Assembly: GCA_015179125.1 (NCBI GenBank)
Contig: WHVA01000264.1
Span: 1-64,000 of the forward strand
Length of the DNA stretch: 64,000 nucleotides
Direction of reading: 5' to 3'
DNA from: Gautieria morchelliformis
Taxonomy: Eukaryota > Basidiomycota > Agaricomycetes > Gomphales > Gomphaceae
The translations under genes and the position numbers were made by a program. The notes beneath the pieces were generated by a model. That model searched no databases and was not told the origin of the DNA. It was given only the letters and a program-made list of their open reading frames with translations. Positions 1-64,000 of the stretch are shown here, in pieces; within the stretch, counting starts at the first letter, position 1; each line of letters starts with the position of its first letter.

Positions 1-305
1 AGCGTGATACAAAGTGAACGGGCCGACTCTACTGGCGCGCCAGATCAGTCTACCGTTGCACGCGGCTACTCTGTCCACATGCCCCACAACCCCAGTCGTC
101 CACCCCCTTATACATATCAACGCCAACACGAGTTCCCCCCCTTCCCCCTTTAGCACAACATCCCGTTCTTCCGTTTCTTACCACGGCCTTCGCCCATCAG
201 CCAGAGGCCCCCGCCGTGCCTCCTCCCAAATCCCGAGTGACCATTGCACCTCGCGCAAGCACCACCCAACGGCATGTGCAATCTAACCTTTCTACCATCC
301 CCACA

Positions 306-2477
306 ATGGATGTAAGCAAAAACGATCCCACCGCCACCTTTATTCATCCACCTTTGGTCGTCCCATTACCGCTCAATGCTGACCCCGGCATCCGTCCTGA
401 AGTACTCAGTGGCAATTCTAGCGACGGTGACCCTGCACCCGGGACACCTTTGACCTATGCTATTCTACACAACCATCGGGACTGGTTTCTGGATGCAGAT
501 GATTTCCGCAAAGATAACCCGAACCGTCTTGACTATCCGCCCGACCTTGAGCCACCACGCGGGTGGGCACCCCTTGCTGAATGCACTGGCGCAGGCGCTG
601 CTGGCCGGTGTAGGCAAGCGAAGGAGACCAAAGACAAGAACAGTCGCACGAAAGGCTTTTATGCTCATGGGGAAAACGTCGTTACCGACAACACTGTCGA
701 GTACGGTCCTTCCGATGACTGCCACGAAAAGACCGTTCTACGATGCACGTTCTGCAGGCGAGAATATCATGGCCCGAATGCGAAATCTATGTGGCGGAGA
801 CATGTGTATGATAAGCATAAAGTCGCTATGAAGAACAGAAGGGAGGGGAGTGCGGGTATGGCTCCCAAAGTGCCCTTACCGAAGAAGGGAAAGGCGAAGG
901 CCGCGGCACACTCACCCCAATTGGATCTGCCAATAGCTCTAGACACGCCGGCTCCAACATTGGATCTCACCAGTAATAGTTTTGCGTTATCTTATGTTTT
1001 ATCTAACTAAGTGGATCTTACAGACGAGCAGAATCTTATTCGCCTGTTGGAACGCGTCGTCAGCGGTAACCTGGATATTAATCTTCCCGCCTCTTTGCTC
1101 AGTCGCTGCTCGTCTTCGTCTGATGGCAACGCTCCAGGTATCAACCTTGAAACTATTGCTCTTGCCTTACAAAAAGGCGCTATTTCTCTTTCGCTCCCGA
1201 ATGGGGCAATAAGCTCGGTCGAGCAGTCTGTAGATAGCAGGGACATCGCAGATGCTTGTGAAGCTAAACAGCCGTGGTGGAACCCAGGACGGCAGAATAC
1301 GGGCAATGCGAACGAGGTGCGGAATGTAGAGGATAAGCAACTATCACCTTCCCCTCCATCCACAGCCATCGCTGAGCAAATTGCCGGATGCTGGATCGAT
1401 GGTTCCCCCCAATCGTCTGTCTCAACAGACTCTCATGCTGCTCGTCGGTCAACCACGCCGTCTCCTTTGCCATCTGACACCCGCTATCAAGGCCAGAAAC
1501 ACAAGGCAGATGGCGGTGATCATGACGAGCAAGCACGTGATCGAGCGCCGCTGAAGGACAACACTTCTCTCGATCGAAACGCCCACAACTCTAATACCCA
1601 TGTGGTTCCAGGAACGCCTCGCAAGAACAAGGGTAAACACAAGGCCACGCTGCGAACACCAGGCAGGCCCTATTCCCCCATCTCGTCGCCTCAAAACTCG
1701 CATACCCCGCAATACCTTTCGGCTACTGCCTTGCGAGCTCGCGCGTTGGCTACTACTGGTCAGGAGTCTTATCTCACTCTCGTTCTAAGCTCCCCGGGAA
1801 CCATGTCGCCTGTTCGAAGCACTGGTCGTGTTTCGTTTACTTCTCCGTTCAGTCATCCGAGGTCACCTACAAAGGCTAATGATGGTGGCGTACCCCCTAG
1901 TGATGACCCGTTGGGCATTCTTGGCGCATCTTCACCTCGATATCCATTCGACTTCAATATCGAGGGAACTCCGAGCACCCCTTCGTACATGGCCGCATTT
2001 GATCCAATACCGCTCGAATTGCGTCCTTTGACCCCTGCACACTGGACTCCACCGACATCAGCCCCCCCGGTGTCCGTTTCGCAGGCGGCCTCCCGCTTCA
2101 TTTCTCGCGCTAGCTCTGAGGCGAGGAACATGGAAACCGATGAAGACCGAGAAGTGGCCTCTGATGATGAGGATATGGAGCTGGAGTATCCAGAGTGGTC
2201 TCCACTCGAACGCTCAAAGAGTTGTCCTGGTCATGGCTCCCGATTGCTCGATGCAGATTTCGACATGGACGCCTTCTTGGATCTGGAGGATGCTGCACCA
2301 GCCTTGGGCGCCTCTGTTAATACTTCGCCACACAGATCCGTGGTTGGCCGCGGGTTTTCAAAAGAGTACGGGCTGCTTTCATCCGAGGAGGTGGAGCGCA
2401 TTACTGCTAGTGCTCGCCTCACTTTCGAGGAGGAAGCCAGAAGCTCAAAGCGTCGGAAAGTTGACGGTGGTTCGTAA
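306..2477 (+). CDS. C2H2-like zinc-finger hypothetical protein, two exons
   Basis: A probable two-exon gene of about 710 residues that I do not recognise as a named family. Seen: the first in-frame ATG is at 306 (the frame is open upstream but only from a GTG). A 39-nt intron at 973-1011 (GTAATA...CTAACTAAG) removes the in-frame TAA at 1008-1010 and joins two open stretches with a summed length divisible by three. Around residues 147-171 there is a single C-x2-C-x15-H-x4-H arrangement typical of a degenerate C2H2 finger, followed by a Lys-rich stretch. The rest is Ser/Pro-rich, low-complexity and probably disordered, with an acidic patch (residue ~610) and a basic C-terminal KRRK motif resembling a nuclear localisation signal. 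Inference: a nuclear, possibly DNA-binding, lineage-specific protein. The alternative is two separate genes split at the intron. Confidence 0.6.
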
Positions 2478-2866
2478 GCCAACCCATAATCCTTTGTCCT
2501 ATTCTTGCCCGACCGCCACGCTCGTCTGTATCTATAAGCCCTGTCAGTATAGCTTTATGGTCTGGATTCATTCACCTTACGGTAGACACATTGTGATCTG
2601 GCCTCGTGTACTAGTATTGTCCAAGTACTCGAATCTGTTTTAACAAACTTGTTTGACTTTTTCCTTCCTGACGCAAAAATATGACCTTAGCGAAACAGAT
2701 AGACTCGAACCCAGTCCTATAAAGGTACACGATCGGAGATAGTCGTTCGAATGTGTACCAGAAGCGTGTAACGATTATACATAGAGACTGGCTCGAGTCT
2801 ACAAAAACAGACCAGAAACGCGGTCAAGGTCACGTGACCTCGCTGAAAATCTACAGCTGGTGCTGC
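2478..2866. other. intergenic region upstream of SLS1
   Basis: No supported gene. It carries the 3' flank of the preceding gene and the presumed promoter of SLS1. The open reading frame of SLS1 extends upstream of 2867 but without a presequence-like start. Confidence 0.4.
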
Positions 2867-5800
2867 ATGTACGTCCGTCTTCGTGCGGCAAGTACAAAGC
2901 CCTCCGTATGCCTCCCGTGCACGTTCCTCTCGCCCCACAACATACCAAGTGCTGCTGTACGCGGTCACACCACTCGAGCTCAGACTGCCTTGAAGCCGCC
3001 ACCAACTGCTAGTCCAGATGCCCAGCCTGTCTCTGGATACCGTCGACTCACTGTAGACGCTGCTTTAAAAACCAAACGGAAAAGACGAACTGCTGCTGAA
3101 AATGAGGTCAAGTCTGCTCGGCAAGCCTTGAAAGAGGCGCAAGAAACGGAGAGACGACGCAAGGCCCTCGCTACTTTGGACAAAACAACAAAGTTCGTCG
3201 CAGCAGGCCTCAATGACTTACATGAGCCGACTCTGGAGGACCTTGATCGTTTTAAACCGAATGGTCCACCGCCTATCACATTGGATTTCGTCTATCCAGA
3301 CCCAACGTCACCGTCATACCTTGGATCTCCTTCACCTTCTGCGGTAGAGCGTTACACCAAAGCATTTGGTAAGCACGTCGATACGTTGGTCTCCAAGTTT
3401 CAACGGAAACAGCTGTGGAGGCTATACAAGGAGGGCATGCAGGACAGAACTAGTTCACTTCCTGGGGCCCCCAAAAAGAAGGCGAAGTTAAAAACCACCC
3501 AAGATGTAGCAGGCGAAATTGTCCGTTGGTTATGGCACTGGCCGTATGTCAGCGAGGTGGAGGAGCAGGTTAGTTACATGACATCGAGGTCTGAAAGAGG
3601 TATGTTATCCATTACAAATCCTTCTCAGGCCGGTTCGCCTTTAACTTCAATCTTATTTATCTGCACTTGTCTCCTAGAGTTCCTGATCAGCGCCAGCGAA
3701 TTTTTCCTCCTTTTGGGCTCTGACGGGTCATCGTTACGGGCGCTCACGGAGAGTTATGGAGTTCTGATCAAACGTGTCAAGCGGACAAATGATTCATTCA
3801 CCCTTGTAGTGGAGGGTTTGAGCTATATGTTAGACCAACTGGCCCTTGTGATCACGGAGCACAAGAAGGTATTTGTGACTTTTCCCGAAGTGCTCAAACA
3901 TCTCAAGGGCGATTGCTGCAGCGCATTATGACGGAACTCATACATTTAAAGTCCTCGGATGAGACTTCACGTAACTCGTCCCCCTCTACCGAGAGCAATT
4001 TCATTCTCCCTGATCTCACGCAGAGGATCTCTAAGCTGACAAACGCTCTCGTAGAGGACATGGGCAATGGCATGGTGGGAAAATTGATACTTTCTCAGAT
4101 GTCCTCGAAATGATTACTTTATCTTCAGTACCGACTATCGGCTGATCATGCCCGAAACATAACCATATCTAAACGACTGGTTATACGCATGGCTCAACAG
4201 GTGTTTGCAATCATTCCTTAGCTCCTGCCTAGTTGCTCAATGTGCCTCCTATGTCCGCATATTCTCACCGTACAATACTGTTCCATATGGTAAGAATCAA
4301 CTACCCATCCCACTTATGCTGGCACAACTATCGACATCGGAGGATTCGACATCTGACTATATTCCGTCTCATATCTACGCTCTGTTTCCCTTCGACGTCA
4401 CTAATCCAGATAGCCTACCTTTTTATTGGATACCCACCAATATTCCGAGTCGATCCTCGGAGGCTGCCGTGGCCGTCCCTGAAGACCCTTCCACATCGTC
4501 ACCTCCTTCTCCGCATCACTTCTCAGGAACTCCTTATGTCTATCGCGTCCGAAAAGTGTGTGATTGGCTGGGTCAAACACGTAATGGCGCTATGGGGTCT
4601 AGCAGCCTCACAGATAGTATAGGTGAAATGATTGATTCCACAGGGTGTGTTCAATTCCTTGAAACTGTGGATCAATATGCGGATACCCTCTTGTTGATAG
4701 ACAGCCCCAATCACTGCGTGAAGCTCTAGGCCTACCCGACTTGGACTCTGTAAATGTGGATCATCTCCGGCAAGTGAAGATCACTGCAAGGTGAGTGCTG
4801 AGATGATGTTTACCTTCGACTTATTTCGTCCGCTGATGTTCTTGTTACCAGGTTTGGCCATTTTGTGTTTGCGCCTGCCGCAGGTCTCAAGTCTCTTCTA
4901 CCGCCATTGCGTGGCTCGTGGAGATTTTCCAAGTTTTTCGATTGGATTAGGGTCGATGCAGCAAGAATGACATTCATCCCAGAGTATGATACTCTCCCAT
5001 GTTTCATCGCAAGCTATTTACTATGAACCAGACTTCCAAATACATCGATCAATTCATCGCCTTTGAGTTTGACCATACTAAGCCGATTAGTTTACAGGTC
5101 GTCGACACTCACTGTAGCCTCATCCGGTGAACGGACTGAGGCGGTCGCCTCTCCTTCCACCTCAACAACACTGCGATTTGAGGTCATTTTACCGCAATCA
5201 ACCTGGAGAGAGCAGAACTCGGAGCCATCAGCGCAAGAGGACCGATTCGAAGCCACGGTGCGAACAATGTACAATCAGCAGGACACAGTCACCGGACCAC
5301 GGCTGTTGTCTGATGAACATTCCTCTGTTGTTCAACCTTCTCAGATGGATACACCGTCCTCACCGCCGGAAACCCCTAGATCCTCTTCGGATGACCCCGT
5401 GCGATTGTGGAAAGGCGTCGAAACTGTTGTCAACATTATGTTACCTGACCGGTACGCATATGCCATACATACTATTCTTCATTCACCTCATCTTTTGTCA
5501 TAAATACTTGAAGCCCCATGGATATGCAGTTGTCGTCATTTGAATCAACTCCCATCCCGTCAGACTCAGAACCTCCAGAACTCCGAGACTATGCTTCAGG
5601 CTTAAGCCATTGGTGCGTACTTGTTTGCGCTATAGAGGTACTAAGTGGACCAGGAGCATATGCAGTTTAAGACATGCTGATTTGTCCTCACGGCCTATTC
5701 CACCCCTTCATGTGGCATATGAGGGAATACGATATGTGCTGGACACAGATGCTACGGTTCAGTCATCGACCCATCTCGTTACTGACTTTTCGACGACGGA

Positions 5801-6058
5801 GCAAGTCGATGTTACAGTTGAGAATGCGGTTGACGTGGAGAGCAATCACCAGGTTGATAGTTGCTTTGTGAGGTCTGCTGATTTATTTCCGTTCATGTAC
5901 TCATATTTCACTAGGTGGCATGCTCAGAGCCGAATGCTGCCTCCACGTGGCACAAGTTCTTGGGTGCATGTGATCGGTTGACTTGGTTAAGGGCTAGAAG
6001 GGAAACCACACATTCTGTTGTGTATCCGACACAGGACTGTACCAGTGACGAAACATGA
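2867..6058 (+). CDS. SLS1: SLS1-like mitochondrial inner-membrane-bound regulator
   Basis: Multi-exon homologue of the fungal SLS1 family, which in yeast links mitochondrial transcription to translation at the inner membrane. Start chosen at ATG 2867 because the next ~45 residues are Arg/Ser/Ala-rich without acidic residues, as in a mitochondrial presequence. Introns that keep frame: 3569-3679, 3869-3921 and 4075-4128; further short introns lie around 4201-4290, 4792-4852, 4990-5035, 5453-5510 and 5870-5915. Recognisable blocks: a basic coiled segment (KTKRKRRTAAENE), the LLGSDGSSLRAL motif with the KH-like region that follows, the YRLSADHARNI exon, the RFGHFVFAPAAG segment and a C-terminal CDRLTWLRARRE ending at TGA 6056. 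Convergent with SPB1, 72 bp apart. Pieces of this gene recur inverted at 11.6-12.7 and 15.0-15.3 kb. Exact middle exon borders are uncertain; family assignment is fairly firm. Confidence 0.72.
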
Positions 6059-6130
6059 CATGATATTAGATCGTCGAATCCTTACTTGACATATCGCTCA
6101 ACAAAGTACAGGGTTGCGCCCAGATTCAAA

Positions 6131-9100
6131 TCAAGCACGTTTGCGCTTCTTGTTAGCTTTCTCCTTCCGTTTCTGAGCGCGGACCTGGTAACGATTTCGT
6201 GAAGTGTTAGACGATATATCACATCACGGCTCACCTCCTTCTTCATCCTTGCGTCAACCATTGTGTACCGACCTTTGACGCCTTTGGGCCTACCCTTCAA
6301 GCCCTTATGCGCACCCTTCGCTACAACAATCTTAACTTGACTCTTGGTTTGCTTGCCCTTCCCGCTAGAGATCCCCTTTCTCATCAGTTTCTCGATTTGA
6401 CTTGCCTTCTCCCGCTCGCTCATATCCGTGGTCTCGTTGACGCCCTCAGCTTTTTTCATCGCTTTCTCTAGTCGTAGTGTAGCACGATGTTTTTTCCTGG
6501 CCTTAGCCTCAGCCACTTTCTTGATAGGTCGTGCATCTAATGCCCGCTGTTTAGCGCGAAGGGCAGCAACAGCTTCTTTGGTAACGGGAAGGTTGGTCTT
6601 GTAGTGTTTCGACTCGTCATCAAGGAACCAAGATGGCAGGCCATCCCGTGAGTTGAACGAGTAACGATTAAAACCTTCGTCAATAAGCTGTGTTTTTGTT
6701 TTCTCCCGGTTCACAAGCTGCTGCGCTAGCGTCACGGCCTCTGGGGTGACCAAACCAAACTCTAAGGAAAATAATGTATCAGTGCTATGGCTGCGTTTGT
6801 AGGGCATTTTCACCGACTCTTGATCGTGGCCTGCTTGATTTCGTCCTCGTTTTCGTCCGCAACGTCCCACATCTCAACATCGTCCTGGGGATCTTGAGGG
6901 ACAATTTCAAAATCATCATCTCCTGCATCAGATACGGCAGGCTGCAGTAATTGTCGTCAGAACAACTTGATTATTATGCATGCAGTGAACGAACCCCAGT
7001 TCCCTCGACCTCTGCTGAGGCTTCACTTCCTGTGTTCTCCGAATCACCTGTCATACCTGCTGGAAGCTGATCGGAAGGAACATTGATATCACCCAGTTCC
7101 TTAAACATATCTTGCTCGAACCAGACCTGCGCCGTCTTACTGAGGTGCCCGGCGGACTGGGGATCGCTGAGTTTGGTAACTAGTTTTGCCCTTTTATTGT
7201 GTGTGGGCGATTCCGCACTGTCGACCCTCTGTCTCTTCTTCGTGACAGGCTTGGGGTCCTCGTCGGATTCAACATCAGATGAATCCTCGCCGTCCCTTGC
7301 CTTTGCCTCAGCGGTCTTCTCCCATCCCCCTTCCTCGCTTTCCTCTCCCTCGTCAGTGTCTTCGTCACTTGCCCGTGCATCGAATCCTGCCCACTCTCCG
7401 TCTCTTTCCTTGTTCTGTTTCCTCGCCTCCTTCACTTTGAACTTTGCGTCCCGCTCACTCTTCCGCTCTCGATAAGAATCATAAAGGCCATCCAACTCTT
7501 GTTCGAGTGCATGAACTCTGCGTTCTTTTCGCTCTTCTTCGCTCATCTCGTGATCTGTTTCCAGTTCCTCAGCCTCATCCGCGCTATCTTCGTCCTCGTC
7601 ATCCATTAAGTCGGTAGTAGTACGTGATATCTTAGACTTGCGTTGTGTTGATTCTTCGGTCTCGAGGTCGAAAATATCCTCTTGCCCCATGTCAAGACCT
7701 TTGTCTTCCAGATCTAAACCAATGTCTAATGGTGCAGTCATGCGAAGCTGCATTCGCTGGATCGTGCGAGTCTTGACCTCGTTGGCTCGCCTTCGCTCTC
7801 GTTTTGCGCGAGCTGCTGCTTCGGCGTTAATACGTTGGAGCTGTACAGCGCTGTCAGACAGGTCCGCACGTATTTAGAGATTGTAATGGTAGTTTACCTC
7901 CTCCTCTATCACTTGTTGTTCATCAGGTTCTTCTGTAATCTCAACAACCTCTGTCATGTCGTCCACATTTTTGGTTTTGACATCTAGCCCAGTCTGCGAA
8001 CATTACACTAATGAGTTGATATGGAGGGGAGAGAAAGCTTCCATACCTCTTCCCGAATTGCAGTTCGCCATTTCAATAACGCCTTGAAATCACCTTTACC
8101 AAGGACCTTCAGATCCTGGCAGACAGCCTTGATTTCTGGTGTAGTGGCATCCAATGCTAGCCATCTACAGGAGAGTAGAACACATAAAACGGTCTCACAA
8201 AATCAAATGGATTCAACCCACTCCTTTTCCTGCTCCGTTTGGAAAGTGATTTTATTCACGGTTCCAAGTAAGCCAATTGCATCAGTACCAGCGATAAATT
8301 CAGCCGCTCCAGCAGTCTTAAACAACGTGTAATCCCCGTCATCGTATCCATCTCGCTTCCGACGTTTTTTTTTCAGGGTGGAAGACGTTGGCCTGAACAT
8401 TGTTTGCTGAAGCTCCTTTGTCTACTGCTGCGGCAGTCATGGTGAGATCCTTGAAGACATGCTTTGGATCAAGGAATCTAGGATCAATATGTTTTGGAGC
8501 CATGAATCCACGGCAAACGACAAAGATTTCGGCAGACACATTCCTGAGTAGAACATGTATACAACAAAGGCTCACAGTAACTCAAAAGATAACTCACCTC
8601 GATGAAGGAGGCTTGGTGGCTTCCACTTTATCAAAGAGCTGATTGAACACCCACATGAGATTGTTGTAGTCCACACTCCTGAACACCTTCGTAACGAAAG
8701 TCCCGCCTTTCACAAGGAACTCAACCGCAAGTTTCAGGGACATAAGGACAAGCTCGGACTGTCCGTATGCATCCTGCACCCATGCTGTTCCAACATTTGG
8801 CGCACCGTCGTGGAGAACAATGTCTGCCCGCCAGTCTTTTAGTTCCCCACGTATGAGGTTACGACACTGTGGAGTTGTGATATCTGCTGCAAATGTAGAG
8901 ACCTTCGGTATGGGCTTGATAGGGACCAGATCCACGCCTGGCATACCATGTGTCAGAAAGAAGGATCGTAACCCTGGTGGAAGGATTCTCACCGACGATG
9001 ACACTATTGACTGGCATGTATTTACTGGCGACCTGCAGCCAACCTCCAGGAGCTGCACATAAATCTATACAGCATCTGGCAGACTCAAGGAAAGAGTATT

Positions 9101-9262
9101 TTTTGTTGAGCTGAATAAGTTTGAACGCAGAACGTGCACGGTAACCTTGCTCTCTAAAAAGGGGGTTAGCGATGATACTATCCTCATGCAGCTTACACAC
9201 TTCGCAAGCTTATAGTATTTGTCCAAACGATTTTTGCCTGTTTTCTTTTGTGTCTTTCCCAT
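6131..9262 (-). CDS. SPB1: SPB1, AdoMet-dependent rRNA 2'-O-methyltransferase (pre-60S)
   Basis: Homologue of nucleolar Spb1/FTSJ3, which 2'-O-methylates the 25S rRNA A-loop during large-subunit assembly. ATG at 9262 opens with [21 protein letters not shown]. Intron 1 follows, then the FtsJ domain: the SAM-binding [14 protein letters not shown], the LHDGAPNVG loop, and Lys in [11 protein letters not shown] and Glu in [10 protein letters not shown] completing the K-D-K-E set. The middle region ([13 protein letters not shown]) and acidic low-complexity linker match the family. The Spb1 C-terminal domain ([34 protein letters not shown]) ends in a basic tail and TGA at 6131-6133. About seven short introns. 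Oddity: just after the methyltransferase domain (8365-8373) a run of nine A on the coding strand puts the two halves in different frames; eight A would join them. Whether it is a consensus error or a real event cannot be told from the sequence. Confidence 0.9.
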
Positions 9263-9782
9263 TTTGCAAGGAGACGCAAGTCGGAAGCTCTTCTAAGAAA
9301 TTTACATTACGTCACGTGATCTATGCTATATATAGCTCCATCAATAACGAAAACAAGAAAAAAGAAATCTGTGGAGACATCGATATCCTGACTGTGCTGG
9401 GATAAAAGTGACTAGTGTGGTTTTATAGGCGCGATGTAAAGATTTGGTCGAATTGAATGGCCATTATAGCTACTGAGACTTGCTTGAAGCTTGTCAATGA
9501 TTCAGAGCTCTCAGCTGAGAGCATGCATGTTGGCAGCCACATCCAGTACTGATGCGCACCAATCACATAGTCAATATTGTACGCTCGCCGGATAGATTGG
9601 AAATGGTATGATCGCAATGCACGGCCAGCATACAAGTGGGAAATGATATCCCTCTGGCAGGCTGTTGATACAAGTAGATGATGCGACGATGGTGGAAAAG
9701 ACCCAAACAATCACGAGTGCATGTTACGAGGAAAAGAAAGCTCGGACGATCCATGTATATTAGAGGTCTAGATCCTAGCGCT

Positions 9783-11006
9783 TTAGCACTGGATCAAGTG
9801 TAAATACTGTTGGATCATCGCTACGACACCACCAACTGTTGGAACCCAAGCGGGTAAAGCATAGAGTATCTGAATAATAGTGGCTAAGGTGCCAGTGATT
9901 GGTGTTGGGAGTTGGTGTTGGGAGCTGGGAGTTCGAGTTATCAGGTTCACCGCCTTGAAAATGTCGGCGACCAGCTCCTTGCCTCTGTCCGCAATTTCCT
10001 TCGAAGGCTGAGGGTTGAAGATGTATCCATATATGGTGCCACAGAGTGCCCAGGACAAAAACCACCCCCTCTGAGCACGGGATGATATTCCGGAGCTAAA
10101 GCGAGTGACGCCACCAACAATAGCCAAGTAGACAGCGAACTCACAAATGCCTACTAACATCCATGACTGTTGGTCACCGACATGCCTCCATCGTATAGCG
10201 TATTCAGTGCCGTCACCCCTCCACTGTATGGCGTTTGCAGTGCCCGAGTCTCCGCCATCTATCTCCACCTCAGTAAGATCGACGTAGCTCCCAGTGAAAA
10301 GGATAGCGATGAGATTGATGATACTGCCGAGGGCATATGGAATGATCGTGTAGGTGAAAGCACCATAGCCATACGCTGCCACTTGAGGGTCGGAAACAGA
10401 CAGGAGCTGTAGTGTAGCAAAAATAAGTTGAAAGGTTCCAACAAGAACCTTGATGGCAGCTGAACTGCTCTGGATCATCATTGGAACGAACAGGTTGGCT
10501 GGGGTTCCCCGCGGAACCATGATGAAGGCTTCATCCTCGCCGTTACCCTGTCGGAGCGGCTTTGCTCTCACAACGCGAGTAGGAGATAAAATGATTGCGC
10601 CAGGAGGCATGTCATGACTTCTGACCCGGACGCAAGCTGCGCCACAATTGATTGCTTTCTGCATTTGTTTATGGATTGGGCCGACTTCCCCGCGTGACAA
10701 TAGCGTTGAGTATATCAAATCTGTCAAAGGGATTTGTGCGGACGAAGATGGCAAGAGAGCTGCCATCACATAGCGGAGTATCGTGTCAGATCTGCCTAGG
10801 CCAGGCTCAACCTTGATTGTGAGGATATGGCTTGCGTAGACGGCTAGCAGCTTGATAATCACTGCGTATGCCTTGCGGAGTCCGCAGCTTTGCAGAGGCC
10901 CAAGGAATGTTTGCGCGGAGGCGTGTCTGGCGGTCGCGAGGAAGATCAAGGACACAAATATGAGCGAGGCAGGGTTTAAGCGGAAATGAGGTGCGCAAGG
11001 AATCAT
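9783..11006 (-). CDS. polytopic membrane protein with signal peptide, function unknown
   Basis: Single-exon coding region of about 407 residues. I prefer ATG 11006 because it begins a canonical signal peptide (MIPCAPHFRLNP then a hydrophobic run, cleavage-like ASA-Q). The open frame continues to an ATG at 11150, but a good GT-AG intron (11027-11084, 58 nt) lies between and would break that frame, so it is more likely a 5'UTR intron. Hydrophobic segments suggest about six further membrane spans (for example KAYAVIIKLLAVYA, AAIKVLVGTFQLIFATLQLL, YTIIPYALGSIINLIAILF, WMLVGICEFAVYLAIVGGV). The family looks like the uncharacterised multi-span proteins common in mushroom-forming fungi; no catalytic motif is visible. 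No function assigned. Confidence 0.7.
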   Translation of the reverse strand: MIPCAPHFRLNPASLIFVSLIFLATARHASAQTFLGPLQSCGLRKAYAVIIKLLAVYASHILTIKVEPGLGRSDTILRYVMAALLPSSSAQIPLTDLIYSTLLSRGEVGPIHKQMQKAINCGAACVRVRSHDMPPGAIILSPTRVVRAKPLRQGNGEDEAFIMVPRGTPANLFVPMMIQSSSAAIKVLVGTFQLIFATLQLLSVSDPQVAAYGYGAFTYTIIPYALGSIINLIAILFTGSYVDLTEVEIDGGDSGTANAIQWRGDGTEYAIRWRHVGDQQSWMLVGICEFAVYLAIVGGVTRFSSGISSRAQRGWFLSWALCGTIYGYIFNPQPSKEIADRGKELVADIFKAVNLITRTPSSQHQLPTPITGTLATIIQILYALPAWVPTVGGVVAMIQQYLHLIQC

Positions 11007-11150
11007 GGGCGCGGCTATTCTTGTGCCTGTGGAATGGCGAAAGTCATCATTATGACATGTTTCGCGTTGTAGAACAGGACTCACCACCAGAAAGCAAGCG
11101 GTAGAGCGTGTAGAGAGTCCCCAGACCTTTCCAGTTTTATGGGAATGCAT

Positions 11151-11589
11151 GAATTCTCAGATAGACGTCTTCGAGATATCATGCCGAAAAACCCCGTCTA
11201 TACCCTGAGTCGATTCTATATCATCACACTAGTCGATCGATGATAGTGGCACTGGCACTGGCACTTATCGCCCAACGAATTACCTTTTATGGAAGCACCT
11301 TACAGAGTCCTACTGCGAGCCGTGCCACCGGCAATGCGAAACACAGCTGAGTGAAATATCCACTTGACACAGATTATCGGTGCTCCCAGTCCAAATGATT
11401 GCTTTAACCTTTTCAATCAGAAACATTTCAAGCACGCAGCACTCCATGGGTTGGAGCATCCCCAAGGAAGGCATCCATGCTAAATCAGTGTACCTCATGT
11501 TTTCTGTCATGCTGCGCATCTTATATAACTACATGAACGTCCTACTAGTATGCAGCCGCGCGTGACTGTGTTTGTAAACAATGTATGAT
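11151..11589. other. intergenic region, no gene seen
   Basis: Short open frames only, with no family resemblance and no convincing splice pattern. It holds the presumed promoter of the minus-strand membrane-protein gene and borders the SLS1-derived repeat. Confidence 0.4.
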
Positions 11590-12510
11590 CGACAGGCTGC
11601 TGGTGGTACATTGTTCGCACCGTAGCCTCGAGTTGGCCCTCTTGCTAACGGCTCTGAGTCTTGCTCTCTCCAGGTTGACTGCGGTAAGGGGACCTCAAAT
11701 CGCAGCGTTGTTGAGGTCGACGGAGAGGCGACGGGCCCAGTCTGTCCACCGGATGAGGCGACAGTGAGTGTCCTGACTCAAAGGCGATGAACTGCTGCAT
11801 GTATTTGGAAGTCTAGTTTATGGTAGAGTAACATGAGAGAATAGGTCATTCTTGCTGCAATGATCCTAAAATTTCCACGAGCCACGCAATGGCGGTACTG
11901 AAGAGACTTGGGACTCGCGGGAGGTGCAAAAACAAAGTGGCCAAACGTGGTAACAAAGTATCGGGGGAAGAACTAAGTCGAAGGCAACCATCATCTAAAC
12001 ACTCGCCTTAATTGCAGTTATCTTCACTTGCTGGAGATGATGCACTGTTGCAGAGTCCAAGCCAGGGTAGGCCTAGCCTTTACGCAGCAATTGGGGCTGT
12101 TTACTGATCCACAGTCTCAAGGGAATTGAACACACCTTCAATAATTTGCACCTTTACTACCTGTGAGGCCGCTAGACCACATAGCACCATTGCGTGTTTG
12201 ACCCAGCCAATCACACACTTTCCGGGGGCGATACATATAAGGAGCTCCCAGGAAGTGATGCAGAGAAGGAGGTGACGACGTGGAAGGATCTTCAGGCATG
12301 GCCACGTTAGCCTGACTCGGAATGTTCAATAAAAGGTAGGCTATCTGGATTAGTGACGTCGAAGGGAAAACAGAGAGTAGATATGAGAGGGAATATAGTC
12401 GGATGGTGGATCCTCTGATGTCGATAGGTATGCCAGCATAGGTGGGATGGGTCGCTGATTCTGACGCACGGTGGGAGCATCATAGAGGCACATTGAGCAA
12501 CCAGGCAGGA
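11590..12510 (-). pseudogene. inverted partial copy of SLS1
   Basis: Read on the minus strand this region is a diverged copy of about 4230-5290 of the SLS1 gene. 11590-11790 matches 5100-5285 (TCATCCGGTGGACAGACTGG, TCAACAACGCTGCGATTTGA and so on). 11790-12120 matches 4650-5070, including the intron at 4792-4852. 12130-12510 matches 4225-4640, where the peptide EDPSTSSPPS...HHF...VCDWLGQTRNGAM is still readable. Stops and indels break it and no start or 3' end of the gene is present, so it is a fragment. Intron retention shows a DNA-level rather than mRNA-derived duplication. Confidence 0.8.
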
Positions 12511-12512
12511 AT

Positions 12513-12745
12513 CGTATAAACACTAGGACAGCGCGTTGAATCGTGGGAGAAGATTCTTGATGGAGAAGCCAGAGGCAACGGTAGTCAAAATACAGCTAAG
12601 GATCAGCAGCACCTATGTGGATTAGCGACCTCGAAGGGAAACACAGCGTAGATATGAGAGGGAATATGTCAGATACTGAATCCACTAATGTCGATAGGTG
12701 TGCCAGTATAGGTGACGAGAGCCACCGAGACTCACTTAGAGGTGT
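12513..12745 (-). repeat. second unit of a composite repeat carrying an SLS1 exon piece
   Basis: A ~100-bp segment not found in the parental SLS1 gene (core GATGGAGAAGCCAGAGGCAA, then AAGGATCAGCAGC) is followed by a second copy of the SLS1 piece GACCTCGAAGGGAAAC...GTCGATAGGTGTGCCAG. The same association, in the same order, is seen at 14990-15360, so the unit is a repeated composite module rather than a simple copy of the gene. Confidence 0.7.
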
Positions 12746-12789
12746 TGGAAGGTGAGCCATATCTCCTGTGTCTTTGTTCAACCTCTCGC

Positions 12790-14985
12790 CTTACTCTAGA
12801 GGCGAAGGGATCCACGAGGATGATAATGACCCGGAGCCGCCGGCGGGCAATCCCCTGGTTGACGCACTACAAGTTGAATCCGAAATGAGAATAGAGCCAA
12901 CCCTCCAGTGCTATTAGCTGTCCCTATACACTTTGCATGATACCGTCTGCTCCTCGTTTGGTCTAAAATCGCGCTTGGTCTCGGGAGCGCGGCCGTACCG
13001 TGCCGCATGCGCGGATAGAGGAACTTCCTCGGTCTCCAGCCGCATGCGCTCTCACGTATGCAATCAACATCCCGTTCTGCCCCGTAAGCACCATGTCGGC
13101 TGTGGATGATGCACGCCAACCGGGCATGTGCATCTCGCCAGCTATACTTACTTTGGCACCGTTTACTGGCGGTGGACATATGGTGTATGTCATCTTTCGG
13201 GGATATATATATATCACTTGCTTATCGCGCTAGAGGGGTTCGGCCGAATTCCTTGACTGAAACCATCCAGGATTTTCGGGGAGGTAGGTGCCATAGGCGA
13301 GCCTTGTGTGAAGGCGCAGCTATTTGGGGCAGTTATATTACAGGTGGATCAACCCCTACACCGAGAATCTTTGTGCCAGGCGGTACGCTATGTCCATTTC
13401 CCCATTCCCCACACACACAGTCCCCCGTTGGCCTGTGAAAATCAAAGATTTAGACTATGATTTTATAGTAGGGTTACATAGTCAGACTGGTCTGCTGGAC
13501 ATTTCCCAGCGGCTGGGCTTTCCTGAGGCGGTTTCAGTGCCGCCCCATGAGATTCCCCGCCAGCATATCCTTCTAATAAAATGTCAGGGACTAATTAACA
13601 CACCACACGCAAAAAAAGGATGGTATACCTGGCTCAAATTCAAGGTTTTGATATTTCGGCCAACCACATTCACCAATTCAAGGTGGGTGTTGATTTCTTG
13701 GCAGGTATAATTATGAGCTCCTTGGGCAGCGATGGGCATAGCAGTAATATGCTACAATTATCACCATGGTCATACAATGTTGGCGGAGGGTATACCCAAT
13801 CAATGCGGAGTGGTCATTGGTCTTGTCGAGTGTCCCTCCCGAGGCGAGAAAATCCGCCCACCTGCGATCAAATCCTGAGTTATGTTGGAATACATTACCG
13901 TGCTTTATAAAAAAGTTCATGACCCTCATTGCCTATGAAACTGTTGAACAATGGTACTCAAGCACCCACTGTGCAACTCACCAAGTATAAACAGCCAAAA
14001 TGTACAATTGTTGAAGGCATACTTTTCTGATATTGTGCTGGTTCATGCAGATCTCCAAGTAGAAATATAGGCACACATCACTAGGAAGATACTTTGTCAA
14101 AAATCAGGAGCATTGAATAGGCTGTGAAACTACCCATGTCTTCTTCTAGACTTTGTATATGCCTAACCCACCCATAACTTTGGTCACATCTACACACCAT
14201 CAGTCCCAAACGTGTTATTAAGAGGGGGCAACTTACAATAGTGCTTCCGGGAATAATGGTATTTCGCCCAGGCCATTATCCCTGGGTTAGAGGTGATGCT
14301 TGCTTTATGTAAATAATTCGACAGCCATACCATTCACGGAATAGGTGCAAGATTGCCTCGATGTCCTCAATAATGGCTACAGATGGCATCAAGCAGCAGA
14401 AACTAGCACATAGGATTGATGCCTACACCTTTGAGCTCTACCGGTTTCTGTTTAACACCTGCAAGTGGATAGGCAAAAGCGACCCATGTAAGACGGGGCT
14501 GATGGCCTTGCTGATGGCCACTGGTTGCTGATCTGTGATCTGGTGGGCAGATGGGACTCGGAAGCGGGGGTAATATCCATGCTGTGTGTAATCTAGACAA
14601 TTTGCCCTTTAAGTATCGCCCCTATGTATGGGCCCCGCTTCTCAGGCTGGATTCCAACAAGCAGGATCAAGAATCAATGGGCGTGAAGACTCCAAACTGC
14701 CTATGCAAGTCGAGTCCTCAGCACTTAGTCCCAGAAAGTCAGTGTCGTTCTGTACAGGTCTGCCTTGTCACATACGAGATCCACCCGCACGCAGCGAGAC
14801 TCCTCACTCCTTCTCCGACACTTGGGACCGATCTGTTTCAGTTGAAGGGGCCGCATTATCTATCCAACGAACCGTCCTTTTCACAGGATCATTCTCGGGA
14901 ATCTTATGAATCAAACTTTTTATTGTCGGAATATGATGAGGACGAGTCCAACCTGGAAGGTGACCGGTGAAGTCCAGACTGCGAG
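12790..14985. other. gene-poor region between SLS1-derived repeats
   Basis: No supported coding gene. There is a short TA run near 13202-13215, and an open plus-strand stretch at 14628-14909 with a Ser-rich translation that resembles no family I know. Possibly relic sequence; nothing else recognised. Confidence 0.35.
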
Positions 14986-14989
14986 CAGA

Positions 14990-15360
14990 GTGATGGACAC
15001 GGCTGAATGGTGAGAGTAGGTTCTTGATGGAGAAGCCAGAGGCAACGATAGTCAAAGTACAGCCAAGGATCAGCAACATCTATGTGGATAAGTGACATCG
15101 AAGGGAAACAGGGCATAGATATGAGACTGGGAATATGTCGGATGCTGAATCCTCTTCGATAGGTGTACCAGCATAGGTGGGATGGGTCGCTGATTCCGAC
15201 GTACGGCGAGAGCATCATAGAGGCACAATTGAGCAACCAGGCAGGAATCATATAAACACTAGGATAGCGCGTTGAATCCTGGGAGTAAATCCAGGATTTT
15301 TGATGGAGAAGCCAGAGACAAGGTAGTCAAAATACGACGCCAAGGATCAGATCGATCAGC
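14990..15360 (-). repeat. dispersed composite repeat with SLS1 fragment (second locus)
   Basis: Carries two copies of the GATGGAGAAGCCAGAG segment (at ~15028 and ~15304) around one copy of the inverted SLS1 piece (15085-15250, e.g. CCAGCATAGGTGGGATGGGT and AGGCACAATTGAGCAACCAG). It matches 12330-12740 closely in sequence and order. It borders the PPR gene promoter. No intact reading frame. Confidence 0.7.
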
Positions 15361-15636
15361 AGTATCAATAGTAGCAACTTAACTGAAAAAGAGTTGTGGA
15401 TGTGAAACCTTGGCAGAAACCAGATCCAAGGTATCGGTCCGTGCCAGACAGTTGGGTCGACGCGCTCAAATTCTCTTGTAGCAAGTCCAAGGACGCGGCC
15501 AGCGGTCTCCACACGGTTTTGGTGGATGTGTGCGTATAATTTGGCTTAGGTTTCTGCATGCTGACCCTACTATTGCATCTCGTAGGTCACCCAGCTCGGG
15601 GTGCCTCTGACTGGACTTTTCACGCCCTGTCGGCAC

Positions 15637-18164
15637 ATGCTCTGGAGAGCCGGCAGTGGTTATAGGCCCTTTCCACGCCCAATTGTTGCTAAAAGCATAC
15701 TTTCAGATCTTCCTTCTCGATGGGTATCTCTACCCGTGCACACCAACGAGGCGCTGCCTTCCCACAAGCCTCCTGGAGAGCCTCCCATAGAAAATGTCCA
15801 TTTCAGGTTCACAGGCAAGGTGTCGAGAGCTCTTTTATCCAAGTTCCCACCCGAAACAGCTGCATTTGTCTCTGTTATCGAGGAGCTCTCTGTCAGAAAT
15901 TTGCCCAGAGGGAGGATTCTTGCCACTCTCCAGACATTGTCATCCGAGTTCGACATATTGTCGAGCCCCAAAAGAACGTGTGCACTTGTACAACAAATGG
16001 TGCAGGCAGGATTTCCAGACCGTGCTATGCACATCTTGAATATCGCCCACAGTGTAGGCCTCGTCCTACCACACAATCAGTACGAACAAATCGCATATCA
16101 ACTGGCCCTCCGCAACTACTGGAGATATCTTCGAATCGTTGCTACCATGGCTCGCAGAATGACTGGTTCTTGGACAGTGCGGTTGCTAAATTGGGCCATG
16201 CGCTCATACATCGAAACACAGGAGTACGGTCTCCTAAGTGCAGCACTCGGCGAATTCGAGCGGTGTCAGCTCAAACCCACTCGCCGATCGTACCATCTTC
16301 TTGTCGAGGGACATCTTCGAAACAGCGACCTCAGTCGCGCACGGGATTGCCTGGTGGGAATGCAAGGCGCTGGGATAGACATGAACGAATCAACGTACAT
16401 CGTTGTCATCAATGCTTATCGTGCATTGGGACCAAACGACACTGTAGAGGCGCAGGCGTTCCAGGCTCTCCAAGGTACCGGCGGAACTTCGGACACTATG
16501 ATCCTGAACGGAATTATGAAGTTGCGCATCGATGCTGGAGATGTCCCTGGCGCTCTTCGTGTCCTAACATTATTTACGCTGTCTCCGGATTCCGACAACG
16601 GCGCTGGCGTCATTGGAGAAGGCGGCAAAAGGGAGGAAATGGCTCCACCATCTGGATCAACAACCTCCAGCGCCCCCCTTGCCTTCCTGACAAGGCAACG
16701 TTCAACATCTTATTGATGCTCCTGGCACGCCGTAAAGGGCAGCTGAATAACATCTTCCGTATTTATCATCAGATGACTTCAGCGGGTCATCAGGCCGACA
16801 CCGATACAGTAACAGCTCTTGTTGTGGCATACTCCACTGCTAGCATGACAGGCTCTGCGCTTTCGTTAGTTTACGACATGTGCAAACACCACCATCTTTC
16901 TGTCGACAGGAATGAGTTTAATCTTCTCGGCCGCCTCACGGAAGTTACTGAACCCAACCTGGACCAAGTTTGTTCCGTATCCCCAAATTCGGATGTATTC
17001 AACGCACTTTTACGAGCCGTACTTCCTCAAAAAGGGCTCATTGGTATGCGACGCGTCCTCCGTATCATGCGGCAAGCATCTGTGCTGCCGGATGCTACCA
17101 CCATACAGATAATACTCTCATATTTGCACGATGCTCATCATATTAGCCCGCGAAGCCTCATCAAAGTCCTCGCAGTCCTTATCAATTTCCCCGCCTATGA
17201 AGCGTCGCTCACTGTACAGCACCTCAACACTATTCTTCGTAGCCTCGTCCGCGGGGAACTTGACATCATCAGGACTAGCAGTTGGAACGCCTCGGCTCAG
17301 CGGGTCCGGTTCGGACACGTCCCTCGGTTTTCGTCACAACGCTTGTCGAAGGTCGCTCCAAATTTTGACCCTACGGCCGGAATTTCCCTGGACTCCTTTC
17401 AGAGGCGCATCGGCAAGATTTCCAAGCCTATCGTCGAGAACCTTTTGGAACGGCAAGTCATGAGCGATCGCATGACGTTTGCACTCCGCATCAGACGCGA
17501 CGCAGTGATTAAACTCGACATTCGATCCGCAGAGCGGGCCTTTGACATCATGGTCGCTCGAGGTATTCGCGCAAACGGATATCACTACAGCGCATTGATG
17601 GAAGGGTATGTGTTACTGGGACGTATGGAAGACGCCAGAAACGTTATTGAGCGTGCCTTTCTTGCTGGCGTCAAGCCCAGCGTCATCATGTATACGATCC
17701 TCATCAACGGATTCGGCAGGCTAGGGCAGCCAGACTTGGCAAAACAAACGTTTACCGAAATGGTGGCTCGCGGTGTCAAACCTGACTTCGCCGCCGTCGA
17801 TGCCGTGGTCAGTGCTTACTGGTTCGTAAGGGCGTACAAGACGTCCAGGAACTTGCTTCTTGACCTCTGGCCGCTTGTGGCGCAGTTCCCACCAGCCCTT
17901 CAGGGCGCCCCACTTCGCGAATTGCTAGCGTATCTACGGACTCACAGGGGCAGTTCCCCGACGAAAACGGCGCGCGCTCCGGAATCACGTCGGGAACGTT
18001 TACGAAGAATCGCAGTTCGCCGCACGATGCGCCGCACCTTATCGGAGTTGGAACAGTGGCAGCAGGTAGAAGAAGCGTTGTCGTGGGCAAAAGCGGACAT
18101 AGGTTTGGGTCATATGTTACAGGCTGACATCTCTAATACAAGACGAGAATACGACTCGTTTTAA
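15637..18164 (+). CDS. mitochondrial pentatricopeptide-repeat (PPR) protein
   Basis: Long, mostly intronless gene of about 840 residues. ATG 15637 starts an Arg/aromatic-rich, acid-free leader (MLWRAGSGYRPFPRP) consistent with mitochondrial import; an earlier GTG in frame is less likely. PPR-type helical repeats are readable, for example RRSYHLLVEGHLRNSDLSRA, ATFNILLMLLARRKG...YHQMTSAGHQAD, YHYSALMEGYVLLGRMEDAR and VIMYTILINGFGRLGQPDLA followed by EMVARGVKPDFAAVDAVVSA. The C-terminus is basic. PPR proteins bind organellar RNA; the target is unknown. Oddity: the first ~350 codons and the rest are in different frames. They join if the C6 run at 16673-16678 had seven C, giving continuous text through a low-complexity linker. 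A short cryptic intron cannot be ruled out but none is convincing. Confidence 0.82.
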
Positions 18165-18326
18165 CTTGGGGGAAGAAGTGTCGTCATAGAATCATGTGAC
18201 GTTTGATCATAGAATCATACAATGCAAGTATCATCGATGCAGATGAAGCCGAGTTCATAAAATAAATGTATCAAATTTTCAACGACAGCGAAACATGAAG
18301 CCCACAATGAAAGCAGAAAATAGATC

Positions 18327-20327
18327 TCAATTTCTTTGAAATTGACCATCCAACATCGCCAAGGCATCCCGAACGCCTTCAGCGTCAACCTCGAGCACAC
18401 GCTGTTGGCCACATTGGAAGTGTAGCGGGGAACCCGACGATGACGAGCCGTGACCGGGCTGATTATGGGTTTGTGTCAGCTCAAGATATTGTGCGTGCGG
18501 GTGGGTAAGAAGAATGGGCATATCATCAGACCCTCTATCAATGGTCCGACCGTCAGATGGTCGTCGCGCAAGCGCTTCCATGTCAGGGTCAGGGGATGAT
18601 AGTGTGATGCGCGGTCCTGTACATTTCGACCGGCGAGCCACCACTTCGGCGAGAAGCGTTAGGTCGGCGAAGGCGATGTTGGGATGTGATTTCAACTGAG
18701 TCCATGCGGTATTACAAGGCACAGTCTCGGAGGCTGATAGATGGCCTGGAGAAGATGCCGAGGATATGGAGGCTGATCTTGAAGCGCCAGATGATGGGTC
18801 ACGATCGGGACCGGAGCCGGAACCTCCAGATATATTCGAACTGCCGCCCCCGCCACAACCGAACCCTGGATGGCATGTAGATCCATTGTTGGGGCAGCTG
18901 GCACATTCCTTGACCGATCCTCCGAGAGCTGCACAGAAGGCTTTCCCAAAGGGGTCGTCGGCGCATGCTAGGCAGTTGGACGGGTCGCCAGTGCAGTTGG
19001 GGGAGGCTGATCGGGCTGGGCGGTGAGGTTTCTCTGCCACAGCCTGTGCAGGAAAGATGGGAAAAATAGGCGCATGCGTATTTTGCTGTGATGGTCGCCG
19101 ACGAGGAAGAGGGACGGGAGGGGAGTAGGCAGGTAGGTTATCCAGGATCGAGGAACTGCCACTAGACGAAAGGGCGACGGGGACTGCAGCAGGAGGAAGT
19201 TGCGGTGTTGAGCTTATACTGATACTTCCCCTTGATTCCATCTTGACCTCCCGGGGAGAATGTGAGCCCATATGGGCTGTCGACGTAGTATTATTAGGAA
19301 TAGAGGGGGTTGAGCCCGGGACGTCTCCATGTACGGCAATACGCGCGGTGACCTGTTGGAGAGCGAGCTCGCGACACACACAGGGAGTGTCGTCGGAGCA
19401 AAAACCACAGTCAACCATGTCAAAATCAAAGGAATTGACGCCTCGATTCTCGTTGACGCATCCAGGAGCTTTCCCGGAAAAACCGGTGAAGAGGCTGGCC
19501 ATGGCGGGTTGCTGACAATGTTGTGGATATCCAGGAGGGTTGGGTGAGCGAGCGGAGAAGGACATGGGGAATAGGGGTCGTTGGGAACAGATGAGGCGGC
19601 ACTGTCAGACTCTGGAGAGGAGACCATTGAAGAGGGGGAAGGTACTAGGGACATGGCGGAGGATGGAACAGAATCTGGGGAGAGAGCCGTGAGACCGTCT
19701 GTCTTTATGCGTTTTCTCATGGACGTATCCCTGGACGGGTATGGAGTAATGCTATCCTCTCTCCATCGTTTGCGTTCTGTCTCGGGGGATTTCTCTGGCC
19801 TGAATTTGCGGAGCTCATCTCTGAGGCAAGCGTTCTCCTTGCGGAGGGCGGCATTTTCCTCCTTGAGACGTTTGGCGATGTTCTGCAACGCGACATTGCG
19901 CTCCATCTCGCCCTGTTCATAGGACTGAACGCGAGCCTGCAAATCTGCCAACTGGGACTGTTTGCGCTCGCGAAAGGCCCTCTGTGCGGCTCTGGAGAGG
20001 AACCTGGTCAGTAACGACGCACCAAATCGCGCACAATACTCACCTGTTTTGTACCCTTCTACCTTTGGAATCTGGCTGAGGAAAGCAGGGAAAATCAGCG
20101 CGTTTCGAGTGGCGTGAGCGTGCAACGCATACCTCCATAGACTCATCTACAGGAGGGGCGGGGGGGTCCTTCTTGGGCTTTCTTCCAGGTTTTGGTTTGG
20201 CAGGAATGACCCATTCTTTCGAAGCTACACACGCGTCAGGACTCGCGACAAAGGTGGCAGTTAACACAAGCCAACCTTGTGCCCAGAGGGTGGAGGAGGA
20301 CGCGACAGCAGAAGTCATTGGGACCAT
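18327..20327 (-). CDS. hapX: HapX-like bZIP iron-response regulator
   Basis: Regulator of the HapX type, which represses iron-consuming genes under iron starvation together with the CCAAT-binding complex and senses iron through Cys-rich motifs. Exons in order: N-terminal MTSAVASSSTLWAQ; an intron; then SKEWVIPAKPKPGRKPKKD, the Hap4-like CCAAT-complex-binding motif; a short exon GRRVQNR; then AAQRAFRERKQSQLADLQAR completing the bZIP basic region, followed by the leucine-zipper heptads. Downstream are Cys-rich clusters: CGFCSDDTPCVC (about 19370-19415), CTGDPSNCLAC and CASCPNNGSTCHPGFGCGG. The start could be ATG 20327 or 20318. Oddity: the bZIP part and the Cys-rich part are in different frames, joined if one base is added at the GGG/CCC run 19506-19508. 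A weak-site intron ending at GTCAG is an alternative. Confidence 0.82.
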
Positions 20328-20719
20328 GCACGAGGACGAGGAGACGAGGGTGAGCGGAAGAGTAAGAGCGAAAGGTGGGAAAGGCCTGAGGGAGGCTTGC
20401 CAGGCTTGCTTTTAGAGGGACGCATTATGGCATTTCATTATTTTGCTGGATTAGTTGTTTCCAATTTCGAAGGAAAAGAAATGATTAATTATGGATCAAA
20501 TAGGAAAGATGCCCTTTTGCGGCAATCAAGAAATCTGGGCCGGGATTACCCGCCCGGCGTTTACCGTAACAACGCCACAATCCCGGCTCTTTTCAGATTG
20601 TCGCCCGAATCTGGCAGTCAGGGCCCAAAGGTTAATCGCGGCTCTTCAATGAAACCGGATCCTCTGCTAATTTGGGATTAAACTCATTCACAATACACGC
20701 TCAGCATGGACCACGCATC

Positions 20720-23649
20720 TCACTCAACAATCTCCTCTTCCATCTGCTCGATGACCTCATCGATCCATTCGGCCACCTCTTCCTGCTCCTCCTCGCCCTC
20801 CTCCTGGGCCACCCCCCTTTGGGCACCGCCCGGCTCCCCGACATCTCCCGCTTACACCGAGCCCGCCAGGCATTCCATTCGTCTACCAGTCTCTTCCTCT
20901 GCGCAATCAGCTCCGCGCTCACCTTGCCCTCCTCCGCCACATCCTCTTCGTCGAACGTCCGGCTGTACTCGCGCAAGTTCTTGCGGATCGCCCGCTGCTG
21001 CTCCTTGGTCAGCAGCGTCCGCGGCCGAGGTCGCCACACAAATTGTTTAAATCGGTCCAGAATGTGCTTCTCTAATTCCTGGCCCTTGAAGTCCCATATT
21101 GCGTACCCATTCTCCAGCTATAATAATAATTAGATTGCCGCACACATGTCGGTGGCGTTCGTGGGACCCCGAAAATATTACCAGATCGAGAATTAGCGTG
21201 GAATGATAGAACGAGAAGCTGAAACCTAAAACGCGTACCGTGTGTCGCCATGCGCTCGCGCTCGTGCTCAGATAACGACCGGAAGGATCCCACTCGACAT
21301 CTGTGACTCCATAATGATCTGCAGTCCCCAGAAGTTGGATCCCGCTGCCCCACTCTTCCTTCGACGCGCTTTGACTCGCATCCTTGCGTCCCCCCACGTC
21401 CTCTAAATTAAAGTCTAGGTCCCAAAACTCTAGCTCGGACTTAGACGTGGAGCCAACGGTGGCGAGTACCGCATGTCGCCCTCGAGGTGACCACCTAATC
21501 GTGTTGCTTGACCTGTTGGGAAGCGTCTCTGCATATCATACAAGGAGTCCACCGGCGCAGCGAAGTCCACCCAAAGATAAGACGAGAAAAAAATTTGAGC
21601 GTCCAAGGTTGACCAGAATGGTAATTAGAAACAGACACCGTACAGAGTAGGAAGACCCACTTAGCAGCTTGAAGTCACCCTTTCCCCGTTCCAGCTGGTA
21701 GAAGCTCACGTCTGTCTTAATTGTTGCGACCGGACCGGGGTTACCGAGATTAGGATCACTGCTCGAAACTATCGCGAACCGTTCCCCGCGTGGTTCCCAT
21801 GAGAAATCCGTAACGGTATCTGATATGCGTCTGCGTGTGAGCCTCTCTCGGATCTCAAGCTAAGAAATCGAGGCAAGGGAGAGCGGGTCGGGAGAGAACG
21901 GTAAATGCGAACTACAAGACTGGTGGGGCCGCCACCGTAATGATGAAAAGCCAAAAGTCCATTCGTACCTTTTAGTTCCACCACTTCGACAGGGAAATCC
22001 TTCTCTCGCACTCGGAATATTTCCAGGTTGCAGAAAATAGACTTCTTGGTTTTGGTGTGACGGTCAACTCTTACGCACAGGAAATCCCCTTGATTTTGCC
22101 AATAAAGTTTGCACTATAATGAGTTCCATCAGCCGTCAAGCCCGGGACACATTGTCAAAATGAGATACGTACGTCGGTGACGTTAAACAAGTTCTTTTGA
22201 CGAAGAACAGTGCGATTGGGAAAGCTCATGAGTGTTACCCTCGCCGGCTGGTTCTGAACTTCGGGTGTCCAAAACACAAGCATGTTCTCTTTGGGTAGCT
22301 TCTTGGGTGATTTCGCCGCAGCAGACGCTCCCTTGATAGTAGCAGTCTTATCTCCTTCGTCGCGGTCTTTGTCACCGAGTGGACACCATTCGAAGTCGAC
22401 AACGCCCTCTATTTTCACACTTTTCTTGCCCAAAAGACCCATGCTTGGCAATTCGTATACACTGATCTGCTGACCCGGGGTGACGCGCGCGACATATTTA
22501 TCGTCCCCACTCCATTTTAGTGCAGGCCATGGCACGCCCTGCTTCTTTTGCGCATCGTCCATTGCGCTCGGACCAGGTAGTGCATTGACCGCCGGGAAAG
22601 TGCGGAGTAGATTGCCTGATTTGATCTCCCAGACGGCGATGCAGTTACCCTCATCCTCCGGGCTGAAGTACTGTGGTCCTTGGAGAGCACCATCTGGGAC
22701 GACGATGGGCTCGTGTGACCAGGTCACCAGGTACTGCTCGCATGGTGAAAAATCGATGAGCTTCACCAATGGATGAGCGAAACGTTGAAGAGGCTGCCAT
22801 GTCGATCCACCCCAAAGACGCACGCCTTGGCGGTGCAGTGTAGCGAGCAATGTTCCAAGAGGCGACCAGGCAACATACAGATCTGTCCAATTCTACAGTG
22901 TTTTCAATTTGTGCACCCCACAAGTCAAGGGGAGGAACGGACTGCTCTTTCGTAAGCAACCTCGGTGGTGGAGGGCTTCCCATGCCAATGTATTTGAACA
23001 TCGTCACCCCGGTACGTGACATACTGGTCGCGACCTTGAGCGTCCCCTAGCCACGCTCGAAGATGTTCCTATAAAAGCGGTTGTTGGGTAGGTAAATTGT
23101 GAATGGCAGATACGTACACGAGGCTTATACTCCTCTGGCTCTGGATCGACATACGTTGGATTCATGTTAGTATATCGCTCAATATCCGAGAAGCGATTGA
23201 TTATGAATGTATGTTTTGCGTCAAACTGGAAACCTTGCATCGCCGTCAAAGCGAATGTAGCTTCATCTGTATCTTTGAACTCCATAAAGAGGTATCTAGT
23301 AGATAGTTCTGATTTCGTTTAGCACTAAGACGAAGATGAGGATACTTACCCTTTGCCTTTTCCCGAAGTGTCCCATGGCATCGACATCGCATCTGGTTTG
23401 ATGGGGGCACCCTTACGACTAAAATCTTTGCTAATTTTGTTGAGCAGTCTATCCAACTTGGATTGATCGATTATAGGTACTCCGTCGACCACCAAAACGT
23501 TTTCAAAGCCTTCGATGGGCTTAACCTGGTATCTAGTGTGGCAGTCATTATGATGAATATCGACAGTCAAGGACGATATACTTCTCCTCGATATCAGCAT
23601 AATCTAGGTCGTCATCCTCTAGCGGCAGGCCATTTGCGACGGGCGACAT
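20720..23649 (-). CDS. PRT1: eIF3b, translation initiation factor 3 subunit b (Prt1)
   Basis: Scaffold subunit of eIF3, which organises 43S pre-initiation complexes. ATG 23649 gives [20 protein letters not shown]; intron 1 follows at once. The N-terminal RRM ([27 protein letters not shown]) is followed by WD-type propeller text such as [98 protein letters not shown] and [14 protein letters not shown]. The C-terminal helix contains [10 protein letters not shown] and FVWRPRP. About eight short introns. Oddity: the expected acidic tail ([17 protein letters not shown], stop at 20720-20722) lies in another frame from the preceding exon. A seventh G in the coding-strand G6 run (20812-20817) would join them. 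Confidence 0.92.
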
Positions 23650-26168
23650 GCTTGGTGAATTTTGCTGGCGATGCAACTTCGGAGTTTAAAATTCTGGTAA
23701 GGGAAAATGAAAGTGGAATTGACCGTGTGTACTGTACAGTACTGTATGAACGAGCTTGTCGTTTATGCCTCCCCTTTGCCTGCTTATTCTTTTACTCGCT
23801 CAAGGGCGATTTTAATCCTGAAGAATTAACTAAAGATGCTTTCGACACAGAAAACGTCTCACTTTCTCTCTCTCTATCTGGAATTGTTTTGCCAGCTTGA
23901 ATTACCGACGGACCTCAATCACCCGATACTCAGTTCAAAACATTCATGGCTCTCTACCTCCACTTATAGAGTGAGTGAATCAAGATCATCAATGACTCAT
24001 TCTTTTCTCGCCGGTAAATTTAGATGCATGGCAACCGTGGAATGGAGAGTCACGCTGTCGCTCTATATTGGTGCAATGTATATCGCTCGCTGTAGACTCA
24101 GAGCTGCACTGCATCAAACTTCCGGCCTTCTCGTGGGATATAGTACGTTCTCGTGCATGCACAGGTAAGCGTCTTCCCTTCCTGACGAAATGTAAAGAAA
24201 GAAGGTCCTTGTCAGATCCTGTGACGCCAATTTTAACTCAGAGTGTCGCTCACATATTAGACTCCTCGGAAATCCTGTCTAACAGTTTCCAACGCAATTC
24301 ATAACAGTGTTAAAAAAAATGATGATATTTGGGGGCCTTCGAAACCTTTACGGCCGAAGCTCTATCTCGGCGTTGGCATCGGGATCCTGAGGATACTGTT
24401 TTGGAAGATCATCAGTGAGTACGACATGAACCTAATGTGCTTCCAGGAAAATCTGAAGAATAAGGTGCGGAGTTGAACTCTTCCAAACCAGAAGGACAGC
24501 TTGAGAAAGCCGGTTAACGGCATGCCCAGGAACAGTCTATACCACAAGTGTTCGTTGACCCGAACAGCGCCGGTATGCGGGGGCAGAATGCGAGTAACGT
24601 AATGATGGTCAAAGTCGACCAGGAGACAGTGGTTTGTCGGCCTTCTGCGTCTATCGCTGACAGGCAAGGCACTCGGATGATGACGGCGCGAGGTGCAGAT
24701 CTACGAGATATCGGAGGTGCGTTCAGACATTGACGTTTCAGTGAGCGCCATGGAGAGCGCACCAATCAGCCGTTGTCTACATTAGGTGCGCATCGAAAGG
24801 CCGATCCGTTCGCAACAACGGCGTTCATGGCAGTAATTGATGATGGCTTCGGGCCGTACAGAAAGCGGGTTGTCTGCGTGAGTCCGCACTGAGAGCGCGT
24901 CGTCAACGAGGATATCTGTTCAAGTGCTAGACGAGTTGATGAAGTCGCGGAGGTTAAGGTGATAAAAATGACGTGTTTGCCGAGGTAAGCGCCTTCCGAC
25001 TCCGATAAAATCATTGACACTGATCCTGGAAGTGGAGCATTGACAGACATAACTGTCTGTACTTATTTCTGACTTTTCCACCTAACAATAGGTTATTAGA
25101 TCACAGCATCTGTCGAGTCGATTCGTCTGATTACTGTGTACTTTTGTTATCTACGCCTTTGATACCAGACAAGCCCGACTCGAACGTACCGCGGCCCCAG
25201 ATATCTATGTTTGACATGTGCCTGTCGAATGCGCTGCCCGGCTCTCGCAACACAGATATAATCTCGTCTAGCTGAAGTTTTAGTTCACTCACCGCGGGCT
25301 GTCCTGAAGGGACGTAGGCCATACCGAAAGGCCGTCCCGTCCGGCTCTGGCGCAAAAAGAATACTTGGATGGCCTGCAAAGAAACACTCGAGTCTGTTCC
25401 AATTTAGAATAATCACATGTACACGCCACATTATACGTTGATCGTGATCCACACGTGGACTCAGCAAGCCAAATAGACTACGAGATTGGCTTTGCTCACG
25501 TGCATGTGCCTGTGGGGGTATGGAAACCCTCTCCTCCATAGGAGGAATCCAGGAAAATTGGGCAAGCCTCGCTGCATTCCTTGGGAAGACAAGAACGCTA
25601 CGCGTTAGTCGCTAACCTGTTGATAAGTCATATGCATATGTTGCTTATATCCATGGCATTGCCTGCGTCGAATTCATCATCGCGTTAGTCGTATATGGAT
25701 GTTGTTACTGGAGACACTCGCCCCTCAGCGCTTCTAACCTTGTCCTTCTCCGACTCATACGGTGTTTAACATAGACGTCGTATACTCGGCGTCCAAATTC
25801 ACTGACTCAGGCCGAAAGGAGAAGACAATAAAAGCAGAAATTTAAACATATCCGCATCATGTGCCACCGCGCAATAGAATGAGGAATATTCCATTCCGAC
25901 CCAGTTTCGGCGTTCAAACCAAGGTGCAAGATCGAAGGCTTGAACAAAACAGACTCACGGCTGGCATTAATTTCCGAGCTCTTCTGTGCTGTATACAGTC
26001 AGACTATGATGGCAAGAGTAATATGGTTAGTGAACTGATCATGATGGTTTGGCTCATGCCCTGAGTCAGCAGGAATTACTCGCGGACTTTCAAACACCCA
26101 TGGTGAATTTCTGAACAATTTTTTATCGTCTGCGAGCCTTCTTAGAAGGCTAATAGCTTATTTCACAG
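23650..26168. other. gene-poor region with possible minus-strand exon remnants
   Basis: No gene recognised with confidence. On the minus strand a plausible 84-nt terminal exon (24348-24431) after a CATTAG acceptor encodes VVLTDDLPKQYPQDPDANAE and stops at TAA. Open stretches with ordinary composition at 24766-25050 and 25131-25540 could be further exons or relics of the same unit, but I could not assemble a continuous protein. The right end should hold the promoter and first exon of SLX9, whose start codon I could not fix. Confidence 0.3.
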
Positions 26169-26942
26169 CCTGCCGACCGTACACAACGCGTCGTGAGGCA
26201 CGCCCAAACCACTCGTCGCGAATCCCGACCATTCTCGGTACAGCAACTTGCCGTCTCAAGTCAAATCGCTTCGCAAGCGTCTGTAAGTCATATCGAGCAC
26301 TTCTTAACCCATATTGCCTTCCTTTGCATATCTTACAGGGAAATGATTTCTTGGCCACTTCGCCTCCACAAGAACACCAGCTGACCAAGAAGGACAAGCA
26401 ACAACTTCGTCACGATGCTTTTATGCGCCGTAAGCAGTATCTCGCACTGCGCAGGCAGTTAGTCACCCCCTTTTACCCGCATGATAGGTCTAGGTCCAAC
26501 AAGCATGCCCTACTCCAAGTCTCACATGAAACGACTAAAACGTAAGGCAAAAGGCAAATTATCTACAGACCTCAAATCAATGGGAGAGGCGATAGCCGCG
26601 GTCGAAGCACAGGATGACCCTAGTCATTCTCTAGCTCAGGCGGATCAGATGGTGCATGGTCCCCGTGACCCGAACATACTTCCCCCGAAGCAACCCCGAG
26701 GCCAGATAGGTGAGAGTAAGCACGGGTCTCTCACTATAAACCAGCGGAAGCGTGCCTTGTAAGAATATGAACCCTTCTGATGTCAGAACTTTGCCTAATA
26801 GTTCCTTTCTAGACAGTTGGAAAACCTGCGGCACAAGCTGGTCCTCGCGGACAGTGATTTTTCGTCGAACCCCTTTCAAACGATTCGGACACATGCTCAA
26901 AACACGCTCGTCAAGCAAAAGACAAGTCATAAGCTGGGCTGA
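26169..26942 (+). CDS. SLX9: SLX9, ribosome biogenesis factor (5' end unresolved)
   Basis: Slx9/FAM207 family protein acting in pre-rRNA processing and pre-40S export. Four exons are readable. 26169-26281 is basic and Gln/Arg-rich. The next (GNDFLATSPPQEHQLTKKDK...RHDAFMRR) ends at a GTAAGC donor. The third begins PTSMPYSKSHMKRLKRKAKG, the family signature, and runs to QRKRAL at ~26759. The last (LENLRHKLVLADSDFSSNPF then TIRTHAQNTLVKQK) ends at TGA 26940-26942. The C-terminal NPF-TIRTH motif is also characteristic. The first exon with the ATG lies upstream of a TTTCACAG acceptor at 26168 and I could not identify it. Confidence 0.8.
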
Positions 26943-27191
26943 GTCTGATCAGGGGTATACATGCGGTGACATTTCAATAGTATGACATGAAGGGCTCGAT
27001 ACAGTTGCAAGGGATAATATGGGAGTATCAAGTTACCAATCCGATGATACTTTCAAAAAACAAGGAAATAAACGACAATGAGTGGTATTGTGGAGGAGCC
27101 ATTCAGTCTCCAAAAATGCGGTTAATTATTACCGTTCCCGGCAAGAGATGCAATCCGGTCCAATGAATCTAGGGTATCTACCAACGTCGCG

Positions 27192-29712
27192 TTACTCGTC
27201 ATCCCCCTTCATGCCTGCACTCCAGACCGTGCTGGCTCCGCTGCTGCCATGGCTTTTCCCACTTACGCTCCTTGTTCTTCGGCTTCGCCACTGATCGCCG
27301 AGGCTCATCCGCCCCTCAGCGTTGAGTTCAGTAAAGCCTCCACTTCCACCTTTGGCTATCTCTGCTGTCAGCTCCTTCTCGCGAGCATCCAACGACGCGA
27401 GTGTTGTCTCCGCTTCAGCTTGCTCCAGTGCTTCGCTCGTCAGGTTTGCAGGGGAGGAGATTGTGATGCCGACGATGCTATTGAAGTCAACGGCTTCGAC
27501 CGGAAAAATGAAAAGCGGTTGTTCGATACCGGTCTTGTTTCCTCGGTCGCGCTCACATCTGGAGGATCAGATTGTGTCTTCAACATGAGGGGAGCTGGCG
27601 ACTCGTGTGAAGGCTTTTCGATACCCATTAGCTTCATGGTGGCATTCAACCGCTCTCGCTCCCTCCTATCTTCTTCATCCTCCTGACTCTCTAGTTTTCG
27701 CGCTCCAGCCAGGGCAGATCCAGCCCCGGGCCGAAGCGTAAGCGGCCTTAGATTTTTGCCTCTGTCCGGTGGCGTGCCTCCTCCAAACATACCAAATGGC
27801 TTCCAGTCAGCTAATGATAATGACCTGCGGTTTCTCTTAACATCTGGTTCAGGGGAAGGTGGAGAGTTGCTGAATGTCGTCAGTTTTTCGGGTTCACCAG
27901 ACGTAGGAAACCTGAAAAAATTCGGGGCTGGGTTGCCACTGGTTACAGCGGAGGATGAACGACTCAGAAGCATGGTCTGTGGCCTTGCTTTGGGCTGGGT
28001 TGGCGGCGCTTTGGCCTTCGCCAGCACTTCGTCAAACGCACCAGGAGATTTGGGTATGGGTGAAACTTTGTCTGGATCGTAGTCCACGGCCAAGACATGC
28101 TCGAAACCCTCCTGCATGATAATCCTGTCAATAATCTTACTAGCATATAAAGATAGCGCTTTATTTGCGTCCTTGAGTGACTTGACCTCTTGTCTGAGGG
28201 CAGTGACCTCCTCCGGGGCATCCTTGCCGGGTCCCATAACGCCATCGATATTTTTCCGAGAGGATCTAGACTTGGATGGCGAATGGTCCGTACCCATGGA
28301 GGAACCATGACCATCGAAAATGTCCTTAGTCTCTGCCCGACCAAGCTCAGCAGCGAGATCCAGCCCAGGACCAGTAATGGGAAGATCCGCGAGAGATTCG
28401 CCAACAGGAGTGCCGTGAAGAGACGAAGCGGCAGAGTTTTGGCGAGTACGACGTCGGCGAGATGAGGATGGCGGTTCTAAGCCCTGTCCTGCCTGTAATT
28501 CCAAGGCCAAAGAGTTTGGCTCAATTTGGCTTGGATGGTCTCCCTCGGGGACGAATTCTTCGTCTTCCGACACTCGATCTAGCACTGACCGCCCACCCGA
28601 GCGCAAGCTTGACCTCTCTGCTTCATCAGTAAGGCTCCTCTCATCCCCATAACTTCCCGAACGAGTGCTTGAAGCATCGCCTCCCATCTCCCGGAGCATC
28701 TCAACACCCGTACCATTCATGGCACGTTCCATCAACAATAGGCCATAACTCTCGTTCTCTTCTTGAAGCTCGTTGTTGACCCGTTTGAGATCGGCAAGCT
28801 CGGTTTGCAGCATCTGTACCATCGTCTGGAGAGATGTGTGGCTCGTGGACAATGTTGAAAGCTCCAGTTTCAGAGCAGTAATTTCTGGTCCATCTGACAC
28901 TTCAACATCATCATTTCTCGTCGGATGAGCGACTGGCGTTGCTGGAGATGTTGGCTGAGCCTCGCTCGGCGCAATGGAATGGGCAATGGATGGTGCGGGA
29001 GAAACTGGCCGTTCAGCAGCTTCCTGTAGAACTTTTCTCGCCGCCGTCAACGATTGTATGCGTGATTTAAGGTGCTGCTCATTGTCATAAAGTGCTTGAC
29101 GCTCGGCTTCAAAAGTGGCAGTTTGCTCCGTATACCTACGCAGGGCCTCTCTTTTCTCTCTCTCCAGATCTCGCACCTGAGATCGCAGTTTCTCTGCAAT
29201 CTCCATACGTGTAGCTACGTCTTCTTCCATTCGAGATTGATCAGCGTAAAGCTCCGCCAGGCGCGACTCCGCCGCATGCAGTGTAGACGTGACGGTTGCA
29301 TTCTCCGTAGTGAGCTCCTTTAGCTGGGTCTCCTTTTCCTGCAGACGCACAAGAAGCTGTCGTGCCGTAGTTAGGAAACGTAACAGGTGATTACTAGAAT
29401 ACTACTTACCTCCTCCTTCTCGTCGGTCTCTCTCTTAAGGCTAGCAACCAAAGCATCACGGCCATTAGCGTGTAGCTCCCCACTAGGAATAGGACTCGAG
29501 CGAGGCGATGGCCCCGAGACAGCGGATGTGGTAGGTGTCTTGGTGCGTCCATTTGGAGATGGACCAGCTCGTGGAGACACTGCTGACCGTGCTGTTGCAC
29601 CCTTGGAGATGATAGAGCCGTTTGAGGTTGCCTTCGGTCTTGGCGGAGATGTAGGGGCTGCGGGAACAGAGGATGTTGACCGTCGCACTGGTGCACGAGC
29701 CGGGCTTGCCAT
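27192..29712 (-). CDS. long coiled-coil protein (fungal 'M protein repeat' type)
   Basis: About 830 residues in two main exons. Exon 1 (29712 down to ~29407) is Ser/Pro/Arg-rich; a 5' splice site GTAAGT follows EKEE. Exon 2 begins with extended coiled coil (KELTTENATVTSTLHAAESR; KLRSQVRDLEREKREALRRY; LQTELADLKRVNNELQEENE). It continues with a disordered linker, then the block LSLYASKIIDRIIMQEGFEH that is conserved in fungal coiled-coil proteins of this type, and a Ser/Pro-rich tail. Function not established; cytoskeletal or polarity roles are only guesses. Oddity: the frame closes at 27440 while the typical C-terminal text (LTSEALEQAEAETTLASLDA; REKELTAEIAKGGSGGFTEL) continues in the next frame to 27192. 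One extra base in the G4 run 27451-27454 restores it; a weak-site intron is the alternative. Confidence 0.72.
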
Positions 29713-29930
29713 ACCCAGGTGTGTATATTAGATGACAGTGGTATCAAGGTAAGCGTCGTCACTGATGATATGGGGGCGTCACATTGTGACATAGCTGTCG
29801 CCAGATTCCACTTCGAGGACATAATCAACGTCCAGCCTTTGCAAAGAGGCTTTCTTTTATTAGCCAGGATAGCTGTGAGTTTTATCCGCGCTGATTTTTG
29901 TGACTTTCAGGGTCTGGAATCATAAAATTT

Positions 29931-31208
29931 ATGATCCGCAGTCACATGGCTCGCATCCCAACAGCAGCAGAGATGCTGAAGGACATGGCCTCGGGTACAG
30001 CGCAAGAGGTTATTTGGCTATCTTTCTATCAATATTTACTGTATTTTAACAGAATATTCAGTTGCTCAATGCTGTTCTCTATCAAAGTACGTCCCCAAGC
30101 GCCGCCGCCATTTCAAAGTGTTGTTTCTCAGATGTCCATAGCTGATCCGCCTGGATCCACTATGCTCCATGCACTCGATGGACACATCCTTGGACATCGC
30201 CAAGTCGTTACTTCTGTAGAGTCCTCGCTTTCCCGAGGGGACGTCATCGAGATACAAGGTCCAGCTGCCTCCGGCAAGAGCCAGTTGTTATATCACCTTG
30301 CAGCTTCTTGCATCTTGCCAAAAGAAGTCCTTGTCGTCTCAAGTGACATTCCTGTTCAATGCATGGTTCACCTGGGCGGCTGGTGTAGATCTGCGATCGT
30401 GTTTGATTGTGACGGTCGATGGGACACCAGGCGCCTTCATGACATGTTATTGGCTCGTCTTAAATTATCATTCTCCAAGAATCAACTGCCTCCATTGCCT
30501 CACAAATCAAATTCGACCGTATCTTCCATCGCGCTCGACGCATTATCCCGTTTGCATGTATTTCGTCCGACGTCATCTTTCCAGCTCGCAGCCACGCTTC
30601 TCAATCTTCCCAAATATCATACAGAACAAATGCCTGATGAAGAAATTAGAATGTTGTTTGTGGATTCTATCAGCTCTTTCTATTGGGCAGACAGGTGGCA
30701 GGCTGAATATTCTGGCTCCAAGAAAACGCACAGGTCTAACCCCCTAGGGCACGTTTTGCGATATCTACAAGCCTTCAGATGGTCCCATGGACCTGTCATT
30801 GTTCTGACAAATTGGGGGCTCAACCCCCTATCATCTACAACATCTCCGGCGTCATCCACGCCATTTTTCAAACAGCATCTTTCATCGCCTTTTCCAGCTC
30901 CATTCGATGAACCTGGGAGACCCCCTTTGGGGCACCCCACGCACTTGCCACTTAATTGCCATATCACATTACCATTTGCTTTTGTCTCTCAACTGCAATT
31001 CAATCATAGTCGATCGGATAGCAGTGTAAGTCACGAGGGCGGGCAGTTGGAGGAGGCGCTGCGCGACGTACGGAGGAAGGAAGTCGTTAGTAGGGGCGAA
31101 ATCGGAGGTTACGTGCGAATTCCCCATAGTGGGCAAGATGGAAGCGCCGTTGGTAGATTCAGCTTCCGGGTTCTGGTGCATGATGTAGTTGCCAGGCCAT
31201 CAGCCTAA
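29931..31208 (+). CDS. XRCC2: XRCC2-like RecA/RAD51 paralogue
   Basis: Recombination-repair ATPase of the RAD51-paralogue group. Seen: Walker A GPAASGKSQ, Walker B IRMLFVDSISSFYWADR, the FYW-DR text being typical of XRCC2, and a C-terminal RFSFRVL strand ending at TAA-less TAA/TGA-free frame to the stop at 31206-31208. The reading frame is open from 29931, but good splice sites suggest two short introns near the start: GTTATTTGG...TTTTAACAG (about 30008-30055) and GTACGTCC...TTTCTCAG (about 30087-30131). So the true N-terminus would be MARIPTAAEMLKDMASGTAQ plus two short exons. A Ser/Pro-rich insertion (about 30830-30960) separates core strands. Divergently transcribed from the coiled-coil gene with about 220 bp between start codons. 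Confidence 0.75.
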   Translation: MIRSHMARIPTAAEMLKDMASGTAQEVIWLSFYQYLLYFNRIFSCSMLFSIKVRPQAPPPFQSVVSQMSIADPPGSTMLHALDGHILGHRQVVTSVESSLSRGDVIEIQGPAASGKSQLLYHLAASCILPKEVLVVSSDIPVQCMVHLGGWCRSAIVFDCDGRWDTRRLHDMLLARLKLSFSKNQLPPLPHKSNSTVSSIALDALSRLHVFRPTSSFQLAATLLNLPKYHTEQMPDEEIRMLFVDSISSFYWADRWQAEYSGSKKTHRSNPLGHVLRYLQAFRWSHGPVIVLTNWGLNPLSSTTSPASSTPFFKQHLSSPFPAPFDEPGRPPLGHPTHLPLNCHITLPFAFVSQLQFNHSRSDSSVSHEGGQLEEALRDVRRKEVVSRGEIGGYVRIPHSGQDGSAVGRFSFRVLVHDVVARPSA

Positions 31209-33084
31209 GTGAGACATGGAAATGGTCGAAGGTACACCTTTATTCATCACCCCCCTTATCGACCCATGCGTTCTAATGACTTCTTTCCGTCAGAGGACGG
31301 GTACATTCTCAGGCTCCAGTTTAGTTGGTCTTGATCGGATATCTTCGGGATTGTTCAAGGACGCTACGTTCCATATTTTTATCGCTGTTTGCTACTGAAG
31401 AATGCCATGGCTGAAAGTCACTGACATTTTGAGACCCGGGGAATTAATTCCACTTGTGTAAAAGCGTAACCGTTTGTTCAAGAATATTAGCTTCAAGAGA
31501 GCTCCCCGGCTCCCCGCGAGCTTGTATGAACCCGACCAATTTACCGTGTGGAATCACTCTTGCTTGCCTCTGATGCTCAGGTACTCAACTCATTGGATAC
31601 ATGAGCTTGGTTTACATTGGGAGACGTGTTGTGCGGGTAAGCCGTCTCGCCAGCTGAACTACATCACAATGTCCTGCAGCGTCAAGCTAGATCAACTCTG
31701 CGACGTTCTAACCATTGTAGGTGAAACTATCCTGATATTCACTCAGCTATGATAACCAATCCCGGGATCGGATCCATGAACCCACGACAGTGGTAGTGTT
31801 CAAGTTGCCGGGAACGCTACCACACATCTGGTGTCCACATGCCGACGTCTGTGCTGTTGTCTCTCACAGCTGTTGCCTGTGCTAAGCTCGCCGCCTGAGC
31901 CCCGCTGGACCTTGTGTAGGGCGTTTCATCAACCTGTAGGCTGACCTCACGCTCGTCGACATGTCCCTAGCATCTTTGTTCATTAGATGGCATCGAGGCA
32001 TGTGGAAAGCACCTTCGATTACAGTTCTGTTGATTCTCTGAAGAGATTGTGGAAAAATGATGATGACACTACCCAACTTTTTTCCTCACTTCGCCCCCTC
32101 TCCAGGGGAGATGCCGGTCTCGTTGAGGATACGCATTCTGCATTCTGCAACACCTCGCGCGTTGGGGTCTCAATGACATGTTAACCTCAGGTCCCCGGTC
32201 GACAGGGGTCGCAGCCATCGTAGCCGATGGAGGGACGGTATTTCGAATCTGCCGGTAAGATAAGGTCAATCTCACGAGTCTTTTCAAAACATAGCAACCT
32301 GAGGCTCCTAAGGCTCCGGTATTCGAATCATCTGTTCTTGAGGGCAGACGTTTGACCCACCGATCTGTCGGAGTTTTTCTGTCAACACGAAAAGCACCCG
32401 GGCTACATCGTGCTCGCTCGTTGATCTCGGGGCACGGCCACTTGCCGCACAACATCCAAAAATAATTTCTGAGTAGACCTATTTTCAGATTCCTGAAATG
32501 CCATCAGACTCCATGCTGCCTGGTTGCATTTGCCTACAATGTTGACGGGAGGCGCTGGTGCTGGGTACCAGGGTGCTATCAGATGCCATAGACTCAGGTT
32601 TGCATGGATTCATGCTTTACGGGTCAACCATGAAGCTGCACGCCACCTGGACTGTTTTCGAAAACAAGTGATGGCTGCGATAATGAATATTACATAATGT
32701 GTTCACTGAGCGAGGACAGCGCCCCGGTATCTACTTTGGTGCCGCGCCCTTGTCTGAGCGTCAGCCGTAAGTGTATTTCCTTACATGTCAACCATCAATC
32801 ATCAAGCTAGGTACAAGCAGTCTATACGAATTTATACATACATGTCATCACAGATCGTGGTTAATATTCTACAGCGTCGGTTCGCAGTGCTCGAACGGAA
32901 AGGTCACCGTACGCTCAGGTGGAAATTCCTAATGTAGCTACTAGTATACGTCATCCTGCCCGGAAGGCTAACGGCTGACCAGGCACGTGACGCTTATACT
33001 CCCATCTTGTCGACCGCAGGACTACTCTCCACTGCACTCCTTATACTAATAATCAACTATTAATTTTTCTCCAGATCTAGTGTG
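31209..33084. other. 1.9-kb region with no recognised gene
   Basis: Only short, unrelated open frames on both strands. No splice pattern, RNA gene or terminal repeats recognised. The last few hundred bases presumably hold the SRF1-like promoter. Confidence 0.4.
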
Positions 33085-34687
33085 ATGTCTATGGCCACGA
33101 CCGATGCTCCATCTGTCGCTGAATCCTCTACAGCGAGACACAGCACACTGAACGGCGGGCCCGGGCTAGGCGGTCCGTCCAAGGTTGTAGCTACCTCCCC
33201 TCGTGAGTATCAAAACCACCACTCCCACATCAGTACTGATGTGGTAGGGACCAGCTTGGGCCAAAGATGAACCAGAATCTCCCTTGTCTGACAGCTGTTT
33301 GCCTGGCCCAGATCATTCACTCCGTCTGTCTGGGACCTCAACCACTCATGTGGCTTCTGTTATCTCCGAACATCCTTCTGCTTTTCCAGGGAATCTTAAC
33401 GGTCATAACCGATGGAAGTTTGCCCTTCCACGTCCGCGTCCTAAAATGAAGCGGGGTCAAAGCACTGACCCTGCAGCCTCACAGAGCGACATAGAAAGTC
33501 CCATACCCGAGAAACGACACAGGCCAGGTTCCTCTCGTCCTCGATGGTCCAGTTCTCGCAAACGCACTTTGTCGTTGGCACTGCAAAATTCTGAGGTTGA
33601 GACTACCGCGGGTTCTCTATCACGAACGCCAGGTTCAGAGAGTCTTCGTCTTGAACTTCCTCTTCCTCTTCCCACACGGTCCCTTCTCCAGTCTTATGAC
33701 AAGACACCAGGATGGGATTCGCCTTGGACGCCTCGCATCCCTGAGCGGGTCCATGTCACGGGTAGGGATGCAGGACGAGAGCCAGATCAAGGTGCAGACA
33801 ACAACGATGCAGCACCGACCACAGACTCTTCAATATTAGACCTGGAGGCCTTGAATCCATGGCATCGACGAAAGAGGAATTTGCGGAGTTTCCTCTTGAA
33901 TAATACTTATGTTCCTCTGGCGAGCATTCATGTTGTCTTGGGTGAATTTCATACTGACTTTCGAATAATTAGTTTTCACGCATTGCAAACATAACATTCA
34001 CCATCGTTACCCTCGTGCTTGCCGTTCGCATACGGGTCATTGAGCAAGAAAATCATGTTCGAGGGGTAGTCGGAAGTTCACCGTGCGCCCTTTTATATTC
34101 CTCACTGTCAACCCGAGATGGCTTAAAGCCTGTCAGAGTTCTCGCCATTATATTTGCTCCATTAACGCTCGTCCACGTCATGATAGCCATATACGTAAAT
34201 TATTCACCATCTTTCGCGTGCAGAAAATCATACTTATGCCCTGCAGCTCGAATATTTTGGTCGACCTTTGGGTCTTTGGCGCACTTCGGCGAAATTAGCA
34301 CACACACTCTCAGAGGTGGTCTTCATCTGCGCGTGGTCCGCCGAGCTAGCGCTTTGCTTCGACAATTATTTCACTTCTTCGCTGAATTGCGCTCCGCGCT
34401 CAACAGTCCAGTGGTATTCCGAGCTTCCCCCACCTGCAAATCCCCTCGGCAATAATGGTGAGCGTTAATCAGCGTAGTTTTCCATTATTGATTCTTTATG
34501 GGTGTCCTGTCCATCTGCAGTGACGAGCGACAGGGGATTAGATGCACGCGCATTATGTGCTTCTCAGGTTGACTTGACTGGCGTGGTTATGGTCGCATTA
34601 CTTCTATATGTCACCAACCTGGTCATCTCACTTTTCCGAATATTCGAGAAAGTCAAGATCCGTCAAGGTTGGGGGCACAAACGATAA
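33085..34687 (+). CDS. SRF1-like membrane protein (phospholipase D regulator family)
   Basis: ATG 33085 begins MSMATTDAPSVAESS. Exon 1 is cut at GTGAGTAT (33200) and rejoins after GGGACCAG at about 33255, keeping frame into a long Ser/Pro/Arg-rich cytosolic region (PKMKRGQSTDPAASQSD; SRPRWSSSRKRTLSLAL). A conserved-looking ALNPWHRRKRNLRSFLLNN precedes several membrane spans carried on short exons (ITFTIVTLVLAVRI; IIFAPLTLVHVMIAIY; LTGVVMVALLLYVTNLVISL) and the C-terminal LFRIFEKVK. The order of a long disordered N-terminus, about four membrane spans and a VISLFRIFEKV end resembles yeast Srf1, regulator of phospholipase D Spo14. That assignment is from memory of the family's C-terminus and is moderate. 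Intron borders at 33900-34500 are uncertain. Confidence 0.55.
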
Positions 34688-35213
34688 TCAGTGTACCGCC
34701 CGAAGTTGTCCATTCTTGCACACATCATTTCTTTCCTGATTTGGATACCAGCATCGCATTCCCATCCTCCACAGCTCTTGTACTCATATTCTGCAGCAAG
34801 GATTATGACATCATATGCAGTGACGACACGCTGCGTGTATTATACATACCACTCCTCCAATATCGTTGCACTCCCTTGGTCACTCATCAGTTTTGGGACC
34901 TTCGGGTGTTACGGCAACCACATGGTGGAGGCAGCGAGCGATCAAGCATCGGTCGAGATGTCTGCGAGACTAGCACTTTTTAGGACCTTGATCTGTTGGG
35001 AGTCAGCATCGCCCGGCTTTAATTCGACACCTTCCAAGAAATCATTGTCAACAAGGAAGTGAATTGCTTGAGACAGATTTGACACTGTGTGCCTGATTTC
35101 TGGGAGAAGAAGCTATGCCAGATCAGATTGGATGTGGCTGTCAATGGTTGACAATGGCAAGGCCTACATTGCGAAGTAGAGACGGTCTTGTGAAAGGGTT
35201 CTGTGGCGCACTT
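34688..35213. other. intergenic region between convergent genes
   Basis: Holds the 3' flanks of the SRF1-like gene (plus) and NUFIP1 (minus). A long open frame at 34691-35062 shows no family resemblance and is treated as chance. Confidence 0.4.
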
Positions 35214-36478
35214 CTAGGCTGAGGCATGGGCTTCCGTCTTCGGAGCGGCCGGCACATCCTGGTTGATGATAGATCCTATCAAAAAGAACGCCACTATAAG
35301 TCGATTTATATTGACCGATAAGAGGTCGGTCTTACCGGCGTGGCTGGAGGATCGTCTTTGGTGATATGCTGAATATCTTGGTCAGGATTTGCCTTGGGGC
35401 CGTGGAGCCCAGGATCGACTTTTGACGACAGAGCGTCCTTAACAGGGTCCATGTCAGAGCCAGATTCCTCAGAAGTGGTATCCTCTTCGGACGAGGCAGC
35501 GGCACGATCTAAGCTTTGAAGCGTTCGAGAGGCGGTCTGCATGGGCCTCAAGGATGGCATACTTCCCCGGGCTTGACCTCTGCCCCGCCATCCCGTGTCC
35601 GATCGGCCATAATTACACTCGCTATTTCCACGTCCACGTCCACGTGCGCTTCCTCGCCCTCTACCTCTACTTCTGTGTTCCAGCGAGTCCTCATCCAACC
35701 TCCGTCTCTTGGTTTTCAGTGTAAGCTCACTCGGATCGATCTCCCCTCGATCCGCTGCCTCTTGAGCCTTCCGCCTTTTATCCTCAACATGCTGCTTTGA
35801 AGGCCACCTCTTCTTGCGCTCCGCTATCCATGCCGCGATGGCCTCTGGGGTGTCCAATGTCACGCCGGTTCCAGGTATGGGCACAGGTTTCCTAGTGATA
35901 CTTTGACTGAGCAGCTCCAGCTCGAGCAACACAGGCTAAACTACGAACCCTTTAAGCGACGGATCTGCATCCCAGTCGTTCTGTTTTTTCTTCCAGCCAG
36001 GCGGAAAAATAAGATGGCGATCCATCATGTGTATCTCGACAGTGTTCTTTGACCCAGTGAAAAGGCAACCATTGTACGTACACTTGTTATCTCCGGGAGC
36101 GGAGAATGCGCCCTCAGCACAAGGACGTGCAGCGCGGTTTGCTGAGGTATTCGGGCGTTGCGAAGGAGGCCATGAACGAGATTGTGGTGTGGAAGGACTC
36201 TCCGTACTTGGGACATAGGTTGAGGATATGGTATACCCTTGTGCGGTAGTCAGAGGGCGAGGTGCCTGTGTAAAATACGAATGATAATTTGCATTCGTGT
36301 AAGAAGGATAGCTAGACATTGGTCCATATGGATTTGCGAGGGAAGATGTCAACGCCTGCGCTGCCATAGCGCCAACATTAACGCTCTTCTGCTGCGAACC
36401 TGCATTTCCGGGATAGTTGGAAAGTAGAGGATTGGCAGGTAACGGAGGACGCGGTGGTAGACCTCGGCGAGGATGCAT
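35214..36478 (-). CDS. NUFIP1: NUFIP1/Rsa1-like box C/D snoRNP assembly factor
   Basis: NUFIP family protein, a platform for box C/D snoRNP assembly (yeast Rsa1). ATG 36478 gives MHPRRGLPPRPPLPANP; an in-frame ATG at 36523 is possible but would leave only 5 bp to the next gene. The first exon carries a Tyr/Pro-rich region and a C2H2 finger (CTYNGCLFTGSKNTVEIHMM then DRH), as in NUFIP1. After one intron comes the NUFIP core, TPEAIAAWIAERKKRWPSKQ then HVEDKRRKAQE. An RGRGRG-rich segment and an acidic Ser-rich tail follow. The last splice (after TP, ~35336) is uncertain: the frame closes at 35306 unspliced, and alternatives end at 35279 or 35214. Divergent from MEMO1. Confidence 0.8.
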
Positions 36479-36528
36479 GAGCGTGGTTTGAAATGTGAGA
36501 CTCACTCCGACAGTGTTCTGCATCCACT
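36479..36528. promoter_or_regulatory. about 50-bp bidirectional start region NUFIP1/MEMO1
   Basis: Only 50 bases separate the two predicted ATGs, so promoters and 5'UTRs must overlap each other or the opposite gene's first exon. Position is inferred from the two start codons; no promoter motif is claimed. Confidence 0.5.
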
Positions 36529-37943
36529 ATGTCTTGCAGGTAAGGCTTGGAAGAAAATATCCATTATCATCGCAACATTAACCTAAACCAGGAGCGCCAC
36601 ACACGCTGGATCGTGGTACTCCTCGAATCGTAAGCACCGATTACCATCAGTTGCTGTTCCCACCATAACCCTCTGTCCAGGTACCAAGCTTGACTCAGAG
36701 CTCTCTAACTGGCTATCCTCTGTGAATCCATCTCCCGAAGAGGGATTTTCTCCTCCCATCAAAGGCTGCAAAGCCATCATAGCTCCGTAGGTCAAATTTA
36801 GAGTCCTGTCATTCACCGCGATGCTCAGTGGGGGAAAGCCACGCAGGATATTCCTACTCAGGCCCCCCTGCTGCGTGGGCCTATAAGAGCGTTGATCCGG
36901 ATGGAATGTAAGTCCGCTTACTTACTTATTTAGTACATGATCAAACACTGTCCTCGCAGAAAGCGAGTGTTTATTCTAGGTCCTTCGCATCACGTTTACA
37001 TGGATGGATGCGCATTGTCCACACAAACTGAGTACTCCACGCCTATTGGAAATCTACCCCTGGACATTTCGAGTAAGTACCGCATGTTCTCTTCTTAACA
37101 GCATCGCTCCTGATAGTTGAGTACCTACTTGCTCCGACTATCAGCCATTTCTCAACTTAGAGCCACGGGGTGGTTCACTGATATGAGCATCGAGACTGAC
37201 GAGGACGAACACAGTATTGAGATGCATCTCCCATACATCCGCAAGGTTTTTGAAGGGTGGGTTTTTTAATGCTGATGTGTACAAATTCTGATGTAAAGTT
37301 ATGAAATCCGTTCAGATATAATGTCTCCATAGTTCCCATACTTGTAGGGGCTATTTTCAAGGAGAAAGAAGTAGCTTTCGGTCAGTTGCTGGCACCATAC
37401 CTGGCCAGCGAAGATACACTCTGTGTGGTCTCATCTGATTTTTGCCATTGGTAAATTAAGGCTTGCTCCATGACTTCCATTTCTGACGGTGTGATTATTT
37501 TAATCACAAGGGGGACGCGATTTCAATATACACACTACTACGAATCTGCCGCGCAGGTCCATTCAGAGACCCACCCGGTATATCGTCTTTCACGCTTACA
37601 GACGCCTCCCCCTTCACTGTCGAATTTCCCGATCTATGCCTCAATAGAAGCTCTAGACCAGGAGGCACTTCGGATCTTGACGCTACCAGGTGCGTCTGGG
37701 TCTGCGGCGGAGGCTCACGAGAATTTCGCAGCGTATCTTAGGCGTACCAAGAACACCATATGTGGACGGCATCCCATCGGTGTGCTGTTTGGCGCCCTTG
37801 GTCAATTAGAGACGTCGAGAGAGGAAGGGGAGCATTCCGGCAAAGCCGCAGTGGTGAAGTGGGTGAAGTACGCCCAAAGCAGCAAGTGTTTCGACATCAG
37901 CGACTCGAGCGTTAGCTATGCTAGTGCGTATGTCTTGTTTTGA
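36529..37943 (+). CDS. MEMO1: MEMO1 family protein
   Basis: MEMO1/Mho1 homologue, a dioxygenase-related protein tied to redox and cell motility in animals. Exon 1 is only 11 nt: ATG TCT TGC AG (36529-36539). A 52-nt intron follows, then [12 protein letters not shown], the family's opening motif. Subsequent exons give [27 protein letters not shown] joined to [75 protein letters not shown] and [13 protein letters not shown], ending [19 protein letters not shown] and TGA 37941. Metal/active-site His, Asp and Cys of the MEMO fold are present (HAG, SHH, SSDFCHWG). About seven introns of 40-70 nt. The long minus-strand frame at 36583-36816 is its shadow. Confidence 0.9.
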
Positions 37944-39657
37944 GAAAGATCTGGTGTCGGTGTAGTATTTCTGTACTTGTACGGTAGAAGATTTCAACAT
38001 GGTTGGCTTTCAGTATGTAGTGACAAAACTTCAATAGTTTTGGCATTTCGAATGGCAATGGCTTGGACATTGGTCATATGTTTAATTGGAGATGGTTTCC
38101 AAACCATCTCCGAGTCACATTGTGCCTATAATTTTAAGTCCTTGTCACTTTACTTGGGTCGCAGCGGAAAGAAGTCAATTTGTATACACAGGAGGGTACA
38201 ATCAGAGAAGTTTGGCTCCAGACGCTTGGATTTGAATTCGTTGTAAATGGGAGGTCAAGTAAAATAAGTTCTTTTTCAACTCGCAGCCATACTTACAGTA
38301 TCGCCGCGGGAACCCAGCCTTTTGTGCAACACTGGCCTGGACATAAATACACATACAGATGCATCAGTACTTCTGTTCGTGCCTGCCATAACTTATAACG
38401 GCTTACGGCAGTCAGTTACGGGGATGTATATATATATTGTACTTCGCCAATCTAATGGACCCGCTACTTGTAATACTAGATCGAGTCGTAAGTAACTTGA
38501 GCGGAAAATATAATCAGTACGTGCCCATCAGTACTTATGGTAGTTCAGACTCCGAAATCGCGAAGTGTGGAAACCATCATTCGCTATGTACTCACAGGAC
38601 CTCCGATCAGCTAGGGTATACAGCTAAGCGAATTTCCAAGGGCCAACATGGTAGAAGACTCCAACTGCTTTCTGAATTAGGTTGCACATCTTAGACGAAT
38701 GGGAGACATCACGAAGGAGAGGAGTCATATGCATTACATATGTTGGGGAAGACTCAAGGTTAACATGGTTCTAGTTCACTAGTTAAGCTTAGCCAGAAGC
38801 TCCCGTAATCCTCCACCTGCGAGCTTGAAGCTGTGGGAATGGAAGATCCGCAAGAAAGATTAGAATACAGCTGAACAGGGTCTAATAACCAGAAGTTAAA
38901 TATACTCTATTTGATATACAAACTCACTTTCAAGGAAAGCCGCGAAGAAGAATAGGAGATGACCAAGGCGCCAAATGGACATCTTCTAGATGGCATTTCC
39001 ACAAGATGCAGTGCCAGTATATTTCTGACACCGAGAACCTGGTGGCATGGACGTCAACACTCCCGCTCACCACCATTTACGGCTGATTGGACGGCGCTTC
39101 TACAGTCTGAGTGTCCGACCACCGCGGAAAATGAAGTGTAGTCGTGGCACACGGAGTAACTCGTTCCAAGACGCACAAGGCAGAAAGCATCGTGTTCCTT
39201 TGCGGCGTAGATATCGGTGTGCACAGCGAGTATGAGTACTACCCCGAGATTGATGGGAATATTGCCCCTGCTGGCAGCCTTCGCGCATGTCGGCTGCGGG
39301 GGAGGCACACACCACTGCTTGATTGGTCCACAAGATCTAGAGAAGGCGGTGGCGTCTGTCAACGACAGCGCCACAAGGCTCAGAGAGTCCCCTGTCCGCA
39401 GAAGAAATCCTCGGTTGAACTTGAAGCTTGAAGCTTTGGGTGACTAATAGGGGAGGAGACGGAGTCACGATGAGGTGTGATGACTGTGATAATGCAGGAG
39501 TCACCGTGCGGCCGCTGGCGTGCGTATACTGGCTGTCTGACTTTGCGTATTTTCAAAGTCCGTCAAAATCTTCATCCCCAACCACCTCCACGTCTGCTCG
39601 CCCTCACCTCCTCGCCGCTTTCCTCCCTTACCCCCCACCTCTTCTTCTCTGTTCCTC
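37944..39657. other. 1.7-kb region with no recognised gene
   Basis: Short open frames on both strands without family resemblance, and a small TA run near 38427-38438. The C/T-rich stretch at 39570-39655 just before the next ATG looks like a fungal pyrimidine-rich promoter/leader. Confidence 0.4.
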
Positions 39658-40828
39658 ATGCCCTCTCCGCCCCCATCCCCGTCGCGTGAGCCCGCTCATC
39701 AAGGCATGATTAATTTCTCTCGCTATTGTCCTCTAGGTCTCACCCTTTACCCCAGGTTCTCCGCCCGGTTCTCGCTCTGGTTCTCCCTCCCCAAACGACA
39801 CTTTGACTCTTCGTGCCCTCGTCACCACCAAGGAGGCCGGCATTATCATCGGCAAAGGCGGCAAAAACGTCGCCGACATCAGAGACCAGAGTGGCGTCAA
39901 GGCCGGCGTCAGCAAAGTCGTCCCCGGCGTGCATGAGCGCGTTCTCAGTGTCAGTGGGAGTGTCGAAGCCGTTTCTAAAGTCCGTCTTTCTCCCATGTCC
40001 CGTGCTTTCTTCCTGACATATTTCCAGGCATATACTCTCATAATCAACCAACTCCTTGCTAACGCCCCTCCTTCTCCAAACCCAGCAACCCCTACTTCTC
40101 CGAACGGCACCGTCAACACGTCTATCAGTCTCTTGATCTCCCACAATCTTATGGGAACCATCATCGGCCGCAACGGTCTCAAGATCAAAGCCATCCAGGA
40201 CGGCTCTGGCGCCCGCATGGTCGCTGAGAAGGAAATGCTCCCTCAATCCACCGAGCGTATCGTCGTCGTTCAGGGCAGCGCTGATAGCATCGGCCGCGCC
40301 ATCGAGGAGATCGGCAAGTGCCTTCTCGAGGACTGGGAAAGAGGTGTCGGAACGGTGCTCTTCCACCCCGGAGCAAGCGAGGAGAGGGAGCGCGGTCACG
40401 GCGGTAGGAGGTCCAGCAATGCATACGGCTCGTCTGGTGCCCTGGCTGGCGCCACCCGTCGTTCCAACGGCGACCTTCATATGGTAGGCAATTCGGCCCA
40501 TCGCTCGCCTTCACCCACCGCTGCCAACGGACTTGGCTCCCCGACTTCGCCTCCTGCCAACCTCCGAACCCAAAACATCTCTATTCCTTCTGACATGGTT
40601 GGCTGCATCATCGGCCGCAGTGGCACCAAGATCACTGAAATCCGTCGCCTCTCTGGGTCCAAAATCAGTATCGCCAAGACCCCGCACGACGAAACCGGCG
40701 AAAGGATGTTCACCATCATAGGTACATCCGAGGCCAATGAAAAGGCGCTGTTCTTGCTCTACAATCAGCTGGAAATGGAGAAGGAGAGGAGGGTCGGAAG
40801 AGAGGGAGGTGCCGACGTTCAGGAATGA
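39658..40828 (+). CDS. three-KH-domain RNA-binding protein (PBP2/PCBP-like)
   Basis: About 350 residues in three exons: 39658-39685, 39756-39979 and 40028-40828 (sum divisible by three). Introns are GTGAGC...CCCCAG (70 nt) and GTCCGT...TTCCAG (48 nt). The splice gives a Ser/Pro leader and then KH1 (TTKEAGIIIGKGGKNVADIR), KH2 (ISHNLMGTIIGRNGLKIKAI) and, after a Gly/Ser-rich linker, KH3 (IPSDMVGCIIGRSGTKITEI). Each has an intact GxxG loop. Such poly(C)-binding proteins act in mRNA localisation, telomere or translation control; which applies here is unknown. Ends with an EKERR-rich tail at TGA 40826. Confidence 0.85.
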
Positions 40829-41487
40829 ACAACGCAACCCTTTCACTAGGGTAGCATCACACTATCTTACTCCCATTACTCCCATACCAGGACATTCATG
40901 ACTCGACCTACTCGAATACTGCTACTTCGATCGACGGGTATCTGGGACCCGTAGTTTTTTGTGCTTTCATGGCCGTCGCATCAAGCCACACTTGTGCTTG
41001 CATCACTGCCACTCCATGCTCTATTTTTCCAGGGAGATCGCTTACGTCGTGCCCTCCCTGCCATCGTCTATAACTCCGGACGCCCTGCCGTCCATAGCCC
41101 CACTCCGTACTCCCGTTCATATCGTTTGTCAACGCTCTTCGCCTTCACTTACCAGCGCCATTGGCCCATGTCATCCATGCCGCTCCTCCTGTTCCATAGT
41201 ACTTGCTGCTACTGATGGGGCTAATTAGCATCATAGCAGCAGAACAAAATGTATGTCAGAATCAGAACCAGACATGTCTATGAGGTATCGAATTACGTGA
41301 CTAAGTAGTAAGAGGTGAAATCGCAGATCTAAGTTGTTTGGCGATTGCGCTCCCAAACCAGTCCAAGGTATCACATTCTTGAAATCAGCCCCAATACCTG
41401 TAAGCCAATGTTTTCCTCAGCCTCGCTCTCTGTTCCAGGGACCCCTGGTTCCTCTACGACCTAGTAATACATAAGAAGGAGTGACAT
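40829..41487. other. 3' flanks of convergent genes
   Basis: No separate gene supported. The 3' exon or exons of the minus-strand phosphatase probably lie at 41330-41460 (VVEEPGVPGTESEAEENIGL after a TTACTAG acceptor). Confidence 0.35.
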
Positions 41488-42463
41488 CTACAAGAGAAAG
41501 TAGCAACACACTTGGTGATCATCTAATTCGACATCTTCGAATCCCCAACTTCTCTCTAGGCCGCCGCGTAGGAAATCTCCCGTGGCCAATCCCCGCGACT
41601 GCCAGACACCCACAGCCTGAGCACTACGTGCGGGTGGTCGTGTAAGCGTCGTGAGCGAGCAGCACGCAGCTCGCATAGACAAGTTCCTGTCGCCCACAAA
41701 CTCTCGGGTGAGGGCAATGGCAGTCGCAGCGTGTGACACGAGCAAGATGACCATGTGCCTGCCCCCATGTAGCTGCTCTGTGCGGGGTATAAACGCGCGT
41801 AGGAAGCCTTGACAGCGGTTGTGCAACTCCTCAACACTCTCGCCTTTGCGCGAGGGCACCCAGGTCGGCTGCCAAGCGGCGGCATCTATGTGCAGAGAAG
41901 GAAAGGCCAAGGCTGCAGTCTCCGCTGGAGGTGGTATTGGGTGAAGGCCGGTGCCAGGTACCACAGGCCTGAACCACTCAGAAAGCCCGTTGTCAACATA
42001 CACGGGAACGTCGAGAGCCGCTGCAACGGGCGCAGAAGTCTGCAGACAGCGATCTGTACACGAGGTTAGATGGCGGTATGTGGCCGTCCTTTTTATGCTT
42101 ACAAAATGGTGAGGAGAATATGGCAGTGGGCCGATCTTCTGCAGACAGAGACGCGAAGTAGTCGGCCAATTCCTTTGCCTGACGCTGCTCACCCACAGAG
42201 CATTAGTGATTGTCCATAGAGGCTACAGCCCTATTACCTCTCCATATGCCGCCAGGGGAGGGTCTCGAGGTGTACCTGTAGGACTCTCCCTGTAGAATTT
42301 TTAGATCAGAACGCACCGCACATGTTGGAGGCCCCACCAGGTTGTAGTGACCCAGTTTAACCTGAAACCTGTACGGATAGCAAACCCATGTCGTGTGCAA
42401 AGTCACCGCTCAGGAAGTGGATGGTCACTGACCATGGCGGGCAATGTAGATCTTCTCAATCAT
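41488..42463 (-). CDS. histidine-phosphatase superfamily protein (phosphoglycerate-mutase fold)
   Basis: ATG 42463 opens MIEKIYIARHG, the RHG catalytic motif, cut after Gly by a GTCAGT intron. Following exons give FRLNWVTTTW, then GTPRDPPLAAYGE, then QAKELADYFASLSAEDRP and AIFSSPF, VYVDNGLSEWF and finally LLVSHAATAIALTREFVG with the second catalytic His. The layout and the DNGLSEWF/VSHAA motifs resemble the fungal Tfc7-type (TFIIIC tau55-related) and other cytosolic phosphatases of this superfamily. The specific substrate cannot be assigned. The frame runs to a stop at 41488, but an intron after DDHQ (GTGTGTTG...TTACTAG) probably adds a short C-terminal exon downstream (to about 41330). Confidence 0.75.
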
Positions 42464-42652
42464 TCCAGGCGAATAAGGCAGTTGTGTTCTCGCTCGGTTC
42501 ACTCCGACTGACTTTCAATCACTACTCGAAGGAAAGCAAACATTTCACAGCCCTGTACCATAACTCAAGGATGTGATACATGTGCAGCGTCTGAGACGTG
42601 TCATAGAACATGGCGCAGCAAGGTTATAGAAAATGTGAGGTGGTAACCGAGT

Positions 42653-43433
42653 TTAATAACCGAGCTGGGCAAGCTTCTCGTATGACGACGCTTGGTCGAC
42701 GGTGGCTTTTTGACGTAGCTTAAGTGCTGTCATCTAACGCATAGCATTAGAATCGACACCGAAGAAGAGGTCAAGAATAATAACACATACCTTGCGCTCA
42801 TGGAAGGCTTTGGCCTTGAGCTTCCTCTTCTCCTCAAGACGATCCACAACATCCTTGTAACCCCAGCCAACCTCGTGAGACAATCGCTAATATAGAGACG
42901 TTAACACACGATGATAATCGAGCAAATGTGTGGAGACCAACCTTAACTGTACAATATTTCCTGCCAGGTTTCAACTTCAGAACTCGCAACGCCTCAGGCA
43001 CAACCATGCGCTTCTTCCTGTCGTATGGTGGAGGGACACCCTCGAAGAGTTTCAATCTCTCGAGAGCGGCAGCACCGCGCGCCGACTTGTGTGGAGTCAT
43101 GCCACGGATTGCCCTGAAGAGAATCTTGGACGGTGCGCGATGGTGGAAGGGACCAGATTTTTTGGGGTTTACAATGTGGCGTTTATGGAGAAAATTGTGG
43201 TACCGCAACTGAAAGAAGACGCGGGTTTTGTGTGAGTATGGTTTCGAGGCAACAGCAGCGACAAGCATGTTTACCTTGTTCCGGAAGAAGCTGCCACTAA
43301 TATTGATCTCCTCGCAACGTACGACAACAATCTTCTGACCCGAAAGGATCTGCTTGGAAATTATGGACGCTAGACGGCCCAACAAGTGGCCCTTGCCGTC
43401 TATGATGATCGGCTGGGAGGAGAAGGTGGCCAT
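42653..43433 (-). CDS. RPL16: 60S ribosomal protein L16 / uL13
   Basis: Universal large-subunit protein uL13. ATG 43433: [20 protein letters not shown], followed by [18 protein letters not shown], an intron, [59 protein letters not shown] and [20 protein letters not shown]. After further introns come [20 protein letters not shown] and, in the last exon, [25 protein letters not shown] with TAA at 42653. About four introns. Length and all conserved blocks are as expected for fungal RPL16. Confidence 0.95.
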
Positions 43434-44284
43434 GGCGGTCTAAAAGAGACGAAAGTACAATGTCAAAGTAAATAAGACTTGACAAAGACTGAGCAGCACC
43501 TTGAGGTTCTTGAAGATGTTGGCGGTGAGCGATAGCTATATGCGAGTCACGTCCAAGAGACTTTACAGCTGCTTAGCTGAGCAGCGGTCCGAGGAGGCGG
43601 CCCACTCCGCTCATCCTTCAAACAAAATGAAGCATTGATAATGAAAATAGGAGTGTGAAGCCAAAATATTATCTCCAATGAGCATGTTTAGCAGACACCA
43701 ACTGACCTTTTGTCTTTTTCACGACGTCGAGGACCCGGCCTCCGCCACCGTGACAGGCGGCGTCGACATGCACAGCAAGTACTGAATATCCAGTCATTGC
43801 ATTATATGTCATTGTCCAACCGTCCATTTTGAGCACAGTTGTGCAGGTTCAAAGCTGCATGTTTTGTACTGTATACAGCATGCTTGACGGTAGTTGCAAG
43901 ATGAACAATTATTGGAACGTTTTTTTCTGTCTACCATCCAGCCCAGACTACTATTGAACGGCGGCAGGTCTAAAATCAGAGATTTATCAGAACTCGAAAA
44001 AGCCTTACAGCGAACAGCCAGAGGCGCAAGGAATGCAGATCCTCGCTGCTGCTGCTGAGAAAGATACAACCAGATGGAACCAAACCGTCTTGTACACTCG
44101 TCGTAACCATGAACGTCAGCTCGCGAGATGCGGTGGTAAACGAGCCTGTGCATCAGGTTTCATCTCCCCTAGAACTCGGACATTCACCGGACATATACGA
44201 TCCATAACTCATTGAACATGTAGCAATTAGGGGCCTGATCATAATTGCATGTGGCAATTGTGACGTTACATGACTACTCCATAT
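43434..44284. other. region between two ribosomal protein genes
   Basis: Upstream region of RPL16 and 3' flank of RPL32. Possible 5'UTR intron signals near 43440-43505; no separate gene supported. Confidence 0.35.
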
Positions 44285-44900
44285 CTACTCCTCTGATCTC
44301 AACCGTGCAGCGGCATTGGTGACTTTCACGCCCAGCGCCTTCGCCCTATAAGGTGCCCGTATGTGTCAATTTTTCTGATAAAACGCACGGTATGGAGAAT
44401 GCAACACACCTCTCCAGGATTGTAATCCGATTGCGGCTGCTCACGCCATGTGCGATTTCAGCAGCAAAGCTTTGGTTATGCATCAAAAGCAACTCCATAT
44501 CCCGTACATTGTTAACGACCATCTTCTTCAAACCGTTTGGCATGTGGTGGCGGGTCTGGAAGTAAACAGTACATAAACCTGATGAGTTAGCAGAGAGTGC
44601 ATTTTCGTACCTTTTTGTTGCTACCGTATCCAATCTAATACACCGCGTGAATGAGTTAGGAACAACTGGAGATGTATATGGTGTATGAACAAACCTTTGG
44701 CATAGGGAGTTGTCCCTTAAACCGACGTCGCACTCGATTATCGATACCCTTAGGTTTCCGCCATGACTCCCCTACTCGATGGTAACGATCTGAGTGGTGG
44801 CGCCTAAATGATGGAGAAATGAGCCGGGGAAAGGTCAGAGATGTCAATCTCACTTAAAGGCTTTTGTACGCTTCTTGACAATAGGAATTGTGGCCACCAT
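44285..44900 (-). CDS. RPL32: 60S ribosomal protein L32 / eL32
   Basis: Archaeal/eukaryotic large-subunit protein eL32. ATG 44900: [16 protein letters not shown], then an intron GTGAGATT...[44 protein letters not shown], an intron, the short IGYGSNKK-like exon, [48 protein letters not shown], an intron, and [19 protein letters not shown] with TAG at 44285. Four to five introns. All family blocks are present. Confidence 0.95.
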
Positions 44901-45573
44901 GTTGACCTGAAACTGCGATTAGTTCGTATTCTGCAAAGTTGGAACAAGACGTCATCCAAAAACTTCGTAGTCAATCCACTGGCAGAGGGGCCCCAGAGCA
45001 TCCAGCTTTCCACAAAGCCACAGGTTCGGCCCACACCCTGGCGTAACTGATGCATAATTTAAACTTGCTACTCACCTTTTGCTGCCCTTAACGTTGACGA
45101 TGCGAAGTTATGCTTACCTGTTAGCGCCCAGAACACCGTCGGAGTTCCAACCTTCCCTCGCTTAGCATGTTCAGAGAGAGCGACTGTTCGCGCATGCCCT
45201 TTTACATATATGTATATATATATTTGTTGTATATACACAGATATAGAGCTGTATGACCTATTCTGAGCTATACAGACCAACCTAACATCTGTAAATGATG
45301 TCTATACTGAGGTTGCTAGTGTGCGATGAGACGAGATTAACAGCCCTCGCTGGAGTCGGGAAAGGTCATATGGCCACATCTTCACGAATTGTGAAGAGGC
45401 AGTCTTACCGGTCCCTGGAATGTTACAATATTCGTCCGCAGCCGTAGTCATACGGACCTTAACAGACGTGCGATACGGCGACCTCTCACCACTCCAAAGA
45501 AAATATATTTTCCTATCTAGACTCAGCTATCCGTGGCCCAGAAATATTGGGCTTAAACGCAGTGAATCAAAAA
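44901..45573. other. intergenic region with a TA microsatellite
   Basis: Promoter side of RPL32. An ACATATATGTATATATATAT-type dinucleotide run lies at about 45203-45225, with further TATA-rich sequence to 45245. No gene recognised. Confidence 0.45.
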
Positions 45574-46799
45574 CTAGTTGAGGAGCCCTCGCCGCAATAT
45601 ATCCAGAAGGGCCGCGTTTGTCCTCTCCTGCTGTTCCAGGACACGGTGCTGCTGGTCATTCGCACGACGTGTCTCCTCAAGAAGCGCGTGGCGTGCCTTC
45701 CTCGCCTCCTCACGTTCCTCTGCACGCGCTTTCATCCCCTCCTCATGCGCCTTCCGTGCCTCTGCACGCGCTTCCTCCAGGAGCTCCACCAGACGTACCG
45801 TTTTTTCAACCTCTGTAACAACAGTGCTGGCACGACGCATGGGCAGCACTATTTTAGGCACAAGGTTCTTCGTAGGCGACAAACTCATTTCCCGCTCATT
45901 TCCTTTGTCAGTCGAAATAGAGCCTTGACTCGACGCCTGTTTCTTCATGGGGGGAACCCGGGCGGGAGTCTGATGTCGGCAAGGGGGAGGTGTGGGTAGC
46001 TGGGCGGGAGTCTGTCGGCGAGGGGGGGGCGTGCGTAACCGGGCGAGAGGCTGATGTCGGCGAGGGGGAGGCGTGTGTAACCGAGCGGGAATCTGATGTC
46101 GGCGAGGAAAAGTATAGGTTTTGGATGTCAAGCCACCTTCTGCAAAGGTTCCGAGCAATTGCTCAACTCTGACGAGACTTCCCAAAGCAGAGCTCCCTCG
46201 CCGACGGTATCATCATACCCAGCGAGATCGTCGTCACTTTCTGTGGGAGACAGGCGCGCACTCCCTGCTTCCACCTCCAAAACTGAGTCTTCCGCGTCAG
46301 CATCAAGTTGCAGGCCGTTGTCATTAGGTTCAACTTCATCGCTAATAAAATCATCGTCAGTCCCATGTGAATCTTTCCGAGCATGCTCTGCAGCCAAAAA
46401 GGCTCTAAGATCTGCCGCGTCTTCGGGGTCAAGTTCGCACACAGGTGCAAGGGCGATAGGATTAATGAACTGGTGGTCGAACTCAGAGTCCGAAGCCCAC
46501 CCGCCAATCTCATCTTCATCATCATCCGGTCCCAAGTTCTGAGCCTCCTTTGGGTCCGAAAAACATCCAATTTCCCATTTGCCAGCTTTATCGTTTAGTA
46601 CGCCACGGTCCTTATAGAAGCCGCCGCTGCGCAAGTCCACAATGTCGTCCTCGTCAATCCTACGCCGATATTTGTCCTCAAGCGTCGACCACACACTCAA
46701 TAGACGCGAGGAGGATAAGCGACGTGCGGTGTCGAACTGGGGGTCCGATATGGATCTAGAACCAGACGACCTCGAAGTAGGTGGTGGTGTTGGATGCAT
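45574..46799 (-). CDS. putative Scm3/HJURP-like protein with coiled-coil tail
   Basis: Two exons. Exon 1 from ATG 46799 contains RLLSVWSTLEDKYRRRIDED then DIVDLRSGGFYKDRGVLN. This resembles the region of Scm3 (the CENP-A/Cse4 chaperone) where a Tyr-containing helix is followed by an acidic I-D-L-x-T/S-G-x-x-x-x-D-R-G-x-L motif. Then comes an acidic domain (DDDEDEIGGWASD). A 43-nt intron GTATGA...GGGAAG (about 46178-46221) joins it in frame to VRVEQLLGTFAEGGLTS. After this lies a Pro-rich tract of about four degenerate 13-14-residue repeats (RRHQxPARLxTPPP) and an Arg/Glu/Ala-rich coiled coil (LLEEARAEARKAHEEGMKAR) ending at 45574. The Scm3 link rests on one short motif and is tentative. Confidence 0.5.
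45955..46110 (-). repeat. coding minisatellite, about four degenerate ~40-bp units
   Basis: Inside the Scm3-like gene. Each unit encodes PRRHQxPARLxTPP with substitutions between units. The DNA units share GGCGAGGGGGAGGCGTG-like cores on the plus strand. Confidence 0.7.
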
Positions 46800-46929
46800 C
46801 GCTTGGCGTCACGTTTGTCACACACGCTAATTCGGCCGAAGAGGCGAGAGAGGATAGGCCGTGAGGAACGTGATTGCACTCTCTTCTCCGTCCTATTGTA
46901 TTTACCTCACAGCTTATCAACAGCTTTCC

Positions 46930-48830
46930 CTGCCTTCCGAGTCCAAGTTAGACAGCAAGAAAGCACGGCGACTGGAGAAGTACATTGTGAGCATGCGGCA
47001 ACATTTTCACTTTGCAACGTTGAACTTTAACGTAGGACAAAAAACTCAAAAAAGAAGAGCGCTTGGTTCTCTTTGAAAAGCTATCGTGCGTCCAGTATTA
47101 TTATTATTTCTCTATCCACCGGCCTTATAGTCTGTCTAGCAAGTCACAAGCCCTCTCAGATTCAACAAAGCTTCAGCCCTCTTCCTCACTTGGTTCATGA
47201 AAGGCAGGTACCAACAGGAAACGTACCACTGAAGAATCGACTGGCTTCTCTCTCGTACAATGACGCTGAGCGTCCTCATACTATTCCAAAATCCTCTGAA
47301 AGCGACGTCGACGACCAACCCAAGTGAAAACATGCGTCGGATGGGTCACCCCAACTCTCTTCTGCAAAACATGTGGTGGTCATTATATGTGGTGAGACTG
47401 GGAGCGGGAAGACAAGGCAGATACTGCAGTTCTTGTACGACGCTGGCTTCGGGTGTCCAGGAAGCGGTAAGTTAGCCAAATTTTTCTCCCCCTTAGGGGT
47501 CATTTGATTATGCTATAGACAACCCTGGCATGATTGGTGTAACGCAACCTCGCCGTGTTGCAGCCATATCTATGGCTGCTTGCGTCGCGTCCGAGTTGTC
47601 CTTGTCCACATCATGCATCTCATACAGATCCGGTACAATGCTACTGTATCTCCGACGACAATTATAAAGTTCATGACGGACGGCGTGTTACTACGAGAGC
47701 TTGCTATAGATTTCTTGCTAAGCCGATATTCTGTTATTATTCTGTTATTGTTGTTGACGAGGCGCATGAAAGAAGCATGAACACCGATATTTTGATTGGT
47801 GTCTTGAGTCGTGTTGTGAGGCTACGAGAGGAGATGTGGAAGGATAGCAGAGAAGGTATCAAGGTTTGTACATCTGCATCTTTCTTGGCCGATGGTAAAT
47901 TCATGCTAGTCATTGTGCACTCCAGCCACTTCGTCTCATAATGATGTCGGCCACACTTCGTGTCTCTGACTTTACATCTAACACCATACTCTTCCGCACG
48001 CCTCCCCCTGTCATCAGCATCGCGACACGACAGCATCCAGTGACAATTCATTTCAAACGACGCACTGCTGCTGACTATGCCACAGAGGTTGTATGGAAAA
48101 CCATCAAGATATGCCAGATTGCCTCCCGGTGGTATACTCGTATTCTTGACCGGCCAGAATGAGATTACCGGCGTATGCAGGAAATTGGAAGCGAAATTCG
48201 GGCGGTCTGCCATCAGGACAAAAATAGGACGGCGCACAGGCCTTCCCCGTGCATTCAGGGAAACGTCTATAATGACCTCGCCCTGGACGTTGACGGCGAT
48301 GCTGATTCTCAGCCAAACGTGGATGCTCTAGACAGTGACCCAGAGGCATCGGATGACGACTCAAAATTAATCGACACAGATGATACCGACAGTATGTTAT
48401 CTCCTTACACTTGACTAGTATGGGCTTTGACTCTTCCTTGAAATTTCAGCACCGATGCATATCGTGCCTCTCTATTCCTTACATTCTAGCGATAAGCAAA
48501 TGAAGGTCTTTCAGGCAACCCCCCCCTGATGCTCGACTGGTTGTCGTGTCAACAAACGTTGCGGAAACTTCGTTAACCATCCCGGGCATTCGCTATGTGG
48601 TTGACTGTGGTCGCACAAAAGAGGTATATTACTTCTTTATCCCATCAGCCGAATTGGTGATACATTGGGATCGCAGCGCAAATACGACGTGCAAAGTGGC
48701 ATCCAATCCTTCCAAGGATCTTGGATATCTAAAGGTTTCGGGGGCCCAACGAGCTGGTCGCGCCGGACGAACTGGTCCTGGTCGTTGTTATCGCCTCTAC
48801 TTCCGCTCTATTCTAAATTTAGAGTGAAGT
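46930..48830 (+). pseudogene. decayed, 3'-truncated DHX37/ECM16-type DEAH RNA helicase
   Basis: Scattered frames reproduce in order a DEAH helicase of the DHX37/Ecm16 (Dhr1) group, which frees U3 snoRNA from pre-ribosomes. Seen: KLDSKKARRLEKYI; an intact intron (46987-47032); KKLKKEERLVLFEKLS; Walker [10 protein letters not shown] (~47395); [119 protein letters not shown]. Between them are several frame changes, an expanded TTATTATTCTG/TTATTGTTG repeat just before the DEAH box (~47730-47755), and internal stops. Nothing matches the C-terminal HA2/OB region after ~48830. Intron retention shows it is not a processed copy. The breaks are too many for single-base errors. Confidence 0.8.
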
Positions 48831-48839
48831 GTGGTGACA

Positions 48840-49957
48840 CATGGGAACTAGATCCATCACTCCAGACAAAAAATGTAATATTTGGCAATTGCAGAAAACT
48901 GTAAGCAATATACTCAACTTGGAACAATCATGTCTTTAATTGGCTTTCGCCTCTGCTTGTGATCATCTTGATAGCTTCTGTACTGGAACTCACATCACAT
49001 CCCATACCAGAGGTACATCCCCACACAATGCTTTACTTGCTCTATCAAGTGTATCAACTACTGCTCGTGACTGCTCAATCTGTGTACATCCTGAACTGGT
49101 GGAGCATCTGCGAGAAGCTTATGGTGGGCATGGTGGGCATGAGATGGCTTTCCAGTTTGTGTCCTGTGAGTTTCAAGCCAAAGCTGACAGTGCATGGCTG
49201 GCTATTGGATGGCCTAAGATCGTCTTAGCTACAGCTTGGGATGTCTTCATGGCGGTTATTGACCAAATAAGAATAGAGCTTGCAGCTAATTTTTAGAGCT
49301 AAAAATGAATATGATATTCATATATCTTGCCCATAACAGTACGATTTAGGTCTCAATGGTAGGAAGCCAGAGGAACCCCTTTCATTGTAACTGCTTGTAG
49401 TCTCCAGGGTACTCTTGGGAGGTCGTACCACAACCTCCAGCTACCTCATCTTCACCTCCATGCTCCACTGCAGAGTAGCATGCAACTCAGTGATGTTATG
49501 TAGTGAGAATCTTGGAAGTCGGAACTAAAAGGACAGTGGCTTCAACTTATATGTTGCGCCCCCAATGAACTATTGTCCTAAGTATTTTGGATCAGAAGTT
49601 GGAAGTCGGAAAGTGTCGAGGTAGAGAAATGTTTGAGTGTCAAAACAAGTTAAAGGTTGGAATGGAAAGTGAAAGGTGGGAAGGTGGAAAGGCAGAGGTA
49701 GGAAAGCGGAGGGGAAGAGGTCTTGCAATATTCTCTGTACTAAGAACAGGAGACAGAGTAAAGGGAATCATGTATTGAAGGTGATTATCTGATTGCAGAA
49801 TAGAGAGCATACACGAGGGGGTTTTTATACAAAGAGCTGAAGCAACATGTAATGTTGTACTACTAAGTATGTTCTGAAGAAAGCGGAAGGCAGGTATGAT
49901 ATATGGGGTAAGTAACTAATCAGGAACAAAGAACTACAAGGGGGGTGCAGGGTAGAG
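48840..49957. other. repeat-flanking region, purine-rich, no gene
   Basis: No recognisable coding sequence. 49587-49720 is a G/A-rich stretch (repeated GGAAGTCGGAAA, GGAAGGTGGAAAG). It leads into the inverted gypsy gag relic. Confidence 0.4.
49514..49585 (+). repeat. dispersed ~70-bp repeat (copy 1)
   Basis: Shares AGTCGGAACT, AAAGGACAG, GGCTTCAACTT, TTGCGCCCCCAATGAACTAT and GTCCTAAGT in order with 62082-62150, a handful of mismatches apart. Probably an end fragment of an LTR or other element. Confidence 0.7.
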
Positions 49958-49979
49958 TCAAGAACAATAGGCAAAATAG

Positions 49980-50702
49980 CAAGGGGATGGAAAGTCTATT
50001 TGACATAATGGAAGTGTGATGCTGTCGTATGGCTCCTGCAGGCCCTCAATCTGGTCCAGGATGCCTTGACCCTCAGTCAAGGCAACGGACCTTTCACGCA
50101 GCTGCACAGCTGTGTGTGGTGTGGCAGTGTCTATCTGCTCACTTCTGTGCGGGGATTGATGCCTGGTATCTGCCATCAATCCTGCATTCCGGACCCATAG
50201 TCTGCTTGAAAGAGCAGCACGTGCCTGTCTGGCTTCCTGAACAACACGTTCCTGCTGTTCGTTCAGCAGCTGGGTGGTCTATGCTCGATTCACCACCTCT
50301 TCAGTGTGCTGCTTGTGCAGCTCCAGGGCACACGTATGGCAGGCAGCTTGCACCTCTTTCCATTGCCAGTGTTCTACCTCGAGCTCCAGGCTCGGGGCCA
50401 TGTCTTCAGAGTCAATCTCCGAGGCCACCTGCTCGTGGATCGCCTGTTGGATGGTTTTGCCATCCTTCGCTGGGGCCATGTATGTCCCTCGGTTCCTTGG
50501 TTCATTTCTGAACTGTACGTCCTGCACGGACGGGATGGTCAGCGGTGGCATTCATCGCTGGTCGTGTGCCTTGCACTGCTTCTCAGCTGTGCTTTCGTGC
50601 CCACTGTCTGTCGCTCAGTGTGAGCCTCGATGGCGGCGATGTTCATTCTTGTCCTCGAGAGCCTGTAGTGTTGCTCTCACACTGGCAATCCTGCTCTGGT
50701 GC
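49980..50702 (-). pseudogene. Ty3/gypsy gag relic, part 1 (inverted)
   Basis: Minus-strand translation matches the gag of the gypsy element at 58854-59440: FRNEP, KTIQQAIHEQVASEIDSEDM, SLELEVEHWQWKE, ALEL, AARAL-like and RERSVALTEGQGI. Frameshifts and stops interrupt it. The relic is cut at 50702/50707 by the copia insertion and continues at 55680. Confidence 0.82.
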
Positions 50703-50707
50703 ACGTC

Positions 50708-50974
50708 TGTTGGAGATACGATGTCATACTAGGACCCACATGAACCCACATACGTGTCCGTACATACAGTTCGAACCCCGCTATCGTCCCTTTTCCTCAG
50801 TCGTTCACGTCCATCCGAATGCCTGAGGTAAGGCCACTCCATTCCACCCATTAGCGTACCCTACTTACGATATCGTTACTTGCACCGTAGCTTACTGTAG
50901 CGCAGGTAACATAATCTCAGTCGTTCACGTCCATCCGAACGCCTGAGCTTACTGTAGTGCAGTGCAGTTCAACA
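50708..50974 (+). repeat. copia 5' LTR (267 bp)
   Basis: Begins TG and ends CA. Contains an internal direct repeat: CTCAGTCGTTCACGTCCATC...CGCCTGAG occurs twice, each copy flanked by CTCAG/CTGAG inverted ends, plus a duplicated CTTACTGTAG. Confidence 0.95.
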
Positions 50975-51094
50975 GGTTATGGGCCAACCATTGCACTACT
51001 GATACATTCTTATAGCATCCATCGTGCAATAACTCTTTGGGATCCTACCGTCCTTTCTCTTCCCTGGCGCACATAGCCTCCTTATCTCCTCGCA

Positions 51095-54000
51095 ATGCCT
51101 GCTCCGTCGTCAATCACCTCTTTCATCCCCGAAAACTGGGCACGCCCTAAGATGTCGAAGCTACTCCTGGGCGGAGAAAACTACGACTCTTGGGCTAGTG
51201 AGGCGAAAGCCCTCCTTGCGACGAGCGGCCTCTGGAAATATATTGACAAGAACGATCCATTCTCGATCCCCCCTCCCAACTCCCAAACGTCCGAGAAAGC
51301 ACTGTGGTCTGCGAAGAACACCACTCTCGTTTTTACCATCCAGCTTATGATGGATTCTTCTCTCCACCACATTATATCTAATTGCGCCACCGCCGCTGAT
51401 GCGTGGAACCGGATCCATGATTCCTTCTCTACCCTCGGTCCAATGCACCAGATCTCTCTATTGAAGCATGCTCTGTCTACTCGCTTTACCCCTGGCGTCG
51501 ACATCAATGTAACCCTGCTCGCGCTCGAACATACCCTGAAGGACATGTTTGCGGCTGGACCCATCAAAGAGGATGATTGGATGATCATGATATGTCTAAA
51601 TGCACTCTCTCACGACTTCTTCACCCCCATCCGCGAGCAGTTGGAAGGTCTACTCACGTCCACCAAGGATGGCATCTCCTTCGACGGCCTCAAAGCCCAG
51701 CTACGCTTCGAGGCATCCAAGGTCCGCCACGCGAACCAAGCCTCTGCCGCCGAAGAAGCTCTTGCTGCGCTCACCGCGAAGAAACCGCCCAGAGTCGCTT
51801 GCTCCAACTGCAGCAAGCCGGGTCACACCAAAGAGAAATGCTGGCGCCCTGGCGGCGGCGATGAAGGTGGAGGTCCTCGCGCTCACGCGAAGAAAGAGAA
51901 GGAGGCTGCCACCCTGGCTGCGGTCACCAACATTGTGGGGGAGCCTAAGAGCGATTCAGCCAATGTTGCCTCCGCAATACCTTCCGCGATTCTTCCAGCG
52001 CCGTCGCGCCCGACCACATTCTATCAGCCTGACGACCACCTTTACGACTCCGACTGGTCGTTCGCGTGCATGAACGGTGAAGCTACGTGCAATGTTGACT
52101 GGCTAGCACACGTACGTGACATGAACTCTATCCCACGCTTCCTCGACTCTGGAGCATCAGTCCACTGTACACCATGCAAGAGCGATTTTGTGAAAATAAC
52201 GAAAATCGTGCCCCGTCCCATCAAAGGAATGAACGGGTCTGTTGCTCAAGCCGTTGGCATGGGAGATGTCACAGTGAACACGATAAGCGGATACCACCTC
52301 ACCCTACGCAATGTCCTTTACGTCCCTGACGCCGCTATCAGGCTGATATCAGTTGGGAAGCTCGGTGACGACGACAACTACATGTCGGTCTTCTCCAAAG
52401 ACCAGTGCCGTGTCTATGACCAGGAGAAAAGAGAGGTACTCAAATGAACGAGGACGTCCGGGGGCCTATACCTCGTGCCCACCACCTCCTCTGCCCAAGC
52501 CTATGCCAACCTCGCCAGAGCGCCCTCCAACCTCGAGACCTGGCACAAACGGCTAGGACACGTCAACTATCAGTCTATCATTGCCATGGCGAAGAAGGGT
52601 TTAGCCACAGGTATGCCCACCGACCTCTCCTCTATACCACCGACCTGCGAACACTGTATATTCGGCAAACAGGCCAAGACGCCCGTACCGAAGGTTCGTG
52701 AGGGCGAGAGAGCTAAGAGCATTCTCGACACCGTCTTCTCTGACATCACCGGGCCTGAGGATGTACCCGCCGGTGGAAAGCTTTATGCGTTGAACTTCAT
52801 AGACGACCACTCCAGATACACATGGACGTACCTTCTCGCAAAAAAGAGTAATGCCCCTGCTGCTTTCGCCGAATGGCTGTCACTAGTTGAACGCCACTCT
52901 AACTGTATGGTTAAGAGACTCGTCACAGATAACGGGGGGAATACACCTCTAAACTGTATGAGGGCTACCTGCGAGAACGTGGTGTCCAACACCTATTCAC
53001 TGCTCCGTATACATCTGCCGAGAACGGGGTAGTTGAGCGAAGTCACCGTACCATCATGTCTAGAGCACGCTCCATCCGATCCAATGCGAATCTCGGCCCC
53101 AGTCTCTGGGGGGAGTGTGTGATGACAGCGGTATACCTCAAAAACCGCACGCCCACCAGAGCTCTTGACAATATGACCCCACATGAGGCCTGGTCCGGAC
53201 GCAAACCTGACCTCTCACACCTGAGAGAGATTGGATGCAGAGCATTCGTGCTAATACAGAACCGACATGTTGCGAAAATCTACAATCGCTCGATAGAATG
53301 TGTGCTAGTTGGCTACTCACAAAACTCGAAGGCATACCGATGCTACAATCGCACCACTGGTCAAATCATTACCTCACGAAACGTGACCTTTATCGAATCA
53401 CAAGACGTCTGCCCCCGCCCTCTACACCCGGGACTTATAGTTGGAAACAGTGAGAAGAGCGAGAGTGACGAGAACGAGAGCAGAGACGAACCTGCTCTAC
53501 CTGCGGAGGATGACACCGATGTGGTTGAAGAGGCTGTGATCGTGCCCGACACACCTGAACCCCCTGAGCCCACAGTTGCTGCCAACCCACTACACCGTTC
53601 CTCACGCATCCCCAAACCCTCTGAAGCAGGTGCTGCCATGCGGAACCTCCCTTACACCAGCCGCACTGAGCGCGCGGTCACAGAAATCTCTTTGGCCAGT
53701 ATCGCCGCCCGACTAGCCCGGTCCACCAATAGGAATGCCGAATTCGAAGCCAATTTCGTCGAAGACATGGCCCTAGCTGGCATAGTACATGAGGAGGATG
53801 ACCCTACCTCGTTTACGGAAGCACTAAAGGGACCCAACGGTCCGACATGGCAATCAGGCATGGAATCAGAACTACAATCCATGAAGAAACATCACATGTG
53901 GGACCTCGTACCTCGGAGCTCCGTCCCCGCTGGAAAAAGGGTCATCAAAAGTAAAACGGTCTGTCATATCAAACGCGACGAGTCTGGCAAGATAGCCAAA

Positions 54001-55380
54001 CTCAAAGTCCGCATTGTTGCAAAAGGGTTCACTCAGATTGCCGGACAAGACTACCACGATACATTCTCGCCTGTTGCTCGACTTGAATCTTTCCGCGTCG
54101 TCCTAGCCCTCGCCGCCACCCTGAACTGGGAGCTACGCCAACTCGACGTCAAAACTGCCTACCTCCACTCCACTCTCGACGAAGAGATCTATATGGAACA
54201 GGCCGAGGGTAGTGTCGCCAAGGGTATGGAGAACCATGTCTGCCGACTACGGAAGGGGCTATATGGGCTAAAGCAATCGGGGCGTCAGTGGAATAAGACC
54301 CTAGACAAAGCAATGGTCACACACGGATTCACTCGCAACCCTGTCGACCACTGCGTGTACAGCCGCTCCACCAAGTATGGAAGGTCCATCATCGTTATAC
54401 ATACTGACGACATGGCTGCCGCTGCTAGCAGCAACGCCGAATTGGACTCCATTGTCCGTGACCTACGATCTGACATCGACATTACCGATCTTGGCGATAT
54501 CCGATGGATGCTAGGCATTGAAGTGACCCGCGACCGAACTGCGAGGACCATATCCCTAAGCCAGACCGCATACATCGAGCGCATCGTAAAACGGTTCAAT
54601 CTGGACACGGCTTACCCTGTGTGGACGCCCCTCAACGTGGCCGCAAAGGACCTCTCGCCAGACCAATCTCCATCGACCCCCCATCAGATCAATGCCATGT
54701 CCAAAGTACCATACCGAGCCGCCATAGGCTTGATGATGTACGCCTCCATGTGCACGAGACCGGACATAACGTTCTCCGTCAATCGCCTCTCACAGTTCTC
54801 CGTCAACCCAGGAGAACCGCACTGGAACGCCGCAAAGCACGTCCTCACGTACCTGAATGCCACCCGCACCCATCGCCTCACCCTCGGGGGAAAATCCGCT
54901 CGCATCACCCTGACTGGCTTGGCCGACTCTGACTATGCCTCTGATACAGACAGCAGGAAGTCCGTCTCAGGCTACGCATTCTTTATTGGGGTGGGCGCCG
55001 TCACCTGGAGCTCCAAGAAGCAGTCATCCGTGACGACCTCCAGCTGCGAGGCCGAATACTCCTCCGCCTGCCATGCCTCGAAAGAGGCTGTCTGGTTACG
55101 GAACTTACTGGATCTGATGGGCCACAGGCAGGACTCTCCCACGCGCATACAAAGCGACAACATGGGCACTGTCTCCATCATCAAAGACCCTTCCTATCAC
55201 GCTAGATCCAAACATTTTGACGTTCAGCATCATTACATTCGAGAGCGCGTACACAATAAAGAGATCGACTTCTACCACGTTCCCACATCTGCCATGATTG
55301 CCGATATCCTCATGAAAGCGCTACCCAGACCTGCTCACGACAAACTCACGAGACTCCTCGGTATCCACCCTAACCCTTGA
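51095..55380 (+). pseudogene. copia gag-pol polyprotein with one stop and one frameshift
   Basis: ATG 51095 starts a gag (MPAPSSITSFIPENWARPKM; GGENYDSWASEAKALL) with a CCHC knuckle CSNCSKPGHTKEKCW (~51810-51855). Protease FLDSGASVHCTP is at ~52140. An in-frame TGA at 52445 follows. Next come the pre-integrase zinc site (WHKRLGHVNY...CEHCIFGKQ), the integrase core (SDITGP, FIDDHSRYTW, VTDNGG), a frame change at the G6 run 52934-52939, and ENGVVERSHRT. Reverse transcriptase follows from ~53850 (RIVAKGFTQIAGQDY; QLDVKTAYLHSTL; LRKGLYGLKQSGRQW; catalytic box VIHTDDMA in place of the usual YVDD). RNase H is at ~54900-55260 (LADSDYASDTDSRKSVSGYA; SSCEAEYSSA; QSDNMGT). Stop at 55378. Otherwise colinear and complete, so recently active. 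Confidence 0.9.
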
Positions 55381-55407
55381 CCTATACCGTCTTTCCATCG
55401 AGGGGGG

Positions 55408-55674
55408 TGTTGGAGATATGATGTCATACTAGGACCCACATGAACCCACATACGTGTCCGTACATACAGTTCGAACCCCACTATCGTCCCTTTTCCTCAG
55501 TCGTTCATGTCCATCCGAACGCCTGAGGTAAGGCCACTCCATTCCACCCATTAGCGTACCCTACTTACGATATCGTTACTTGCACCGTAGCTTACTGTAG
55601 TGCAGGTAACATAATCTCAGTCGTTCACGTCCATCCGAACGCCTGAGCTTACTGTAGTGCAGTGCAGTTCAACA
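55408..55674 (+). repeat. copia 3' LTR (267 bp)
   Basis: Same length as the 5' LTR; five C/T or G/A differences only. Followed by the second ACGTC of the target duplication. Confidence 0.95.
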
Positions 55675-55679
55675 ACGTC

Positions 55680-56160
55680 CACGTGGGACTTGGTCAGCGA
55701 GGACTGTAGATCCATGAGTGACTTTGCTAGTCCGCATGCCATCATGACTCTGCTGGTTCCTCGCATTGGTGTGTCCGATTCACTGGGTTGCTTCATGCAG
55801 CTGGTTATTCAGCCGCACTGCTACCATTGTTTCATCAGCGGTGTTTGTCCTTGAGCTCTTTCAACTCGAGCTCAAGTATTATGAGTCCTGACTGTCGTCA
55901 GGTGCTCATTGTTTTTGGTGTTGTTCCTTTGGAGGAACAGCGGTTATCCAATCTTTCAGCCAGGGGGCTGCATTGCAGTTCTTTACTTGTCACGACCTCT
56001 GGTCAGATGCTGAGCCTTCATCATTGCTTAAAGGTGATTTGGCTCGACCTTTGCCCCTGTCAAGAGGCAGGGGCAAGCGGGATGGGGATCGTGACTTGTC
56101 CCCGTCCTGTTTGTCTGCTTCATCCACGCTCAGTGACATGTGGTCGAAGGTGTTGTCAAG
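55680..56160 (-). pseudogene. Ty3/gypsy gag relic, part 2 (inverted)
   Basis: Continues the relic of 49980-50702 on the other side of the copia insertion. Minus-strand text RGKGRAKSP, SNDEG, APDDSQDS and TNTADETMVAVRL parallels 58300-58700 of the plus-strand gypsy element (RDKGKGREVSPSSDG, APDNGQGSEYSSSS). Heavily interrupted. Confidence 0.75.
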
Positions 56161-57703
56161 ATTGGTTTTTAGGCATTAATATTGTGTATTAGTGAACACA
56201 GCGAATGCCTGAATAGCTTGTGCAAAGAAGTGTGCCGTTCGGCAAATAAGATGAACCAATAAATGTTCAGAAGGTAAGAGGGCTGCTTGAAGGGAGCTCG
56301 CCCTATCTACAGTTGTAGCAACGTAGCCCGTGACACGTGACAATGTAATGTGCAAGGTCTCATGGAAAAGTTGTTAAGCAATGACAATCCTTTCACCGGC
56401 GAAGGTGCCCCTTCGGAGCCCTTTGCCGACAGCGCCAATAATAGTACGAAGGCTAAGGTAATGAAGGTGAAGTACAAAAACTCACCAGTGGTGCTTAAGT
56501 CCTCCTCTGGTCAAAGATAGGAATCTATAAGAGAGGGCTCAAGACGATGGTCACAGTGAGGTCAAGTTTTGCACAAGATAGACATATGATAATTGAACTG
56601 CAGAAGGCACATGTGAATGTAAACTACTTATACCGAATGCTCATATGATATCAGCGAATAGGAAAGAGGCCGTCATGAGTCTGTAAGGGCAACCCTGGTT
56701 GGTTGTGGAGATCACACTACCACACAACTGACAAGGGGAAATCCAAAGTATGTATAAATGAACAGAGTATACAAGAGAGGGGATTCTCACCTGACAAGGG
56801 GAAATCCAAAGAGAAAAGTCTAAGGACACCCAATGTCAGCGAGCCCGTATTATACTACGCTGCACAGCCAGGGACAACACTTGGCACCCGCCATCAACCC
56901 TGCACCCTCCTGACCTCCCTGACCCTTGATCGACCCTTGATGCCACCTATTATGCGAGTCACTTGATTTCCGACACTATTCCAAGAGTGGAAGTCGGAAA
57001 TTGGAGTGGAACTGGAAAAGCGGACAGAACTGGTTAAAGTTCTCCCAGAAGCGGAATCATTTCCGAAAGCGGAGGCGGAGATGGAATCGGAACTGGAAGC
57101 GGAGTCGGAAATGGAGTCGGAACTGGGTGTGGTGTCGGAACTGGAAATGGAAAACAGGGTGTCCCCTGACAGAGTCAGGGTTGGATAGGGGTGCGTAGTC
57201 AGGATACAAATAGATGAAACAGATATACAATAGAAATAAGGAGGGGTGTGAATGTGAAACGATGGGGAGGAAAGAGGATGAAGGCACCTATGTATGAAAA
57301 CATGCCTTGAGACCTGCATACATGTTACCCTGCATGGACTCTTGGTCTGTGTCATGACCTGTCTATTTCCCTTACCCCGCTGTCTCTATGTTCCCCCTTG
57401 TCACTCCCCCTGCATCTTCACCTGAGTTAGCTCCACCCTTCGACCACCCTTCCTCTATGTTCGCTCCATTCGCTGTTTGCCCCATTCTCCGAACAACTAT
57501 TTGCTGCTCGCATATTTCGCCAGCAGGCATGCCATCAAATATGATCGATACCATTCACCCGGCATAATGGTTCATCACTAACCCCATCACCTTCTCGATC
57601 CAACCCCTTTAGGTGATTCATATGGCCATGATGCATTCGCGGGACGTCCTACCCCTAGGTTGTGTGGGATCAACCCAGCAGACGAAGAGTCTGTGCAGGG
57701 TGG
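56161..57703. other. transposon-flanking region with short repeats
   Basis: No gene. A 21-bp direct repeat CTGACAAGGGGAAATCCAAAG-type lies at 56728-56748 and 56791-56811. A purine-rich minisatellite occupies 57000-57150. The rest is unremarkable. Confidence 0.45.
57000..57150 (+). repeat. GGAA-rich minisatellite
   Basis: Degenerate 6/12-bp units of the type GGAACT, GGAAGC, GGAGTC, GGAAAT, repeated about twenty times. Similar GGAAGTCGGAAA text occurs at 49590-49720. Confidence 0.7.
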
Positions 57704-58015
57704 TGTTGTAAATAACCTATGTATCTACATGTACAATAGTTATTACATAATCCCAGTGGGCCCCTTAGGGACCCACTGTATAGTTTATGCGTGGGAACCG
57801 GCCAGCAGTTCCCATCGCATCTTACTCTTACCTGTCACTACGTAGCATTCAGAATACCACTCATTGGTCAAGTTCTGCAGTGCCCTTGTGATACAAGGTC
57901 CTAAGATTGACATCTTTACACCTTTTTGAACTATCCTGCGGTTGATCGCCACGCGACCAACCGATAGTGGATTCGAAGCAATCTTGAAAAAGATCGCTGC
58001 GTCGACGACTAAACA
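57704..58015 (+). repeat. candidate 5' LTR/leader of the Ty3/gypsy element
   Basis: Begins TGTTGTAAATAACC and ends near GACTAAACA, just before the gag frame. No second copy exists in the window because the element's 3' end is lost, so the LTR borders are inferred only. It holds a strong hairpin at 57754-57778. Confidence 0.4.
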
Positions 58016-58058
58016 TCGTTGAGACCCTCCAGTAGACCCTCTACTGTCGGCTGCAAGC

Positions 58059-61000
58059 ATGATGATTCCACGCAGTCGAAGACGGACACGAGCGATGAGC
58101 TCGAGGTCCATGCCCCAGGCGCAGCCCAGCGACACGATGGCTGACGCTACCCTGGACCAAGAGTCCAGGATGATAGAAGACGGAGAGATCATAGATCTCA
58201 CCGCCCTCATCCCCCCAGTAGAGGACGAGGAAAACCCCGACCACGTCTCGTCGAGCGTGGCCGAGGAAGAGACGATGCCGGGCAACGAGCCGGCGCTGCC
58301 CCCCCATTCCTCTCTGCCCAGAGACAAAGGAAAGGGCAGAGAAGTCTCGCCGTCGTCAGATGGTAGAGCAACAACGTCGAGGCAGGCACAAAGCCACGAC
58401 TTGAACCGACGCTCACGAAGTAGAGCGATGACGATCGTCCCTGAAGGGGGATGACGGCAAAAAAGACGAGCCCCAGACAATGGTCAGGGCTCAGAATACT
58501 CGAGCTCCAGTCGCAAGAGCTCGAGGGCTCATGCCATCGACCACGAGACGGCAGAGGCCCTGAACAAACAGGTGCAGGCTGCGCTGCACCGAAGCACGCT
58601 GACGCACCACAAGCACGATCAGCTGGCATCGCAGCTTGACAACGCCGCCACCGCCCTAATGGCAATCCGCAAGGAACTCCACCAGGCGGAGGAGATCAGG
58701 TTGCAAGATGCAGCCATGCTGGAGGACATCCAGAAAGCCCTCCGCCCACGCGGGGAACGTGACGCAACTCGTCCGAGCTCGCGACAGTCCGCAGCCAACG
58801 AACACAGTCACAATGCGGAAGACCCGTGCCGAAAGGAGCGGGACAAGCAGTGAATGCCGCCGCCAGCCGTCCCGGTCGAACAGGACATAAGGTTCAGGAA
58901 TGAACCTGAAGAGCAACTGGCTGCCCCAACGGACAGCCGTAAGATGATCCAACAGATCGTTAGGGAACAGGTCGCCTCAGAGCCTGACTCTGAAACGACG
59001 ACCGAGAGCTTAGAGCTCGAAGTCGCACACTGGCAGCGTAAAGAAGCCACAGCCACACACCGCCACATGCGGGCACTCGAGCTACTAGCGAAGAACGCTG
59101 AAGAGACAGTGGCCCACAGCCACACCGCTCAGCTGCCCGACGAGAAGCTCATGCGAGCTGTACAGGACGCACGGCAGGCGCGCGCAGCCTACAACAGCAG
59201 GCTGCGGATCTGCAACGCGGGACTGACTGGGGACACCAGGCACAAAATGCCCCCGGAACTGAGAGCACAAAATGCTGCCGATCCCGAGCCCGATCTGGGC
59301 CTGGGGCCCGTCAGGGCATACAACAGCCTGCCCCGCGCGGCGTCACAGCCGCGCGAGCGATCTATGGCCCCAACGGAAGGCCAGGGAATCCCTGACCAGG
59401 CCGACGTCGTACCAATGGAGCCGTATGACGGGATCACACGGATGATCCGTGTGGCATTAGCAGACGCCGTGGACACAGACCCGGAGAAGTCTGTGCTAGC
59501 GAAAGCCGGCGTGAAATTGGCTCACCCCGAGCCATATGCCGGGGGATCTGACCTTGAAGAGTTTGAAATCTTTGTGGCAGCCATCCTAAGATGGCTGAAA
59601 ATGAATTGCCTCCTAGGGCCAACCAGCATAGACATGCAGGTCGGCTATGTGGGCACTCGCCTCACCGGCGAAGCCCAGGAGTGGTTCCTTCGAAACATAG
59701 AACGCTTCGATCGCCAGGTCCGCAGCTGGACGCTGGAAACTGTGATGCAAGGCCTTCAAAAAAGGTTCCTGCACACACTGACGTACCATCACGCATCGAA
59801 TAAATTTGATGCGGTCATGCAGGGCATGAAAACCGTTCAGGAGATGCTGAATGAGCTCACGAAATACGCGGCACGTATGATACAGCCGCCAGATGAGTAC
59901 TCGTTCCAGAGACGGTTCGTATCGGCGCTGCGCAACGAGGTCCTCAAAAAGGGCTATAATGCTGAGAGCAGCTCAATAGAGCAACTCTTCGAGACAGCCC
60001 GGATGATCGAGGAGGCATCACGATACAACATGGGGATGCGCCGCGCAGAAAGCACAGCAGCAACGGCAAGCGCTGCCCGGCTCACAGGGAGCAAGCCATT
60101 GACACAAACGGGCCTGACCAGGCCCAGCCTGTTCGCAAGAAGCGGAACAGGTCAACGGCTACCGCCCTCACGCCCAGCACAAGCTGGACGCCCGCCTGAA
60201 GCTAAACAGCCTCAAGCATCAGGGTCGTCCCCACGACCTGCCCCACCGACGAAAACATTGGGCTGGCCTAACGATAGGCCCAGCGGCAGCCAAAGAAACA
60301 CCACGTGCTTTGAATGCGGCCAACCTGGCCACAAGAAGGCAGAGTGCCCCCGGCTTAGGTCCGGTATAAGGACACCGGCCGTGAGGCATGACGGTGAAGC
60401 TGAGGATCCGGAGACGGATCTCGGTCAAAATTCTCTTCAACAAATTGATGAAGAGGGGGAGGGTGATCCCCAACCCAATGACACTCCAGACAACGGAGAT
60501 GCGCCCACTGAAGAATGGGACCCAGAGCCGTCCCAATACTATGAATGGGACGAGGAGGTGGAAGACACCACCTACAGGTCCAGCGCGATCAGATTCGCAC
60601 TGGAAGACGGAACCGCCACGAAGGTCATGGCGGCACGCACGTCGGTCACGCCAGACAAGGCGGCCGAGCCGGTGTATCACCACCGTAGCAAACACAGGAC
60701 GCAGCCAACGCGCCCGCGCAGTGAGAACCGTACCCTATCGGGGTACTGGGAAATAAACAGCGTAAAAGCCCACTGCCTGCTAGATAGCGGCAGCAGCGAA
60801 GAGGTACTGCTGTCCCCCGAATTCACGCGAGCTACAGGGATGAAGACATTCTCCCTGGAGTAACCAATTGCGCTGCAGCTACCCTGCATAGGCAGCCGTT
60901 CCACGATCAACTATGGAACGAACACGACCATCAAGTTTGGTCATGAGACATACAACGAATATTTCGACGTAGCGAACGTCGAATATTACGACGCGATCTT

Positions 61001-62081
61001 AGGGACACCGTTCCTAAAGAGATTCGGCATAACCCTGGACTTCTCGAGCCCAGGGACGATTCGCAAGGGGAACGAAGTGATCACCACGGGCAAGGTCTCA
61101 TTCGACGACAACGAATCGACGAACGAGGACAAAGGGCCACGGGTGAGCAGGATCACCCAAGCGCTGACGCCGAACCTGGCTCATTGAAGCCAGGAGGACG
61201 AGTTGCGGGACGACTCGTCCTCGAACTCACCCTACAGCCATAGGGAGAGGCACTCTCACCTAACGGTGAAAGCGATGGGAAAGAGGAAAGCGGGCCTGCG
61301 CGCCGCGGGACCTAATAGACGCCAACAGTGCCTAATGGCTTCTAAGCCAACCACCACCATCATCCTCACGGATGATGACCTTCCTCGCCTCCGCGAGGAA
61401 TGGATGGAACGAATCACTGACCTAGTCAGTGGAATTCCATTAGAAATCCCGCCACTACGGGAGATCAACCATGAGATCAACCTCATCGATCCCAACAAGC
61501 ACATGCGGTATCGACTACCGAAATGCCCCGAACACTTCCGAGAGGAACTTTGGGCTAAGATAGAACAATACACCACTGCAAAGTGGTGGATTCCGGCAGT
61601 AGCGCAGCAGGCAGTGCCCATGCTGTGTGTGCCGAAGAAGAATGGTACATTGAGAACCGTCTTCGATCTGCGCCAGCAGAACGAGAACACGGTGAAGGAC
61701 GTCACGCCCTTCCCGGATCAAGATATCATACGCAGCGACATGGCCCGCTGCCGATATCGAACAAAACTCGATATGTCAGAAGCATACGAGCAGATCCGGA
61801 TCCATCCAGATCATGTAGCAAAGACAGCCTTTGCCACGATCCTTGGCACCTTCAGGAGCCAGGTGATACAGATGGGGGACTGTAACGCCCCATCAACATT
61901 CCAACGGCTGATGACAGCCATTTTCCGCGACTGCATAGGTCGCTTCGTCCATGTATACATGGACGACACCTTCATATTCTCGCTCTCAATACAAGAGCAT
62001 GAAGAGCACCTCTACATCGTCTTTGACAGACTGAGGAAGAATCAACTCTTTCTGAGTGTTACGTATCGAGATTTCCACTAA
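58059..62081 (+). pseudogene. Ty3/gypsy gag-protease-RT frame with four internal stops
   Basis: All coding text lies in a single frame, interrupted by TGA 58452, TGA 58851, TAA 60861 and TGA 61185. Gag includes ALRPRGERDATRPSSRQ, EQDIRFRNEPEEQ, LKMNCLLGPTSIDMQVGYV and EAQEWFLRNIERFDRQV, plus a CCHC knuckle CFECGQPGHKKAECP (~60310). Retropepsin: HCLLDSGSSEEVLLS (~60770) and AILGTPFLKRFGI. Reverse transcriptase: VPKKNGTLRTVFDLRQQNEN, KLDMSEAYEQIRIHPDHVAK, GDCNAPSTFQRLMTAIFRD and the catalytic VYMDD (~61950). The text is truncated after LRKNQLFLS at ~62057. Confidence 0.9.
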
Positions 62082-62150
62082 GTCGGAACTGGAAAGGACA
62101 GCGGCTTCAACTTGTAGGTTGCGCCCCCAATGAACTATCGTCCTAAGTGT
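62082..62150 (+). repeat. dispersed ~70-bp repeat (copy 2)
   Basis: Matches 49514-49585 in order (GGACAGCGGCTTCAACTT, TTGCGCCCCCAATGAACTAT, CGTCCTAAGTGTT). It sits exactly where the gypsy pol text stops, and is followed by the LTR of the minus-strand copia element. Confidence 0.7.
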
Positions 62151-62184
62151 TGAGGACAGGAATTATAGGCAGTAGGTATGGACT

Positions 62185-62645
62185 TGTTATTCAAAAGAAT
62201 AGACTAGAAATCAATTCACTCTCTCAGTGAATTTAGTGGTCACTCTAAATATATTATACACTACCTAGAAATCAATTCACTACAGAGGATTTCTAGGTCA
62301 ATAAATGCAAAGACTACTAGACTAATTTACTTGCCTCTCTCAGTGAATTTAGTGGTCACTGAGAGAGGGGGAAATGTGTTCCACTGCGCATGTACTACTA
62401 CCCGGCCCTTTAGCGCCCAAGAGCTCGCGCGTCGAAGTCATTTCAGACTCCGCTGGGTGCAGCCGCTTGTGAAAGTAGGAATAACAAGATGAAATAGAGA
62501 GATAAGGAATGAGTGGAAAATTTCGAAAATAACCAGAGAAATGGATGCATAATACAAGAACAATGTGAGAAGAAATTGGAAGGCCACACAACAAATTGGA
62601 TATATTATGCTTGATTTTGGTGCAGGAGCATAAATGCACCCAACA
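62185..62645 (-). repeat. 3' LTR of a second copia element (minus strand)
   Basis: On the plus strand this runs TGTTATTCAAAAG...GCACCCAACA, about 461 bp with TG/CA ends. A polypurine tract (TTGAGGGGGCG on the minus strand) lies just outside it toward pol. It contains repeated modules: CTCTCAGTGAATTTAGTGGT at 62220, 62339, and AGAAATCAATTCACT at ~62208 and ~62268. The partner LTR is beyond the window, so borders are inferred from ends and tract. Confidence 0.65.
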
Positions 62646-62658
62646 CGCCCCCTCAAGC

Positions 62659-64000
62659 TTAATATATTCCGATTTGCTCGTTGAGAATCTTCACTCTAGG
62701 ACTAGGAAGTCCTTTAGTGAGGATATCTGCCAACATTTGTTCGGTTGGCAAATAAACGAGCTTGGCTTGTTGATTTTTGATTATATCTCGAAGGAAATAT
62801 AATCGGATGTCAAAATGCTTGGTTCTCGTGTGTTGTTGGGTGCCATACGTGATGGCAATGGCTGATTGATTGTCTGAATAAACTTGGATGGGTCTGTTCA
62901 GTGGTTGGAATATTTCAGAAATAAAATGGCGCATCCAAAGAGCCTCTTTGCCCGCATGGGTCAGGGCGACGAATTCGGCTTCAGTTGATGAGAGGGCTAC
63001 TATCGACTGTTTCTGGCAACTCCATGAAACAGTGCCTCCATCAATCTGAAATAAGTATGCCGAATACGAACGCCTATGACTCTGTGAACCCCAATCCGCA
63101 TCTGAATACCCCATCAAGCCGTCTTGATTTCTTCCAAGTGTGAGTTTGTAATGCTTCGTGCCTTTCAAATATTTGAAGACACGTTTGACTGCATTCCAGT
63201 GTGTGCCACCTGGATTTTCAAGGAATTGCGAGAGTAATGACACCGCAAATGCAATGTCAGGTCGAGTGGCTACAGCCGCCCACATCAGTGATCCTATAGC
63301 TTGCCTGTATGGAAACTTCGACATGGCTTTCTTGCCTCTCTCTGTAGAAGGACATTGGTCTTTAGATAATTTTACGGCTGGATCAAGAGGCGTAGCATAA
63401 GTCTTCGCATCTTCGAGATTAAATTTTTTGATGATCTTCTCGATGTATGCAGGTTGTGAAATTGCAATGGTCTTCTTCTGCCAGTCTCTTTCGATTTTGA
63501 GATTCAATAGCCAATGAATCTCGCCTAGATCTTTCATACTGAAGACCTGAGCAAGATCTCGTTTGACTTCGTCCAGGACTGACTGATTCTCAGCTGTGAT
63601 GGTAAGGTCGTCCACAGCTGTTGCAATGATCACATGCCCCTTTCCGCCACGTCTATAAAATACAGCCCCGTCTGTGGCTGACGTAGTGAATCCTAACTTG
63701 TGGAATTCACCACTTAGACGTTTGTACCATTCTCTTCCAGATTGCTTGAGGCCGTAGAGTGCTTTCTTCAAAAGTAGCACTTCGCCTTTGTCTCCTGACT
63801 CATATCCATACGGCTGCTTCATGTAAATAGGTTCGGGCAACGTAGCATTGAGGTATGCATAGTCCACGTCCATTTGATGGATAGGCCAGTCATTCCTAGC
63901 AGCAATGGCGCATATGATCCGTAGGGAGGATAACCGAGCAACAGGTGAGTATGTCTCATCATAGTCGACTCCAAACTTCTGTGTGAAGCCTTGGGCGACC
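62659..64000 (-). CDS. copia pol, RT C-terminal half and RNase H (runs off the window)
   Basis: Uninterrupted frame from the window edge to the stop at 62659. Entering text VAQGFTQKFGVDYDETYSPV is RT. Then come MDVDYAYLNATLPEP, LLLKKALYGLKQSGREWYKR, the catalytic box TAVDDLTI, WLLNLKIERD, RLSQ-type LLSQFLENPGGTHWNAVKRV and RNase H motifs GYSDADWGSQ, SSTEAEFVAL, YSDNQSAI, RTKHFDIRL and ADILTKGLPSPR. No stop or frameshift over about 450 codons, so this copy may be young. It is a different lineage from the copia at 50.7 kb (about half the residues differ). Confidence 0.92.
   Translation of the reverse strand, partial: VAQGFTQKFGVDYDETYSPVARLSSLRIICAIAARNDWPIHQMDVDYAYLNATLPEPIYMKQPYGYESGDKGEVLLLKKALYGLKQSGREWYKRLSGEFHKLGFTTSATDGAVFYRRGGKGHVIIATAVDDLTITAENQSVLDEVKRDLAQVFSMKDLGEIHWLLNLKIERDWQKKTIAISQPAYIEKIIKKFNLEDAKTYATPLDPAVKLSKDQCPSTERGKKAMSKFPYRQAIGSLMWAAVATRPDIAFAVSLLSQFLENPGGTHWNAVKRVFKYLKGTKHYKLTLGRNQDGLMGYSDADWGSQSHRRSYSAYLFQIDGGTVSWSCQKQSIVALSSTEAEFVALTHAGKEALWMRHFISEIFQPLNRPIQVYSDNQSAIAITYGTQQHTRTKHFDIRLYFLRDIIKNQQAKLVYLPTEQMLADILTKGLPSPRVKILNEQIGIY

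Follow-up and report, generated by a model that had tools for sequence, protein, structure and literature searches.

The single-base frame breaks that interrupt host genes in the analysed stretch of Gautieria morchelliformis DNA are most likely residual errors of the assembled consensus, each of one base, and the breaks as such are probably an artefact rather than a real feature. The host DNA is presumably intact at the SPB1, PPR protein and HapX-like genes, in the tail of eIF3b and perhaps in a coiled-coil gene. For the host genes we prefer a consensus error because of the break in SPB1, the bias toward lost bases and the excess of G/C runs near the breaks. An earlier note on this DNA had ascribed six breaks to a systematic under-calling of G/C runs. 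Consensus error does remain the best explanation where host genes are concerned, and losses and G/C runs were also over-represented in a wider sample, but it is not needed for the sixth site, in a copia element, and the under-calling of G/C runs does not describe SPB1, where the apparent change is an extra A and thus runs in the opposite direction.

Frame changes at six sites of the window

The window (the whole stretch of DNA analysed) comprises the first 64,000 bases of a 151,405-base contig, in an assembly of 122 Mb and 1113 contigs. The genes and introns of the window are fungal in look, and an Rfam search of the window gave nothing at gathering score. All six letter runs to which the breaks had been assigned were found at their coordinates. 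The SPB1, HapX-like, eIF3b and coiled-coil genes lie on the minus strand. Break intervals were obtained from codon scores, by computing how likely a break is at each position where the open reading frames (ORFs) overlap. A change of frame was supported in five of the six genes and is plausible in the sixth, the coiled-coil gene. The change is shown at SPB1, PPR and copia, and it is indicated by the frame model described below in the HapX-like gene and eIF3b. The claim that the breaks fall exactly at a short run held for SPB1, PPR, eIF3b and copia, whose runs lie within the break intervals, but was too precise for the HapX-like gene, where about 120 nt are left, and for the coiled-coil gene, whose ORFs overlap by 124 nt. 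Only three sites could be placed at G/C runs, against five of six that had been counted as a missing G or C. Database matches confirmed conserved sequence to either side of the break for SPB1, PPR and copia but not for the other three genes.

The SPB1 homologue (8206-8581, minus strand) consists of two overlapping frames that meet at an A9 run (8365-8373), inside the break interval 8341-8387. The upstream piece (80 residues) aligns to residues 188-239 of solved Spb1 chains, and the downstream piece (72 residues) aligns to Spb1 from residue 236 onward; the downstream frame also contains DUF3381 of Spb1 (E = 3.3e-16). Both frames match the same Spb1 protein, overlapping at residues 236-239, at the A9 run. 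Since one match extends to residue 238-239 and the other starts at residue 236, there is no room for an intron between them. Homology on the two sides of the run thus confirms the frame change and its position at A9. Spb1 is essential in yeast.

The PPR protein gene (15586-18164, plus strand) is also divided into two frames, as judged from Pfam PPR motifs and a frame-model call at 16655. The break falls somewhere in 16625-16691, and the C6 run at 16673-16678 is within that interval. The PPR motifs past the break are strong (E = 2.5e-23), and those ahead of it are weak (E = 0.0014, below the Pfam cut-off).

The HapX-like bZIP gene (18327-20146, minus strand, two frames) has a weak bZIP match and a frame-model call at 19514. 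The bZIP match precedes the break and is below the Pfam cut-off (E = 6e-4), and the best match of the piece to a solved structure had an E-value of 0.03. A cysteine-rich motif after the break is presumably of the HapX type. The assignment to HapX, based on the bZIP match and this motif, is tentative. The codon scores allow a break anywhere in 19456-19577, and the CCC at 19506-19508 is one of eight runs of at least three bases there.

In the last exon of eIF3b (20704-21117, minus strand), the frame changes at or near a G6 run (20812-20817), which lies inside the break interval 20798-20851; the frame-model call is at 20816. Homology to eIF3b ends at the run: it covers the upstream side alone, where it extends as far as residue 98 of the exon piece. 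The 43-residue tail showed no family match, and its structure matches, to a designed repeat protein only, were unconvincing. The restriction of the homology to the upstream side and the lack of relatives of the tail indicate that the change is confined to an unconserved C-terminal tail. The argument that essential genes cannot all be dead therefore does not apply to eIF3b, because its conserved part is retained.

The coiled-coil gene (27195-29401, minus strand) is covered by two ORFs overlapping at 27443-27566. The codon score favours a break within 27498-27566, an interval that has T4 and T5 runs and excludes the C4 run at 27451-27454, to which the break had been assigned; by eye, a break at C4 is still allowed. 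The frame model made no call in this gene, and the piece past the break showed no family match, but this piece nonetheless scores as coding.

A decaying copia element

The sixth break lies in the internal coding part (51077-55380, plus strand) of a copia element, which was identified by its Pfam domains and by comparison with sibling copies. The 5' LTR (50708-50974, plus strand) pairs with the 3' LTR (55408-55674, plus strand); over 267 bases the pair shows five differences, all of them transitions, and aligns without gaps. The first frame contains the integrase core rve (E = 3.8e-8), and the second frame contains a weak rve_3 match (E = 0.0015, below the cut-off) followed by SH3_retrovirus and reverse transcriptase. 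The break interval (52933-52959) contains the G6 run at 52934-52939, and the frame-model call is at 52933. Four siblings with 94-97% identity share another run length at this place, and all of them read through it in a single frame. Also private to the window copy are a stop codon at 52445-52447, where both siblings that cover the site (L045 and L046) have a sense codon, and a 30-nt deletion, which none of the four siblings shares. Private losses of one base occur in two of the siblings as well, one of which has a two-base loss in addition. Because the window copy carries these other private lesions, its break needs no assembly error. Natural decay of the transposon, leaving an ordinary private lesion, is enough to explain the break, though a consensus error could also be its origin.

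Survey of frame changes beyond the six sites

The frame model is a home-made coding model that allows introns and frame changes. Earlier versions were set aside: introns and gene ends soaked up frame changes in them, and a frame move could skip a stop codon. The version used here is stricter, with parameters trained with an earlier one. The sample comprised the window, a further 80 kb of its contig and, drawn from 11 other contigs, 12 stretches each 10 kb long. Predicted coding sequence amounted to about 99.6 kb in this sample (the window and 200 kb besides), and 15 breaks were called in it. Four of them are in the window and correspond to PPR, the HapX-like gene, eIF3b and copia; SPB1 and the coiled-coil gene were not called. 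The remainder of the window's contig gave five calls, every one within repeat copies, and the other contigs gave six, three in the repeat-rich stretch L028 and three in one GC-rich, host-like gene of another contig (L039, 6861-9254). We take the latter to be a host gene; five ORF pieces around 6425-9251 of L039 showed no match in Pfam.

A missing base was called at 14 of the 15 breaks and an extra base at one; the probability of at least 14 of 15 at even odds is 0.0005 (one-sided). In a simulation, the model recovered losses (42/90) and gains (39/90) at similar rates, so that the bias toward missing bases is not built into the model. Nine of the 15 calls are in transposons or repeat-rich stretches. 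Real deletions are common in such stretches, and a natural deletion bias in transposons may have a share in the 14 of 15.

The calls also tend to lie near G/C runs. A G/C run of at least five bases was found within 25 nt of seven of the 15 calls, compared with 1.98 expected if positions are drawn at random from the coding parts of these genes (P = 0.0025), and at most three of these seven calls are sites of the earlier note. For A/T runs of at least five bases there was no clear excess (one call of 15 versus 0.54 expected). When the coding runs were sorted by length, the G/C runs with a call nearby were 5/108 at length 5, 3/24 at length 6, 0/11 at length 7 and 0/1 at length 8; for A/T runs, the corresponding figures by rising length from 5 were 0/82, 0/22, 1/3 (length 7) and 0/3. 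These survey figures are indicative only: the sample that was scanned had also served to train the model, and the calls include sites of the earlier note.

Conserved families and repeat copies

In the junction test, whole-genome family searches were carried out for TCP1, HSP70, DEAD and kinase, and a frame break was recognised as an effective gap near zero between neighbouring rows. The kinase table has 146 rows (125 of 455 candidates scored), of which only the 67 rows with neighbours entered the junction count; the DEAD table covers 36 scored candidates of 109, and a sugar-transporter table was left out of the count. Among the 76 junctions of the four families, none had an effective gap in the range from -35 to 35 nt, that is, no frame break was found. 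The short junction gaps were mostly 44-72 nt, the usual intron length here, and one value of -110 came from nested rows. The rows span 34.9 kb of interior sequence, for which a uniform rate equal to that of the window (5 per about 21 kb), with every break detected, would predict about eight. The absence of a broken junction among 76, compared with about eight breaks expected, argues against an error rate that is high throughout. Six loci of CCT genes, inspected by eye over the stretches covered, were also free of breaks apart from introns; they contain no G/C run of at least six bases. The constrained genes SPB1 and PPR are broken in the window, and the conserved families elsewhere are clean. 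This difference may be explained by conserved cores that are poor in runs, or by a poorer quality of the contig over its first 28 kb.

Two further comparisons are weak tests. In near-identical repeats (27.3 kb aligned), substitutions dominate, with 1360 mismatches and 48 one-base indels, and among 34 pairs of runs of at least five bases in repeat copies of at least 90% identity, one pair differs by one base and two pairs by two. The run-length spectrum over 264 kb showed no clear truncation, and the genome has G/C runs of 20 bases and more.

On the preferred reading, the length of a run would have been misjudged in the reads and left unsettled by polishing; bases would have been lost mostly in or near G/C runs, and SPB1 would have gained an A in its A9 run. 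Poor coverage near the start of the contig may have contributed, the five host sites being at distances of 8-28 kb from that end. For annotation, this means that SPB1, the PPR protein and the HapX-like regulator would be recorded as split or broken genes, and claims of gene loss made from this assembly need to be checked against reads.

Alternative explanations

The main rival to a consensus error is a collapsed or heterozygous dikaryon, in which the frameshifts are real alleles of one nucleus, or of a mosaic collapsed from two haplotypes, and the other nucleus supplies the function. Apparent frameshifts are known to arise from collapsed haplotypes (PMC8445201), and positions 6000-25900 of the window occur as a single copy in the assembly, as expected if it is collapsed or derived from a monokaryon; no second haplotype of this region was found among 11 matches. 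A mating-type test gave no match in a search for STE3, and its controls were likewise without match. It would be unusual, however, for one haplotype to have several null alleles in about 20 kb, and both the 14:1 ratio of missing to extra bases and the bias toward G/C runs are better fit by error, so that we regard real alleles as an unlikely origin. If the breaks were real, a dikaryon that shelters the loss of essential genes would be a notable finding. The explicit form of this idea, in which a stretch of one nuclear haplotype has real null alleles at several essential genes, sheltered by the partner nucleus, and slippage at A9 perhaps rescues SPB1 in part, appears very improbable to us. It is also rather improbable that real mutations in the isolate reflect decay of these genes. 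Decay fits copia well, with its private stop, its deletion and its diverged LTRs, and it would only change or remove the ends of eIF3b and the coiled-coil gene, but SPB1 and PPR would be cut in the middle of the gene although conserved text is kept on both sides.

Frameshifts that are tolerated and corrected by transcriptional slippage or ribosomal frameshifting are hardly credible as a common cause. The A9 run of SPB1 resembles runs for which slippage is reported (PMC5009743, PMC6260861), but the sites share no slippery motif or type of run, two of them are not placed at a run, and the direction of the change in SPB1 is opposite to that of the others. Short introns or misread exon ends were considered because genes here are rich in introns, with lengths of about 44-72 nt as the rule. 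The search for joining introns extended to 160 nt from each run and required GT-AG ends, a length of 41-120 nt, a branch site and the right length class. No suitable GT-AG intron with a branch site was found at SPB1, PPR or the HapX-like gene, and the homology of SPB1 is continuous across the site. At eIF3b, the coiled-coil gene and copia, there were five candidates of 50-113 nt, all with unusual donors. The exclusion is weaker for the HapX-like and coiled-coil genes, whose breaks lack an exact location, but overall introns have only a minimal chance of being the explanation. Residual errors of the consensus remain our preferred reading for the host genes.

Comparison with known systems

The copia copy resembles other decaying LTR retrotransposons in its private frame change, nonsense codon, deletion and diverged LTRs, and there is no notable difference. 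The collapsed haplotypes of T. brucei (PMC8445201) are alike in that the frame breaks of the consensus would be absent from any real molecule, and differ in that repeats and nearby allelic variants are involved there, whereas no sign of a second haplotype was seen here. The host genes compare with the gene-fragmenting errors in homopolymer length of long-read assemblies. In a nanopore assembly, PMC12007338 ties deletions to homopolymers of two to eight bases, with about twice as many deletions in A/T runs as in G/C runs. The breaks described here are similarly of one base, mostly lost, near runs and in genes expected to be intact. They are unlike that profile in showing an excess at G/C runs and one apparent gain. 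The A/T bias reported there, set against the G/C excess found here, slightly lowers our confidence in a consensus error.

Long G/C runs and a GC-rich gene outside the window

A search of the whole genome for the G/C 20-mer found 183 overlapping places on both strands, and the longest run among the places listed is at least 28 bases. The presence of G/C runs of 20 bases or more indicates that long G/C runs are not truncated as a rule. On contig C182, a GC-rich gene (106861–109254; positions 6861–9254 of sample stretch L039) received three missing-base calls from the frame model, and its coding signal passes through three frames in succession. A Pfam search with this gene gave no match; its product looks to be a conserved basidiomycete protein.

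Repeated sequences

The family of the copia element at 51077–55380 is abundant, with 66 genome rows matched when 40 of the 126 candidates were scored; among these, two full-length matches (96–97%) were found besides the window copy. The window also contains a diverged inverted repeat pair (4223–5281 and 11597–12510; 74% identity over 1069 columns), to which extra pieces at 12341–12714 and 15004–15350 are related. A near-identical pair of 499 bases with one difference lies at 62148–62646 and, farther along the same contig, at C298:66909–67407 (sample stretch L020, 2909–3407). These may be the paired LTRs of a young element, next to a gypsy-like gag at 58854–60863.
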